Source: Cristatella mucedo
Taxonomy: Eukaryota; Bryozoa; Phylactolaemata; Cristatellidae
NCBI GenBank assembly: GCA_009760855.2
Contig: WPIO01000063.1
Coordinates: 413,001 to 477,000, forward strand
Length of the DNA stretch: 64,000 bases
Reading direction: 5' to 3'
Part shown: positions 1 through 64,000 of the stretch, piece by piece
Layout: every line of letters starts with the position of its first letter
Numbering within the stretch: the first letter of the stretch is position 1
Notes under the pieces: model-generated
The model's database searches: none
What the model was told of the DNA's origin: nothing
The model's input: only the letters and a program-made list of their open reading frames with translations
Position numbers and translations under genes: made by a program

Positions 1-30
1 TAATGACTATAATGTAGGAATCTGTTATAC

Positions 31-425
31 ATTATAATAATAATAATAATTCACTTGATAAAGCGCCCTCAGAGAACTTGATCTCTCTCTAGACGCTTTA
101 CATTTGCTGTAAAGTGAAATGCAATTGAAAGGTAAGTAAAATCATGCTTGAAAAAAACAAGCGAAATGAATGATATGGTTAGGGGTGACATGCACAGGGT
201 CAGCATGCAAATGTGGTTAGTGGCAGCATGCACAGTGTCAGCGCATAAGCACATGAAGGACGAATCACAGGGACCCACTGAATGCTGTCCTAAATAGGTG
301 TGTTTTTAGGTTCCTTTTAAATGTGGTCAGGTCAGGAGATGTTCTGACGCAGGTCGGGAGAGAGTTCCAGGCTTTAGGAGCATATGAACTAAATGCACGG
401 TCTCCAAAGGATTTAAGGTTTGTAT
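31..425 (-). repeat. LINE 3' end fragment (antisense)
   Basis: An ATA run is followed by a conserved tail (GCGCCCTCAGAGAACTT...TTTACATTTGCTG) and about 300 bases of 3' region. On the minus strand this is the end of a non-LTR retrotransposon finishing in an ATT run. The same layout recurs at 656-1138, diverged by roughly a tenth, and the same tail occurs many times in the window. The fragment is truncated on its 5' side near 425. It carries no complete reading frame. Confidence 0.75.
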
Positions 426-655
426 GAGGTATAATATTTCTACAAGATATCTAAACAAGACAGTTTATATCCCGGCATTCCATGCGGGAGGGGAGAAAAT
501 ACCCTACCACAGGGGGAAAGTCCTACTCCGTGGGGTAATGCATGTCCGGGGTAAATGTCCGGGGAAGGAAATGTCTAGTGGGAAATGTAACTATGCGGAT
601 GGGATGACCGCCGGCGGCTGCAGGACGATCGCCAAGGGATGGTAATCATGTTAGA

Positions 656-1138
656 AATAATAATAATAATAATAATATTGCACTTGATAAAGCGCCCTCA
701 GAGAACTTAATCTCTTTCTAGGCGCTTTACATTTGCTGCAAAGTGATACGCAATAGAATAGTAAGTAAAATCATGCTTGAAAAACAAACAAAATGAATAA
801 CATGGTTAGGGGTTACATGCACTGGGTCAGCATGCAAATGTGGTTAGTGGCAGCATGAACAGTGTCAGCACGCATAAGCACATCGAGGACGAATCACAAG
901 GACCCACTAAATGCTGTCCTAAATAGGTATGTTTTTAAGTTTCTTTTAAATGTGGTCAGGTCAGGGGATGTTCTGATGCAGGTCGGGAGGGAGTTCCAGG
1001 CTGTGGGAGCATACGAGCTAAATGCACGGTCTCCAAAGGATTTAAGGTTTGTACGAGGTATTTCTAGACTGTTGGATTCCGAAAAGCGAGTGGTACGATG
1101 CTTTGCCTGATGGGGTAGTATCTCTGAAATGTCGACTT
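656..1138 (-). mobile_element. LINE ORF2 C-terminus and 3' tail, truncated
   Basis: This is a second copy of the 31-425 repeat, extending further 5'. The minus-strand frame (up to about 1110) contains the typical end of a non-LTR polymerase: 'FGDRAFSSYAP.AWNSLP' then 'TTFKRNLKTYLFRTAF'. After the stop come the 3' region and the ATT-run tail at 656-740. It is a 5'-truncated, non-functional insertion. The two adjacent copies in the same orientation could be independent insertions or a local duplication. Confidence 0.8.
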
Positions 1139-2111
1139 TCCAGCCGGTTGCTACTTGCACGACGATTGCCAACGACAGTGTACTGATATGAATGCAATGC
1201 ACACCCACATTTGAAAGACGACCGTTTATTTTTTCGCTAGCGCTCGCGCACATTACGCCTAAGGTACGGTGAGATCCGCACTCAAGCCAACCCTGTCGCC
1301 CCACTGCTGAGCCCGTGTTCATCGCAGAATTACGCCAGTGCGTCTGAAACTGCGCTCGGTTTAATGATATCTCTAGATTTTATATGCAACGACCTAATAC
1401 TGGTCGAAATTCATGCATTCGCTGCGAGCCAGCGGACTCTCTAACCGCTCGATCTGCCGGCGAACGGGAGGTTACATAGGAAGGGTACATACCAGCTGTG
1501 CGCAGCCGCTTCCAGGTAGCTAGCCCGTCAAATCGAATTTCGTGAAAAGATTCTGAAAGGGTTACTGATCGTTCGTATGCTCTCAATGGAAGTTGAAACG
1601 AGTTCGGAAACGCCGAAGATCCTCTAACTGGGAAATACACGGGCTCCCAGCCTTCAGCGGGACGCGGACTGCACCCGCATAAAAGCTAGCGTAGCCAGTA
1701 TAGCGTATCCATTAAATTCAACTCAACTCTTCCGCTCATCCCTGCGGAAAAAACGCACTGGGCGGCCGCAGGTGATAGCGGGAAGTCAGCGCTTGTAAAT
1801 CAATTTCCACTTCCAGTTTGATCCGACGCTCCTGGCCAAGAGCGTTGCACTAGCCACTATCGGCACTTCTGGGGTTTGCTACGGCTGTTGTCTCAGGTAG
1901 TCGGTGGCAGCCCGAGCTGGGTGTCGAGCGGGCGCCCGGCTGAGCTGTGGCCCTCGCGCACACAAATACAACTGACGAGACTTCGGGGTCGTCTTGGCAT
2001 TGTTAGTTTTCAAACTGGTTAAGCGTTTTTCAAAGAAGCATTCCGTAGCCGATAATCAAACGTGACTAAATCTGCGTATCTATTGGGATAAGCGTAGATT
2101 TTTTGAGTGCT
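1139..2111. other. No gene recognised
   Basis: The frames here are short, lack recognisable domains and have no convincing exon boundaries. The stretch at 1890-1960 is GC-rich. I see no RNA gene or complete mobile element. Confidence 0.5.
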
Positions 2112-3050
2112 ATTTATGTATCTCCGTCTGTAACTCCACAAAGTCATAAAGACCATGTGGGTGTTACGCAGGAGAGTTTTGTATAGAGAACTCACAGCCT
2201 AAGTGGCTTTCGGTACGCATTCGGTAGCCAACAGACTTCGTCTCACGCAACAAAGAGAAAGTGGGAAGCATAGCAGAGTCAGGAGAGCAGTTGAGGTAGT
2301 GAGTGGCATAGAAGTAGCAGTTCAGGACCGCTGAAAAGGATGAGCCATAGTCGGCAGTTGGAGAGTAGTTGTCGTCGCGTAAGAATTGTGGAAGCGAGTT
2401 CCACAGTCTAGGACCTGCAGAGCTAAAGCTTCTGTCGCCAACGGTCTTTAAGCGAAGGAATGGGACAGCTAATTTCTTGTCCACACAGGACCTGAGGGCG
2501 CGATCAGGCTGAAACTGATACAGCAGTTCAGCTAGGTACGAAGGAGCCAAGCCGTGGCGGTCCTTGTGGGTCAGCGTAAGAACTTTTCTCTGTATTCTTT
2601 GCTCAACCGGCAACCATCCTAGCTCTTTCAGCAAAGGAGACGCGTGCTCAAACCGCTGGGACTTAAAGACCAGCCTTGCAGCCATATTCATAGTCCGCTG
2701 TAGTGGCATAATAGCTTTCTTTGACAGCCCAGCCAAAAGAGAATTAAAATAATCAAGCCGAGACAGAACTAAAGAGCTAGTTAAATTTTTACAAGCCACT
2801 GTGGGAGACAGGTCCAAATTTTGGATAGGGATTGGATGTGATGGCTAGCTGTAGAGGCAGACTTCTGAATGAAGCTTTGGAAATTGAGGCAGCTGTCGAA
2901 CACGACGCCTAAATTTTGAGCACGTGGTGAAGGTCGCACAATAGCATCACCTATTAGAAGAGCAAAGCCTTTTAATCCAGCCACACGCTTAGGGTGTCCT
3001 ATGAGCAGCAGTTCGGTTTTATCATCTGCGAATGCTGTCGACGTACAGTC
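2112..3050 (-). mobile_element. LINE (family A) reverse-transcriptase C-terminal part, frameshifted
   Basis: The minus strand encodes, in two frames, the region after the polymerase palm of an L2/CR1-like non-LTR element. First comes 'KTELLLIG...ARNLGV'-type sequence (about 3030-2785), then 'SRLDYFNSLLAGL', 'GWLPVEQRIQRKVLTLTHK', 'GLAPSYLAELL' and 'LWNSLPQFLR' (2817-2164). A frameshift near 2817 separates the two parts. The 3' end at 2112 is a conserved untranslated stretch ending GGAGATACAT. The endonuclease and catalytic palm are absent, so it is dead. Family A copies recur at 19740-20725, 45097-46568, 47901-48370 and 56460-57700. Confidence 0.85.
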
Positions 3051-3329
3051 GATCAACTCTGTAAACCCTAAAAACATATGGTTTACGCTATCGGGGCGCA
3101 CGACGTTCGTCAGGTTCGTTTGCCCCTGGTGCCCGCGCCGTGCAAGATGGTACGCTACCCGTGGTGTGTAGCAGTCGACTCTCGTCTTGTGTGCCTCACT
3201 TACCTATACATGCCCCCGCAATGGAAGTCATGAGAGAATTAGGCAAAATAAATATAACCCACTTTTATGGCATCCCAAGAGAACCGAATCGCTATCCAGG
3301 CGCTTCGCACATGCCGCAGAGCTCGAGCT

Positions 3330-3415
3330 CACGACGACCTGCCGTAAAGGTGACGACCTCGTCCTCGGTCGTTAAAGGCGAGCGCCATAATCCCTGGGCC
3401 AAACCTGGCCTACAC
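3330..3415 (-). repeat. tRNA-derived SINE head, partial
   Basis: On the minus strand the sequence reads GGCCCAGGGATTATGGCGCTC followed by an 'AACGACC..GAGGTCGT' hairpin. This matches the A-box half of the SINE seen more completely at 5893-6108. The B-box region is degraded. I infer an old SINE fragment. Confidence 0.5.
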
Positions 3416-3419
3416 TAGG

Positions 3420-3720
3420 TCAAGACGTGCCGTTATTTGGTACTCCATTCAGCGAAGTGCGTGCACATACCTGCGGAGAGCACCAGCGCGAGATTAGAGA
3501 AAAGCAATCACCGAGAAGCGAAGACTGGCGGCGGCGTGGCAGTCAGCGCGACCATTCGCTCTACTCTTCGCTCCAAGTCCTGCGCCTGCTGCCCGTGCGC
3601 CGGGAGAGCGCAGCTCGCTTTCACGTTGTCGCTCGCTCGCCGACCCACGTGACTTTCGCGAGGACCTCGCTCTATCACCACCTACAGGCTCGTACATCAC
3701 GTGCTCCATTCTTGGGCTGC
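3420..3720. other. CpG-rich patch
   Basis: This 300-base stretch is far richer in GC and CpG than its surroundings and includes an E-box-like CACGTGAC near 3646-3653. Open frames occur on both strands, as expected in GC-rich DNA, but none shows a domain. It could be a promoter region or the remains of a GC-rich repeat; nothing adjacent identifies a transcript. Confidence 0.35.
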
Positions 3721-4189
3721 AAACTGTATCTTATCATGTATTCAACCGAGCTAAAAGCCATTCAAGACTTCCGTATCTTCAGCGCCTATGCTGTCAAACA
3801 AAGGTACACGCAGTCCGCGGATTTCGCGCGACGCCCTCCAATTCGAGGATGCGTAAAATGAGGCTTAAAACTCACCTGGTCTTCCCTGCAACACTGTCGG
3901 CAGGAATTGCATTTTGTGCATTTACGCCTGCCAAAACTGAACGATAATTATGCTTTCTTTGAGCTGACATGAAATGTCGAGAACGTGATTTAGTTTTGCT
4001 AGGGTGTCCAATATAAGAACCAATCGTTGTTATTATATTTGTCCGCCAGCAGGCGTCGGGAATCAGTCGGCGTGAGCGTAGAGTGTCATACAATCTTAAA
4101 TTTACTGATGTTTTTTCACTTTAAAAGTGTACTCAAGCGATATTTAATAGCTTGAGGAGGCTGCAATGTGATACAGCCAGCCGTTTGCT
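3721..4189. other. No gene recognised
   Basis: No domain-bearing frame, RNA gene or complete repeat is visible here. Confidence 0.5.
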
Positions 4190-4265
4190 GTCTAATAACA
4201 ATAATAATAATACATTTATATATAGCGCCCTCAGAGAATGCAATCTCTGTCAAGGCCAGCTTACC
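4190..4265 (-). repeat. LINE/SINE tail (antisense)
   Basis: An AAT run is followed by ACATTTATATATAGCGCCCTCAG and an AATCTCTG segment. This is the shared retroelement tail in antisense, with no coding part attached. Confidence 0.65.
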
Positions 4266-5754
4266 ATTTGGCTTGAGGCGGAATCGGCGATGACGTCTCT
4301 TTTTCTGGGTAATTGGTTTTCGGAAGTTCTTCAGCCGAGAAATGGGATCTGGCGCTTTGGGTCACTCACTATCCCACATCCCGATGGACGGATGGCATTC
4401 CTCGAACGTGCAGTCAGCCGCTGAAGGCCAAGACGACCCACTGCCCGAGCGTAGCTGGGTATTAGCACGCTTGCTGTTATGACTAGCATATTCCGCGTTC
4501 CCTATAGCATGTTGTTCGTAGCCTCACACTCCCTCAGGTGGAGCCCTCGGCGAGCTGAGATGTGCCGCGCTAGCGGTTCTCGGCTACGCAGCTCACTGCC
4601 GTACCACGGTCACCCTGTTTCCTGTATTCGTGGGATCGTCGCCCCGCCTTCAAAATTGCTCCAGTTCGAGAGTGTCCTCCCACTTCGGAAAAGCTGTCTC
4701 CATTTTTTCCCACGCACGTCCCCGTAGCCTAATATACTTAGGCCCCCAGTAGTATGGTTTATGTAGTTCTTCTTGTTATTGTCGGCGCATTAGATATTGT
4801 CATCAAGAGGCTTAGTCAAACTTCCGCTCATCTTGCCCCCAAACCCGAGACAGCTACATGGCAGGTGGCCGCGCAGCTGGAACAGGCTGTGGTCGGCGCG
4901 GGAAGTAGCCTCCTCCCTACGTCTCGCTTACAAAAGCTTTGCTTAATTAGATCCAGATGTGTCGACTTTGCTATGAATTTCTCACATACCATTGGAATAA
5001 TTATAGTGTAAACACTCACTCATTCGGGGATGGATATTGGTTTATTGCTGGGAAGACATACACTAGGCGTTAACGAAATCCTCGCATTATGGCCGCAGCT
5101 GCTGCAGCAGCTGCAAATTATTTCTGGAAATTAGACGGGTTTTCTGCAACACAAGGTACACTAATTTTAGGCGTAGGATGTGAAAATATTTATTGACAGC
5201 CCAAAACCAAGCAGCTATGCTGTTTGTATGGATGTGGTTAGTGTGACGTCACCACATCGCGATTCCGTATGACCTCACTACAGATACATAGAGGCAACCA
5301 GCTTGTGCGTTGTCTCACCTGCTTCAGCCAATGACAGAGCTTGCATTTTACTAACTGGTCGGCTAGCGGTCAAGGTCAAACATGCCGCCTCAGCAAGCTA
5401 TCGATATCGCTCTATAGTTGTTCTTTTGAGTTAAAATCAGGCGAATGACTGGGTCTCTGCTTCTGCTCCAAACAAGGATTCGTCAAAAAGTACTTTACTT
5501 ATGTTACTGCCCGCCAAGCAAGTGAGATTTGAAAGCTTACCATGCTTGGGGGTCGTTATATTTGGCAGCAAGACAAATGCACTAAGCACATTGCCCGGCT
5601 AGTGAAGTACAAACGTTCAGCAGTTTGAAGTATTTATACTCGCGTGGGATCTCCTCCAATTGGTTGGCACCGGCGAACGAATTAGAAGACGTTCGTTAAT
5701 GGATGCCCGGACACTCACAATTAAATTATACATCGGTTGATGGCATAGATATTG
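4266..5754. other. No gene recognised; palindrome and CRE-like site
   Basis: No frame here shows a known domain. There is a perfect 20-base palindrome at 5095-5114 (alternating CAG/CTG units). A CRE-like TGACGTCA lies at 5244-5251, and a CCAAT motif in the 5330s. A 36-codon frame from ATG 5089 starts with Met and eight alanines and runs over a possible GT donor. These could be promoter or first-exon sequence, but I cannot connect them to a gene. Confidence 0.35.
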
Positions 5755-5891
5755 GAGGTATAATAAGTATAATTAATTTGTATAACGCCCTAAGAGAACT
5801 AATTCTCAACACAGGCGCTTTACAAATGGCGCACGGCTCGAGTCCACGACCTCGCTTAATCAAGGGACCAAACTTGACCACAGTCATGTAA
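5755..5891 (-). repeat. tRNA-derived SINE with LINE-type tail
   Basis: On the minus strand a tRNA-like head (GAGGTCGTGGACTCGAGCC, B-box-like) runs straight into GCGCC...AGTTCTCTTAGGGCG and then an AT-rich end. That tail is the one carried by the LINEs in this window, so the element looks like a SINE mobilised through a shared LINE 3' end. The A-box part is degraded. Confidence 0.6.
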
Positions 5892-5892
5892 A

Positions 5893-6108
5893 AGAATACT
5901 AGCTGATTTAACAGCCTCTTTTTGCATAGCGACAGAAGAGCCTTGAGGCTATCACCACCGCTTGCAGTGGCGATAAAGGATCGCGCACCACAAGATTCGA
6001 ACCCATGACCTCGCGGCCGAGGTCGTTAAAAGCAACCACCTTACCTAGTGTTCTATTAGGGCTCACCAGGCGAGCACCGTAACCCCTGGGCCAAATGGAG
6101 GTATACAT
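5893..6108 (-). repeat. tRNA-derived SINE, second tail type
   Basis: On the minus strand the element begins GGCCCAGGGGTTACGGTGCTC (A-box-like), has an 'AACGACCTCGGCCGCGAGGTC' stem and a clear B box GGGTTCGAATC. It then continues into a different tail, 'GGCTCTTCTGTCGCTATGC...AGAGGCTGTTAAATCAGC'. This second tail also occurs at about 16070-16150, 28670-28745, 51255-51330 and 62618-62690. A small duplication or insertion sits between the A box and the stem. Confidence 0.65.
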
Positions 6109-6449
6109 GTATATATTGTATACTAGACCTTGCGGCCTGTGGAAGGGCTTCCCTGATTCTTAGTAGAAACACAATACTGTACATGCATTTACACGTCTAT
6201 TACAGGTCACTTCCGGAAGTACTGGTCGCTATCTTGCCGCGTGACGGAAGAACGTACTTTCTCGCTTTAATTAGTAGGGATACGCATAGGCTGTAGTAGT
6301 ATGTATATGGTCAGTGTCTCCATATGCAGCTCGAGTAGGCGATGAAGAAAACTTGGGGTGTCGCACTAGAAACGTTTTCTCGCTGACGTTTGTGCGCCTA
6401 TGGGGTGGTTTGCGTGCTACAAAAATACGTAACTGGATCATAAATCAGA

Positions 6450-8100
6450 AGAATCAATAAATTATGCAGAATCGGGAGGACTAAAATTGAGTAAATAGGA
6501 GCGTAGCCGTCACGGCAGCGGGGAATTGAGCATCAGGGGGATGAAGACATTTCTGCACGCACAGTATCGATGCTGAGAATCCCGAGGCTTGGCGAGGCAC
6601 ACGCGACTTCAGTCGTGGAGAACGGCTCTCGTTGTCGATCGAATGAGATCTTCAATTGATCAGATTAGCAGAATTGGGTCATGTTAGATAATAGGTGAGA
6701 TGGCTTACAGTTTCAGTAAGACGAACGTTCGAGTGTGTGACCCGGGATTTGCGTAAGGATACCCAAAATGGGCAAGGAGAGACAATGAGACTATCAGTGC
6801 ACAACATTTGGCGCCAAAGACGCAAGATACGTGATCGAAATGCATTTTAAAATCTGCCATGACGGCGAAAGGTCGATTTCGTGATGGCGGAATCGAAATG
6901 AGAGCGGAGAGTGGTAATGGAAGGAAAACGTTTGCGGTACCTGGGCGCTATATACCATTGCAGCAATTGACAGCTTGCTTTTGGATGAACGCCAAACGAG
7001 AGCTTCGCAAGACTGCATTAAAAGGGCCTATGGACGGTTGAAAATTGAGTGAGGATTATGCAACGACAGCTGTGATTGATCTAGAAGTACGAAATTAGAA
7101 ATTATATTCGGGCTAATAGTCTGTTTCAGCAAGGTATCAGTGAATGCGAACTGGTCTAGGCCGTTGCCACTAATTTTGTCATGCATTATAAGAGATTTAT
7201 TGAACACTGAGGCAGAATTGAAGACACATGTATTACGTTGGGCCTTCAGGATCGTAGCAAGTGTTCGGAAATCTAAACTAGTTATTAGCCGCAGCCGTTG
7301 GGGGAGATCTGACATGACAGCGAATAGCTAACGTGTCAGTCTTACAGTGAACCCCCTTTGGGCCGCCGATGCCAATCCGGATAGGCCGCCTTTTGTTAAT
7401 CGCCAATTCATGGACCCTGGTACCCGCGGTCGCATCTAGAAATCCATTTGAACTTCTGCAGTGTACCGACAATATGCAGGCGCGATAATACCTAACAGGC
7501 CGATCACAAATAGTTGGCGAAAATAATGTCCCAGACGACGTGACTGGGTGGTAAGCCGTGCTACATTGGGACTAGGCCACGAACAGTAAGCGTTTAGATA
7601 TCTATGGGCATGCGGTTTCCTTGGTGCTTCAGTTTACAATACCCAGATATGTTTTAAACAGGTCATAGCTGTATAGTTTCTGTAAAAGATGTTTGTTGTA
7701 ACCTGGATTATCTGAATAGAGCCAACAACGGAAAAGAAATGCCTGTAAAGCTTACTGTCGGTAGGTCAGAGCCTTCAAACAACTGTGGGGGCCTTAACCT
7801 TGAGAAATACCAGTACCGAAATAGATCACTGTAACAAGTTTCAATCCGAATTTCCTACTCCAATGTTCAAAGAAGCAAAGCGGCTTAGGCTTTACACTGA
7901 TCTTAGATGCTCTCATTAGTGTAGGGCATATCTGCTGTTACTTAACGATATATCGGCAGCACTAGACATCCTCGACTTTCATTTTAACGTCCTTAATATG
8001 AATCCAAAGATTTCATGCATGTACAGCGGGCTAAAAGCCTATTATCGTCGATGCAACAAGACATTAGATAAATATACTTCCGATAGGGTTAGCCATTCTG
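6450..8100 (-). mobile_element. LINE (family B) 5' half with endonuclease remnant
   Basis: The segment aligns by eye with 14600-16060, for example at the CGCCTTTTGTTAATC and CGGCTTAGGCTTTACACTG stretches. The minus-strand frames carry fragments of the apurinic-like endonuclease of non-LTR elements: 'LDQFAFTDTLLK' (7315-7028 frame) and 'EALVWRSSKSKLSIAAMVY' (7018-6794 frame). Stops and frame changes break it and no polymerase follows, so it is a dead 5' portion. Confidence 0.7.
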
Positions 8101-9021
8101 ACCTTTAAGCCGCGTTAAAGAAATCCTTTCTGTGCGTCTTAGGTATCACAATTAAAGCTCTAAGCCAAGTTAGACTGTATGACTCGGTAGACTGCAAGTA
8201 TTGGGCGGAGGCCCTACGAGGCCTCAAACTGCCTACGAAACCGCAGGCTCTCGAGTAGTGGAGGAGCGGACAGTGACTCTCAGATGGCAACTCGGCAGCC
8301 CGGCAAAAATCCATGCATTGGCGATCTCTGCGGGGACATCCGTCTCATGCGAGCTACCGCCAGCGGATGGGTGGATTTTGGAACGAAAAATGACTCGACA
8401 GTGCACACAAATGCATGCATAGGATATAAGGACTGCCGAAGGAGTACAGAGGAGGGAGATGGCTAGATTTATCGCCGAAGGCAGCCTTCTAGTGTGCATA
8501 GACCGGACTCGGTTGGCAAGGGTTTCTGAATATAGCGCCCGGTGCTGGAGCCAGGAGACTAGTTGCTCGGTCAATCTACCCAGCCCAACGACAGGTCGTT
8601 CTGAGGGCTCTAACGATACCTTATAGAAAATTGCAATATCTTGCGATAGTCAAATGCTAGAAGCATGTAGAACAAGAGTAACTAATCGTGCCTCTCGTAA
8701 TTACTTTAATCACTCTAGCTTACTTCAACTGCTACCGTTTTATACTTTTCCCATACATACAAATAACCCTCTAGGCTTTCAACGAACTTGGAAATGCATT
8801 GGCACGTTTAATAAATAACACCGTACAGTTACCTCTATCAGATGAAATCAAAAAGAGATCATGAATCGGATAGATAGAAACCTGTAGTGGTATAGACCTT
8901 GCCATCATCACCAGTCCTAAACTATGCAGTAAACGTCAGAAAACGAGCATTCCTAGAATGTGGCTAACCATCATGCTAGTGTGGCGGCCGTTCATAGCTA
9001 ATGCCAGCATTTTCGAAGCTA

Positions 9022-9086
9022 TATAAACTACAACGGACTAGTTTCCTTTCACCAGCTAAACTGTTACGTCGTCACAAGCGGTGAGT
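9022..9086 (+). promoter_or_regulatory. TATA box, start region and 5'UTR exon of peptide gene copy 1
   Basis: A TATATAAA box (TATAAA 9022-9027) lies about 50 bases upstream of a strong donor, CG|GTGAGT at 9081. Transcription would start near 9050, giving a 5' untranslated exon of about 30 bases ending at 9080. The next exon begins at 9905 after TTTCAG, four bases before the start codon. The layout repeats in all three units. The start site is inferred. Confidence 0.5.
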
Positions 9087-9227
9087 AGTGACAATCGGCA
9101 AGGTTTTTCAAGCTGCCGAGTCGAGAATCCTTGTTGTGAACGTGAAGCCGTTCTGTGGGGTCACACTAGAGTCCAGCTTTTGCTACTGGGTTACAACTTC
9201 CAGATAGTAAGCGAGTGGGTTACTTAG

Positions 9228-9491
9228 ATGGATTTTATAATCCTGACCGACCAAGCTGCCTTCTCGTTACAGGTTGCTAGTGCTTTCAGTTGCCTGTTAC
9301 TTGTGTGTAGCTTATGTGAAGCTTCTTCTTCTGATCGCTGCACGCATGTTGGTTGTGTTGACGGTGTAAGAAAAAAACAAAATCTCTCATTTGACATTAG
9401 GCTGATTCACCTGCCCGGCACTTATTTTAAAAACTTCAAAATATGCATAATACCTAAAAGAGATCCATTGAAAGTTCGCCCTCTCTTTTGA
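9228..9491 (+). other. 87-codon open frame inside intron 1, doubtful
   Basis: The frame starts Met-Asp-Phe and has a hydrophobic run (SAFSCLLLVCSLCEA, about residues 18-32) that resembles a secretion signal, followed by two cysteines and a basic C-terminus. It recurs at 21775 and 34638. The unit 1 copy differs by a three-base, frame-preserving indel; the unit 2 copy has an extra base near its end that changes the C-terminus. It sits wholly within intron 1 of the peptide gene. I do not recognise it and it may be chance. Confidence 0.15.
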
Positions 9492-9794
9492 TAGATCATT
9501 CTAATCGGTAGATTCGTGTGTACGTAGATTTTGGCAGTTCGTGCAATGCGAATGCACACTGAACGCTTACATACTTATCAGTACAGTTTAGTTTTCAAAG
9601 TGATATTCCAACACGTCACACTGGCGGCATAGCTTGCAAGTCTACGATTTTAACCGGGGAAATGTGCAATGCCAAAGAAATCTCCTCGTTGAGCAATTAA
9701 AACAGAAAGTAAAATAATCTATACATTAGGCAGGCAACATTCTAATTGAATCAATTTGCTTCTTTAGCTTTTGAAAAATGATCTTAACCTTCCC

Positions 9795-9882
9795 TTTACA
9801 GCAAATGTAAAGTGCGTAGAAGGAGATTGAGTTCTCCGAAGGCGCTTTATCGAGTGCATTATTACTATTATGATTATTAACA
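9795..9882 (+). repeat. LINE tail inside intron 1
   Basis: The sequence TTTACAGCAAATGTAAAG, then GAGTTCTCCGAAGGCGCTTTA, then an ATT-rich run is the LINE tail in sense orientation. It ends about 20 bases before the splice acceptor at 9904. The same insertion is at 22341-22425 and 35200-35287, so it predates the tandem duplication. Confidence 0.8.
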
Positions 9883-9908
9883 AGCCGTTTTCCTATAATT
9901 TCAGAAAT

Positions 9909-10458
9909 ATGAATTCTCTCACTGTCGCTGTTGTGGCTGTGCTGCTGTTCAATCTGGCCATGTCTGCGGTAAGTTCAATGCTAAACGCTTCGAATCGAAT
10001 GTATTTCTTACGGCACGTGACTGGCTCTGATATACGTCAGTGTACAGGGAAACTTGCAAATAAAGGTTCCCCGTGCAAGGATTTGAAGCTATTAAATTTA
10101 CTTGCTGCTGTGTATATTGAGCTTGGCACAATATATGGCCAAAGAATATCGACCAAAGGCTCTATTGCAGAGTGTTGAGGAAAATGCTGACTTGAGCCCT
10201 GAGCTGAAAGTTGAAATGGAAGACGCTTTCAGAGGCAAGTAGTGAGAGAGCAGGGCCAACTCAGCATGCTATAGCTGCGATGAGATTGACTGTTTAGCTC
10301 GGCTTAGGCGATTATAACTGTCTTGCGATTGCGACCTTTCAGAATACGACGAAGCAACGAGGGGATTTTTCAAAAACATAGCAAAACTCGTATTCAAGGG
10401 AGCTAAATATGCTCTGAAGTACGGTCCACAAGTTGTCGAAGCTATCGTCGGGAAATAA
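9909..10458 (+). CDS. Secreted cationic amphipathic peptide precursor, copy 1
   Basis: Three coding exons give a 79-residue precursor: 9909-9968, 10171-10234 and 10343-10458 (stop TAA 10456-10458). Exon 1 is exactly a signal peptide of 20 residues (MNSLTVAVVAV.. to ..LAMSA) and ends at GCG|GTAAGT. Exon 2 and the start of exon 3 encode a 28-residue propeptide with ten acidic and three basic residues, ending EATR. The mature part would be 31 residues starting GFFK, with six lysines and one glutamate, a Gly-Pro hinge near residue 21, and a C-terminal Gly-Lys that could give an amidated end. Intron 3 is GC-AG (AGAG|GCAAGT). AATAAA lies at 10487-10492, and an unresolved base at 10469. The architecture is that of helical antimicrobial or membrane-active peptides; I do not recognise a named family, so activity is inference. 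Confidence 0.75.
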
Positions 10459-10492
10459 ACGGCTGCGANAATGCAACGCGTAACAAAATAAA

Positions 10493-11400
10493 CGCTATTC
10501 AAAAACATTATCAACCTTGCTTACAATGTTTACCATGCGGAGACAGTGCGACAACAGAATTCTAGCCTTTATGAAGTAAGCAGCTAATCTACTTTCCTTG
10601 TGCAATTATTTTGTATGGTGTCAAAATATTATTCTACGGGAGTTTCATTTCTAATCAGATATTTGGAGCGATTACATTTTCTACGAATACCAAATACTTG
10701 AGGAGCCACACAAAGTCTTTTCTAAGTCGGTGATAGTCGATGACTCATTTCAAGACTCATTTCGAAAGAATTTCTTTGAGTTTAAGTGGCTCCATTCTAC
10801 TGAAGCTCCTTAGTGCGAGCAACGGCATGCGGATATGAAACGAGTCTAGTAGCATTCCTACCTGGATATGCAGCATCTACCAGTGCTGGTGTACAATAAG
10901 GAATACAATATCAACTAATTCCGCCTCTCCTTTTCTCTCAGCTCCTTCATGCGTGTCATTTCGAACGTGCTCGTATAATACATTTGCAAGGCTAAATAAA
11001 CAACCGTGCCCTGAATATTATCCTAATGGCGTTTGGCTTTTGAAGCCGTTGTTGCTCTCGACAAAAAGTAACTACGTGAAGTGTGTTATTTCTTGGAAAC
11101 ATCATCCCTGTAAACGGTTCTTGTCTCTCAACTCACAACAAATTATTTCTTGCATGTTGAGAATTCGACAACCTCTGTTCAAATGTCCGATGACTATGCT
11201 TAGTCGGCGCAAGCTACGAGCCCAGATGAAATCTGCTTTCGTGCTTAGTATGCCCAGTCAAAAGTCGCAGACCTCGGATATGCGAAAGTGCGAAATTTTC
11301 ATTTAGCTTGAAGGGGTTCATTGTAATTTGGCGACACCTCTCAGCCAGGCTGGAATTTGAAAAGCAAAAAATACTCTCAATTCATTAAAATAACTACAGC
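10493..11400 (+). other. Region downstream of peptide gene; unsupported frame and strong acceptor
   Basis: The region lies between the peptide gene's poly(A) signal and the LINE stack. A 117-codon open frame at 10953-11306 recurs in each unit, but its differences in unit 3 are mostly amino-acid changing, so coding is not supported. A long pyrimidine tract ending CTCTCAG at 10941 resembles a splice acceptor. A downstream or alternative last exon is possible but undefined. Confidence 0.3.
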
Positions 11401-11410
11401 AAATTTAAAT

Positions 11411-12390
11411 TCATTTATACATCATCCTAAGAGACCCGAATCTCCATTCGGGCGCTTCAAATATCCCACAAGGCTAGAGCCAATCGTCCATCCCATACCT
11501 TCACCTTAAAAGTAGGAATGACTGATAAGTTTATAGAGGATCCACATAGAACGCGATATCTATCTAGGCAATTTACAGCATCAATTGCTATAACAATACA
11601 TTTGTATAACATCCTCAGAGAACTGAATTTTCTTCTAGGCACTTTGAAGACGCTGCGTGAAAAACGCTCGCAAATGTATGGTGGTAACGCTACCAAATGA
11701 ACGGTGGTAACATCCGCAAGCAGCAGGCATAGTGGAACCAGGTACACGCACAGGTCGAATAACAAACACCCACCAAATGCTGTAACAAAAGGGTATATTT
11801 TAAGCTTCTTTTGAAATGTCGTCATATCAGAGGACGCTGTGACGTGCGTCGGTAGTGAATTTCAAGCTTTGGCAGATAGGAACTAAAGGCACGGTGTCTA
11901 ACGGTTTTAAGGTACGTACGAGGTATGGCTAAACGATTCGATTCAGAACGTCGCATTGCACGATTCATCGCCTGGCGGGGGAGTAGTTCTGATATATAGG
12001 CCGGAGCCAGAGAATGAAGAGACCTAACAGTAGGTCACGGAACCTTGAAGTCGATGCGCTGCTTGATTGGGAGCAAGTGCAGGTCGGCGAAAAGTGGTGT
12101 GATGTGGACACTGCGACGCTAACGACAGACATGCCTAGCAGCAGAGTTGTGCACTAACCGTAAGCTTCTGATTGCACAGGCTGATAGACCAGCAAGCAGT
12201 GAGTTACAAAAGTCGCGATGAGACGTCATAAATACACGGGCCAATGTAGATCCCGTATCATTGTCTAAACAAGCCCACATTTTAGCAAATTTATGCAGCT
12301 GAAAGTAGGCAGACGTGACTGTGAAGCTGACGCGGTCATGTATTGAAAAGTCACTTTGGAACAGGACACCTAGATTACGTGTCAATTAAA
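11411..12390 (-). mobile_element. LINE (family B) 3' part, two overlapping tails
   Basis: The minus strand carries 'RNLGVLFQSDFSIHDRV..SAYFQLHKFAKMWACL' and 'SHRDFCNSLLAGLSACAIRSLRLVHNSAARHVCR' (12385-12119), the region after the palm of a non-LTR polymerase. It then has a broken 'LPIKQRIDFKV', 'APAYISELL' segment and a C-terminal 'DMTTFQKKLKIYPFVTAF' (near 11825). LINE tails in antisense occur at 11587-11650 and 11411-11462, suggesting one truncated copy inserted next to another. There are many frame breaks. Confidence 0.8.
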
Positions 12391-12589
12391 TGGGATATAT
12401 ACTGGAGGAGCCGATGTTGGGCGTCGGGCTTTGCCATTTCTAAATAACACTTGGTTTGCCATTAACTAGTATGTTGTTTTTATCGTCGTTCAAATTAAGA
12501 AATTTTGCTGCCATCCACGTGCCGACGTCATCAATACTTAGCGCTAGGGTACATACAGAATTCGACGTGCACGGCGACTGAAAAGGAAA

Positions 12590-15500
12590 AACCCCACGGA
12601 TCTGTCAAATGCTGTAAAAGGTAGGTGCGTGTTGGATTTTCTTTTAAATATCACCAAGACTAGAATGTCGTGACTTCAGTCGGAAATGATTTCCAGGCTT
12701 TGGAAGGATACGAAGTAAAGTCGCGGTCTCCGAAGGATTTAAGATTCGTTAGAAGTATACCTCAACGGTTTATTTCAGAAAAGCTGGTAGCAAGATACCT
12801 AGCCTGCAGGGAGAGTAGTTTTAGTAGGTAGACCGGATCCAGAGAACGAAGAGACCTAACAGTAATGTCACGAAAACTTGAAGTCGACATGCTGATGACC
12901 GCGAGACAGTCCAGGTAAGCTAGAAGTGGCCTGATCTTAAGCAATGTTGCCTAGTTGAAACTAGGGAAACTTTACTGTGGAGCTGCTGTGGTTGTTTAGC
13001 TGAAGGTCACTTTGAAACAATCACCACAGAACCTCAGATTTCGTGCAGATGCAACAGGAGATATGCTGGAAGAGCAGATTTGAGCTTTGAATTATCCAAT
13101 TTCCGTCTCACACTTGATTCGTCCATTCCTAGGAAGGTAGTATCATCGTTATTTAATTGGGGAAGGTAGTTTTATCGTTATTAATTGGTGAAAGTTTGCT
13201 GCCGTCCACGGGCAGATGTCGATTACATGCAGGAAGGTTGTTGAGAGAGACTGTCGTGCCTCAGGGATGGGAGATATCGAAGCGAACGTACAACTGAGTT
13301 TGACCTGCATTGAACTGAAGGCCCCGATTGTGTTTGGCGATTACCTTGGCGAGAGGGAGAGTGTAAACTGTCAAGAAAAGCAGATCAAGCGCAGAAAGGA
13401 ATGTACGCATTACTGTAGTGGTTCCTCAAATAATCATTTTCAGTTCCCATCAATACTTAGGAGTTTCCATTTGACTGCAGTGCAGTCGTACCCAGGGCGA
13501 GATAGAAGGCGCTCGAGAAGGTCCTAATGATCAGTTGCATCAAACGCGCCCGAAAGATGGAGCAACACGAGAAGATAGACTGTACCTAAGTCTGCTTTTC
13601 TGAGAAGATCGTTACACACCCTAAGTAATGGTGACTTTGTTGAGTGATTAGCTCAGACCCCCGAAAACAACGTGCTTGCTAGGTCTTTTTTCAACACAAA
13701 GAGTTAGGCCGGTCTGTCTTAGCTCTTTCCAGTATCTTTGATGGAAACGCTTGAAGAGAGACGGGCGGAAGGTGCTTAGGTGTAATAGGTCTAGTATTGC
13801 TTTCTTGGTTAGTGGCCTAACCACAGATTTTTGAAAGAAGCAGGGACGTTATTCAGGTCAATGACATAGTTCTTATGTTCGTTAATCATTTCAGCAGTAG
13901 AACAATTCATCGGGCAGCAGGTGCAATCGGGGCAGGGTCAAAAGACCTAGTAGTCTTCTTTGATTGGAAGATGAATTTCAGGATGAATTCACTCGTGTCC
14001 TAATAGAACGTACTCATTGACGAGCTGCTCAGAATTGATGAACAGGAGTTTTGTGGGGTTGTTAGTGAGGGACAGGAGTCCGGAGGGAATGCTGCTACCT
14101 TAGGGATTGACTCTCGGATATCGTTTATTTTGTTAAGAAAACGAAGTAGAGAACCGACAAGCTAAGATCGCTCGGCCAGAAGCTAACCTTAAAGGGGCGG
14201 TTTATCGTAAACATAATCAGTTTTGGTGGCGAAATCAGCGATTCAACGTTTATTTATAGCAGCTGGAATGAGCTTACTTATGATTAATTGATACGATCTA
14301 AAGTAGTCTTCGAATGCATGTCAACGGACAAGTAGTCCAGATGTTTTTTTATGCTTTATTGTGCTTATTCTTTGTAGCCCTAGCTATTTTAACGTCGGTG
14401 GTAAACTACAAACCTTCTGGGAGAGGGCACACAGTGCGCTTAGTAGTACGTGCAAACTCGTCGATCGCGTCAACTAGTGTGGCGTTGTACCATTCTACCA
14501 ACGAGGTCCATTCGGAAGGGAGATGGCGCAGTGAAGGCGAAGACTGTATTCTCGTCGGGACAGCTTCGATGTGAAGAGTCTTCAGGTATTAGCGAACAGT
14601 ACGTGACTTCACATGCAGAGGAAGGCACACTGTAGACTGGCGGAGATCTGCATGTAATAAGATGAGCAGAATTTAGGAAAAGTACGCGACTTCAGGGTAC
14701 AGTTATAAATAACAAGTGGTCGAGTGTGTGACCTTGGATTTGAGTCAGGTCTCGAACACGAGCCTCAAGAGAAGGCGAAGCAGACAGTGCACAAAATTAG
14801 GCGTTTAAGCCAACAGATACGTCATCAAAATGAATTTTAAAATCAACTATGACGGGGAAAGATCGAGCACAGAATCGAAATGAAATGGGAGAATTGTGAT
14901 ATCAAGAAGTTTGCGATATCTGGGCGCCATAGATCAGTGCCACTGTTGACAGCTTGTTCTCGGATGAATGCCAAACAAGAGATTCGAAAGACTGCTTTGC
15001 AGTGACTTTAAATGGCTTAAGCTTGAGGGGTGAACATGCAACAACGGCAACTCCGCTGTAAGGCTTGATTGATCGAGAAGTGAGACAGAAGAAAATCCCT
15101 GCATTTGTTTTTGTCAGATATATTTGGGCTGTTAGTCGATTTCAGCCAGGTCTCGGTTAAGGCGAACACATGTAGGCCGTCAGTAGTTGTCATGTATTAT
15201 TTGGGATTTATTTCGCACTGAGGGAGAATTTCAGAGAAAAGCATTACGCTGGGCCTACGCGATCGTAGCAGGTCTGTGGACAACTAAATTAGAGTGATTA
15301 GCCGCCGCAGTTTCGCGAGATCTCGTAGGGCGGCTCGAACCGATGCTGTTCATAGCAAACATGTGCGGTTTCCAGCGAAGCCTGATTCGGACGCCAATGT
15401 GGATCAAGGGCGGCCGCCTTTTGTTAATCATCAATTCATGGACTCTAGCGCCAGCGATTGCATCTGGGAATGCATTTGAACTGCCATAGCTCAACAGTAA

Positions 15501-16060
15501 TATGCAGGCTCGATAATAACCAACAGGCTGATTACAAATTGTCGGCGAAAATAATGCCGCAGCCAGAGTGACTGGGTAGGTCGGGCCGCTTCGAGACTAG
15601 GCCCTAAGCAGTAAGCCGCTGGATAGCCATAGGCATGCAGTTTCCCTTTCGTTACGGTAAAACTGCGGTCGAATATTTTCTAAACTGGTTGCAGATGTAT
15701 CTGTTGTTTTAAGTGCTTTTTGCAAGAACTTGGATTCATGGAAGATGTTTCGAAACGGACAAGAAACTCTACTTGCTTCAGTTGTCGGGCAATGAGAATA
15801 CCCTGACCTTGGTCGGGGTAAACATTTAATCCCCTGAGCAGAACTACTGCGGCAATCGATCTCTCTAAAAAAAATTTCAGTCTGCCTTTTGAGCTATCCG
15901 TTCCTCGGAAACACTGCTGCTTAGGCTCTACACTGGTCTCTACAAACGTGATGATTAGGTGAGAGCTTATCAGCTGATACTCGAAGATCAATTAGCAACA
16001 CTTGATGGCCTTGATTACCATAACCTTAGACAACTCCATCCATACCTCTAGTTATTACTA
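12590..16060 (-). mobile_element. LINE (family B) long decayed copy: endonuclease, palm remnant, C-terminus
   Basis: Read on the minus strand from 16060 down: an unrecognised 5' part, then the endonuclease near 15200-14890 ('FALTETWLK', 'SFESLVWHSSENKLSTVALIYGAQ'). Next is a degraded stretch and a palm remnant near 13370-13280 (a 'YTLPLAKVIAKHN'-like stretch in which the YADD motif is lost), then a C-terminus near 12900-12600. In unit 2 the endonuclease is one open frame of 96 codons (27787-27497). In unit 1 one extra T in a T run near 15112 breaks it. The element is inactive in all units. Confidence 0.75.
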
Positions 16061-16179
16061 TTGCAGTTCTGAGGTGAGAGCCGTAAAGGCTCTTCTGTCG
16101 CTATACAAAAGAGGCTGTCCAATCAGCAAGTATTTCTCAAGGTAAAAAGGATGCTACGTTCACCAGAGATGTAGTGTAA

Positions 16180-16830
16180 TAACAATAATAATAATGCATT
16201 TGATATAGCGCCCGCAAAGAACTCAATCTCTTTCTAGACACTTTACATTTGCTGCTGACGAAGCACGAACGAGTGTTTACTTGTAGCAAGTTTAATAAGC
16301 AAGAGGAGGAACATGGTTACTGGTGATGTGCACAGGGTCAGCATGCAAGTTTGGTTAGCGATAGCATGCACAGCATCAGCTCACACAAGCTGACCATGAA
16401 CGAATCACAGAGACCCACTAAATACTGGGATAAATAGATGCGTTTTTAGCTAAATGAGCTACATTTAAATGAGGACGTCAGCAGATTTCCGACAAAAGTC
16501 GGGAGTGAGTTCCTGGCAGTGGAAGCAATCAAACTAAAGGCACGGTCTCCAAAGGATTTGAGATTTGTACGAGGTGTGGGTAAACAGTTAGATTCCAAAA
16601 ATGGCTGTTACGATGCTTAGGCTACTGGGGGGGGGGAGGGGAGCAAATCAGAAAGATAGGCTGGAGCCAAAGAATGAACTGGGCCTTAAAGTGAGTGACA
16701 AAAGCTTAAAGTTGATGGGTTGCTAGACTGGGAGCCAGTGCAGGTCGGTGAGAGGCGGTGTGACGTGACAATTGGGATGCTCACGACAGACAAGCCTAGA
16801 CGCAGAGTTTTGCACCAGCTGTAAGCGCCT
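16180..16830 (-). mobile_element. LINE 3' fragment (antisense)
   Basis: An AAT run and tail (TATAGCGCCCGCAAAGAACTC) at 16180-16252 are followed by 3' sequence. At 16770-16810 the minus-strand equivalent is 'VQNSASRLVCRE', from the post-palm region of the polymerase. A run of nine or more G lies near 16627. An insert with a GGGGTGGG/CCCACCCC hairpin begins at about 16855. Confidence 0.7.
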
Positions 16831-16854
16831 GAGTAACAGGTCGGTAAAGAGGAA

Positions 16855-18130
16855 ATTCAGGAGGGGTGGGGAGTTATGCTCCCACCCCTATAGGAGTTAT
16901 GGCCGTCAAAGCACATTTATAGATATCTCTCGAATACTAATTGATAGACCGGCATGCAAATTTGCACAAACAAAAAGGGCAACATGATCTTTTGATGCGA
17001 CCACAGTGCTACTTCAGACAACCTGTAAAAGTCGAGGAAAAACTTTCGGTTCGGTATATCCCTTTGATATAACCTAAACAATTCACCCCTATGTATTATA
17101 GGAATATGGCAAACCTCTAAAAAGATGCAGAACACTTTTGTCTACCCTCGGATAAATTTAAAACGTAAATTAAACATTTTGTGACGTTTACAATAAAGAA
17201 CATTAATCAGGAAAGAGTCGATCTCGTGACATGAAAGGACAGCAGCACTACATGCACTTGACATACAACCAAATTTTCGAAATAGAGGGGATGAAAAAGT
17301 CAACCAGAGCATATATTCTGAATTTCAAGTCGATGTGGCCATACATGACCAAGCTGTAGCATCTCAAAGGTGCAAAGCTTAAACGTTCACGAAGAACAGT
17401 CAAAGTTGCCAGCTTATAGTTCAACCAGCTGGCAGCACATAATTTAATGCCAAAAACCGCACAACCATCATAAATTGTTGCCAATACTGTCAACATATCT
17501 TTCTGGAAAATAATACATTTTACACAATCGCACAAGCACACATTTCAAGTTGATCGGATCACTACTATCGGCGATATGACATACGCATGGCAGCGAAGGT
17601 AGGCACGATAGCTCTCATACTGCCAGCAGTCAAACCACGCCGGTAGTCAAACCACCCGGGCGTCCGACCCGCGTTCGCAAATACAAATCTCAAGCTATAG
17701 ACGGCATTGATGAAAACTCAAAATCTCCTCAATTTCCCTTAAACAGAATTGAATTAACATTTGAAGACTGATTCCAAGTGAACGACTGGCTAGCTCCATC
17801 AAAGTCATCATGCAGACCGGCCGCCGGACAGCGTTGCCTCGTGGATTATGGTTGCAAGAAGAACCGGATCAACAGTCCCATTATTCAGTAGGCCCAGTGG
17901 TGGACTAGTTAGGGCAACCCTGGCAGCAGTAAATTCTTAATACATTATCCCTAATGACTGTCTACTAGCCGAACAGTGATCACTTCCGGTTTCTAAGCCG
18001 ATAAAAACATATCAATGTACATACGTTTATGCCAAGTAAATCAGGACTGGGCCTTGAAATGACTTGTACAGCCGGTTTCTATGGGCTAGACGGGAAGCAG
18101 TGGAGGGACTAAGCCCCGGCCGATAGGGTT
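16855..18130. other. Repeat-like region of unknown nature
   Basis: A 97-codon minus-strand frame (17541-17248) has a diverged counterpart at 52693-52415. Most differences between the two change amino acids and include a nine-base gap, so I do not support coding. Homology with the diverged copy ends at about 18131, where different sequence begins. No known domain is visible. It may be the 5' part of a LINE. Confidence 0.4.
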
Positions 18131-18556
18131 TAAGCTTTGATGGTCTTTTTTTTTACCTCGTTCGGTTGGCACAGCAGAGAGCCAGCCGAGAAACAACACC
18201 AAAAGTTCATCATGCGACGCACGGAGCCGATGGAAGCACAGCTCCGTGCGTCCCACAGCTCAGCTTCCCTCTCGACTTTCCTTGATGCGAGGCTGTCTTT
18301 CCTGTCCCTGGGTTGACCCCGATGATTCATCTAACAGGAACATAACTGAGAGCCAGCCGACCCTGATGGTGAATCCACCATCTGTTCATCAGAGGGTTAC
18401 CGGCCTGTATCCATGCAACATCACAGGCATACCACAGCTGTGCACCAGCCCCTCTCAGCGATGCTCCTAACTGCTGTTCCCCAGAGGCTTATCAGGGGAG
18501 CCTGCACACAATCGAACTGTAACCGCCTAGAAGTTCGTCCCCCGGCTCCCTACCAG
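18131..18556 (-). mobile_element. Leader side of gypsy LTR with primer-binding-like site
   Basis: Directly next to the LTR edge, the minus strand reads TGGTAGGGAGCCGGGGGAC from 18555. On the plus strand this ends CTCCCTACCA like a tRNA 3' end, as expected for a primer-binding site. The remaining 400 bases would be leader or gag sequence but show no recognisable domain. They include a perfect 12-base hairpin stem (18216-18227 with 18241-18252). Truncated at 18131. Confidence 0.4.
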
Positions 18557-18921
18557 TGGGCGGTGTAGTGCAGCTCTGCAGGACGGTTAAAACACAAGCG
18601 GCCACAACTGGGTGCCAAAAGCAACAGTTTATTGTGGGCCTGTTAGTAGTGGTTACACGCCGGCACAAGTCCTTTACGCGGCATGCACCGTACCGACGGA
18701 GTTAACTGAGTGAGAACTCCCAAAGCCAGACTACAATAAGCCACCACACTCCTGCGTCGCTAGTAGTGGTCCCGACCCCGAAGGCGGACTGCTACAGCAC
18801 CTCAAGATATGAGCAGCTAACTGAGTAGCCGACAAAACACAATCGCCCAGTCGACGTGGCACTTAGCTGTTCGTCGCCGTAGGTTCGACTCTCGTGCTCT
18901 CGAGGCGTAGTCTCGGACTAC
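18557..18921 (-). mobile_element. Truncated gypsy LTR
   Basis: This is the same LTR as the fuller copy at 31155-31782, lacking about 270 bases at its 5' (right) side. The minus-strand AATAAA near 18628 would be its poly(A) signal. The LTR ends ...CGCCCA next to the primer-binding-like TGG. Confidence 0.5.
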
Positions 18922-18922
18922 A

Positions 18923-19358
18923 AATATTACAACGCTCAACCAGATCGTCTGTTTGAGGATGATACGGGGGATGTATGGAGCCGTTCAACAGAGAGAAGGC
19001 GGCACACGAGTTCCATCATTCGAGAAAGGAAATTAGCACTGCCATCTGAGAGGATTTGCTCGGGTGCGCCATGCCAGCATACAATATCCTCAACGAACAC
19101 GTGTGCACACGTGGAGGCCGTTTGGTCGGGAATAGCGGGAGCCTCTGGCCACTTGGTGAAACTGTCGCTCATCACTAACAGATAGCGGCCCCCTTCGCTA
19201 GAGACAGGCATCTGCATGATGTCCATGGCGACTCTCTGCCACGGTCGTTCTACGGGGATGCTTTGGAGGGGCACCCGAGCCCTCTCCTTTGGAGGCTTTC
19301 TAGTGTGGCATCCCCCGTTTTTTCTGACACTCATCGTTGCTGTAAAGTAGTAGTACAA
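18923..19358 (-). pseudogene. Ty3/gypsy integrase fragment, frameshifted
   Basis: The minus strand encodes the tail of the zinc-binding region ('CHTRKPPKERARVPLQS') and then the catalytic core: 'VAMDIMQMP' with the first Asp, 'LVMSDSFTKWPEA', 'HGAPEQILSDGSANF' with the second Asp. After 'HTSPV' a frameshift follows; the other frame continues 'YHPQTDDLVER' with the catalytic Glu. All three acidic residues are therefore present but split by the frameshift. Protease, reverse transcriptase and the integrase C-terminus are missing. A second copy lies at 31785-32221. Confidence 0.85.
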
Positions 19359-19739
19359 CTATCAATGTCGCACATGAACCTCAACGTAAACCAGGAGACA
19401 GTGACTGCGACGAACTTGAAGATAAGCCTACAGTAGGCGTGCATCATTGTAATACTTTCCTCATATCATGATTTTTTACTTAATTATGATGAAACTATGA
19501 GATTTCCCGGTACTACGGCAGGTGCCCTACCTGGGTCAGAGGGCACCCAGTGCCCTTGTTCAAAGCAAATTACTTCCGCGATTTGTTACTGGTATATGCT
19601 AGACCTCAATGTATGTGGATGCAATATGTTGATATTACAATCTTGAACCATAAATGCCATTGAATGATCTGCGAATTTATTTTTCACGGCAATGTTTAAT
19701 CTTTTTATAACCCCGATATCCTACTTGGACGATTGAGAA
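19359..19739. other. No gene; segment shared with inverted repeat arm
   Basis: No coding signal. The sequence matches 57780-58155 in reverse orientation, including a GTGCCC..GGGCAC hairpin near 19520-19560. Confidence 0.5.
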
Positions 19740-20725
19740 CAAGGATCGTTCTAGCAGTCGAGATATGGAAGGGTGCTAGGCAGGGTTCACATCTTACTTG
19801 TCCGATCATCTCAATCCTTTTCTTGCGGGGTAAGGTCTCATCCACCAGACCTGTCACCTGTGAAGTACCACAAGGGTCTCTCTTTAGTCCTTTGCAATTC
19901 TACGTTTATACTCAACCACTGCAGAAAGGGATTCATGATTATGCTGTGCATACTCAGTTGTATATGTCATAATAACCATCGGAATCTGCGACGGCGACTG
20001 ATAAGCTGAATGCTTGCCTTGCAGACATTCAATCCTGAAAGTCGGTAATGTTCCTTAAACTACACAAGGATGAAAAAGAAACTGCTACTCACATAAAACC
20101 CCAACTGCCTGGCTAGATTAGAAGGCTTTGCGATTTTAATGGGGGGTGCTGTTGAGGCGCCGTCGCCGTTGGCTCGAAATTTAGGCGTCGTCTTCGAGCT
20201 AGCCACTCCTCACATCCCTATTTAAGATTAGGAACAGTCTTTCACGGTGGCTTGCAAAAAATTTAACTAGCTCATTCGACCGTGCTTATTTTGCAGCAAA
20301 TGTAAAATACTTAGGAAGAGGTTTAGTTCTCTGAGGGCGCTATATAACATGTGTTGTTATTATTATTGTTTCCGTCCCGGCTAGATTATTGAAATTCTCT
20401 TTTGGCTGGGCTACCGAAAAAATCCACTATGCCATTGCAGCTGGTGATGAACATGGATGCATGGTTAGTTTAAAAATCAAGAGATTTGACCATGTGTCTC
20501 TATTGCTGAAAGAGAGCTTGATTGGTTGCTGGCTTACGAACGGATGCAGTGCAAAGTTCTATCCGCTGACCCCGATGGCTCGGCTCGTCCTGGCTCCATC
20601 ATACCTAGCTGAACTGAAGCAACAGCTTCAGGCTCCTTCCGCCCATGCACTCAGATCCTGTACGGACAATGAATTAGCTGTTCCATTCCTCCTACTAAAT
20701 TCCTTTGGCGACTGAAGCCTTTAGT
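19740..20725 (+). mobile_element. LINE (family A) decayed copy with nested tail
   Basis: The plus strand carries 'CEVPQGSLFSPLQFYVYTQPL' and 'DYAVHTQLYMS' (about 19860-19970), a palm region in which YADD has become YAVH. It then has a post-palm segment ('LAPSYLAEL', 'LRSCTDNELAVPFLLL', 20590-20700). A LINE tail with ATT run is inserted at 20296-20372. The element stops at 20725, exactly at the tandem junction; in unit 3 the same element continues (37717 onward) to its 3' end. Confidence 0.8.
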
Positions 20726-21568
20726 TTGACTCGGTAGCCTGCGAGCATTGGGCGGAGGCCCTACGAGGCCTCAAACTGCCTACGAAACCGCAGGCTCTCG
20801 AGTAGTGGAGGAGCGGACAGTGACTCTCGGACGGCAACTCGGCAGCCCGGCAAAAATCCATGCATTGGCGATCTCTGCGGGGACATCCGTCTCATGCGAG
20901 CTACCGCCAGCGGATGGGTGGATTTTGGAACGAAAAATGACTCGACAGTGCACACAAATGCATGCATAGGATATAAGGACTGCCGAAGGAGTACAGAGGA
21001 GGGAGATGGCTAGATTTATCGCCGAAGGCAGCCTTCTAGTGTGCATAGACCGGACTCGGTTGGCAAGGGTTTCTGAATATAGCGCCCGGTGCTGGAGCCA
21101 GGAGACTAGTTGCTCGGTCAATCTACCCAGCCCAACGACAGGTCGTTCTGAGGGCTCTAACGATACCTTATAGAAAATTGCAATATCTTGCGATAGTCAA
21201 ATGCTAGAAGCATGTAGAACAAGAGTAACTAATCGTGCCTCTCGTAATTACTTTAATCACTCTAGCTTACTTCAACTGCTACCGTTTTATACTTTTCCCA
21301 TACATACAAATAACCCTCTAGGCTTTCAACGAACTTGGAAATGCATTGGCACGTTTAATAAATAACACCGTACAGTTACCTCTATCAGATGAAATCAAAA
21401 AGAGATCATGAATCAGATAGATAGAAACCTGTAGTGGTATAGACCTTGCCATCATCACCAGTCCTAAACTATGCAGTAAACGTCAGAAAACGAGCATTCC
21501 TAGAATGTGGCTAACCATCATGCTAGTGTGGCGGCCGTTCATAGCTAATGCCAGCATTTTCGAAGCTA

Positions 21569-21633
21569 TATAAACTACAACGGACTAGTTTCCTTTCACC
21601 AGCTAAACTGTTACGTCGTCACAAGCGGTGAGT
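21569..21633 (+). promoter_or_regulatory. TATA box and 5'UTR exon of peptide gene copy 2
   Basis: TATAAA at 21569-21574, inferred start near 21597, 5'UTR exon to 21627, then donor GTGAGT. Identical to copy 1. Confidence 0.5.
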
Positions 21634-22453
21634 AGTGACAATCGGCAAGGTTTTTCAAGCTGCCGAGTCGAGAATCCTTGTTGTGAACGTGAAGCCGTTC
21701 TGTGGGGTCACACTAGAGTCCAGCTTTTGCTACTGGGTTACAACTTCCAGATAGTAAGCGAGTGGGTTACTTAGATGGATTTTATAATCCTGACCGACCA
21801 AGCTGCCTTCTCGTTACAGGTTGCTAGTGCTTTCAGTTGCCTGTTACTTGTGTGTAGCTTATGTGAAGCTTCTTCTTCTGATCGCTGCACGCATGTTGGT
21901 TGTGTTGACGGTGTAAGAAAACAAAATCTCTCATTTGACATTAGGCTGATTCACCTGCCCGGCACTTATTTTAAAAACTTCAAAATATGCATAATACCTA
22001 AAAGAGATCCATTGAAAGTTCGCCCCTCTCTTTTGATAGATCATTCTAATCGGTAGATTCGTGTGTACGTAGATTTTGGCAGTTCGTGCAATGCGAATGC
22101 ACACTGAACGCTTACATACTTATCAGTACAGTTTAGTTTTCAAAGTGATATTCCAACACGTCACACTGGCGGCATAGCTTGCAAGTCTACGATTTTAACC
22201 GGGGAAATGTGCAATGCCAAAGAAATCTCCTCGTTGAGCAATTAAAACAGAAAGTAAAATAATCTATACATTAGGCAGGCAACCTTCTAATTGAATCAAT
22301 TTGCTTCTTTAGCTTTTGAAAAATGATCTTAACCTTCCCTTTACAGCAAATGTAAAGTGCGTAGAAGGAGATTGAGTTCTCCGAAGGCGCTTTATCGAGT
22401 GCATTATTACTATTATGATTATTAACAAGCCGTTTTCCTATAATTTCAGAAAT

Positions 22454-23005
22454 ATGAATTCTCTCACTGTCGCTGTTGTGGCTGTGCTGCTGTTCAATCT
22501 GGCCATGTCTGCGGTAAGTTCAATGCTAAACGCTTCGAATCGAATGTATTTCTTACGGCACGATGACTGGCTCTGATATACGTCAGTGTACAGGGAAACT
22601 TGCAAATAAAGGTTCCCCGTGCAAGGATTTGAAGCTATTAAATTTACTTGCTGCTGTGTATATTGAGCTTGGCACAATATATGGCCAAAGAATATCGACC
22701 AAAGGCTCTATTGCAGAGTGTTGAGGAAAATGCTGACTTGAGCCCTGAGCTGAAAGTTGAAATGGAAGACGCTTTCAGAGGCAAGTAGTGAGAGAGCAGG
22801 GCCAACTCAGCATGCTATAGCTGCGATGAGATTGACTGTTTAGCTCGGCTTAGGCGATTATAACTGTCTTGCGATTGCGACCTTTCAGAATACGACGAAG
22901 CAACGAGGGGATTTTTTAAAAAACATAGCAAAACTCGTATTCAAGGGAGCTAAATATGCTCTGAAGTACGGTCCACAAGTTGTCGAAGCTATCGTCGGGA
23001 AATAA
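22454..23005 (+). pseudogene. Secreted cationic peptide precursor, copy 2, frameshifted
   Basis: Exons corresponding to copy 1 lie at 22454-22513, 22717-22780 and from 22889. The signal peptide and acidic propeptide are unchanged. In the last exon the T/A run after GGGGA is one base longer than in copies 1 and 3 (six T and six A at 22912-22923, against five T, C, five A). This shifts the frame after the third or fourth mature residue and stops at 22951-22953. The original stop would be 23003-23005, and AATAAA is at 23081-23086. Because the change lies in a homopolymer it may be a sequencing error; otherwise this copy is dead. Confidence 0.7.
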
Positions 23006-24005
23006 ACGGCTGCGATGAAAAGCGATATCGCCTCGGAGAAATGTTACTGCATGGCTTCGCGTCAATGCAACGCGTAACAAAATAAACGCTATTCAAAAAC
23101 ATTATCAACCTTGCTTACAATGTTTACCATGCGGAGACAGTGCGACAACAGAATTCTAGCCTTTATGAAGTAAGCAGCTAATCTACTTTCCTTGTGCAAT
23201 TATTTTGTATGGTGTCAAAATATTATTCTACGGGAGTTTCATTTCTAATCAGATATTTGGAGCGATTACATTTTCTACGAATACCAAATACTTGAGGAGC
23301 CACACAAAGTCTTTTCTAAGTCGGTGATAGTCGATGACTCATTTCAAGACTCATTTCGAAAGAATTTCTTTGAGTTTAAGTGGCTCCATTCTACTGAAGC
23401 TCCTTAGTGCGAGCAACGGCATGCGGATATGAAACGAGTCTAGTAGCATTCCTACCTGGATATGCAGCATCTACCAGTGCTGGTGTACAATAAGGAATAC
23501 AATATCAACTAATTCCGCCTCTCCTTTTCTCTCAGCTCCTTCATGCGTGTCATTTCGAACGTGCTCGTATAATACATTTGCAAGGCTAAATAAACAACCG
23601 TGCCCTGAATATTATCCTAATGGCGTTTGGCTTTTGAAGCCGTTGTTGCTCTCGACAAAAAGTAACTACGTGAAGTGTGTTATTTCTTGGAAACATCATC
23701 CCTGTAAACGGTTCTTGTCTCTCAACTCACAACAAATTATTTCTTGCATGTTGAGAATTCGACAACCTCTGTTCAAATGTCCGATGACTATGCTTAGTCG
23801 GCGCAAGCTACGAGCCCAGATGAAATCTGCTTTCGTGCTTAGTATGCCCAGTCAAAAGTCGCAGACCTCGGATATGCGAAAGTGCGAAATTTTCATTTAG
23901 CTTGAAGGGGTTCATTGTAATTTGGCGACACCTCTCAGCCAGGCTGGAATTTGAAAAGCAAAAAATACTCTCAATTCATTAAAATAACTACAGCAAATTT
24001 AAATT

Positions 24006-24985
24006 CATTTATACATCATCCTAAGAGACCCGAATCTCCATTCGGGCGCTTCAAATATCCCACAAGGCTAGAGCCAATCGTCCATCCCATACCTTCACCT
24101 TAAAAGTAGGAATGACTGATAAGTTTATAGAGGATCCACATAGAACGCGATATCTATCTAGGCAATTTACAGCATCAATTGCTATAACAATACATTTGTA
24201 TAACATCCTCAGAGAACTGAATTTTCTTCTAGGCACTTTGAAGACGCTGCGTGAAAAACGCTCGCAAATGTATGGTGGTAACGCTACCAAATGAACGGTG
24301 GTAACATCCGCAAGCAGCAGGCATAGTGGAACCAGGTACACGCACAGGTCGAATAACAAACACCCACCAAATGCTGTAACAAAAGGGTATATTTTAAGCT
24401 TCTTTTGAAATGTCGTCATATCAGAGGACGCTGTGACGTGTGCGTCGGTAGTGAATTTCAAGCTTTGGCAGATAGGAACTAAAGGCACGGTGTCTAACGG
24501 TTTTAAGGTACGTACGAGGTATGGCTAAACGATTCGATTCAGAACGTCGCATTGCACGATTCATCGCCTGGCGGGGGAGTAGTTCTGATATATAGGCCGG
24601 AGCCAGAGAATGAAGAGACCTAACAGTAGGTCACGGAACCTTGAAGTCGATGCGCTGCTTGATTGGGAGCAAGTGCAGGTCGGCGAAAAGTGGTGTGATG
24701 TGGACACTGCGACGCTAACGACAGACATGCCTAGCAGCAGAGTTGTGCACTAACCGTAAGCTTCTGATTGCACAGGCTGATAGACCAGCAAGCAGTGAGT
24801 TACAAAAGTCGCGATGAGACGTCATAAATACACGGGCCAATGTAGATCCCGTATCATTGTCTAAACAAGCCCACATTTTAGCAAATTTATGCAGCTGAAA
24901 GTAGGCAGACGTGACTGTGAAGCTGACGCGGTCATGTATTGAAAAGTCACTTTGGAACAGGACACCTAGATTACGTGTCAATTAA
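24006..24985 (-). mobile_element. LINE (family B) 3' part, unit 2 copy
   Basis: Equivalent of 11411-12390, almost identical. The C-terminal frame here is longer (24488-24051) because of a two-base difference near 24440. Confidence 0.8.
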
Positions 24986-25185
24986 ATGGGATATATACTG
25001 GAGGAGCCGATGTTGGGCGTCGGGCTTTGCCATTTCTAAATAACACTTGGTTTGCCATTAACTAGTATGTTGTTTTTATCGTCGTTCAAATTAAGAAACT
25101 TTGCTGCCATCCATGTGCCGACGTCATCAATACTTAGCGCTAGGGTACATACAGAATTCGACGTGCACGGCGACTGAAAAGGAAA

Positions 25186-28100
25186 AACCCCACGGATCTG
25201 TCAAATGCTGTAAAAGGTAGGTGCGTGTTGGATTTTCTTTTAAATATCACCAAGACTAGAATGTCGTGACTTCAGTCGGAAATGATTTCCAGGCTTTGGA
25301 AGGATACGAAGTAAAGTCGCGGTCTCCGAAGGATTTAAGATTCGTTAGAAGTATACCTCAACGGTTTATTTCAGAAAAGCTGGTAGCAAGATACCTAGCC
25401 TGCAGGGAGAGTAGTTTTAGTAGGTAGACCGGATCCAGAGAACGAAGAGACCTAACAGTAATGTCACGAAAACTTGAAGTCGACATGCTGATGACCGCGA
25501 GACAGTCCAGGTAAGCTAGAAGTGGCCTGATCTTAAGCAATGTTGCCTAGTTGAAACTAGGGAAACTTTACTGTGGAGCTGCTGTGGTTGTTTAGCTGAA
25601 GGTCACTTTGAAACAATCACCACAGAACCTCAGATTTCGTGCAGATGCAACAGGAGATATGCTGGAAGAGCAGATTTGAGCTTTGAATTATCCAATTTCC
25701 GTCTCACACTTGATTCGTCCATTCCTAGGAAGGTAGTATCATCGTTATTTAATTGGGGAAGGTAGTTTTATCGTTATTAATTGGTGAAAGTTTGCTGCCG
25801 TCCACGGGCAGATGTCGATTACATGCAGGAAGGTTGTTGAGAGAGACTGTCGTGCCTCAGGGATGGGAGATATCGAAGCGAACGTACAACTGAGTTTGAC
25901 CTGCATTGAACTGAAGGCCCCGATTGTGTTTGGCGATTACCTTGGCGAGAGGGAGAGTGTAAACTGTCAAGAAAAGCAGATCAAGCGCAGAAAGGAATGT
26001 ACGCATTACTGTAGTGGTTCCTCAAATAATCATTTTCAGTTCCCATCAATACTTAGGAGTTTCCATTTGACTGCAGTGCAGTCGTACCCAGGGCGAGATA
26101 GAAGGCGCTCGAGAAGGTCCTAATGATCAGTTGCATCAAACGCGCCCGAAAGATGGAGCAACACGAGAAGATAGACTGTACCTAAGTCTGCTTTTCTGAG
26201 AAGATCGTTACACACCCTAAGTAATGGTGACTTTGTTGAGTGATTAGCTCAGACCCCCGAAAACAACGTGCTTGCTAGGTCTTTTTTCAACACAAAGAGT
26301 TAGGCCGGTCTGTCTTAGCTCTTTCCAGTATCTTTGATGGAAACGCTTGAAGAGAGACGGGCGGAAGGTGCTTAGGTGTAATAGGTCTAGTATTGCTTTC
26401 TTGGTTAGTGGCCTAACCACAGATTTTTGAAAGAAGCAGGGACGTTATTCAGGTCAATGACATAGTTCTTATGTTCGTTAATCATTTCAGCAGTAGAACA
26501 ATTCATCGGGCAGCAGGTGCAATCGGGGCAGGGTCAAAAGACCTAGTAGTCTTCTTTGATTGGAAGATGAATTTCAGGATGAATTCACTCGTGTCCTAAT
26601 AGAACGTACTCATTGACGAGCTGCTCAGAATTGATGAACAGGAGTTTTGTGGGGTTGTTAGTGAGGGACAGGAGTCCGGAGGGAATGCTGCTACCTTAGG
26701 GATTGACTCTCGGATATCGTTTATTTTGTTAAGAAAACGAAGTAGAGAACCGACAAGCTAAGATCGCTCGGCCAGAAGCTAACCTTAAAGGGGCGGTTTA
26801 TCGTAAACATAATCAGTTTTGGTGGCGAAATCAGCGATTCAACGTTTATTTATAGCAGCTGGAATGAGCTTACTTATGATTAATTGATACGATCTAAAGT
26901 AGTCTTCGAATGCATGTCAACGGACAAGTAGTCCAGATGTTTTTTATGCTTTATTGTGCTTATTCTTTGTAGCCCTAGCTATTTTAACGTCGGTGGTAAA
27001 CTACAAACCTTCTGGGAGAGGGCACACAGTGCGCTTAGTAGTACGTGCAAACTCGTCGATCGCGTCAACTAGTGTGGCGTTGTACCATTCTACCAACGAG
27101 GTCCATTCGGAAGGGAGATGGCGCAGTGAAGGCGAAGACTGTATTCTCGTCGGGACAGCTTCGATGTGAAGAGTCTTCAGGTATTAGCGAACAGTACGTG
27201 ACTTCACATGCAGAGGAAGGCACACTGTAGACTGGCGGAGATCTGCATGTAATAAGATGAGCAGAATTTAGGAAAAGTACGCGACTTCAGGGTACAGTTA
27301 TAAATAACAAGTGGTCGAGTGTGTGACCTTGGATTTGAGTCAGGTCTCGAACACGAGCCTCAAGAGAAGGCGAAGCAGACAGTGCACAAAATTAGGCGTT
27401 TAAGCCAACAGATACGTCATCAAAATGAATTTTAAAATCAACTATGACGGGGAAAGATCGAGCACAGAATCGAAATGAAATGGGAGAATTGTGATATCAA
27501 GAAGTTTGCGATATCTGGGCGCCATAGATCAGTGCCACTGTTGACAGCTTGTTCTCGGATGAATGCCAAACAAGAGATTCGAAAGACTGCTTTGCAGTGA
27601 CTTTAAATGGCTTAAGCTTGAGGGGTGAACATGCAACAACGGCAACTCCGCTGTAAGGCTTGATTGATCGAGAAGTGAGACAGAAGAAAATCCCTGCATT
27701 TGTTTTGTCAGATATATTTGGGCTGTTAGTCGATTTCAGCCAGGTCTCGGTTAAGGCGAACACATGTAGGCCGTCAGTAGTTGTCATGTATTATTTGGGA
27801 TTTATTTCGCACTGAGGGAGAATTTCAGAGAAAAGCATTACGCTGGGCCTACGCGATCGTAGCAGGTCTGTGGACAACTAAATTAGAGTGATTAGCCGCC
27901 GCAGTTTCGCGAGATCTCGTAGGGCGGCTCGAACCGATGCTGTTCATAGCAAACATGTGCGGTTTCCAGCGAAGCCTGATTCGGACGCCAATGTGGATCA
28001 AGGGCGGCCGCCTTTTGTTAATCATCAATTCATGGACTCTAGCGCCAGCGATTGCATCTGGGAATGCATTTGAACTGCCATAGCTCAACAGTAATATGCA

Positions 28101-28660
28101 GGCTCGATAATAACCAACAGGCTGATTACAAATTGTCGGCGAAAATAATGCCGCAGGCAGAGTGACTGGGTAGGTCGGGCCGCTTCGAGACTAGGCCCTA
28201 AGCAGTAAGCCGCTGGATAGCCATAGGCATGCAGTTTCCCTTTCGTTACGGTAAAACTGCGGTCGAATATTTTCTAAACTGGTTGCAGATGTATCTGTTG
28301 TTTTAAGTGCTTTTTGCAAGAACTTGGATTCATGGAAGATGTTTCGAAACGGACAAGAAACTCTACTTGCTTCAGTTGTCGGGCGATGAGAATACCCTGA
28401 CCTTGGTCGGGGTAAACATTTTATCCCCTGAGCAGAACTACTGCGGCAATCGATCTCTCTAAAAAAAAATTCAGTCTGCCTTTTGAGCTATCCGTTCCTC
28501 GGAAACACTGCTGCTTAGGCTCTACACTGGTCTCTACAAACGTGATGATTAGGTGAGAGCTTATCAGCTGATACTCGAAGATCAATTAGCAACACTTGAT
28601 GGCCTTGATTACCATAACCTTAGACAACTCCATCCATACCTCTAGTTATTACTATTGCAG
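25186..28660 (-). mobile_element. LINE (family B) long decayed copy, unit 2
   Basis: Equivalent of 12590-16060. The endonuclease remnant is the clearest in the window: an open minus-strand frame at 27787-27497 with 'LHVFALTETWLK', 'SGVAVVACSPLKLKPFKV' and 'SFESLVWHSSENKLSTVALIYGAQ'. The downstream palm is degraded. Confidence 0.8.
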
Positions 28661-28778
28661 TTCTGAGGTGAGAGCCGTAAAGGCTCTTCTGTCGCTATAC
28701 AAAAGAGGCTGTCCAATCAGCAAGTATTTCTCAAGGTAAAAAGGATGCTACGTTCACCAGAGATGTAGTGTAATAACA

Positions 28779-29428
28779 ATAATAATAATGCATTTGATAT
28801 AGCGCCCGCAAAGAACTCAATCTCTTTCTAGACACTTTACATTTGCTGCTGACGAAGCACGAACGAGTGTTTACTTGTAGCAAGTTTAATAAGCAAGAGG
28901 AGGAACATGGTTACTGGTGATGTGCACAGGGTCAGCATGCAAGTTTGGTTAGCGATAGCATGCACAGCATCAGCTCACACAAGCTGACCATGAACGAATC
29001 ACAGAGACCCACTAAATACTGGGATAAATAGATGCGTTTTTAGCTAAATGAGCTACATTTAAATGAGGACGTCAGCAGATTTCCGACAAAAGTCGGGAGT
29101 GAGTTCCTGGCAGTGGAAGCAATCAAACTAAAGGCACGGTCTCCAAAGGATTTGAGATTTGTACGAGGTGTGGGTAAACAGTTAGATTCCAAAAATGGCT
29201 GTTACGATGCTTAGGCTACTGGGGGGGGGGGGAGGGGAGCAAATCAGAAAGATAGGCTGGAGCCAAAGAATGAACTGGGCCTTAAAGTGAGTGACAAAAG
29301 CTTAAAGTTGATGGGTTGCTAGACTGGGAGCCAGTGCAGGTCGGTGAGAGGCGGTGTGACGTGACAATTGGGATGCTCACGACAGACAAGCCTAGACGCA
29401 GAGTTTTGCACCAGCTGTAAGCGCCTGA
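28779..29428 (-). mobile_element. LINE 3' fragment, unit 2 copy
   Basis: Equivalent of 16180-16830; the G run near 29221 is longer here (about twelve G). Confidence 0.7.
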
Positions 29429-31154
29429 GTAACAGGTCGGTAAAGAGGAAATTCAGGAGGGGTGGGGAGTTATGCTCCCACCCCTATAGGAGTTATGGCC
29501 GTCAAAGCACATTTATAGATATCTCTCGAATACTAATTGATAGACCGGCATGCAAATTTGCACAAACAAAAAGGGCAACATGATCTTTTGATGCGACCAC
29601 AGTGCTACTTCAGACAACCTGTAAAAGTCGAGGAAAAACTTTCGGTTCGGTATATCCCTTTGATATAACCTAAACAATTCACCCCTATGTATTATAGGAA
29701 TATGGCAAACCTCTAAAAAGATGCAGAACACTTTTGTCTACCCTCGGATAAATTTAAAACGTAAATTAAACATTTTGTGACGTTTACAATAAAGAACATT
29801 AATCAGGAAAGAGTCGATCTCGTGACATGAAAGGACAGCAGCACTACATGCACTTGACATACAACCAAATTTTCGAAATAGAGGGGATGAAAAAGTCAAC
29901 CAGAGCATATATTCTGAATTTCAAGTCGATGTGGCCATACATGACCAAGCTGTAGCATCTCAAAGGTGCAAAGCTTAAACGTTCACGAAGAACAGTCAAA
30001 GTTGCCAGCTTATAGTTCAACCAGCTGGCAGCACATAATTTAATGCCAAAAACCGCACAACCATCATAAATTGTTGCCAATACTGTCAACATATCTTTCT
30101 GGAAAATAATACATTTTACACAATCGCACAAGCACACATTTCAAGTTGATCGGATCACTACTATCGGCGATATGACATACGCATGGCAGCGAAGGTAGGC
30201 ACGATAGCTCTCATACTGCCAGCAGTCAAACCACGCCGGTAGTCAAACCACCCGGGCGTCCGACCCGCGTTCGCAAATACAAATCTCAAGCTATAGACGG
30301 CATTGATGAAAACTCAAAATCTCCTCAATTTCCCTTAAACAGAATTGAATTAACATTTGAAGACTGATTCCAAGTGAACGACTGGCTAGCTCCATCAAAG
30401 TCATCATGCAGACCGGCCGCCGGACAGCGTTGCCTCGTGGATTATGGTTGCAAGAAGAACCGGATCAACAGTCCCATTATTCAGTAGGCCCAGTGGTGGA
30501 CTAGTTAGGGCAACCCTGGCAGCAGTAAATTCTTAATACATTATCCCTAATGACTGTCTACTAGCCGAACAGTGATCACTTCCGGTTTCTAAGCCGATAA
30601 AAACATATCAATGTACATACGTTTATGCCAAGTAAATCAGGACTGGGCCTTGAAATGACTTGTACAGCCGGTTTCTATGGGCTAGACGGGAAGCAGTGGA
30701 GGGACTAAGCCCCGGCCGATAGGGTTTAAGCTTTGATGGTCTTTTTTTTTTTACCTCGTTCGGTTGGCACAGCAGAGAGCCAGCCGAGAAACAACACCAA
30801 AAGTTCATCATGCGACGCACGGAGCCGATGGAAGCACAGCTCCGTGCGTCCCACAGCTCAGCTTCCCTCTCGACTTTCCTTGATGCGAGGCTGTCTTTCC
30901 TGTCCCTGGGTTGACCCCGATGATTCATCTAACAGGAACATAACTGAGAGCCAGCCGACCCTGATGGTGAATCCACCATCTGTTCATCAGAGGGTTACCG
31001 GCCTGTATCCATGCAACATCACAGGCATACCACAGCTGTGCACCAGCCCCTCTCAGCGATGCTCCTAACTGCTGTTCCCCAGAGGCTTATCAGGGGAGCC
31101 TGCACACAATCGAACTGTAACCGCCTAGAAGTTCGTCCCCCGGCTCCCTACCAG

Positions 31155-31782
31155 TGGGCGGTGTAGTGCAGCTCTGCAGGACGGTTAAAACACAAGCGGC
31201 CACAACTGGGTGCCAAAAGCAACAGTTTATTGTGGGCCTGTTAGTAGTGGTTACACGCCGGCACAAGTCCTTTACGCGGCATGCACCGTACCGACGGAGT
31301 TAACTGAGTGAGAACTCCCAAAGCCAGACTACAATAAGCCACCACACTCCTGCGTCGCTAGTAGTGGTCCCGACCCCGAAGGCGGACTGCTACAGCACCT
31401 CAAGATATGAGCAGCTAACTGAGTAGCCGACAAAACACAATCGCCCAGTCGACGTGGCACTTAGCTGTTCGTCGCCGTAGGTTCGACTCTCGTGCTCTCG
31501 AGGCGTAGTCTCGGATCGACTACTGAACCTTCATCCCTGATCTCTGCCAGTCTTCTCGTTTATACTCTCTCTCTCTCTCTGTCTCTGTCTCTGTCTCTCT
31601 GTCTCTCTCTCTCTCTCTCTCTGCCCTCTTAACCTTGAGCGTAGCTGCTATTTTTGTCGGACCCTAGCTATCCGTGTCCGTCTTCGGCCTATTCGCTTCT
31701 GCCTGTAATTTATTAGATGGCTCCTCCGCCAGCTTGCCTTCCTTTCGCTCTTTGTCTAACGGAGTACAGTCGTCGGTCTACA
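31155..31782 (-). mobile_element. Gypsy LTR, near complete
   Basis: On the minus strand the element runs from TGTAGACCGACG at 31782 to ACCGCCCA at 31155, about 628 bases with TG and CA ends. It contains a TATAAA (minus strand, near 31560) beside a CT/GA microsatellite, and an AATAAA further downstream. Immediately 3' is TGGTAGGGAGCCGG, a primer-binding-like site. The boundaries are inferred from these signals, not from a second LTR. Confidence 0.55.
31566..31623. repeat. CT microsatellite inside LTR
   Basis: A run of CT with interspersed GTCT units, present only in unit 2 because the corresponding LTR part is missing from unit 1 and unit 3. Confidence 0.9.
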
Positions 31783-31784
31783 AC

Positions 31785-32221
31785 AAATATTAAAACGCTC
31801 AACCAGATCGTCTGTTTGAGGATGATACGGGGGATGTATGGAGCCGTTCAACAGAGAGAAGGCGGCACACGAGTTCCATCATTCGAGAAAGGAAATTAGC
31901 ACTGCCATCTGAGAGGATTTGCTCGGGTGCGCCATGCCAGCATACAATATCCTCAACGAACACGTGTGCACACGTGGAGGCCGTTTGGTCGGGAATAGCG
32001 GGAGCCTCTGGCCACTTGGTGAAACTGTCGCTCATCACTAACAGATAGCGGCCCCCTTCGCTAGAGACAGGCATCTGCATGATGTCCATGGCGACTCTCT
32101 GCCACGGTCGTTCTACGGGGATGCTTTGGAGGGGCACCCGAGCCCTCTCCTTTGGAGGCTTTCTAGTGTGGCATCCCCCGTTTTTTCTGACACTCATCGT
32201 TGCTGTAAAGTAGTAGTACAA
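31785..32221 (-). pseudogene. Ty3/gypsy integrase fragment, unit 2 copy
   Basis: Same as 18923-19358, with the same frameshift between 'HTSPV' and the catalytic-Glu segment. It abuts the LTR start at 31782 with no purine tract between them. Confidence 0.85.
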
Positions 32222-32602
32222 CTATCAATGTCGCACATGAACCTCAACGTAAACCAGGAGACAGTGACTGCGACGAACTTGAAGATAAGCCTACAGTAGG
32301 CGTGCATCATTGTAATACTTTCCTCATATCATGATTTTTTACTTAATTATGATGAAACTATGAGATTTCCCGGTACTACGGCAGGTGCCCTACCTGGGTC
32401 AGAGGGCACCCAGTGCCCTTGTTCAAAGCAAATTACTTCCGCGATTTGTTACTGGTATATGCTAGACCTCAATGTATGTGGATGCAATATGTTGATATTA
32501 CAATCTTGAACCATAAATGCCATTGAATGATCTGCGAATTTATTTTTCACGGCAATGTTTAATCTTTTTATAACCCCGATATCCTACTTGGACGATTGAG
32601 AA

Positions 32603-33588
32603 CAAGGATCGTTCTAGCAGTCGAGATATGGAAGGGTGCTAGGCAGGGTTCACATCTTACTTGTCCGATCATCTCAATCCTTTTCTTGCGGGGTAAGGTC
32701 TCATCCACCAGACCTGTCACCTGTGAAGTACCACAAGGGTCTCTCTTTAGTCCTTTGCAATTCTACGTTTATACTCAACCACTGCAGAAAGGGATTCATG
32801 ATTATGCTGTGCATACTCAGTTGTATATGTCATAATAACCATCGGAATCTGCGACGGCGACTGATAAGCTGAATGCTTGCCTTGCAGACATTCAATCCTG
32901 AAAGTCGGTAATGTTCCTTAAACTACACAAGGATGAAAAAGAAACTGCTACTCACATAAAACCCCAACTGCCTGGCTAGATTAGAAGGCTTTGCGATTTT
33001 AATGGGGGGTGCTGTTGAGGCGCCGTCGCCGTTGGCTCGAAATTTAGGCGTCGTCTTCGAGCTAGCCACTCCTCACATCCCTATTTAAGATTAGGAACAG
33101 TCTTTCACGGTGGCTTGCAAAAAATTTAACTAGCTCATTCGACCGTGCTTATTTTGCAGCAAATGTAAAATACTTAGGAAGAGGTTTAGTTCTCTGAGGG
33201 CGCTATATAACATGTGTTGTTATTATTATTGTTTCCGTCCCGGCTAGATTATTGAAATTCTCTTTTGGCTGGGCTACCGAAAAAATCCACTATGCCATTG
33301 CAGCTGGTGATGAACATGGATGCATGGTTAGTTTAAAAATCAAGAGATTTGACCATGTGTCTCTATTGCTGAAAGAGAGCTTGATTGGTTGCTGGCTTAC
33401 GAACGGATGCAGTGCAAAGTTCTATCCGCTGACCCCGATGGCTCGGCTCGTCCTGGCTCCATCATACCTAGCTGAACTGAAGCAACAGCTTCAGGCTCCT
33501 TCCGCCCATGCACTCAGATCCTGTACGGACAATGAATTAGCTGTTCCATTCCTCCTACTAAATTCCTTTGGCGACTGAAGCCTTTAGT
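32603..33588 (+). mobile_element. LINE (family A) decayed copy, unit 2
   Basis: Equivalent of 19740-20725, including the nested tail (33159-33235) and the abrupt end at the unit junction. Confidence 0.8.
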
Positions 33589-34431
33589 TTGACTCGGTAG
33601 CCTGCGAGCATTGGGCGGAGGCCCTACGAGGCCTCAAACTGCCTACGAAACCGCAGGCTCTCGAGTAGTGGAGGAGCGGACAGTGACTCTCGGACGGCAA
33701 CTCGGCAGCCCGGCAAAAATCCATGCATTGGCGATCTCTGCGGGGACATCCGTCTCATGCGAGCTACCGCCAGCGGATGGGTGGATTTTGGAACGAAAAA
33801 TGACTCGACAGTGCACACAAATGCATGCATAGGATATAAGGACTGCCGAAGGAGTACAGAGGAGGGAGATGGCTAGATTTATCGCCGAAGGCAGCCTTCT
33901 AGTGTGCATAGACCGGACTCGGTTGGCAAGGGTTTCTGAATATAGCGCCCGGTGCTGGAGCCAGGAGACTAGTTGCTCGGTCAATCTACCCAGCCCAACG
34001 ACAGGTCGTTCTGAGGGCTCTAACGATACCTTATAGAAAATTGCAATATCTTGCGATAGTCAAATGCTAGAAGCATGTAGAACAAGAGTAACTAATCGTG
34101 CCTCTCGTAATTACTTTAATCACTCTAGCTTACTTCAACTGCTACCGTTTTATACTTTTCCCATACATACAAATAACCCTCTAGGCTTTCAACGAACTTG
34201 GAAATGCATTGGCACGTTTAATAAATAACACCGTACAGTTACCTCTATCAGATGAAATCAAAAAGAGATCATGAATCAGATAGATAGAAACCTGTAGTGG
34301 TATAGACCTTGCCATCATCACCAGTCCTAAACTATGCAGTAAACGTCAGAAAACGAGCATTCCTAGAATGTGGCTAACCATCATGCTAGTGTGGCGGCCG
34401 TTCATAGCTAATGCCAGCATTTTCGAAGCTA

Positions 34432-34496
34432 TATAAACTACAACGGACTAGTTTCCTTTCACCAGCTAAACTGTTACGTCGTCACAAGCGGTGAGT
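34432..34496 (+). promoter_or_regulatory. TATA box and 5'UTR exon of peptide gene copy 3
   Basis: TATAAA at 34432-34437, inferred start near 34460, exon end 34490, donor GTGAGT. Identical to copies 1 and 2. Confidence 0.5.
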
Positions 34497-35315
34497 AGTG
34501 ACAATCGGCAAGGTTTTTCAAGCTGCCGAGTCGAGAATCCTTGTTGTGAACGTGAAGCCGTTCTGTGGGGTCACACTAGAGTCCAGCTTTTGCTACTGGG
34601 TTACAACTTCCAGATAGTAAGCGAGTGGGTTACTTAGATGGATTTTATAATCCTGACCGACCAAGCTGCCTTCTCGTTACAGGTTGCTAGTGCTTTCAGT
34701 TGCCTGTTACTTGTGTGTAGCTTATGTGAAGCTTCTTCTTCTGATCGCTGCACGCATGTTGGTTGTGTTGACGGTGTAAGAAAACAAAATCTCTCATTTG
34801 ACATTAGGCTGATTCACCTGCCCGGCACTTATTTTAAAAACTTCAAAATATGCATAATACCTAAAAGAGATCCATTGAAAGTTCGCCCTCTCTTTTGATA
34901 GATCATTCTAATCGGTAGATTCGTGTGTACGTAGATTTTGGCAGTTCGTGCAATGCGAATGCACACTGAACGCTTACATACTTATCAGTACAGTTTAGTT
35001 TTCAAAGTGATATTCCAACACGTCACACTGGCGGCATAGCTTGCAAGTCTACGATTTTAACCGGGGAAATGTGCAATGCCAAAGAAATCTCCTCGTTGAG
35101 CAATTAAAACAGAAAGTAAAATAATCTATACATTAGGCAGGCAACATTCTAATTGAATCAATTTGCTTCTTTAGCTTTTGAAAAATGATCTTAACCTTCC
35201 CTTTACAGCAAATGTAAAGTGCGTAGAAGGAGATTGAGTTCTCCGAAGGCGCTTTATCGAGTGCATTATTACTATTATGATTATTAACAAGCCGTTTTCC
35301 TATAATTTCAGAAAT

Positions 35316-35867
35316 ATGAATTCTCTCACTGTCGCTGTTGTGGCTGTGCTGCTGTTCAATCTGGCCATGTCTGCGGTAAGTTCAATGCTAAACGCTTCGA
35401 ATCGAATGTATTTCTTACGGCACGATGACTGGCTCTGATATACGTCAGTGTACAGGGAAACTTGCAAATAAAGGTTCCCCGTGCAAGGATTTGAAGCTAT
35501 TAAATTTACTTGCTGCTGTGTATATTGAGCTTGGCACAATATATGGCCAAAGAATATCGACCAAAGGCTCTATTGCAGAGTGTTGAGGAAAATGCTGACT
35601 TGAGCCCTGAGCTGAAAGTTGAAATGGAAGACGCTTTCAGAGGCAAGTAGTGTGAGAGAGCAGGCCAACTCAGCATGCTATAGCTGCGATGAGATTGACT
35701 GTTTAGCTCGGCTTAGGCGATTATAACTGTCTTGCGATTGCGACCTTTCAGAATACGACGAAGCAACGAGGGGATTTTTCAAAAACATAGCAAAACTCGT
35801 ATTCAAGGGAGCTAAATATGCTCTGAAGTACGGTCCACAAGTTGTCGAAGCTATCGTCGGGAAATAA
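35316..35867 (+). CDS. Secreted cationic amphipathic peptide precursor, copy 3
   Basis: Coding exons are 35316-35375, 35579-35642 and 35752-35867 (stop TAA 35865-35867). The acceptor before the first coding exon is TTTCAG at 35306-35311. The protein is identical to copy 1: 20-residue signal, 28-residue acidic propeptide ending EATR, 31-residue lysine-rich helical peptide starting GFFK and ending in Gly-Lys. Intron lengths are 203 and 109 bases, and the second of these uses a GC donor. The 3' untranslated region keeps the 50 bases missing from copy 1, with AATAAA at 35943-35948. Nothing interrupts the gene, so this is the best candidate for a working copy. The unit downstream of it is deleted, but the gene itself is not affected. 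Confidence 0.78.
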
Positions 35868-36859
35868 ACGGCTGCGATGAAAAGCGATATCGCCTCGGAG
35901 AAATGTTACTGCATGGCTTCGCGTCAATGCAACGCGTAACAAAATAAACGCTATTCAAAAACATTATCAACCTTGCTTACAATGTTTACCATGCGGAGAC
36001 AGTGCGACAACAGAATTCTAGCCTTTATGAAGTAAGCAGCTAATCTACTTTCCTTGTGCAATTATTTTGTATGGTGTCAAAATATTATTCTACGGGAGTT
36101 TCATTTCTAATCAGATATTTGGAGCGATTACATTTTCTACGAATACCAAATACTTGAGGAGCCACACAAAGTCTTTTCTAAGTCGGTGATAGTCGATGAC
36201 TCATTTCAAGACTCATTTCGAAAGAATTTCTTTGAGTTTAAGTGGCTCCATTCTACTGAAGCTCCTTAGTGCGAGCAACGGCATGCGGATATGAAACGAG
36301 TCTAGTAGCATTCCTACCTGGATATGCAGCATCTACCAGTGCTGGTGTACAATAAGGAATACAATATCAACTAATTCCGCCTCTCCTTTTCTCTCAGCTC
36401 CTTCATGCGTGTCATTTCGAACGTGCTCGTATAATACATTTGCAAGGCTAAATAAACAACCGTGCCCTGAATATTATCCTAATGGCGTTTGGCTTTTGAA
36501 GCCGTTGTTGCCCTCGACAAAAAGTAACTACGTGAAGTGTGTTATTTCTAGGAAACATCATCCCTGTAAACGGTTCTTGTCTCTCAACTCACAACAAATT
36601 ATTTCTTGCATGTTGAGAATTCGACAACCTCTGTTCAAATGTCCAATGACTATGCTTAGTCGGTGCAAGCTACGAGCCCAGATGAAATCTGCTTTCGTGC
36701 TTTGTATGCCCAGTCAAAAGTCGCAGACCTCGGATATGCGAAAGTGCGAAATTTTCATTTAGCTTGAAGGGGTTCATTGTAATTTGGCGACACCTCTCAG
36801 CCAGGCTGGAATTTGAAAAGCAAAAAATACTCTCAATTCATTAAAATAACTACAGCAAA

Positions 36860-37647
36860 TTTAAATTCATTTATACATCATCCTAAGAGACCCGAATCTC
36901 CATTCGGGCGCTTCAAATATCCCACAAGGCTAGAGCCAATCGTCCATCCCATACCTACACCTTAAAAGTAGGAATGACTGATAAGTTTATAGAGGATCCA
37001 CATAGAACGCGATATCTATCTAGGCAATTTACAGCATCAATTGTTATAACAATACATTTGTATAACATCCTCAGAGAACTGAATTTTCTTCTAGGCACTT
37101 TGAAGACGCTGCGTGAAAAACGCTCGCAAATGTATGGTGGTAACGCTACCAAATGAACGGTGGTAACATCCGCAAGCAGCAGGCATAGTGGAACCAGGTA
37201 CACGCACAGGTCGAATAACAAACACCCACTAAATGCTGTAACAAAAGGGTGTATTTTAAGCTTCTTTAGAAATGTCGTCATATCAGAGGACGCTGTGATG
37301 TGCGTTGGTAGTGAATTTCAAGCTTTGGCAGATAGGAACTAAAGGCACGGTGTCTGACGGTTTTAAGGTACGTACGAGGTATGGCTAAACGATTCGATTC
37401 AGAACGTCGCATTGCACGATTCATCGCCTGGCGGGGGAGTAGTTCTGATATATAGGCCGGAGCCAGAGAATGAAGAGACCTAACAGTAGGTCACGGAACC
37501 TTGAAGTCGATGCGCTGCTTGATTGGGAGCAAGTGCAGGTCGGCGAAAAGTGGTGTGATGTGGACACTGCGACGCTAACGACAGACATGCCTAGCAGCAG
37601 AGTTGTGCACTAACCATAAGCTTCTGATTGCGCAGGCTGATAGACCA
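36860..37647 (-). mobile_element. LINE (family B) 3' part, unit 3, truncated
   Basis: Equivalent of 11411-12191, with more substitutions than between units 1 and 2. It ends at the internal deletion breakpoint at 37647. Confidence 0.75.
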
Positions 37648-38036
37648 CCTGTATGGACAATGAATTAGCTGTTCCATTCCTCCTACTGAATTCCTTTGGC
37701 GACTAAAGCCTTTAGTCTGCAGGTCCTAGACTGTGGAACTCACTTCCACAATTAGTAAGCAACGACATCTATTCTCCTGCTGCCGACTATGGCTCATCGT
37801 TCTGAGCCGTCCTGATCTGCTACTTCTATGCTGCTCACTAACCGCACTGATCTCGTGACTCAGCAATGTATTTCAATTTCTCTTCGTTACGAGAAATGAA
37901 GTTTTTTGGCAAGCAAATGCGTACCAAAGCTGCCTCGGCTTTGAATGCACAGTTAAAATCTTCCAGGCATAACAACTACCTAGGCATTGCGGCTTTGTGG
38001 GTTACACAGGTGGTTAGGGGAGATGCATTTCATTAG
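37648..38036 (+). mobile_element. LINE (family A) 3' end
   Basis: This holds the 3' part of the element cut at the tandem junction: 'LWNSLPQL' (37735-37755), a 'CYFYAAH'-type segment, and the 3' region ending GGAGATGCATTTCATTA. Short indels break the frame. Confidence 0.75.
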
Positions 38037-38514
38037 GTAAAGTATAGCATACTAAAATCAATTTGAAATTGTGTCGCGTAGTGTAATTGATTATGTCGTC
38101 TACATATACTAGAAAAATAATCGGACAGTGCAGTGACAGAAAATTAGCATCAACGTACGGTGACACTAGTAACACCAAGCTCCGAAATTAGTAACGTTCA
38201 GTTTGGCTGCCTTAATATATCGAGTGTAAATTACAAACCATTGATAATATGTACGCAACTTCCACTAGGTTCCGAAATAGTGCAAGCAATGCTGCAGTAA
38301 CAACCCAGTTTTTACAACTGCAAACCATATAAGCTGCTTTCGCGTGCATCATTGAATGATCTTAGCCAGATTCATTTAATATTTTCCTGTAGCTCCAATG
38401 TTAGTGAATCGGATTAACGACTTCCGCCAAGGCAAACATGCTGCGGTTTAATGTGCGCATGAAAGCAAGCAAGCGACGGTACGGAAACACGGAATGTCCA
38501 AGAATGACTGTGTA

Positions 38515-39393
38515 CAGTGGTGCCTTAACTTACGACTGTCCCGACTTATGATCTTTCCGAAATACGAGCTTTCTCTCGGCCGATGTTTTACTTTGAGTTG
38601 AGAGCTAACATTCGGGTTACGAGCCAGCTATAGGTACCCCACAACTAGTTGCCGCAGTAAACGTCCCAATGAACGTTGCAACGCTCGCCCGCAATCCCGT
38701 GCCACACTCATTTACTTTAAGCGGTTTTAACGGATTTGCTCTCATGTATACGAGTGCCAGTGGGTGTGTCAGTGACGCAACCAAGAAGGTATAGAGGGGA
38801 ACTGCTTTCGGTTACTCTGGACAGTAGGAGCAGCGCTGCGAAAGACGATCCGCTTTAAGACGCTGCCCAACGACCAGGTGTGACGAAGCGCAGGCCTGGT
38901 GGTTCGCGCCCAGTCATACTCCAGCTAGCCATTGAAATGCTCGGACTGACAAGATCGCCGGACTCCGGTGTCTTGAATCCGACTACGGCAGGAACGACTA
39001 AGCAATTAATTTACTTTACTTAAGCAGTACAATCATGTTAGAATTTCTCGCGTAGCTGATATTAGTCGACGTGTAAGATTCAGGTATTCATTTCAGCCTT
39101 TCTCCTCCAACTTCTTCAACATCTTCAACCCGTCTGATCTCCGAGTTAATGCTGTACTTTATAATCAATAAAAATCCTCTTATTGCAGGACATTATTTTG
39201 CTCTTTTATAACATTCGTGATTTATAAGTGCGTTTTTTAATTTAAAAACGTGACCAAAATCGTGGTATTTTTGCACGGGTCAGGAACGGATTTTTGATTC
39301 ATTTCAATGCGAAAAATCGATTTGACATGCGAGTACTTTGAGTTACGAGCTCCCTCGCGGGACGAATTAAACTCGTAAGCCAAGGTACCACTG
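38515..39393. mobile_element. MITE with TA target duplication (mariner/Tigger-like ends)
   Basis: The left end reads CAGTGGTGCCTTAACTTACG and the right end, read inward, CAGTGGTACCTTGGCTTACG. TA flanks both ends (38513-38514 and 39394-39395). The element is 879 bases and has no transposase frame. The termini resemble those of Tigger-type Tc1/mariner elements known from many animal genomes; that assignment is from memory of the family. Confidence 0.75.
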
Positions 39394-40158
39394 TATATGG
39401 GCTCGCACCGCGACGGCTCACGACCATTCTCTCCTGCACCCGCATTCCCACTGCCCCTTCTCTGCAGGTCGCGACTCATATAAAACATAAACTTATAATC
39501 TATAACTCAATAAATCATGAACTCATTAAACGATAAACCCGCGGCAGGGCACCATAAGACAACACATAAAAGAGTAAACCGTTGACCGGAGAATTCAGTT
39601 TAGGTACTCGTACGATTTGGATTGACTTTCCCAGTTGGAGAGACGAGCTCGCTTTTTCCCTTGTTGGTGAGTCGTTTTGCTAACTTCCTCGAGCCCAGAT
39701 GTTGCCTGGGTAGCTTGCTGTGCCTTTTGTTCCGTTGCCCGCGATACTGGCGTCACACGCGTGCACTTCGCTCATCTCGTAAAGCCGCATGACATAGCAG
39801 GGCTTAAACAAACGTAGCACTTGGTATTATGTACTTTAGAGTGCGAACTTATGAGCGACGCTTTGCTGCAGGACCGTGTGCGATGTATTCAGACGCTCCA
39901 GTTTTAAGCTCGACGCTGCGTGGGAAAGCAACATAGCTTAGTAGAACCCGATAAAGGGTTTTGCAACCACTACAGCAGCCTAGCTGAGATGCTTGGCCAG
40001 TTTTACTAGCAAGCCCAGACGCCTGCTAGCTTTAGCGAGGACCGAATGATGTAAAGGGAAGTATAGCATCCTAATTGGAATTGCTAAATGTTCCAATCCA
40101 GACATAGATGGTTGCGGCTGATGATATCCAATACCGGTGGCTATTATGTATACATACA

Positions 40159-40287
<129 letters not shown>

Positions 40288-41338
40288 CTGCAGCTCAACT
40301 AATCGTGCATTTGGTCTTTTTCGTAAATTCTCATTTTTAGGGTAAATTCACTTGCTCACAAACGAGAGGGTAACCGGTAAGTTCTATCCTAGCTGTTTCT
40401 TTCAAGTGTCTAGAAAAAGTGTCAGTTTCAAGTGTCTAGTCTGTTTTAGAGGCATAGATGCAAAATCAACGAGAAGAAAGCACAACTTTGGTGATATTCA
40501 TAAATGGCGGTTGCGCAGGACTGAGCATATAAGGGATTGTCTGACTTTCTGCGAAGCTGATCGCAACTGTTATTAGCTTGTTGTTGGTCACGGCCATCTC
40601 GGTATTTGCAGGTTCACCGGTTATTGGGAGGGCTCGATAACTTACGCAGAAAGTAACGCAAGCTGCTGTTGACACGTACATATTTTGTCGATATTAGTAA
40701 ATTTTAACTTAAAGCTATACTTGCGATGTATAAATTTTAACCTGTTAGTTTTGCAATGACCGAACTGCGTGAGTATCGATGCCACCCGACAAACCTTGCG
40801 TTCCAAGCTCTTCCTTCTCATGACAGCTGCCCGTTGTTTTAGAATAGGTAAACACTGTTTGTTTGGAAAATTGGGATTGTCAATATACATGAGGAGTAGT
40901 AAGATATGGCTCGAGTTAAAATCCTTTATGTCAACATTAAGTCCCTTAACTGATTTGCCTACTTCGCCTTTGATGTAAGGCAATTTTTGGCGTAACTTTA
41001 GAACTCAAATCAATTCGATCGCAGGACACTAAATTTGCTTCGTCGATTACTGCAACTATTTAGTTATTTTCATCACAAAAGCCACTGATTGGGCGGTATG
41101 CGATAGCAGCTCATAGGCAGCTTTAGGAGAGGATGCCGGTCACGAGTAATTTCTTCGCGAAACAGGGAGACATATGAAAGTCCTGTTCGGTAGTCTTTCT
41201 TTTATTGTACCGTAAAAGGTTTGATTTCCTCAGTCCAATTTAAATGGCGACGGTGCTTCATTTAGGATACAACATGCGAAAGGATATAGGTTCACGTTTT
41301 AGGTTGAGTTAATTCCTTTCGAAGTAACGCAAGACCGC
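40288..41338. other. No gene recognised upstream of TIMP
   Basis: A 113-codon minus-strand frame (40983-40642) has no recognisable domain and an unremarkable composition. There is no TATA box or CpG patch that clearly marks a TIMP promoter. Confidence 0.4.
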
Positions 41339-41575
41339 TTAATAGCTGCGTGCCAAGTACAGCTGGGTAAGAGCACTTCCAGCAAGATGCCCGACTACTT
41401 GTTCCGGCAGCTGTGCATTCATATTAAGCTGCTCGACTGCGCCATTTGGTAGTCGAATCATCTTGCTTATGCCTACGTAGACACGCTTGTCCAGCATCTT
41501 CTGTGTGAGCTCTTCTTTCTGAGAGGACGGGAAGACGTCCGAATTACGATGCTTGCCTCGTGTGTCTCGTAGCAT
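41339..41575 (-). CDS. Possible exon of unknown gene, divergent from TIMP
   Basis: A 78-codon frame, rich in Gln, Leu and Lys ('SSQKEELTQKMLDKRVYVGISKM..' onward), begins 53 bases from the TIMP start codon on the opposite strand. A TTGCAG just upstream on the minus strand could be an acceptor. It is not retroelement-like and is present once. I do not recognise it, and it may be chance or the regulatory side of the TIMP gene. Confidence 0.2.
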   Translation of the reverse strand: MLRDTRGKHRNSDVFPSSQKEELTQKMLDKRVYVGISKMIRLPNGAVEQLNMNAQLPEQVVGHLAGSALTQLYLARSY

Positions 41576-41628
41576 TACTGCAACAGCGGTTGGGCTTTCG
41601 AATTGCAGCCGACAACTAGCCGGCTACA

Positions 41629-44299
41629 ATGGCTGCCTGGTGCACTACGAGAGTCGTGATTCTTCTATCTGTGCTGCTATCAGTAACTACACTGACGCAA
41701 GCCTGCTCGTGCAGTGGAAGACAAAGTTTGCAGCGACTTTTCTGTTCCTCGAACTACGGTGAGTGCAAAATAATACCGTCGCGCACGTTAGCAGAGAAGG
41801 CTCGGTAGAAAGCAGCGATACAATGTCATCATTTCGCTCTTCCTTGTAGTTATACGAGCTACGGTGAGAAGCGTGTGGCTTCCTCCGGATAACTATGCAG
41901 ACAAAGTGTACAACGTTACTGTGCTGCAAGTGTACAAGGTGAGTGTTAAGGTTTAACACGTCACATTTGCTCTGCAATTTTCAGAATGGTACTGAACCAG
42001 TGGCACATTACCTATTTAACAGTTCTGCTTGGCCCTCGTTGGCTGCAGTTGCGTTATGGATACCATTATGCTTACATTCGTATTAACATACCCGCACACA
42101 TAGAAACGCACAAGTATACTACTATTGGAAACTCTTAGAGCATAAACTTAACTCTAAATATTTAGGTCACGGAAAGGCAGGGTATATTAGCGATCCGCTG
42201 GCATCGAGCAGGGCAAGAAGACTTTATAATGGGTGCTGTGATTCAGATTGCGTACGAAGGAACAAAATCTTAAACACGCCTCGTTCATCGGAGTGAAAAT
42301 TTCTTTGTCACCCTTAAACAATGAAGCGATAGCAGTCTCTCGTCGAACGGTTTATATGGTGCATTTAATGGATAAATAAAAATTTCACTTGGGCCGTATG
42401 CTGCATCGAGCTAAAGATTTGGCCTTTATATACAAAGCACGGACTATATAAGTACCAGTGGTGTGAATGAAAAGAACATTTATTATGTCTACCTAACTAG
42501 CTAATGAGGTAAGGTTTCTCCTGATCAGTCGTGGGTTCAAAGAATGATGAATGTCTGCGGATGTAGTTGTTTGATTAAAGTTTTAAACGTCATGCTTCAC
42601 AAAGCCTGGTTGTACAGGCACGATACCAACCAGCCTGAGCCTAGCAACCGTTGACCTCAACCTTAAGAGCATACTCAGGCGATCAGTCGAGTCGAAAGCT
42701 TAAAATGTCTCTAGCCGATCCTGACTGAGGTGTTACAACATCCATTATTATCCAATGTGCCATCGTTCACGTAACAGGAGGGGGATTTTCACTGACATCT
42801 CGTAGTTCGAATCCCAACTATAAAGTGTTTGACATGCCATTTATGCCGGCGTCTTCAGTGACCAGCTTACAGCTAATATTTTTGAAATTCTTAGACAAAG
42901 AGGGAAGCTCGGAGGCTAGATAGTTAAAAGTCTCGCTAGTAACCGGCCATCGCTTACCCAGCTTGAATGCTGCTCAAAGCTTTGGTAACGTTTGCATGCT
43001 ACTCAGCACAACATTTTGAGCGTATCATCAATGAGTGTGCTGCAAGTCGTTCGCCAGAACTGCTCACTTGTGACTCTACTAAGGTCGTTGTCATCGGTTT
43101 TCTTAGAACCAGCAGCGTGAGTGGGTGCTGGTCTGTGCTTGGGCACAACTTTGTAATCCATTTCCCATAGCAAGATTAATCAAAAGAAGATGAGGAATTT
43201 CCAAATTCGCTCCATGAAACGGTGCTTTGATGAACGCGTTTGCTGGCAGAAGTTAAAAAGTGGGAATTATGTGAATCACAGTCACACCTTGAACCTTTTT
43301 TGAACGCACCAACGTTGTTCAATAAAAAAACTGATTATTTAGGGCTTGTTTGTAAATCCATAAAGAGAGTGGCTACACTGTTCTACAGGTTCTACAGGTG
43401 TGGTACTGTTGTGCTAACTACGATCAACTTTGAGAAAGTACAGTAATGACTTGGGAGTGAATGACTATTCTACCCCGACGCCTCGATGGGTTCCTGACGT
43501 ATAGCCCATAACCGTGCATGACTAATGTTGGGCTTCTTGTTTATTTAATGTGTTATACTGCTGCTGGCCCCGCCGTTTTCATTTGGGTATCACTTGCTAT
43601 TGAACTTCTTTCAGAGTAATGGCACCCACTTGGTTAATGGACGAACTGCTAGCATATACACGCCAAAGTACGACAGTTTCTGCGGCGTGAGCTTGAGCAC
43701 GAACAAGACCTACTTACTGGCAGGTACCGAGCTGACGTTTCACCGAGGCAAAAGCTTTTTTCGTTAGTTGTTTTCCTCTCAACGCCATTCTGTGAAATCT
43801 AGGTACCGTTTGGCACTAAAATATCTGCAGCTACGAACCGACTTCGCAGTTTGTTGAGGTTCGTGGAGGGTAATTTACGTTGCATTGCGTGCAATGACAC
43901 TTAATGGCTTCTCTCTAGCAATAGCTTCCCTTTAGTGCCATCTAGTTACTGGCAGGTATTGACTTGAATGTTCTTAGTGACGAAAGCATAGCTTATTGGG
44001 TGTTTCTATTTCGAGACCAATCTTTGAAACCCAGGAACTCTTTAATGACAAATTCCCCTTAAGGTTCACTCTTCGAGTGTGTCAAGTCATGAGCAGCTTC
44101 GTTTACGTTAGATCAATATGGCTGAGTCGATGCCCTCCTGCACCTGAAAGCGAGTTGTATTGATGACGGGAGTTTTGCAGGTTCGAGCACTAATGGGCGC
44201 AATTTCATCTACCTGTGTGATGGTGTCTACACGGAGTGGAGATCCGTCAGCACAATTCGTCGTCGGGAGCTTGATTCTGTGTACGCTCGCCACTGCTGA
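41629..44299 (+). CDS. TIMP: Tissue inhibitor of metalloproteinases, single NTR domain
   Basis: Four exons encode 148 residues: 41629-41758, 41850-41938, 43615-43723 and 44181-44299 (stop TGA 44297-44299). All donors and acceptors are GT-AG, with phases 1, 0, 1. Residues 1-25 are a signal peptide (..LLSVLLSVTTLTQA). The mature chain begins Cys-Ser-Cys, the N-terminal wedge that chelates the metalloproteinase zinc. The six cysteines are at mature positions 1, 3, 14, 71, 97 and 123, close to the N-domain pattern of vertebrate TIMPs, so pairs 1-71, 3-97 and 14-123 are expected. Diagnostic stretches are 'FCSSNYVIRA', 'VTVLQVYK', 'IYTPKYDSFCGV' and 'YLLAG'. Three N-glycosylation sequons are present (precursor Asn 65, 75, 103). 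There is no C-terminal domain, as in some invertebrate TIMPs. The ATG context is ACAATGG. No AATAAA is seen in the next 700 bases. Confidence 0.93.
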
Positions 44300-45095
44300 A
44301 GAAGAGGTGAGCATGCATGAACTGTGAGCATGCAAAAGTGCAGTTCTCGCTCAGTCTGATGGCTAACGAGCAGACAGTATAATTTAATTGTCTCCTTAGT
44401 AGTACATCATGTGCTAGATTCATTATGCTTCACCTGTAGCTAAAAACAGCATCAGCAGTACATGCTATTGACATTTTTCCATTGTTATCAATTGTAAATT
44501 ATGATATAAGAAATAGTAATAGCGAAATGTCCTGCCTCCGCATCGTTCAAAACGGGCAAAGCTAAGTTTGTACATTGTCAGGTTCTTGTATGCGGGTGCC
44601 TAAGGCCATCACGCGCGTCGACTAGCCTTTACCATATCTAAGGTTAATGTCTGTTACAACTGTTCTATACGGTGACAGACCTGTTATACGTGTGCTCTCC
44701 TGCTCATGGCTGAGTCTCGCACTTGTTACAGGTGTACAGCAAGGTGCAGCTTTTGGGCAATGAGTTCTGTTCCAGAGTGGCTCACTTACTTTGTGGTGGA
44801 CACCTAGGATTTCGGCAGAGAGATTCTTAAGGAAATTTAAGATGCGTAGCTTCACTTGCTTGTGCCTATAGCTAGGGCACGTGGTTTCGATGTCAATAGG
44901 TAGTCAACGCAGCTGAGATGGCTGATGACGCTACGTGCTGCACAATATAATATTGCAAGAATGATCGCGAGCTTCCGCGACTATTTTATTTTTATTATAT
45001 TATTGCCGTTTTTGGGAGTAAAGTGTTTATCGGTGGGAGGAGGCTGATTGATTCGTGGAGCTGTAATTTCATCAGTTTTTATGCTTTCTAGGATT
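44300..45095. other. No gene recognised
   Basis: Region downstream of TIMP. A 77-codon minus-strand frame (44855-44622) has no recognisable domain. An AT-rich stretch lies at 44945-45010. Confidence 0.45.
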
Positions 45096-45096
45096 A

Positions 45097-45405
45097 TTAT
45101 TTATGCAATGCATCTCCGTATGTAACTCCGCAAAGCCATGAAGATTATGAGGGTGCTACCCAGGAGAGTTGTGCATAGCTCAGTCACAGCCTAAATGGCT
45201 TTCGGTACGCATTCGGTAGTCAACATACTTCATCTTACACGACAAAGAGAAATAGGGAACCGTGACTGACTCAGATGAACAGTTGAGGTAGTGAGTAGAA
45301 TTGAAGTAGTAGCTCCGTAATATTGGAATAGATGTGCCATATTCGGCAGGAAGATAGTAGTTGTCTTAGCCTGAAAAACGAGGAAGTGAGTTCCACAGTA
45401 TAGTA
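45097..45405 (-). mobile_element. LINE (family A) 3' end, truncated
   Basis: The segment carries the family A 3' region (CATCTCCGTATGTAACTCC at 45110) and a short C-terminal part, ending at 45405 where the tail of the next copy begins. Confidence 0.75.
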
Positions 45406-45408
45406 ATG

Positions 45409-46568
45409 TAATGTAATGTAATTTATCTCGTCTGTAACTCCAAAAAGTCATAAAAACCATGTGGGTGTTAAGTAAGAGAGTTTTGCAAGTGCACTCACCG
45501 TCTGAGCAGCTTTTGGTAGGCCTTCGGTAGCCAACAGACTTCGTCTCACTCAACAAAGAGAATGTGGGCAGCATAGCAGAGTTAGGAGAACAGTTGAGGT
45601 AGTGAGTATCATGAAAGTAGCAGCTCAGGACCGCTGAAAAGGATGAGCCGTCATCGGCAGCAGGAGAATTGTTGTCGTTGCTTAAGAATTATGGAAGCGA
45701 GTTCCACAGTCTAGGACCTGCAGAGCTAAAGCTTCTGTCGCCAACGGTCTTTAAGCGGAGGAATGGAACAGCTAATTTATTGTCTACACAGGACCTTGGG
45801 GCGCGATCAGGCTGAAACTGATGCAGCAGTTCAGCTAGGTACGAATGAGCCAAGCCGTGGGGGGCCTTGTGGGTCAGCGTAAGAACTTTGCTCTGTATCA
45901 GTTGCTCAACCGGCATCCATCCTAGCTTTTTTAGCAAAGGAGACACGTGCTGAAACCTCTGGGACTTGAAAACTGGCCTTGCAGCCATATTCATAGTCAG
46001 CTGCTGTGGCCCCAAGTTACTTCCTTTGGTAGCTCAGCCAAAAGGGAACTACAATAATCAAGCCGAGACAGAACTAAGGAGCTAGCTACATTTTTTACAT
46101 GCCACTGTGGAAGACAGCTCCTAATCTTGGATAGGGATCGGACGTGACGGCTGGCGGTAGAAGCAGACTTCTCGATGAAGCTTTTGAAATTGAGGCATCT
46201 GTTGAAAACTACGCCTACGTTTCAAGAACGTGGTGATCCTCGCACAAGCATCATCTATTAGAGGAGCAAAGCGTTCTAATCCAGCCACACGCTTAGGGGT
46301 TCGTCCTATGAGTAGCAGTTCGGTTTTTTCGTCATTTAATTTCAGGAAGTTTTCCGACATTTACGATCAAATATCTGTAAGGCAAGCCTTCAGTTTCTTA
46401 ATTGCTGCAGCACATTCCGACGGTTCGAATGACAAATGCAACTGAGTATCGTCAGCATACAAGTTATATCCTATTCCTTGAGCCTTAATCACTTTTCCCA
46501 GAGGTTGTGTATAAATGGAGAATAGCAAGGGACCGAGTACAGACCCTTGAGGGACTCCACAGGTGACC
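45409..46568 (-). mobile_element. LINE (family A) with recognisable reverse transcriptase palm
   Basis: Read on the minus strand from 46568: '[20 protein letters not shown]' in the palm, '[14 protein letters not shown]' with the catalytic YADD at 46448-46459, 'SENFLKLNDEKTELLLIG' (from 46360), then 'GWMPVEQLIQSKVLTLTHKAPHGLAHSYLAELL' and 'LWNSLP' (46015-45689). It ends in a TAATG-type tail at 45409-45421 (minus strand CATTA repeats). Two stop codons near 46365 and several frameshifts disable it. It is an L2/CR1-like element, 5'-truncated at about 46570, and the best-preserved polymerase in the window. Confidence 0.88.
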
Positions 46569-46785
46569 CATCTCGTTTATGAGACCTGACCACCACACGA
46601 CATGGATTAAACACGATCAGACAAGTATGATTTTAACATCACCAATCAGAAGACCAAAGCCTTCTAATCCACCCAAATTATTAGGATGTTCTATGACCAG
46701 CAGTTCGGTGCTATGGTTTTTTGTTTCAAGACGTTTTACGTCATCCAGGATTGAATATCGGGCAATTGTTAATCGTTGTTGACTG

Positions 46786-49700
46786 CGACACTAACGACAG
46801 ACACGCCTAGCAGCAGAGTTGTACACCAACCGCAAGCATCTGATTGCACGGGCTGATAGACCAGCAAGCAGTGAGTTACAAAAGTCGAGATGAGACGTCA
46901 CAAAGACATGGACCAATTTAAATCCTGTATCCTTGTCTGAACAAGCCCAAATTTGAACAATCTATGCAGCTGAAAGTAGGCAGAATAGATTGTGAACCTG
47001 ACGTGGTCGTGTATTGAAATGTCACTTTGGAAAAGGGCACCTAGATTACGTGTCAATTAACAGGATATATGCTGGTGGAGCCGATTTTGAGAGTCGGGCT
47101 TTGCAATTTCTGAGTAACACTAGGTTTGCCCCTAACTAGTACGTTGGTTTCATCATTCAAATTAAGAAACTTTGCTGCCTTCCTTGTGCCGATGTCATCA
47201 ATACCTAGACCAAGGGTGCACAGAGAATTCAATGTCCTCAATTGACTGTAAAGAAAAACTCACACAGATCTACCAAATGCTGTCAAAGGCAGGTGCGTAT
47301 TGAATTTTTGTAAATATCGCCAAGACTAGAATGTCGGGACTTCAGTCGGAAATGACTTCCAGGCTTTGGAAGGATAAGAAGCAAAGTCGTGGTCTTCGAA
47401 GGATTTAAGATTCGTCAGAGGTATACCTTAACGGTTTTTTTCCGAAAAGCTGGTAGCACGATGCCTAGCCTGCCAGGAGAGTTTTTTGATAGGTTGCCTG
47501 AAATCCAGGGAGCGAAAAACCTAACAGTGTTATCACGAAAACTTGAAGTCGACATGCTGATGACCGCGAGACAGTCCTGGCAAGATAGAAGTGGCCTGAA
47601 CTTAAGCAATGTTGCCTAGTTGAAACTAGGGAAACTTTACTGTGGAGCTGCTGTGGTTGTTTAGTGGTTGGTCACTTTGAAACAATCACCACCGAACCTC
47701 GGATTTCGGGCAGATCAACAGGAGATATGTTGGGAGAGCAGATTTTGAGCTTTAAATTATCCAATTTGTGCCTAGCACTTGATTCGCTAATAGCTAGGAT
47801 GAAAGTTTGATGGTTATTTAATTGGGGAAGGTAGTTTTATCATTATTTATTTGGAGAAGGTTTACTGCCATCCACGGGCAGATGTCGCTTACATACAGGA
47901 TGCTGACCCACAAGGCCCGCCACGGCTTGGCTCCTTCGTACCTAGCTGAACTGCTGCATCAGTTTCAGCCTGTTCGCGCCCTCAGGTCCTGCGTGGACAA
48001 TAAATTAGCTGTCCAATTCCTCCGCTTAAAGGCAGTTGGCGACAGAAGCGTCAGCTCTGCAGGTCCTAGACTGTGGAACTCGCTTCCACAATTCTTACGC
48101 AACGACATCTACTCTCCAACTGCCGACTATGGCACATCTTTTTCAGCGGTCCTGAACTGCTACTTCTATGCTACTCACTACCTCCACTGCTCTCCTAACT
48201 CTGCTATGCTTTCCACTTTCTCTTTGTTGCGTGAGTCGAAGTCTGTTGGCTACCGATTGCTTACCGAAAGCAGCTTAGGCTGTGAGTGCGCTATACAAAA
48301 CTCTCCTGCGTAACACCCACATGGTCTTTATGACTTTGTGGAGTTAATGACGGAGATACATTACATTACAAGGTAGTTGATAGAGTCTGTCGTGCCTCAG
48401 GGATCGGAGGTATCGAAGCGAACGTACAGCTGAGTTTGACCTGCATTGAACTGAATGCCCGGATCGTGTTTGACGATTACGTCGGCCAGAGGGAGAGTAT
48501 AAACTGTCAAGAGAGGAAGATCAATCGCAGAAAGTTATGTACCTATTACAGTAGCGGTTCCTCAAATAATCATTTTCAGTTCCCACTAATAGTTAGAAGT
48601 ACCCATTTGATTGCAGTGCAGTCGTATCACGGGCGAGACAGAAGGCTCTCGAGAAGGTCCTAATGATCATATACATAAAACTCGGCCGAAAGATGGAGCA
48701 ACACGAGAAGATAGACTGTACCTAAGTCTGCTTTTCTGAGAAGCTTGTTACACTACACCCTAAGTAGTAGTACTACACCCTAAGTAATGCTGGCTTTGTT
48801 GAGTGATTAGCTCAAACCCCCGACAAGTACGTGCTTGCTAGGTCTTTCTTTTCGATACAAAAATTTAGGGCGGTCTGCCACAGCTCTTACCAGTGTCTTC
48901 GGTGGAAACGCTTGAAGAGAGACGGGTGGAAGCTGCTTAGGTGCAATGCGTCTAGTGTTGCTTGGTTAGTGGCCTAACCACAGCCTTTTTGAAAGAAGCA
49001 GGGACGTTACTTGAGGTCAATGACATTGCTATCGTATTGGTCATGCATTTCAGCATTAGAATTATGCATCGTCCAGCCAGGGCAGTCGGTGCAGAGTCAA
49101 GAGACCCAGTAGTCTTCTTTGATTAGAAGATGAATTCCAGGATGAATTTACTCGTGTCTTCATAGAACGTACTCATTGAGGGGCTGCTCGGAATCAACGA
49201 AGAGGATTCATGTGGGGTCGTTAGTGAAGGACCGGAGTCAGGAGGGAATTCTGATACCTTAGGGATTGACTCTCGGTTATCGTTTATCTTGTTTAGAAAG
49301 TATGTAGAGAAGCGGTTAGCTAAGATTGCTCGGCCAGAAGCTAAACACTGAGCATTTGAAGAGGCGGTTTATCGTAAACATAACCAGCTTTAGACGCGAA
49401 ATCCGTGATTCAATATTAATTTATGGCCGCCATAATGAACTTACCTATGATTAATTGATATGATTTAAAGTAGTCTTCGAATGCATGTCTACGTACAAGT
49501 AGTCCCGATGTTTTTATGCTTTATCGAGCTTATTGTTTGTAGCCCTAGCTATTTTAATGTCGGTGGTAAACTACAGGCCTTCCGGGCGAGGGCATACAGT
49601 GTGCTTAGTAGTAGGTGCAAGCTTGTCAATCACGCCAACTGGTGTCGCTTTGTACCATTCTACCAACGAGGACCGTTCGGAAGGGAGATGGTGCAGCGGA

Positions 49701-52700
49701 GGTGAAGAATATATTCTCGTCGGGACAGCGTCGAAGTGAAGACTCTTAAGGTATTAGCGAACAGTACGTGACTTTAGATGCAGAGGAAGGCACACTGTAT
49801 AAAAAGACAGAGATCTGCATGTCATAAGATGCACAGAATTAGGTAAACATTCGTGACTGCAGGGTACAGTTATAAATAACAAGTGGTCGAGTGTGTGACC
49901 GTGGATTTGAGTCAGGTCTCGAACATGAGCCTCAAGAGAAGGGGAAGCAGACAGTGCACAAAATTAGGCGTTTATGTCACCAGATACGTCATCAAAATGA
50001 ATTTCAAAATCAACTATGACGGGGAAAGATCGAGCACAGAATCGACATGAAATGGGAGAATTGTGATATCAAGAAGTTTGCGATATCTGGGGGCCATAGA
50101 TCAGTGCCACTGTTGACAGCTTGTTCTCGGATGAATGCCAAACAAGAGATTCGAAAGACTGCTTTGCAGTGACTTTAAATGGTTTAAACTTGAGGGCTGA
50201 ACATGCGACAACGGCAACTCCGCTGTAAGGCTTGATTGATCGAGAAGTAAGAAAGAAGAAAATCCTGCATGCCTTTTGTCAGATATATTTAGGCTGTTAG
50301 TCGATTTCAGCCAGGTCTCGGTTAAGGCAAACTGATGTAGGCCGCCAGTAGTTGTCATGTATTATTTGGGATTTATTTCGCATTCAGGGAGAATTTCAGA
50401 GACAAGCATTAAGCTGGGCCTCCGAGATCGTAGCAGGTCTGTGGACAACTAAATTTGAGTAATTAGCCGCTGCAGTTGAGCGAGATCTCCTAGGGCGGAT
50501 CGAACCGATGCTGTTCATAGCAAACGTATGTGGTTTCCAGCGAGGCCCTTTTCGGAAGCTTTTTTCGGACGCCACTGGGGATCCGGGGCGGCTGCGTCTT
50601 GTTAATCATCAATTATGCGACCCTAGCACCAGCGATCGCATCTAGGAATGCATTTGAACCGCCATTGCTCAACAGTAATATGCAGGCTCGATAATAACCA
50701 AGAGGCTGATTACAAATAGTCGGCGAAAATAAACCCCGAGATAGAGTGGTTGGGTAAGTCGGGTTCAGCCGAGACTACGCCCTAAGCAGTAAGCCTCTGG
50801 ATAGACAGAGGCATGCTTTATCCCATCCGCTACGGTAAAACTATAGTCGACTGTTCTTTAAACTGGTTGGAGATATATTGATTGCTTTATAAAATTTTGC
50901 GTGAACTTGGATTTACGGAAGATATTTCGAAACGGGCAAGAAACTCTAGTTGCCTCAGTTGTCGGCCGATGAGAAAACCCGGATCTTGGTCGGGGCAAAC
51001 ATGTATCCCCTCGGCAAAACTACTGTGGCAATCGATCTCTCTAAAATAAATTTCAGTCTGCATTTTGAGTTATCCGTTTCTAGGAAACACTGCTGCATAG
51101 GCTTTGCAGTGGTCTTTTCGAACGTGCTGATTAGGTGAGAGCAAATTAGCTGACACTCGAAGATCGATCAGCAGCACTTGATGGCCTTGATCACCATAGC
51201 CTAAGACAGCTCCCACCATACCTCTATGTACCACTATTGCAGTTCTAAGGTGATAGCCGTAAAGGCTCTTCTGTCGCAATATAAAATAGGCTATCAAATC
51301 ATCAAGTATTTTCCAAGGTAAAAAAAAATGCTACGTTCGCAAGAGATGTAAAGTAATAACAATAATAATAATGCATTTGATATAGCGCCCTCAAATAACT
51401 CTATTTCTTTCTAGACACTTTACATGTGCTGCTAACGATGCACGATTGAATGGTTAGTTGTAGCATGTTCAATAAACAAGAAGAAGAATATGGTTACTGG
51501 TGACGGGCACAGGGTCAGCATGCAAGTTTGGTTAGTGGTAGCATGCACTACATCAGCACACATAAACTGACCATGAACGAATCACAGAGATCCACTAAAT
51601 ACTGGGATACAAATATGCGTTTTTAGTTTCTTTATCAATAAGGACAAGTCAGCAGATTTCCGACAAAAGTCGCGAGTGAGTTCTAGGCATTGGGAACGAA
51701 CGAACTAAAGGCAAGGTCTTCAAATAATTTGATATTTGTACGAGGTGTAGGTAAACAGTTAGATTCCGAAAACGGGTGTGACGATGTTCAGCTTCTGGGC
51801 GAGCAAACCTGAATGACAGGCTGGAGCCAAACAATGAACCGGGCCTTAAAGTGAGTAACAAAATCAAAAAGTCGATGCATTGCTTGACTTAGAGCCAGTG
51901 CAGGTCGCTGAGAGGCGGTGTGATGTGGCAACTGGGACGTTTACGACAGACAAGCCTAGCTACAGAGTTTTGCACCAGCTGCAAGCACCTTAGTGCACAG
52001 CCCGGTAAGGAGGAAATTCGGGAGGGGTAGGGAGTTATGCCCCACCCATATAGGAGTTGTGTCCCTAAAAGCACATTTATTGACAGGTCCCGAATACTAA
52101 TTGACCGACCGACACGGGAATTGGCATAAAAAATAAGGGCGACATGATCTTTTGATGCCACAACAGTGCGGCTTTGACCTCCTGATGACCTGCAAAAGTC
52201 GCACTCAATCTTTCAGTTCGATATATCCCTTTGATATAATCTAACAGATTCATCCCTGTGCATTATAGAAATATGTCAAACCTCTCAAAAGATGCGGAAC
52301 ACTTTTTTCTACCCTCTGATGAATTTAAAGAGTAAATTAAACATTGTGTGACATTTACAATAAATAACATTAATCAGGGAAGAGTCGATCTCGTGACGTG
52401 AAAGGACAGCAGAGCTAAATGCACTTGACATACAACCAAACTTGCGAAATACAGGAGTAGAAATAGTCATCCAGAGCATATATTACAAATTTTAAGTCAA
52501 TGTGGCCATAGATGGCCAAGTTGTAGCATCTCAAAGGTGCAAAGCGTAAATGTTCAGGAAGAACAGTCAAAGTTGCTAGCTTATAGCTCAACCAGCTGGC
52601 AGCACATACTTGAATGTCGAAAACCACATGACCGTCATAAATTGTTGCCAATATATATTTCTGGAAGATCATAAATTTCACACAATCACACAAGCCTTCA

Positions 52701-53292
52701 GATCAAGTTTATCGGATCACTACTATCGGAGATATGACATAAGCATGGCAGCGAAGGTAGGCACAATAGCTCTCATACCGAAGGCAGTTAAATCATGTAG
52801 GTAGTCAAACCACTCGTGCGTCTGACCAGCGATCGCCAATAAAAATCTCAAGCTATAGACGGCATTCATGAAAATTCATAATCTCCTCAATTACCTTTAA
52901 ACAGAATTGACTTAACATTTGAAGACTGATTCCAAGCGAACGACTGGCTAGCACCATCAAAGTCACCACTCTGACCGGCCCCCGGACAGGGTTGCCTCGT
53001 GGATTACGGTTGCACCAGGAACCGGATCAACAGTCCCTTTGTTTCAGTATGTGCAGAGGTGGACTAGTTAGGGCGACACCGGCAGCAGTAAATGCTCAAT
53101 ACATTATCCCTAATGGCTGTCTACTTGCCGAACAGTAATCAATTCCGGTTTCTAAACCGATGTAAACATATCAATGTAAATATGTTTCTGCCAAGTAAAT
53201 ATGGAGTGGGCCTTGAAATGAATTATACAGCCGGTTGCTATGGGCTGGATGGGGAAGCAGAGGAGAAACTAGGCCCCGGCCGATACGGTTTA
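46786..53292 (+). repeat. Diverged partial copy of the tandem unit (middle part)
   Basis: From GACTGCGACACTAACGACAG to GCCCCGGCCGATACGG this matches 12107-18131 collinearly, with roughly ten per cent divergence. It differs also by a 470-base LINE insertion. It contains the same antisense LINE B remnants (for example an endonuclease frame at 50358-50101 and a LINE tail at 51352-51430) but neither the peptide gene nor the gypsy part. It is an older duplication than the three near-identical units. Confidence 0.88.
47901..48370 (+). mobile_element. LINE (family A) 3' insertion within the diverged copy
   Basis: A clean insertion relative to 13225 of unit 1. It encodes 'LTHKARHGLAPSYLAELLHQFQ', 'LRSCVDNKLAVQFLRLK', 'PRLWNSLPQFLRNDIYSPTADYG' and onward to the stop, then the 3' region ending ACATTACATTAC. 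The frame is open from 47904 to 48313, so this is one of the youngest family A insertions here. Confidence 0.85.
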
Positions 53293-53689
53293 CTCTTTTA
53301 CGATCTTGTTATACTACCAATCGGACGTTCAATCTCGAAGGGACATGTCAGTTTTCTTAGATCTAACTTATTTTTGGTAGTTTGAAGTAATGTTCTTTGG
53401 GTCCGTTTAGGGCTGAGTACTTGTATTTACAAAGTTCACCTCGAACGCTCGGTTCGGGAGGTTGAGCTTTTCAAAAAACATTCTGTTGAGCTCGACGTAC
53501 TATTTCCGATTTAATTACTTCTGCAAAATATGTTTATTTACCATTTTCTGATTATCTCTTAACCAACACAATGTGGAATTGCATTTATAACTAGTTTGTC
53601 TTTTAACAGGCAAAATTAAAAAAAATGAAATTGATGTTTATTTCGCTTAATTTACCCCATAAACCAAATAGCAGTATGTTAAGAGTCAA

Positions 53690-54160
53690 GACGGGATGTC
53701 ACAAATGTAAGGACAAATTTAGACGTGGTACCCTGTCTAAACAAGCCCGAATTTTATCAATGTTATGTAGCTGAAAGTAGGCAGAATTGAGTGTGGAGCT
53801 GATATTGTCGTCTAATAAAAGGTCACTTCGGAACGCGACACCTAGATTTCGTGCAGATTCAACAGGAGATATGCTGGCAGAGCCAATTTTGAGCATTAGC
53901 TTTTTCAGTTTCTGAATCACATTTTATTTTTCCGTAACTAGTAAGTTGCTTATATCATTATTCAATGTAAGTAAGTTTTCTGGTATTCATTTGTGGATGT
54001 GATTCATACATGCAGCGATAGAGTTGAGAAAAATCGAGGTGCTCAAAGGCTGGGAGGGATCACAGCTATGATGCAATCGAGTGTCATTCGCATACAAGTG
54101 TAAGCCTAGATTGTGCCTGGCAATCACACCGGCAAGAGGGAGAGTATAAATCGTTAAAAT
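53690..54160 (-). mobile_element. LINE polymerase fragment
   Basis: The minus strand carries 'LPLAGVIARHNLGLHLYANDTRLHHS' near 54150-54065 (YADD changed to YAND). It then has 'SARNLGVAFRSDLLLDDNISSTLNSAYFQLHNIDKIRACLDR' across 53870-53715, here quoted only to mark the family; it is a family B remnant. The 400 bases before it (53293-53690) show no gene. Confidence 0.75.
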
Positions 54161-54349
54161 ATGAATATGTAAACGGCTGTCGATTACCTAGCACTTCCTG
54201 GAATATTCATTACCTTGGGTTCCATTTTAGGTCTGCTCATTTTTTTAAATACTCCACCTCCGGCTGATGTCATCCTCAAAGCGTTCTGGCTTTTTCTTTA
54301 ACTCCTCTGATCTTCTAACTTTTGCTCGTTATCAACACGGAAAATTCTG

Positions 54350-54452
54350 TAATCACCAGGTGCATGTGTAAGCTTCTAATTAAATGTCGTCACCTCAGGG
54401 GACGTTGTAGCGTGCGTCGATATTGAGTTCAAGGCTTTTGGAGCATAAGAAC
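54350..54452 (-). repeat. LINE 3' fragment
   Basis: Short antisense match to the family B 3' region (AAGCTTCTAATTAAATGTCGTC, then GGACGTTGTAGCGTGCGTCG). Confidence 0.55.
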
Positions 54453-55131
54453 CAAGAAAGTATCTCAGCTAGGGAACTGTAGTGGCAGCCGAACTCTGTA
54501 TTCGGCTCCGCTGGGCTCGATTGCTTTCCCACGCAACTTCGCGCTTAACACGAGAGCATCTAAAAATATCGTACGCCGTCGTGCTGCAATGCGTAACTCA
54601 TAAGTTCGCACTCAAAATTACGTAATACCAAGTGTAAGTCCATTTAAGCCCTGCTATGTTATGCGGCGCCACGAGACGAGCGATATGCACGTGCGTGACG
54701 CCAGTATAACGGCCAAAGGAGGTAAAAGGCACAGCAAGCATGTAGCAGAAATGCATTACCAAGACCCACTTCAAGCTGCCTTTCTTTTCATCACACCTGA
54801 TACCGCTGGCTACCCAGGCAACCTCTTGGCTCGAGGAATTAGTGAAACAACTCACCGACAAGGGAAAAAGCGAGCTCGTCTCTCACACTTGGAAAGGCTA
54901 TCTGAATCGTACACGTAGCTAAACTGACATCTCCGGTCAACGGTTTACTCTTGTACGTGTGGTCTTACGGCGCCCTGTCGCGGGTTTACGGTTTAATGAG
55001 TTCATGATTTATTGAGAGTTATAGGTTATGAGTTTATGTTTTATGTGAGTCGCGACCTGAAGAGAAGGTAGTAGTAGGAGTGCGGGTGCAGGAGAGAAAG
55101 GTTGTGAACCAACGCAGTGCGAGCCAATATA

Positions 55132-55980
55132 CAGCGGTACCTTGGCTTGTGAGCTTAATTCGTCCCGCGACTGAGCTCGTAACTAAAACTAATCGCATGT
55201 CAAATCAATTTTTCACATTGAAATGAATTGAAAATTCGTTCCTGGCCAATGCAAAAATATTGCGATTTTTGTCACGTGCTTTCAACTTAAAAATCTACTT
55301 ATAAATAAGGAATCTTGTCAAAGAGCAAAATAATGTACTGAAATATAACAGGATTTTAAAATTTTATATAGTGCAGCATTAACTCGAAGATCAGACGGGT
55401 TGAAGATGTTAAAGGAGTTGGGGGAGAAAGGCTGAAACGATAACCTGAACCATATTCACCGATTGTTATCAGTTAGGCGAAGTACTTTAACATGATGGCA
55501 CTGCCTAAGTAAAGTGCTGTAAGTACTTAGTTGTTCCTACCGCAGTCTGATTCAACACGCCGGAGTCGGGTGATCTTGTTTGTTCAAGCATCACGATGGC
55601 TGGCTTGTGTACGTCCGGGTGCAAACTACAGGCCAACGCTTCTTCACACCGGGTCTTCGGGCAGGTTCTCACTGGGGAACGTCTTTCACTGCCCTGCTCT
55701 TACTGGGCTGATTGATCGCAAGGACTTCCTCCCTATACCGTCTTGCTTGCCTCGCTTACACACACACTGGCGCTCCTATACATGAAAGCAAATCCGTTGC
55801 AACCACTTAAAACTAACGAGTGTATCTCAGTCAGTAACTCCACAAAGTCATAAAGACCATGTGGGTTTTACTCAGGAGAGTTTTGTGCAGCGCACTCACA
55901 GCCTAAGCGGCTTTTGGTACGCATTCAGAGAAAAGAGTGTGGCTCGTAAGTCGGGACACTCGTAATTTAAGGCACCGCAG
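55132..55980. mobile_element. MITE, inverted-repeat copy, disrupted
   Basis: Same element as 38515-39393 in the opposite orientation. The left end is CAGCGGTACCTTGGCTTG after TA; the right end is degraded (TTTAAGGCACCGCAG). A family A LINE 3' fragment (about 55810-55927, minus strand) is inserted in it. The flanks are homologous to those of the other copy, so both descend from one insertion. Confidence 0.7.
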
Positions 55981-56459
55981 CACATAGTTGTTCTTGGACA
56001 TTCCGTGTTTCCGTACCGTCGCTTGCTTGCTTTTGCGTGCACGTTAAACCACAGTATGTTTGCCTTGGCGCAAGTCGTTAATCCGATTCACTGACATTGG
56101 AGCTGCAGGAAAATATTAAATGAATCTGGCTAAGATCATTCAATGATGCACGCGAAAGCAGCCTATATGACTTGAAGATTTAAAAACTGGGTTATTACGG
56201 CAGCATTGCTTGCACTATTTTATATCCTCATGGAAGTTGCGTACATGTTATCAATGGTTTGTAATTTACACTCGATACATCAAGGCAGCCAAACTGAACA
56301 GTACTAATTTCGGAGCTTGGCGTTATTAGGGTCACCTTACGTTGATGCTAATTTTCTCTCACTGCACTGTCCGATTATTTTTCCAGTATTGGTAGAAGGC
56401 ATTATCAATTACACTACGTGACACAATTTCAACTTGGTTTTAGTATGCTCTATCTTACT

Positions 56460-57700
56460 TAATGCAATGCATCTCTGCATGTAAGTCCACAAAGCCGCAA
56501 CGCCTACGTATTTGTTATGCGGGGAAGATTTATATTGCACACTGAAAGCCGAGGCTGCTTCGGTACGCATTTGCTTGCCAACAAACTTAATTTCACATAA
56601 CAAAGAAAAAGTGAAAAGCAGAGCCGAGTCACGAGGTTAGTGCGGGTAGTGAGCAGCGTGGAAGTAGCAGATCAGGACGGAAGGGAAGGATGAGCCATAG
56701 TCGGCAGCAGGAGAGTAGATGTCGTTGCTTAATAATTGTGGAAGTGAGTTCCACAGGCTAGGACCGGCTGTGCGAAGGCTTCAGTCGCCGACGGTATTTA
56801 ATAGGACAAATAGAGCACCTTATTCATTGTAGATACGGGATCCTGAGTGCACGGACGGAAGGAGGCTCAAACTGTTGCTTCAGTTCAGCTAGGAATGATG
56901 GAGCCAGGACGTGACGGGCCAGCACGGGTCAGCGAAAAGAACTTTGCACTGTATCCGTACGTACGCCAGCAACCATTCAAACTCTCTTCCAGCAAAGAAG
57001 ACACGGGGTCAAATCTCCTGATTTTTAAACTAACCATGCATCCATGTTCATCACCAGCTGCAGGGGGATACTGGCTTTTTCCGTAGCCTAGCCAAAAAAT
57101 AATTACAACAATCTAGCCGAGACGGAAATAATAATAATAATAATGCATTTATAGAGCGTGGTCAGAGGAATAAATCTTTTCCTAGGTACTTGAAATTTGC
57201 TGTAAAGGAATCACGGTCGAATGAGCAAGTTAAATGTTTTGCAAGCCACCGTGAAAGACTTTTCCTAGTCTTACATAGGGACGTGAGGGGTGGCTAGCTC
57301 GAAGACGACGCCTAAATTTTGAGCGAACGACGACGGTCCTGCTACAGCACTTCCTATTTGAATCGCAAAGTCTTCTAATCCAGCAATGAAGTTAGGGTTT
57401 TATGTGAGTATCAGTTTCTTTTTTATCCGTGTTTAGTTTAAGGAATATTAACGACATCCAGGATCGAATGTCTGCAAGGCAAGCATTCAGCTTATCAGTC
57501 GCCGCCGAGTTCCCGATGGTTATGACAGATACAACTGAGTATGCTTGGCATAATCATGAAAGCCTCTTCCATGGTCGCGAATCACTTTTTTCAGAAGTTG
57601 AGTACAAGCAGAGAATGACAAAGGATATCAGACAGACCTTGTGGTACTCCAAAGGTGACTGTTCTGGTGGATGAGACCTTACCCCACAGTACAAGGATTG
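56460..57700 (-). mobile_element. LINE (family A) decayed copy in right arm
   Basis: The 3' region begins at 56460 (GCAATGCATCTCTGCATG). The minus strand upstream includes 'LWNSLPQLLSNDIYSPAADYG' (about 56750-56690), a nested LINE tail at 57125-57200, and a palm remnant with 'FGVPQG' near 57650. It corresponds to the split element 19740-20725 plus 37648-38036. Confidence 0.75.
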
Positions 57701-58155
57701 AAACAGTAGGAAAAGTAGGTTGTGAAACCTGCCTGGCACCTTTCCATATCTTGACTGCTAGAGCGATCATTGTTCTCAATCATCCAAGTAGGATATCGTG
57801 ATTACGAAAAGATCATTATTGCCGTAAAAATAAAATTATTAGATCAGTCAATGACATACATGGTTTAAGATTGTAATATCAACATGTTGCATACACATGT
57901 ATTGAGGACTAGAATATGCCTATAACCAATCATGGAAGTAACCTACTTTGAACAAGGGCACAGGGTGCCTGCTGACCCAGGTTATGCTCCTGTAGTAGTA
58001 CCGGGAAATCCAACAGTTTCATCATAATTAAACAAAATCTTAATGGGAGGAAAGTATTACGATGACGTAAGCCCTACGGATTTTCTTTAAGTTCGTCGCT
58101 GTCACAGTCTCCCGGCTTACATTGAGTTCCATGTGTGACAATAATAGTTGTACTA

Positions 58156-58749
58156 ATACTCTACAGCAATGATGAGTTTCAGAAAACGGAGGATGATTTG
58201 ACAATTTGGATATGTAACCACAATATGTACTTTCATAGTGGGTACGTAACATGGAAATGCTAAATATTCGCAGGAATGTGAACCTTCAAGGGGCTGTTTA
58301 CAGGGTAGTGCTCTGGTTCGGCACAAGGTCAAGGTGCTAGCCTTTAATCAGAGAGTATTTGTGGCTTGCATGTATACATTTCCATGGTAGCGATTAAGAT
58401 CTCACAGGTCGATAGACAAATAAACAACGTATAATGCAATCCAACTAATTCGTTCTGGGCAAACCAAGTATGACTCACAAATCAGAAAACTTAGCCCTAC
58501 AAATCGACACAGCAAGCAAATCTCCTGTAGCATCGGCTTGAATAATGGACGTGCAGTTCCAAAATGACCTACCGCGAAGTGACCACTTCAGTTCCACACT
58601 CACGCCTGCCTGCTTTAGGCTAGGTAACATCGCGAAGGTGACCTAATTTGAAAGGGACACTACATCCGCTTTGGTCAATGCATTTGCGACTTCGCAGCTT
58701 GACCTTTCTAATAAACCACTCGTAGATTTTATATGCCTTTAAAATGAAG
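58156..58749. other. No gene recognised
   Basis: No recognisable frame, RNA gene or repeat apart from scattered AT-rich sequence. Confidence 0.45.
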
Positions 58750-59672
58750 TGCTTACAGTTGCTGTAAAGCTCGGCCACTAGGCTTGTCTGTCGCGAACGT
58801 CCCACTTTTGCTACAGTATACCTCTTCTCTATTGCTCTATCAACGACTTGCCGTGGCTTGCAATCAAGCAGTGTATCGACCGCAAGATTTCGTCACTCAC
58901 TTTTACTCTATTTTATTGCGTTGCTCCCATTTGCCTATTGTCAACTGCTTCAAAAATCATGCTTGGCATTATACCCACTACTTTTCTGCCTCAAGTCTTG
59001 TAGCTGTGTCTCCAATCGACCTCAAAATTCTTTGGAGACAGCGAAACCCTGGAAATCACACCCGACTAGTATCGGGACATCCCTTATTAGAAGAAATATA
59101 AAAAGAAATCTGAAAAATTACCTTTCCACCTTTTCATTCGCTGAGTACTTAATAAATGTCCGTTGTGTATGTCTGCATACAGACGCCATGTAAGTTATCC
59201 TCAATCAATTGACCTGCTTCCTTTACACCGTATCTAAAGTGCCTAGAGCAATAAGCAGTTCTCTTTTGGTGATATACGATTGTGTTTCGTCATGATTATA
59301 TTTAGTTGCAGGTACGTATGCAGGATAGCTTGTTTAGCGAAAAAGTGTAAGTAGACATTGACTGCAACCGGTCTTCCAATGAGACGCTTTTCTGAAGAGC
59401 TCTTTTAAGTCCGGTAGGCTATCAGTTTGCATATTTATTGCCACTGACAAAAATATAACAAGGAAATAATGCCTAGTCAATGTCGTGAGCTCCACCAGGG
59501 CCACTCAAGTCAAGTCGGCGATCTCAATTCCTGAATGAAATCGTCAAGGAGAAGCAGATATGTATTAAGGTTCTTTTTCTGTGCAGCAATTGTCAAGCGC
59601 CTAGAAAGTGATCGAGTTCTCTAAGGGCGCTCTATCAAATTTATTATTAATATTATTTGTCATGCTGCAACC
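58750..59672 (+). mobile_element. LINE 3' part with tail (sense)
   Basis: The plus strand from 58757 includes a degraded 'ARLVCRTSHF', a 'DLPWLAIKQCIDRKISSLT' segment (from 58843), and a C-terminal 'IKRNLKNYLSTFSF' (59100-59145). The conserved tail AAGCGCCTAGA...TAAGGGCGCTCTATCAAA and an ATT run end at about 59660. The fragment is 5'-truncated with many stops. Confidence 0.7.
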
Positions 59673-61438
59673 AGGCTAAAACTTCAGCAGCAAAAATTAA
59701 CACTTTACAATTATTTCATTGAATGCGATTTTTCACGATGCAATGTAGACTTCACTCGTGCTAAATGAATTTAATATTACTACATGCGAATCTAAATGAG
59801 GAAGCAGAGGACACATATTCCATAATTGCATCCACTTTTCATGTATTGCTGTCCTATTTATTGATGTTAAAAAAAGGAATAAACCTGCGAGTGTCTTAGC
59901 TTTGTGTGCATTAAATTGAAGATGTGCATTCACATGGTGCAATCACAAGAGGAAAAGTTGGTCAATTGTGATATAATGTGGTCAAGTTGAGGAGAAAGTG
60001 GTCTCACGTTCATTCGGGGGCTCGGAAGTAAGGATGAAGGCGGACTGATTCAGAGAGCAAGAGATTCAAGATTTTCAGAAGACTGTGTATTAGATGGCTT
60101 AGATTAAATAGATATTTAAATAAATTGCAAAGATTAAGTAGAGGGCGACTGCTAGTCCAGTATATAATATATACGATGAAAATGTTCATATAAGTCAGGG
60201 TTGTCACACCTCGTGCTATATAAATTAACACCGCTATGGCCACATGCACTACGTAGGAGGAGAGACCGAGTCCCACAAGATTGTTTACTAGAAGCCGAGA
60301 AAAGGCTATACTGTAGGTAAACCTGATCGAAAACATCTGCTTGCCATATTCCTAAGATATTGGAATGTTTGATTTCTTAGCCCAACTGGATTAGCATTTG
60401 TGACTACAGAGCAGTTCTTGACTAGAGCTGGATACTATCTAGAGCAAAAACATTACTTAATCGTGAAGTAGGAAGCTGGGTACAGTTCACGAATTTGTGC
60501 ATAGTGATCAGGCATAGCCGGTCCGAACATTTAGCATTCAATTTCCTTAAGCTTTTTCAAAATAAGTCTATTGATTTCAGTAGTGAACTTTGTTTAAAAG
60601 TTGGATTTCAATTAGTAAGCAATTTGGTAGTTATAACCAAACAGGTTAAGTTGCGCTAGTAACAATCGTGCTTGCATTACTGGTTGATGACACACAGGCG
60701 CGGTAGTACCCGAGAGTTTGGCAATCCTTGATTCGAGACATCTGGTTTCAACAGAGGCTGGATAGGCAGTAGCACTAGCTGTATGAGCGTAATTGACGAC
60801 ACGCTTATTTGAACTTCTGATCTGAAAACCCGGCACCAGACATGGGATGAAAGGTGTCTAAATCTGCGACAATGTAGTAGGCTGTACTTATGTGCAAGTC
60901 TATTCTACCACAATCTTATTAAGCAAATAAACCATCAAGACATTTATGGCCACCACCACCACCACCACTGGTTATTAGTTCGCAAGGAATCGTGCACAGT
61001 CACAAAGCTAAAGCCAAAAAATACATCCTCACTATTCTCTGGAGAAACCAGGCGCAATAGAGACAATTTTAGATGAACACAAATATTTTGCAAGACGTCA
61101 TTCACTTCTACTTGTTTCTTTCACTTTTAACAACTTTGCGATATTAGGTTCACCAGAATAATGGCTAGCTACGACACGAAACACACAAGAGGATTCTGTT
61201 CCAAATGCTCTGACGTCATTAAGCAGGCCTGTAATTTTTCTACGTAGCAAAAACTACATTTATTTATTTCAGATATTTTAATATTCTCCAAGTATATTTC
61301 ATGGTTCTATCGTAAATCTACCGTTAACTTGAAGATCTACCTGACATAATCTTTTGAGTATCTTATGGCTGCTCAAAATGCCAAGCTTAAATATGAAACT
61401 GTACAACAATCTTAAAATATGCTGTTCAAGAACTTACA
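59673..61438. other. No gene recognised; CCA microsatellite
   Basis: AT-rich sequence. A 108-codon hydrophobic minus-strand frame (60336-60010) and a 74-codon frame (60836-60612) have no recognised domain and I do not support them. A short CCA repeat lies at 60951-60968. Confidence 0.45.
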
Positions 61439-61439
61439 A

Positions 61440-61665
61440 TCATAATAATATTTGTAAAGCACCCTCAGAGAACTGAACCTCTCTGGCACTCTCTCTGCCT
61501 CTCTCTCGGCACTTTACAGATGCTGCAAAGAAGCATTATCAAATGCTTGGTGGTAACACCCGCAAGCAACAGGCATAGTGTAAGCAGGTACATGCACACA
61601 AAGAACAAATCAAAAAGATCCACCTAATCTGTAATAATCAGGTGCGTTTTAAGCTTCATCTGATC
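61440..61665 (-). repeat. LINE 3' end fragment (antisense)
   Basis: A tail (AATAATATTTGTAAAGCACCCTCAG) with an extra CTCTCTCTGC expansion is followed by 3' sequence matching 11641-11830 (GCAAGCAACAGGCATAGTG). 5'-truncated. Confidence 0.7.
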
Positions 61666-64000
61666 ATGGCAGAGATAACTCCTTTCTCTTATTCCTAATA
61701 GTCCTAACTCTAATTTAAAGTTTTTATGCATTATGTCGTTCGCTAAGATCCGTCTGCAGAAATTGGCAAGAGTTGGATTATCTTTAGAAGTGCATCCCAA
61801 ATATTCCGAATTTACTTATCTCGTTGTTTACATGACGGGGATTGTACCATTTACAAAGGTGTCGTCTCTCAAACAGAGATATTCAACATAATCGCTGGAA
61901 GACAATTTAGAGAATCCGTGGTACAAGCACATACTAAATAAGTGAAGTAAATTGATTAGAAACATCCTTCGTATTACAACCAATGCAAATGAACTATGCC
62001 AGCAACAAACTATGTAGCCGAGCCTGTTGATAGTAGTTCAATTGGAATTTTAAACAACCAAGCCTAGCTCGTTTGTTTTATGTTTTTTACTAAATCTGTT
62101 TTTTCTTATAACACACACGCACACAAGCTTACTGGAGCATACGTGTGTTCATTCTTATGGAAACTCAAAAGCCAGTAAAGCGGAACCTAATTATCCATTG
62201 CTGGATTTCAACGATACCCATTCCAAAACGCATACACTGGAAATGCAGCAGTTGTAAACAGCACGTATGATAGCAGCTGCAATCAGTATGATTATTATGT
62301 TTTTCGTAACTTAAATACATCAGCATGTTTCACAGTTTTTACTGGTAAATAATAACCTTGGGCAACAGGTAGAAAAACCAAAGTATGCATGGAATACAAT
62401 AACTGAAGTAATGCGAGACCCGTCACCCCTGGCTGTTCATCTAGGGGTGTGCGTTTGATTTCCACGAACCAAGTCACGGATCTTAGGCTATTCTTTATTG
62501 CATGCAGTGGTGATAGCTGTTAGAGCTTTTCCACAACTTTAAAAATTAGGCTGCTGAATATGTTAACCTTAAAAGTTTAACTTTAACACTATAATTTCAG
62601 ATTGATAAAATAATTAAAAAAATACTAGCTGATTTAACAGCCTATTTTATATAGCGACGGAAGAGCCGTGCATTCAGCCTGACAGTTTCTAGGGGCAGTA
62701 ATTTGTATTAGATGAGCTCAAAGTACAATCTTGTGCATCGCCATGGTAGTAAAGTTGCTGAATCTCGAAAGCAGCAGCGATATGTGTGATGCAAGAGTAT
62801 GACTGTGTGACTTTGTAGCAGGTAAATGTATGATCAGCTCCCTGAGATACTTTTGGTTGGAGAAATCTGGCGTTATCTTGTTAGAAGCACCAGTGTAATT
62901 CAAAAGTTGATCTGCATTATCTTTCTCGCTGATGTGAGTGCTGAGTTGCCCTTGAAATGGCTGATTCATCTCCGAAAAGACGAGTACGACAAACTCAGGG
63001 CAGACAGTTACTGTGGTGAATGATGATAGAACGTCTGAACGTTATTTGTCATCAGGCTCTGGATATTTCAATGTTCAAAGGTGCAGATTTAAGAAATAGC
63101 AGTTGCTTGAGTATTCAATTGGCCTAGACCAAATCTTCGAGATTGAATGCAGTATGGATCTCTTTTTCCTCCTGTACCAGTACTTAAACGCGATAAAAAT
63201 TATAGCAAGTGAAAAAATTAGGTATCTCACTTTCCCAAATATTGTGCGAGAAGTTCCTTTCAGCCCGCCGCAATTGCACCAGCTTATCTTCAGCAATTCA
63301 CTCGCACCATTTCGCGTGTACAATTAGAAGCCCGGGGCGTCACACGCATCTTTTTGCTACAGTCTTGGAAATGGTCTAAGTGAATAGCAAAATGCAGTTG
63401 CTTGGAAAAAGTTACCTCTCAATGCCTTATTGATCAAGCTTCGCTATTCACTATTCATTTAATCTGCCCTAACTTAAAATCAAGATTGATTTAAGCGGAT
63501 ATTCTTGTACATATCTATGAATAAAACTCAGTAAGGTCAAGTGTGTCTAACCCTCAGTAATTCGGGGAGTAGCTCAACACGTGAAGCATAAGCGAATGTA
63601 CCTCTTTACCATGTCTAACAGTCAACTTAGGTCGTTTGAAAATAGTGTTTTACTAAACTCAGAGGCTGCATTTTTGTGGTATTTTTCCTTCGTTCTTTTT
63701 TACTGTATATATTAGGCATAAGAGATTGCAAAAATGCATGGCAACGAATGAACAAATAGAAAATGCTCAACAAATTTGATAATAAAAAAGAGGCCTCAGA
63801 TTTCTTGGCAATTTTTTTCCAGCTACTAGTTGTTACTAGTTGTTACTTGTTGGCTTATTGTACAGGCTTTCAAACTTCAAAAAATATTTAAAATCTTAAA
63901 ATAATTTAACCATGCTGCTTTAACCCTTTTTCTACCAGTAGTAATATCGAATTCGTAAGCAGATTTTTCAATTGTGAGATCGCAGTAAATTCTTCGGACA
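61666..64000. other. No gene supported; SINE tail at 62618-62690
   Basis: Mostly AT-rich sequence. The tail AATACTAGCTGATTTAACAGCC...ATAGCGACGGAAGAGCC at 62618-62690 matches the SINE at 5893-6108 in antisense. Overlapping frames on both strands at 62718-63023 (83 and 65 codons) and at 63075-63327 are unrecognised. An exon of an unseen gene is possible but not shown. Confidence 0.4.

Follow-up and report, generated by a model that had tools for sequence, protein, structure and literature searches.

A tandem array in Cristatella mucedo of a gene predicted to encode a secreted, cationic amphipathic peptide

Linear cationic peptides of other animals and the Cristatella precursor

The described systems closest in plan to the present locus are the helical peptides of ascidians, the linear peptides of spiders and the cecropins of insects. 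Ascidian helical peptides (Ci-MAM, Ci-PAP and others) derive from short secreted precursors that combine a cationic amphipathic helix with an anionic helical region; the screen of PMC7387483 selects precursors of 50–100 residues with a signal peptide, a cationic 18-residue window without Cys (hydrophobicity 0–0.6, moment 0.1–1.0, charge 3–10) and an anionic helical region with a charge of −10 to −3. The anionic region is C-terminal in 17 of the 22 Ciona candidates, and cleavage beside acidic residues is presumed for ascidian precursors (PMC7387483). For spider linear peptides, PMC8290080 describes simple precursors, which comprise an acidic propeptide, an XXXR processing motif and a single peptide. 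Insect cecropins carry a cationic amphipathic N-terminal helix, Gly-Pro, a hydrophobic C-terminal part and a Gly for amidation; Trp at mature position 1–2 is presumed in 30 of 30 butterfly cecropins (PMC8427292), and certain mosquito and black-fly cecropins are without it.

Within the stretch of Cristatella mucedo DNA analysed here (the window; 64,000 nucleotides of contig WPIO01000063.1), one locus has good support as a genuine gene, spliced and coding for a secreted precursor in which an acidic pro-region is joined to a cationic amphipathic helix. The precursor shares with the ascidian peptides its short secreted form, both types of helical region and agreement with the same numeric screen: it has 79 residues and a signal-like N-terminus, 12 consecutive 18-residue windows (residues 45–73) pass the cationic screen of PMC7387483, and 14 consecutive windows (residues 21–51) pass the anionic one, when the length, signal and window criteria of the screen are applied with a re-implementation of the HeliQuest rules. 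The order is reversed, however, with the anionic region first and an Arg at its end. With the spider peptides of PMC8290080 it has in common the signal, one cationic linear peptide and an acidic propeptide that closes on a Glu-containing XXXR motif.

The four cecropin features listed above are also present, the helix by prediction, and the precursor length lies inside the published cecropin range of 58–79 aa. However, the mature part begins with GFF, lacking Trp at position 1–2; it reads YGPQ where cecropins have an AGPA hinge, follows an acidic pro-region of 28 residues compared with a few residues, and is encoded by three coding exons compared with two exons in Anopheles cecropin genes, while a Pfam-A match is absent. 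Homology to cecropins is not established: the profile score (1.8 bits) was matched by 401 of 5000 shuffles, and pairwise comparison with 11 cecropins gave shuffle p values of 0.001–0.585. The mature part resembles cecropins in its design, without significant likeness in sequence. Four moricins gave p values of 0.193–0.667.

The family had been called unrecognised before any search, and the databases matched it to no described family. Among 5.8 billion public proteins, a set that draws on uniref and nr, one candidate shared words with the query and none reached E ≤ 1; no homologue was found. Pfam-A gave 0 families at E ≤ 10 for the precursor and the mature part, under HMMER filters that discard most weak matches, and 9 and 1 weak matches to PDB sequences (best E 0.17 and 0.16) were judged to be chance. 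None of 5 pattern matches in IMG/VR or 71 in GTDB genomes was confirmed, and motifs of the mature part do not occur in a corpus of 5.39 million papers.

Anatomy of the gene, its product and its copies

The anatomy, copies, charges and amphipathicity reported here are read directly from the DNA (Table 1). The four exons that the first-pass annotation had proposed for copy 1 were all located, and all three copies have consensus donors, CAG acceptors, a TATA box (also at 21567 in copy 2 and 34430 in copy 3) and AATAAA. Intron 3 is of the GC-AG type (donor AG/GCAAGT), and the second acceptor is preceded by pyrimidines at only 6 of 12 positions. An alternative intron-3 donor, GTAGTG, 4 bases downstream, was rejected by reading the sequence: exon 4 would be in another frame and the helix lost. 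The 599 nt upstream contain no kappa-B or AP-1 sites and two GATA sites compared with 1.65 in shuffles, so that immune promoter motifs are not above background there.

Table 1. Features of the array, numbered from the first nucleotide of the window
Feature	Position	Strand	Remarks
Tandem unit 1	8177–20723	+	12,547 bp; gene copy 1 and spacer
TATA box TATATAA, copy 1	9020–9026	+	30 nt 5' of exon 1
Exon 1, copy 1	9050–9080	+	5' UTR; GTGAGT donor; transcription start inferred
Exon 2, copy 1	9905–9968	+	start codon 9909; 20 signal-like residues; phase 0 intron next
Exon 3, copy 1	10171–10234	+	first 21 residues of acidic propeptide; phase 1 GC-AG intron next
Exon 4, copy 1	10343–10458	+	last 7 propeptide residues (ending EATR), 31-residue cationic region, stop
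Single N, copy 1 3' UTR	10469	.	48 nt at the equivalent site of the other two copies
AATAAA polyadenylation signal, copy 1	10487–10492	+	29 nt past stop
Tandem unit 2	20724–33586	+	12,863 bp; gene copy 2 and spacer
Exon 1, copy 2	21597–21627	+	
Exon 2, copy 2	22450–22513	+	
Exon 3, copy 2	22717–22780	+	
Exon 4, copy 2	22889–23005	+	frameshifted; premature stop 22951–22953
Tandem unit 3, partial	33587–37647	+	nothing beyond gene copy 3 and its 3' flank; end of homology to the other units at 37647
Exon 1, copy 3	34460–34490	+	
Exon 2, copy 3	35312–35375	+	
Exon 3, copy 3	35579–35642	+	
Exon 4, copy 3	35752–35867	+	identical to copy 1 exon 4

The precursor encoded by copy 1 is identical to that of copy 3. 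At its N-terminus lies a hydrophobic core, with a mean hydropathy over 11 residues that reaches 3.08; AMSAS and then the acidic stretch come next. The putative signal peptide is called from this hydropathy with an assumed cleavage site. The propeptide SVEENADLSPELKVEMEDAFREYDEATR is acidic and ends in EATR, an XXXR motif with Glu, and the 31-residue mature part, starting with GFF, comprises the residues after Arg48. The opposite charges proposed for the two parts were reproduced by computation (mature +5, propeptide −7), and the Gly-Pro and terminal Gly-Lys of the mature part are both present. The idea that exons separate the signal, propeptide and mature region holds roughly, although exon 4 includes the end of the propeptide. 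The mature part has a helical moment that about 0.1% of 100,000 residue shuffles reach on the Eisenberg scale; the Fauchere-Pliska scale gives a weaker result, the best moment being reached in 1633 of 50,000 shuffles (3.3%). AlphaFold2 run without an alignment predicts one helix over residues 4–36 of the 38-residue exon-4 product (mean pLDDT 89.3), which is unbroken and not bent by the Gly-Pro.

The tandem units are near-identical, as had been claimed, with 99.1–99.9% identity in each aligned block longer than 800 bp. Unit 3 is partial: it has the complete gene, and its homology to the other units stops at 37647. Exons 1–4 of copy 1 recur unchanged in copy 3, and exons 1–3 of copy 2 are identical to those of copy 1, at offset positions. 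The product is not the same in each unit: in exon 4 of copy 2, C>T at 22917 plus an extra A at 22918 shifts the frame, and the product terminates after 62 residues, so this copy is broken or misassembled. The N in the 3' UTR of copy 1 is a collapsed assembly gap, where copies 2 and 3 carry 48 nt, and this replacement explains why AATAAA is so close to the stop in copy 1; in the other two copies it lies 76 nt past the stop (at 23081 in copy 2 and 35943 in copy 3). Further, diverged gene copies were sought in the window with tblastn, which returned nothing above chance-level matches. The geometry of the array fits unequal crossing-over, and its aligned blocks, less than 1% apart, are best read as the outcome of a recent amplification. 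The copies are too alike, and without a homologue, to inform on evolutionary constraint.

The window has a GC content of 38–50%. A TIMP-type gene lies nearby, its introns measuring about 91 and 46 bp; of 114 candidates that its search produced, none was a relative at E ≤ 10. For a fragment of an L2-type reverse transcriptase, a short JGI metagenome contig gave a match of 91% that spans 85% of the fragment, and the matches listed (120 of 156) include named fish proteins at 39–57%; no match was confirmed in GTDB or IMG/VR.

Competing explanations of the locus

That the open frames arose by chance and represent no gene is very improbable. The full model, which joins the exon grammar to an acidic exon 3 and a cationic amphipathic exon 4, was found in none of 6000 second-order Markov sequences; dropping the charge and helix criteria let 99 of 6000 through, and the criteria were chosen after the gene had been seen, with a pyrimidine threshold of 6/12, lowered from 7/12, at which the observed gene itself was missed. 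The TATA box, donors, acceptors, AATAAA and amphipathicity nevertheless agree independently, and none of 18,849 other stop-free 31-codon stretches, taken from the window's unique part, matches the mature part in charge, hydrophobicity and helical moment. Copy number is a separate matter, compatible with any functional reading. The three copies could be an assembly artefact, in which haplotypes or mis-joined contigs multiply one gene, as the one-base N marking the collapsed gap and the position of the copy 2 differences in a T/A homopolymer run, prone to consensus error, would suggest. We consider this unlikely, given that the junctions are consistent: a common spacer precedes copies 2 and 3 and trails copies 1 and 2, while the outer flanks are not common to each other. 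Private variants also lie in differing parts of each copy, and unit 2 includes 264 additional nt in its spacer.

As to function, we judge it somewhat more likely than not that this is a host-defence gene restricted to its lineage, its product being a linear cationic alpha-helical peptide. The fit to the screen of PMC7387483 agrees with the host-defence role first suggested; the role stays putative, and cytolytic venom peptides have the same design. In favour of this reading count the recurrent gene signals, the rarity of the model and of the mature part among chance sequences, the helical moment on the Eisenberg scale, the single predicted helix, the acidic propeptide with its XXXR motif and the geometry of the array. 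Weighing against it are the failure of the searches to find a homologue, the weaker moment on the Fauchere-Pliska scale, the pyrimidine-poor second acceptor, the lack of immune promoter motifs above background, the broken copy, the Gly-Pro that leaves the predicted helix straight and a cecropin profile that scores the peptide no better than many shuffles. The same type of gene might indeed serve a venom or defensive gland, its product being a cytolytic linear peptide whose release would need an XXXR-specific protease, as it does in certain spiders. Venom genes commonly occur in tandem copies, and the signal, acidic propeptide, EATR and single cationic peptide reproduce the simple precursor plan set out in PMC8290080. 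Against this, the short introns of the TIMP-type neighbour and the GC content of the window look un-spiderlike. Spider genomes have large introns and are AT-rich. The protein set searched should contain spider peptides, yet no sequence match was returned from it, and we regard a venom product as distinctly improbable. A secreted amphipathic helical peptide may instead have another job, such as signalling, lipid carriage or a structural or reproductive secretion, with no membrane killing: secretion and amphipathicity alone do not establish that a peptide is antimicrobial, there is no known family by which to place it in a class, and the precursor could remain uncleaved. This also seems unlikely to us, because membrane-active peptides typically show mirror-image charges of the pro and mature parts and an end ready for amidation, as here.

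Proposed action of the peptide and its significance

For the favoured host-defence reading, expression, processing and activity are inferred as follows. A short spliced mRNA would be transcribed from the TATA promoter, and a signal peptide of 20 or so residues would direct the precursor to the outside of the cell. The acidic pro-region (residues 21–48) may mask the cationic part until an endoprotease cleaves behind Arg48. A carboxypeptidase could then trim the last Lys, and the exposed Gly would be converted into a C-terminal amide, leaving 29 residues that start with GFFKNIAK and have a side-chain charge of +4. The helix is predicted to bind and permeabilise anionic microbial membranes: its amphipathic part would rest on the membrane surface and the hydrophobic stretch past the Gly-Pro would insert, a mode of action proposed for cecropins. 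Recent unequal crossing-over may have produced the three copies and raised the dose.

A more specific version is put forward as a speculation that we hold doubtful. It envisages a new family, cecropin-like, hinged and amidated, in a lineage without known cecropins, which would be released by a single-Arg, EXXR-type cut as in spider venom precursors; design and processing signal would have been invented independently, and tandem amplification would be under way with one copy decaying.

If expressed and active, the peptide would bring a new family without known relatives into the helical host-defence peptides, and its locus would offer a compact example of very recent copy-number expansion with one copy already frameshifted. 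It would also provide a test of the repeated origin of propeptide charge-masking and EXXR processing in unrelated animals.

Gene anatomy and the tandem array

The four exons that the first-pass annotation had assigned to copy 1 of the peptide gene, at 9050-9080 (5' UTR), 9905-9968, 10171-10234 and 10343-10458, are correct to the base. The donors of introns 1-3 read GCG/GTGAGT, GCG/GTAAGT and AG/GCAAGT, the last of which makes intron 3 a GC-AG type, while every acceptor of exons 2-4 is CAG, the second being preceded by a weak tract (6 of 12 pyrimidines). All three copies have TATATAA 30 nt upstream of exon 1, and AATAAA follows the stop by 76 nt in copies 2 and 3 and by 29 nt in copy 1, in which a single N at 10469 stands for 48 nt of the other copies; thus, at least one collapsed assembly gap is contained in the array. 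Intron 1 also contains an open frame at 9228-9488 (+), whose hydrophobic stretch includes Cys and is flanked by a possible acceptor and a possible donor; this frame could be an exon, either unused or alternative, or could have arisen by chance.

The three tandem units are near-identical, as first proposed, with pairwise identities of 99.13-99.89% in aligned blocks >800 bp (99.35-99.89% for units 1 and 2, 99.43% for units 2 and 3, and 99.13-99.39% for units 1 and 3). The proposal that each unit carries the same gene holds in part: copy 3 retains all four exons without change and copy 2 the first three, and copies 1 and 3, once their coding exons are joined, yield one identical 79-residue protein, but exon 4 of copy 2 carries a C>T change and one added A (22917-22918) within a T/A run, which shift the frame and end the protein at 62 residues. 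The frameshift may be genuine, making copy 2 a pseudogene, or may be an error in the consensus sequence.

The outer flanks (5' of 8177 and 3' of 37647) are not common to the other units; copies 2 and 3 are preceded by the same stretch, and copies 1 and 2 are followed by the same stretch. Judged from sequence, such an arrangement of three genes and two spacers is the pattern that unequal crossing-over would leave. The private variants of copy 1 lie in its 5' part (8179-8868) and those of copy 3 in its 3' part, and this argues against one gene merely assembled three times. The spacer of unit 2 holds an additional 264 nt with a CT-rich array at 31516-31779, absent from unit 1, which mostly accounts for the length difference between these units. 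Downstream of the array, 46782-53292 is an older relative of the unit spacer (~85% identical to 12110-18132), which is interrupted by an L2-type insertion at ~47902-48361 and in which a search for the peptide gene turned up no copy.

Features located in the window
Feature	Position	Strand	Remarks
Tandem unit 1	8177-20723		12,547 bp
Tandem unit 2	20724-33586		12,863 bp
Tandem unit 3	33587-37647		homology to other units ends at 37647
TIMP/netrin-module gene, first exons	41629-41758, 41850-41938, 41985 on (feature 41629-42050)	+	Pfam TIMP
L2-type reverse transcriptase fragment	2167-2844	-	
Gypsy-type integrase fragment, unit 1 spacer	18939-19358	-	Pfam rve, E 9.6e-10
Gypsy-type integrase fragment, unit 2 spacer	31799-32221	-	translation identical to unit 1 fragment
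AT dinucleotide array	40162-40286		125 bases, 98% matches

Among the neighboring features, the first exons of the TIMP/netrin-module gene score 25.5 bits against a Pfam TIMP cut-off of 23.1 and are separated by very short introns (~91 and ~46 bp); its remaining part was not located with certainty in the window. The L2-type fragment at 2167-2844 matches a protein on a JGI metagenome contig of 1152 bases (91% identity across 85% of the fragment) and, at 39-57% identity, named fish proteins among the matches listed. Together with the TIMP match, these L2-type and Gypsy-type remains of retroelements make an animal the likeliest source of the window.

The predicted precursor

Residues 1-20 are signal-like and, with the signal cleavage site assumed there, the computed charges of -7 for the pro-region (residues 21-48) and +5 for the mature part (residues 49-79) agree with those originally reported. 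A phase-0 intron follows residue 20 and the final intron is in phase 1, so the exons separate the protein regions approximately, but not as cleanly as had been claimed, since seven pro-region residues sit on exon 4. On the Eisenberg scale, 0.09% of 100,000 residue shuffles attain the helical moment of the mature part, and 0.12% that of its first 20 residues; on the Fauchere-Pliska scale, the best 18-residue window is matched by 1633 of 50,000 shuffles (3.3%). AlphaFold2 without an alignment, which is weak evidence for short helices, predicted the exon-4 product as a single helix (residues 4-36, mean pLDDT 89.3) running straight through Gly-Pro with no bend.

Chance was weighed by searching for secreted precursors encoded in three exons with consensus splice sites; under full criteria, this search recovered the gene a single time in unit 1 and no model in either flank. 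Of 6000 second-order Markov sequences matched in length, 99 gave some three-exon precursor model and 0 gave one that combined an acidic exon 3 with a cationic amphipathic exon 4, counts that serve as a sanity check rather than a p-value, since the criteria postdate the gene and a stricter acceptor rule first missed it. None of 18,849 stop-free 31-codon stretches from the unique part of the rest of the window matched the mature part in all three of charge, hydrophobicity and helical moment.

Relatives and the defence-peptide reading

The first-pass annotation recognised no family for the peptide, and no relative was found among proteins, PDB, Pfam, IMG/VR and GTDB. A search of 5.8 billion proteins, to which uniref and nr contribute named animal proteins, gave one word-sharing candidate and no match at E<=1; being word-based, it would by our estimate miss relatives below ~50% identity, and a diverged family may therefore exist. 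PDB and Pfam gave no convincing match, nor did IMG/VR and GTDB, whose viral and prokaryotic contigs promised little. Six 7-8-letter pieces and a ten-letter piece of the mature part are absent from the text of 5.39 million papers.

Several features speak against membership in the cecropins, which one source also lists from a tunicate and a nematode: the peptide lacks Trp, has a different hinge and a long acidic pro-region, and has no Pfam match. Its gene structure also differs from the two exons of Anopheles cecropin genes described in PMC11554196. The cecropin profile scores 1.8 bits, a value reached by 401 of 5000 shuffles, and pairwise shuffle p spans 0.001-0.585 against 11 cecropins (sequences of PMC8427292 and PMC10304470), so the likeness in letters is no more than suggestive. 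The closest processing plan is that of spider linear peptides, where, according to PMC8290080, an acidic propeptide likewise ends in XXXR with Glu. The precursor passes, on both its cationic and anionic sides, the numeric screen that, in PMC7387483, found helical antimicrobial precursors in Ciona, although the anionic region lies at the opposite end in 17 of the 22 candidates given there.

On balance, the sequence is best read as encoding a secreted precursor with charge masking, from which a membrane-active helical defence peptide would be released, its gene having recently been amplified in tandem. The sequence establishes the anatomy of the gene; it would be expressed, and its product presumably cleaved after EATR, amidated and active on membranes, with a presumed immune role. 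By its sequence, this appears to be a defence-peptide gene which, while having no detectable family, belongs to a known kind.
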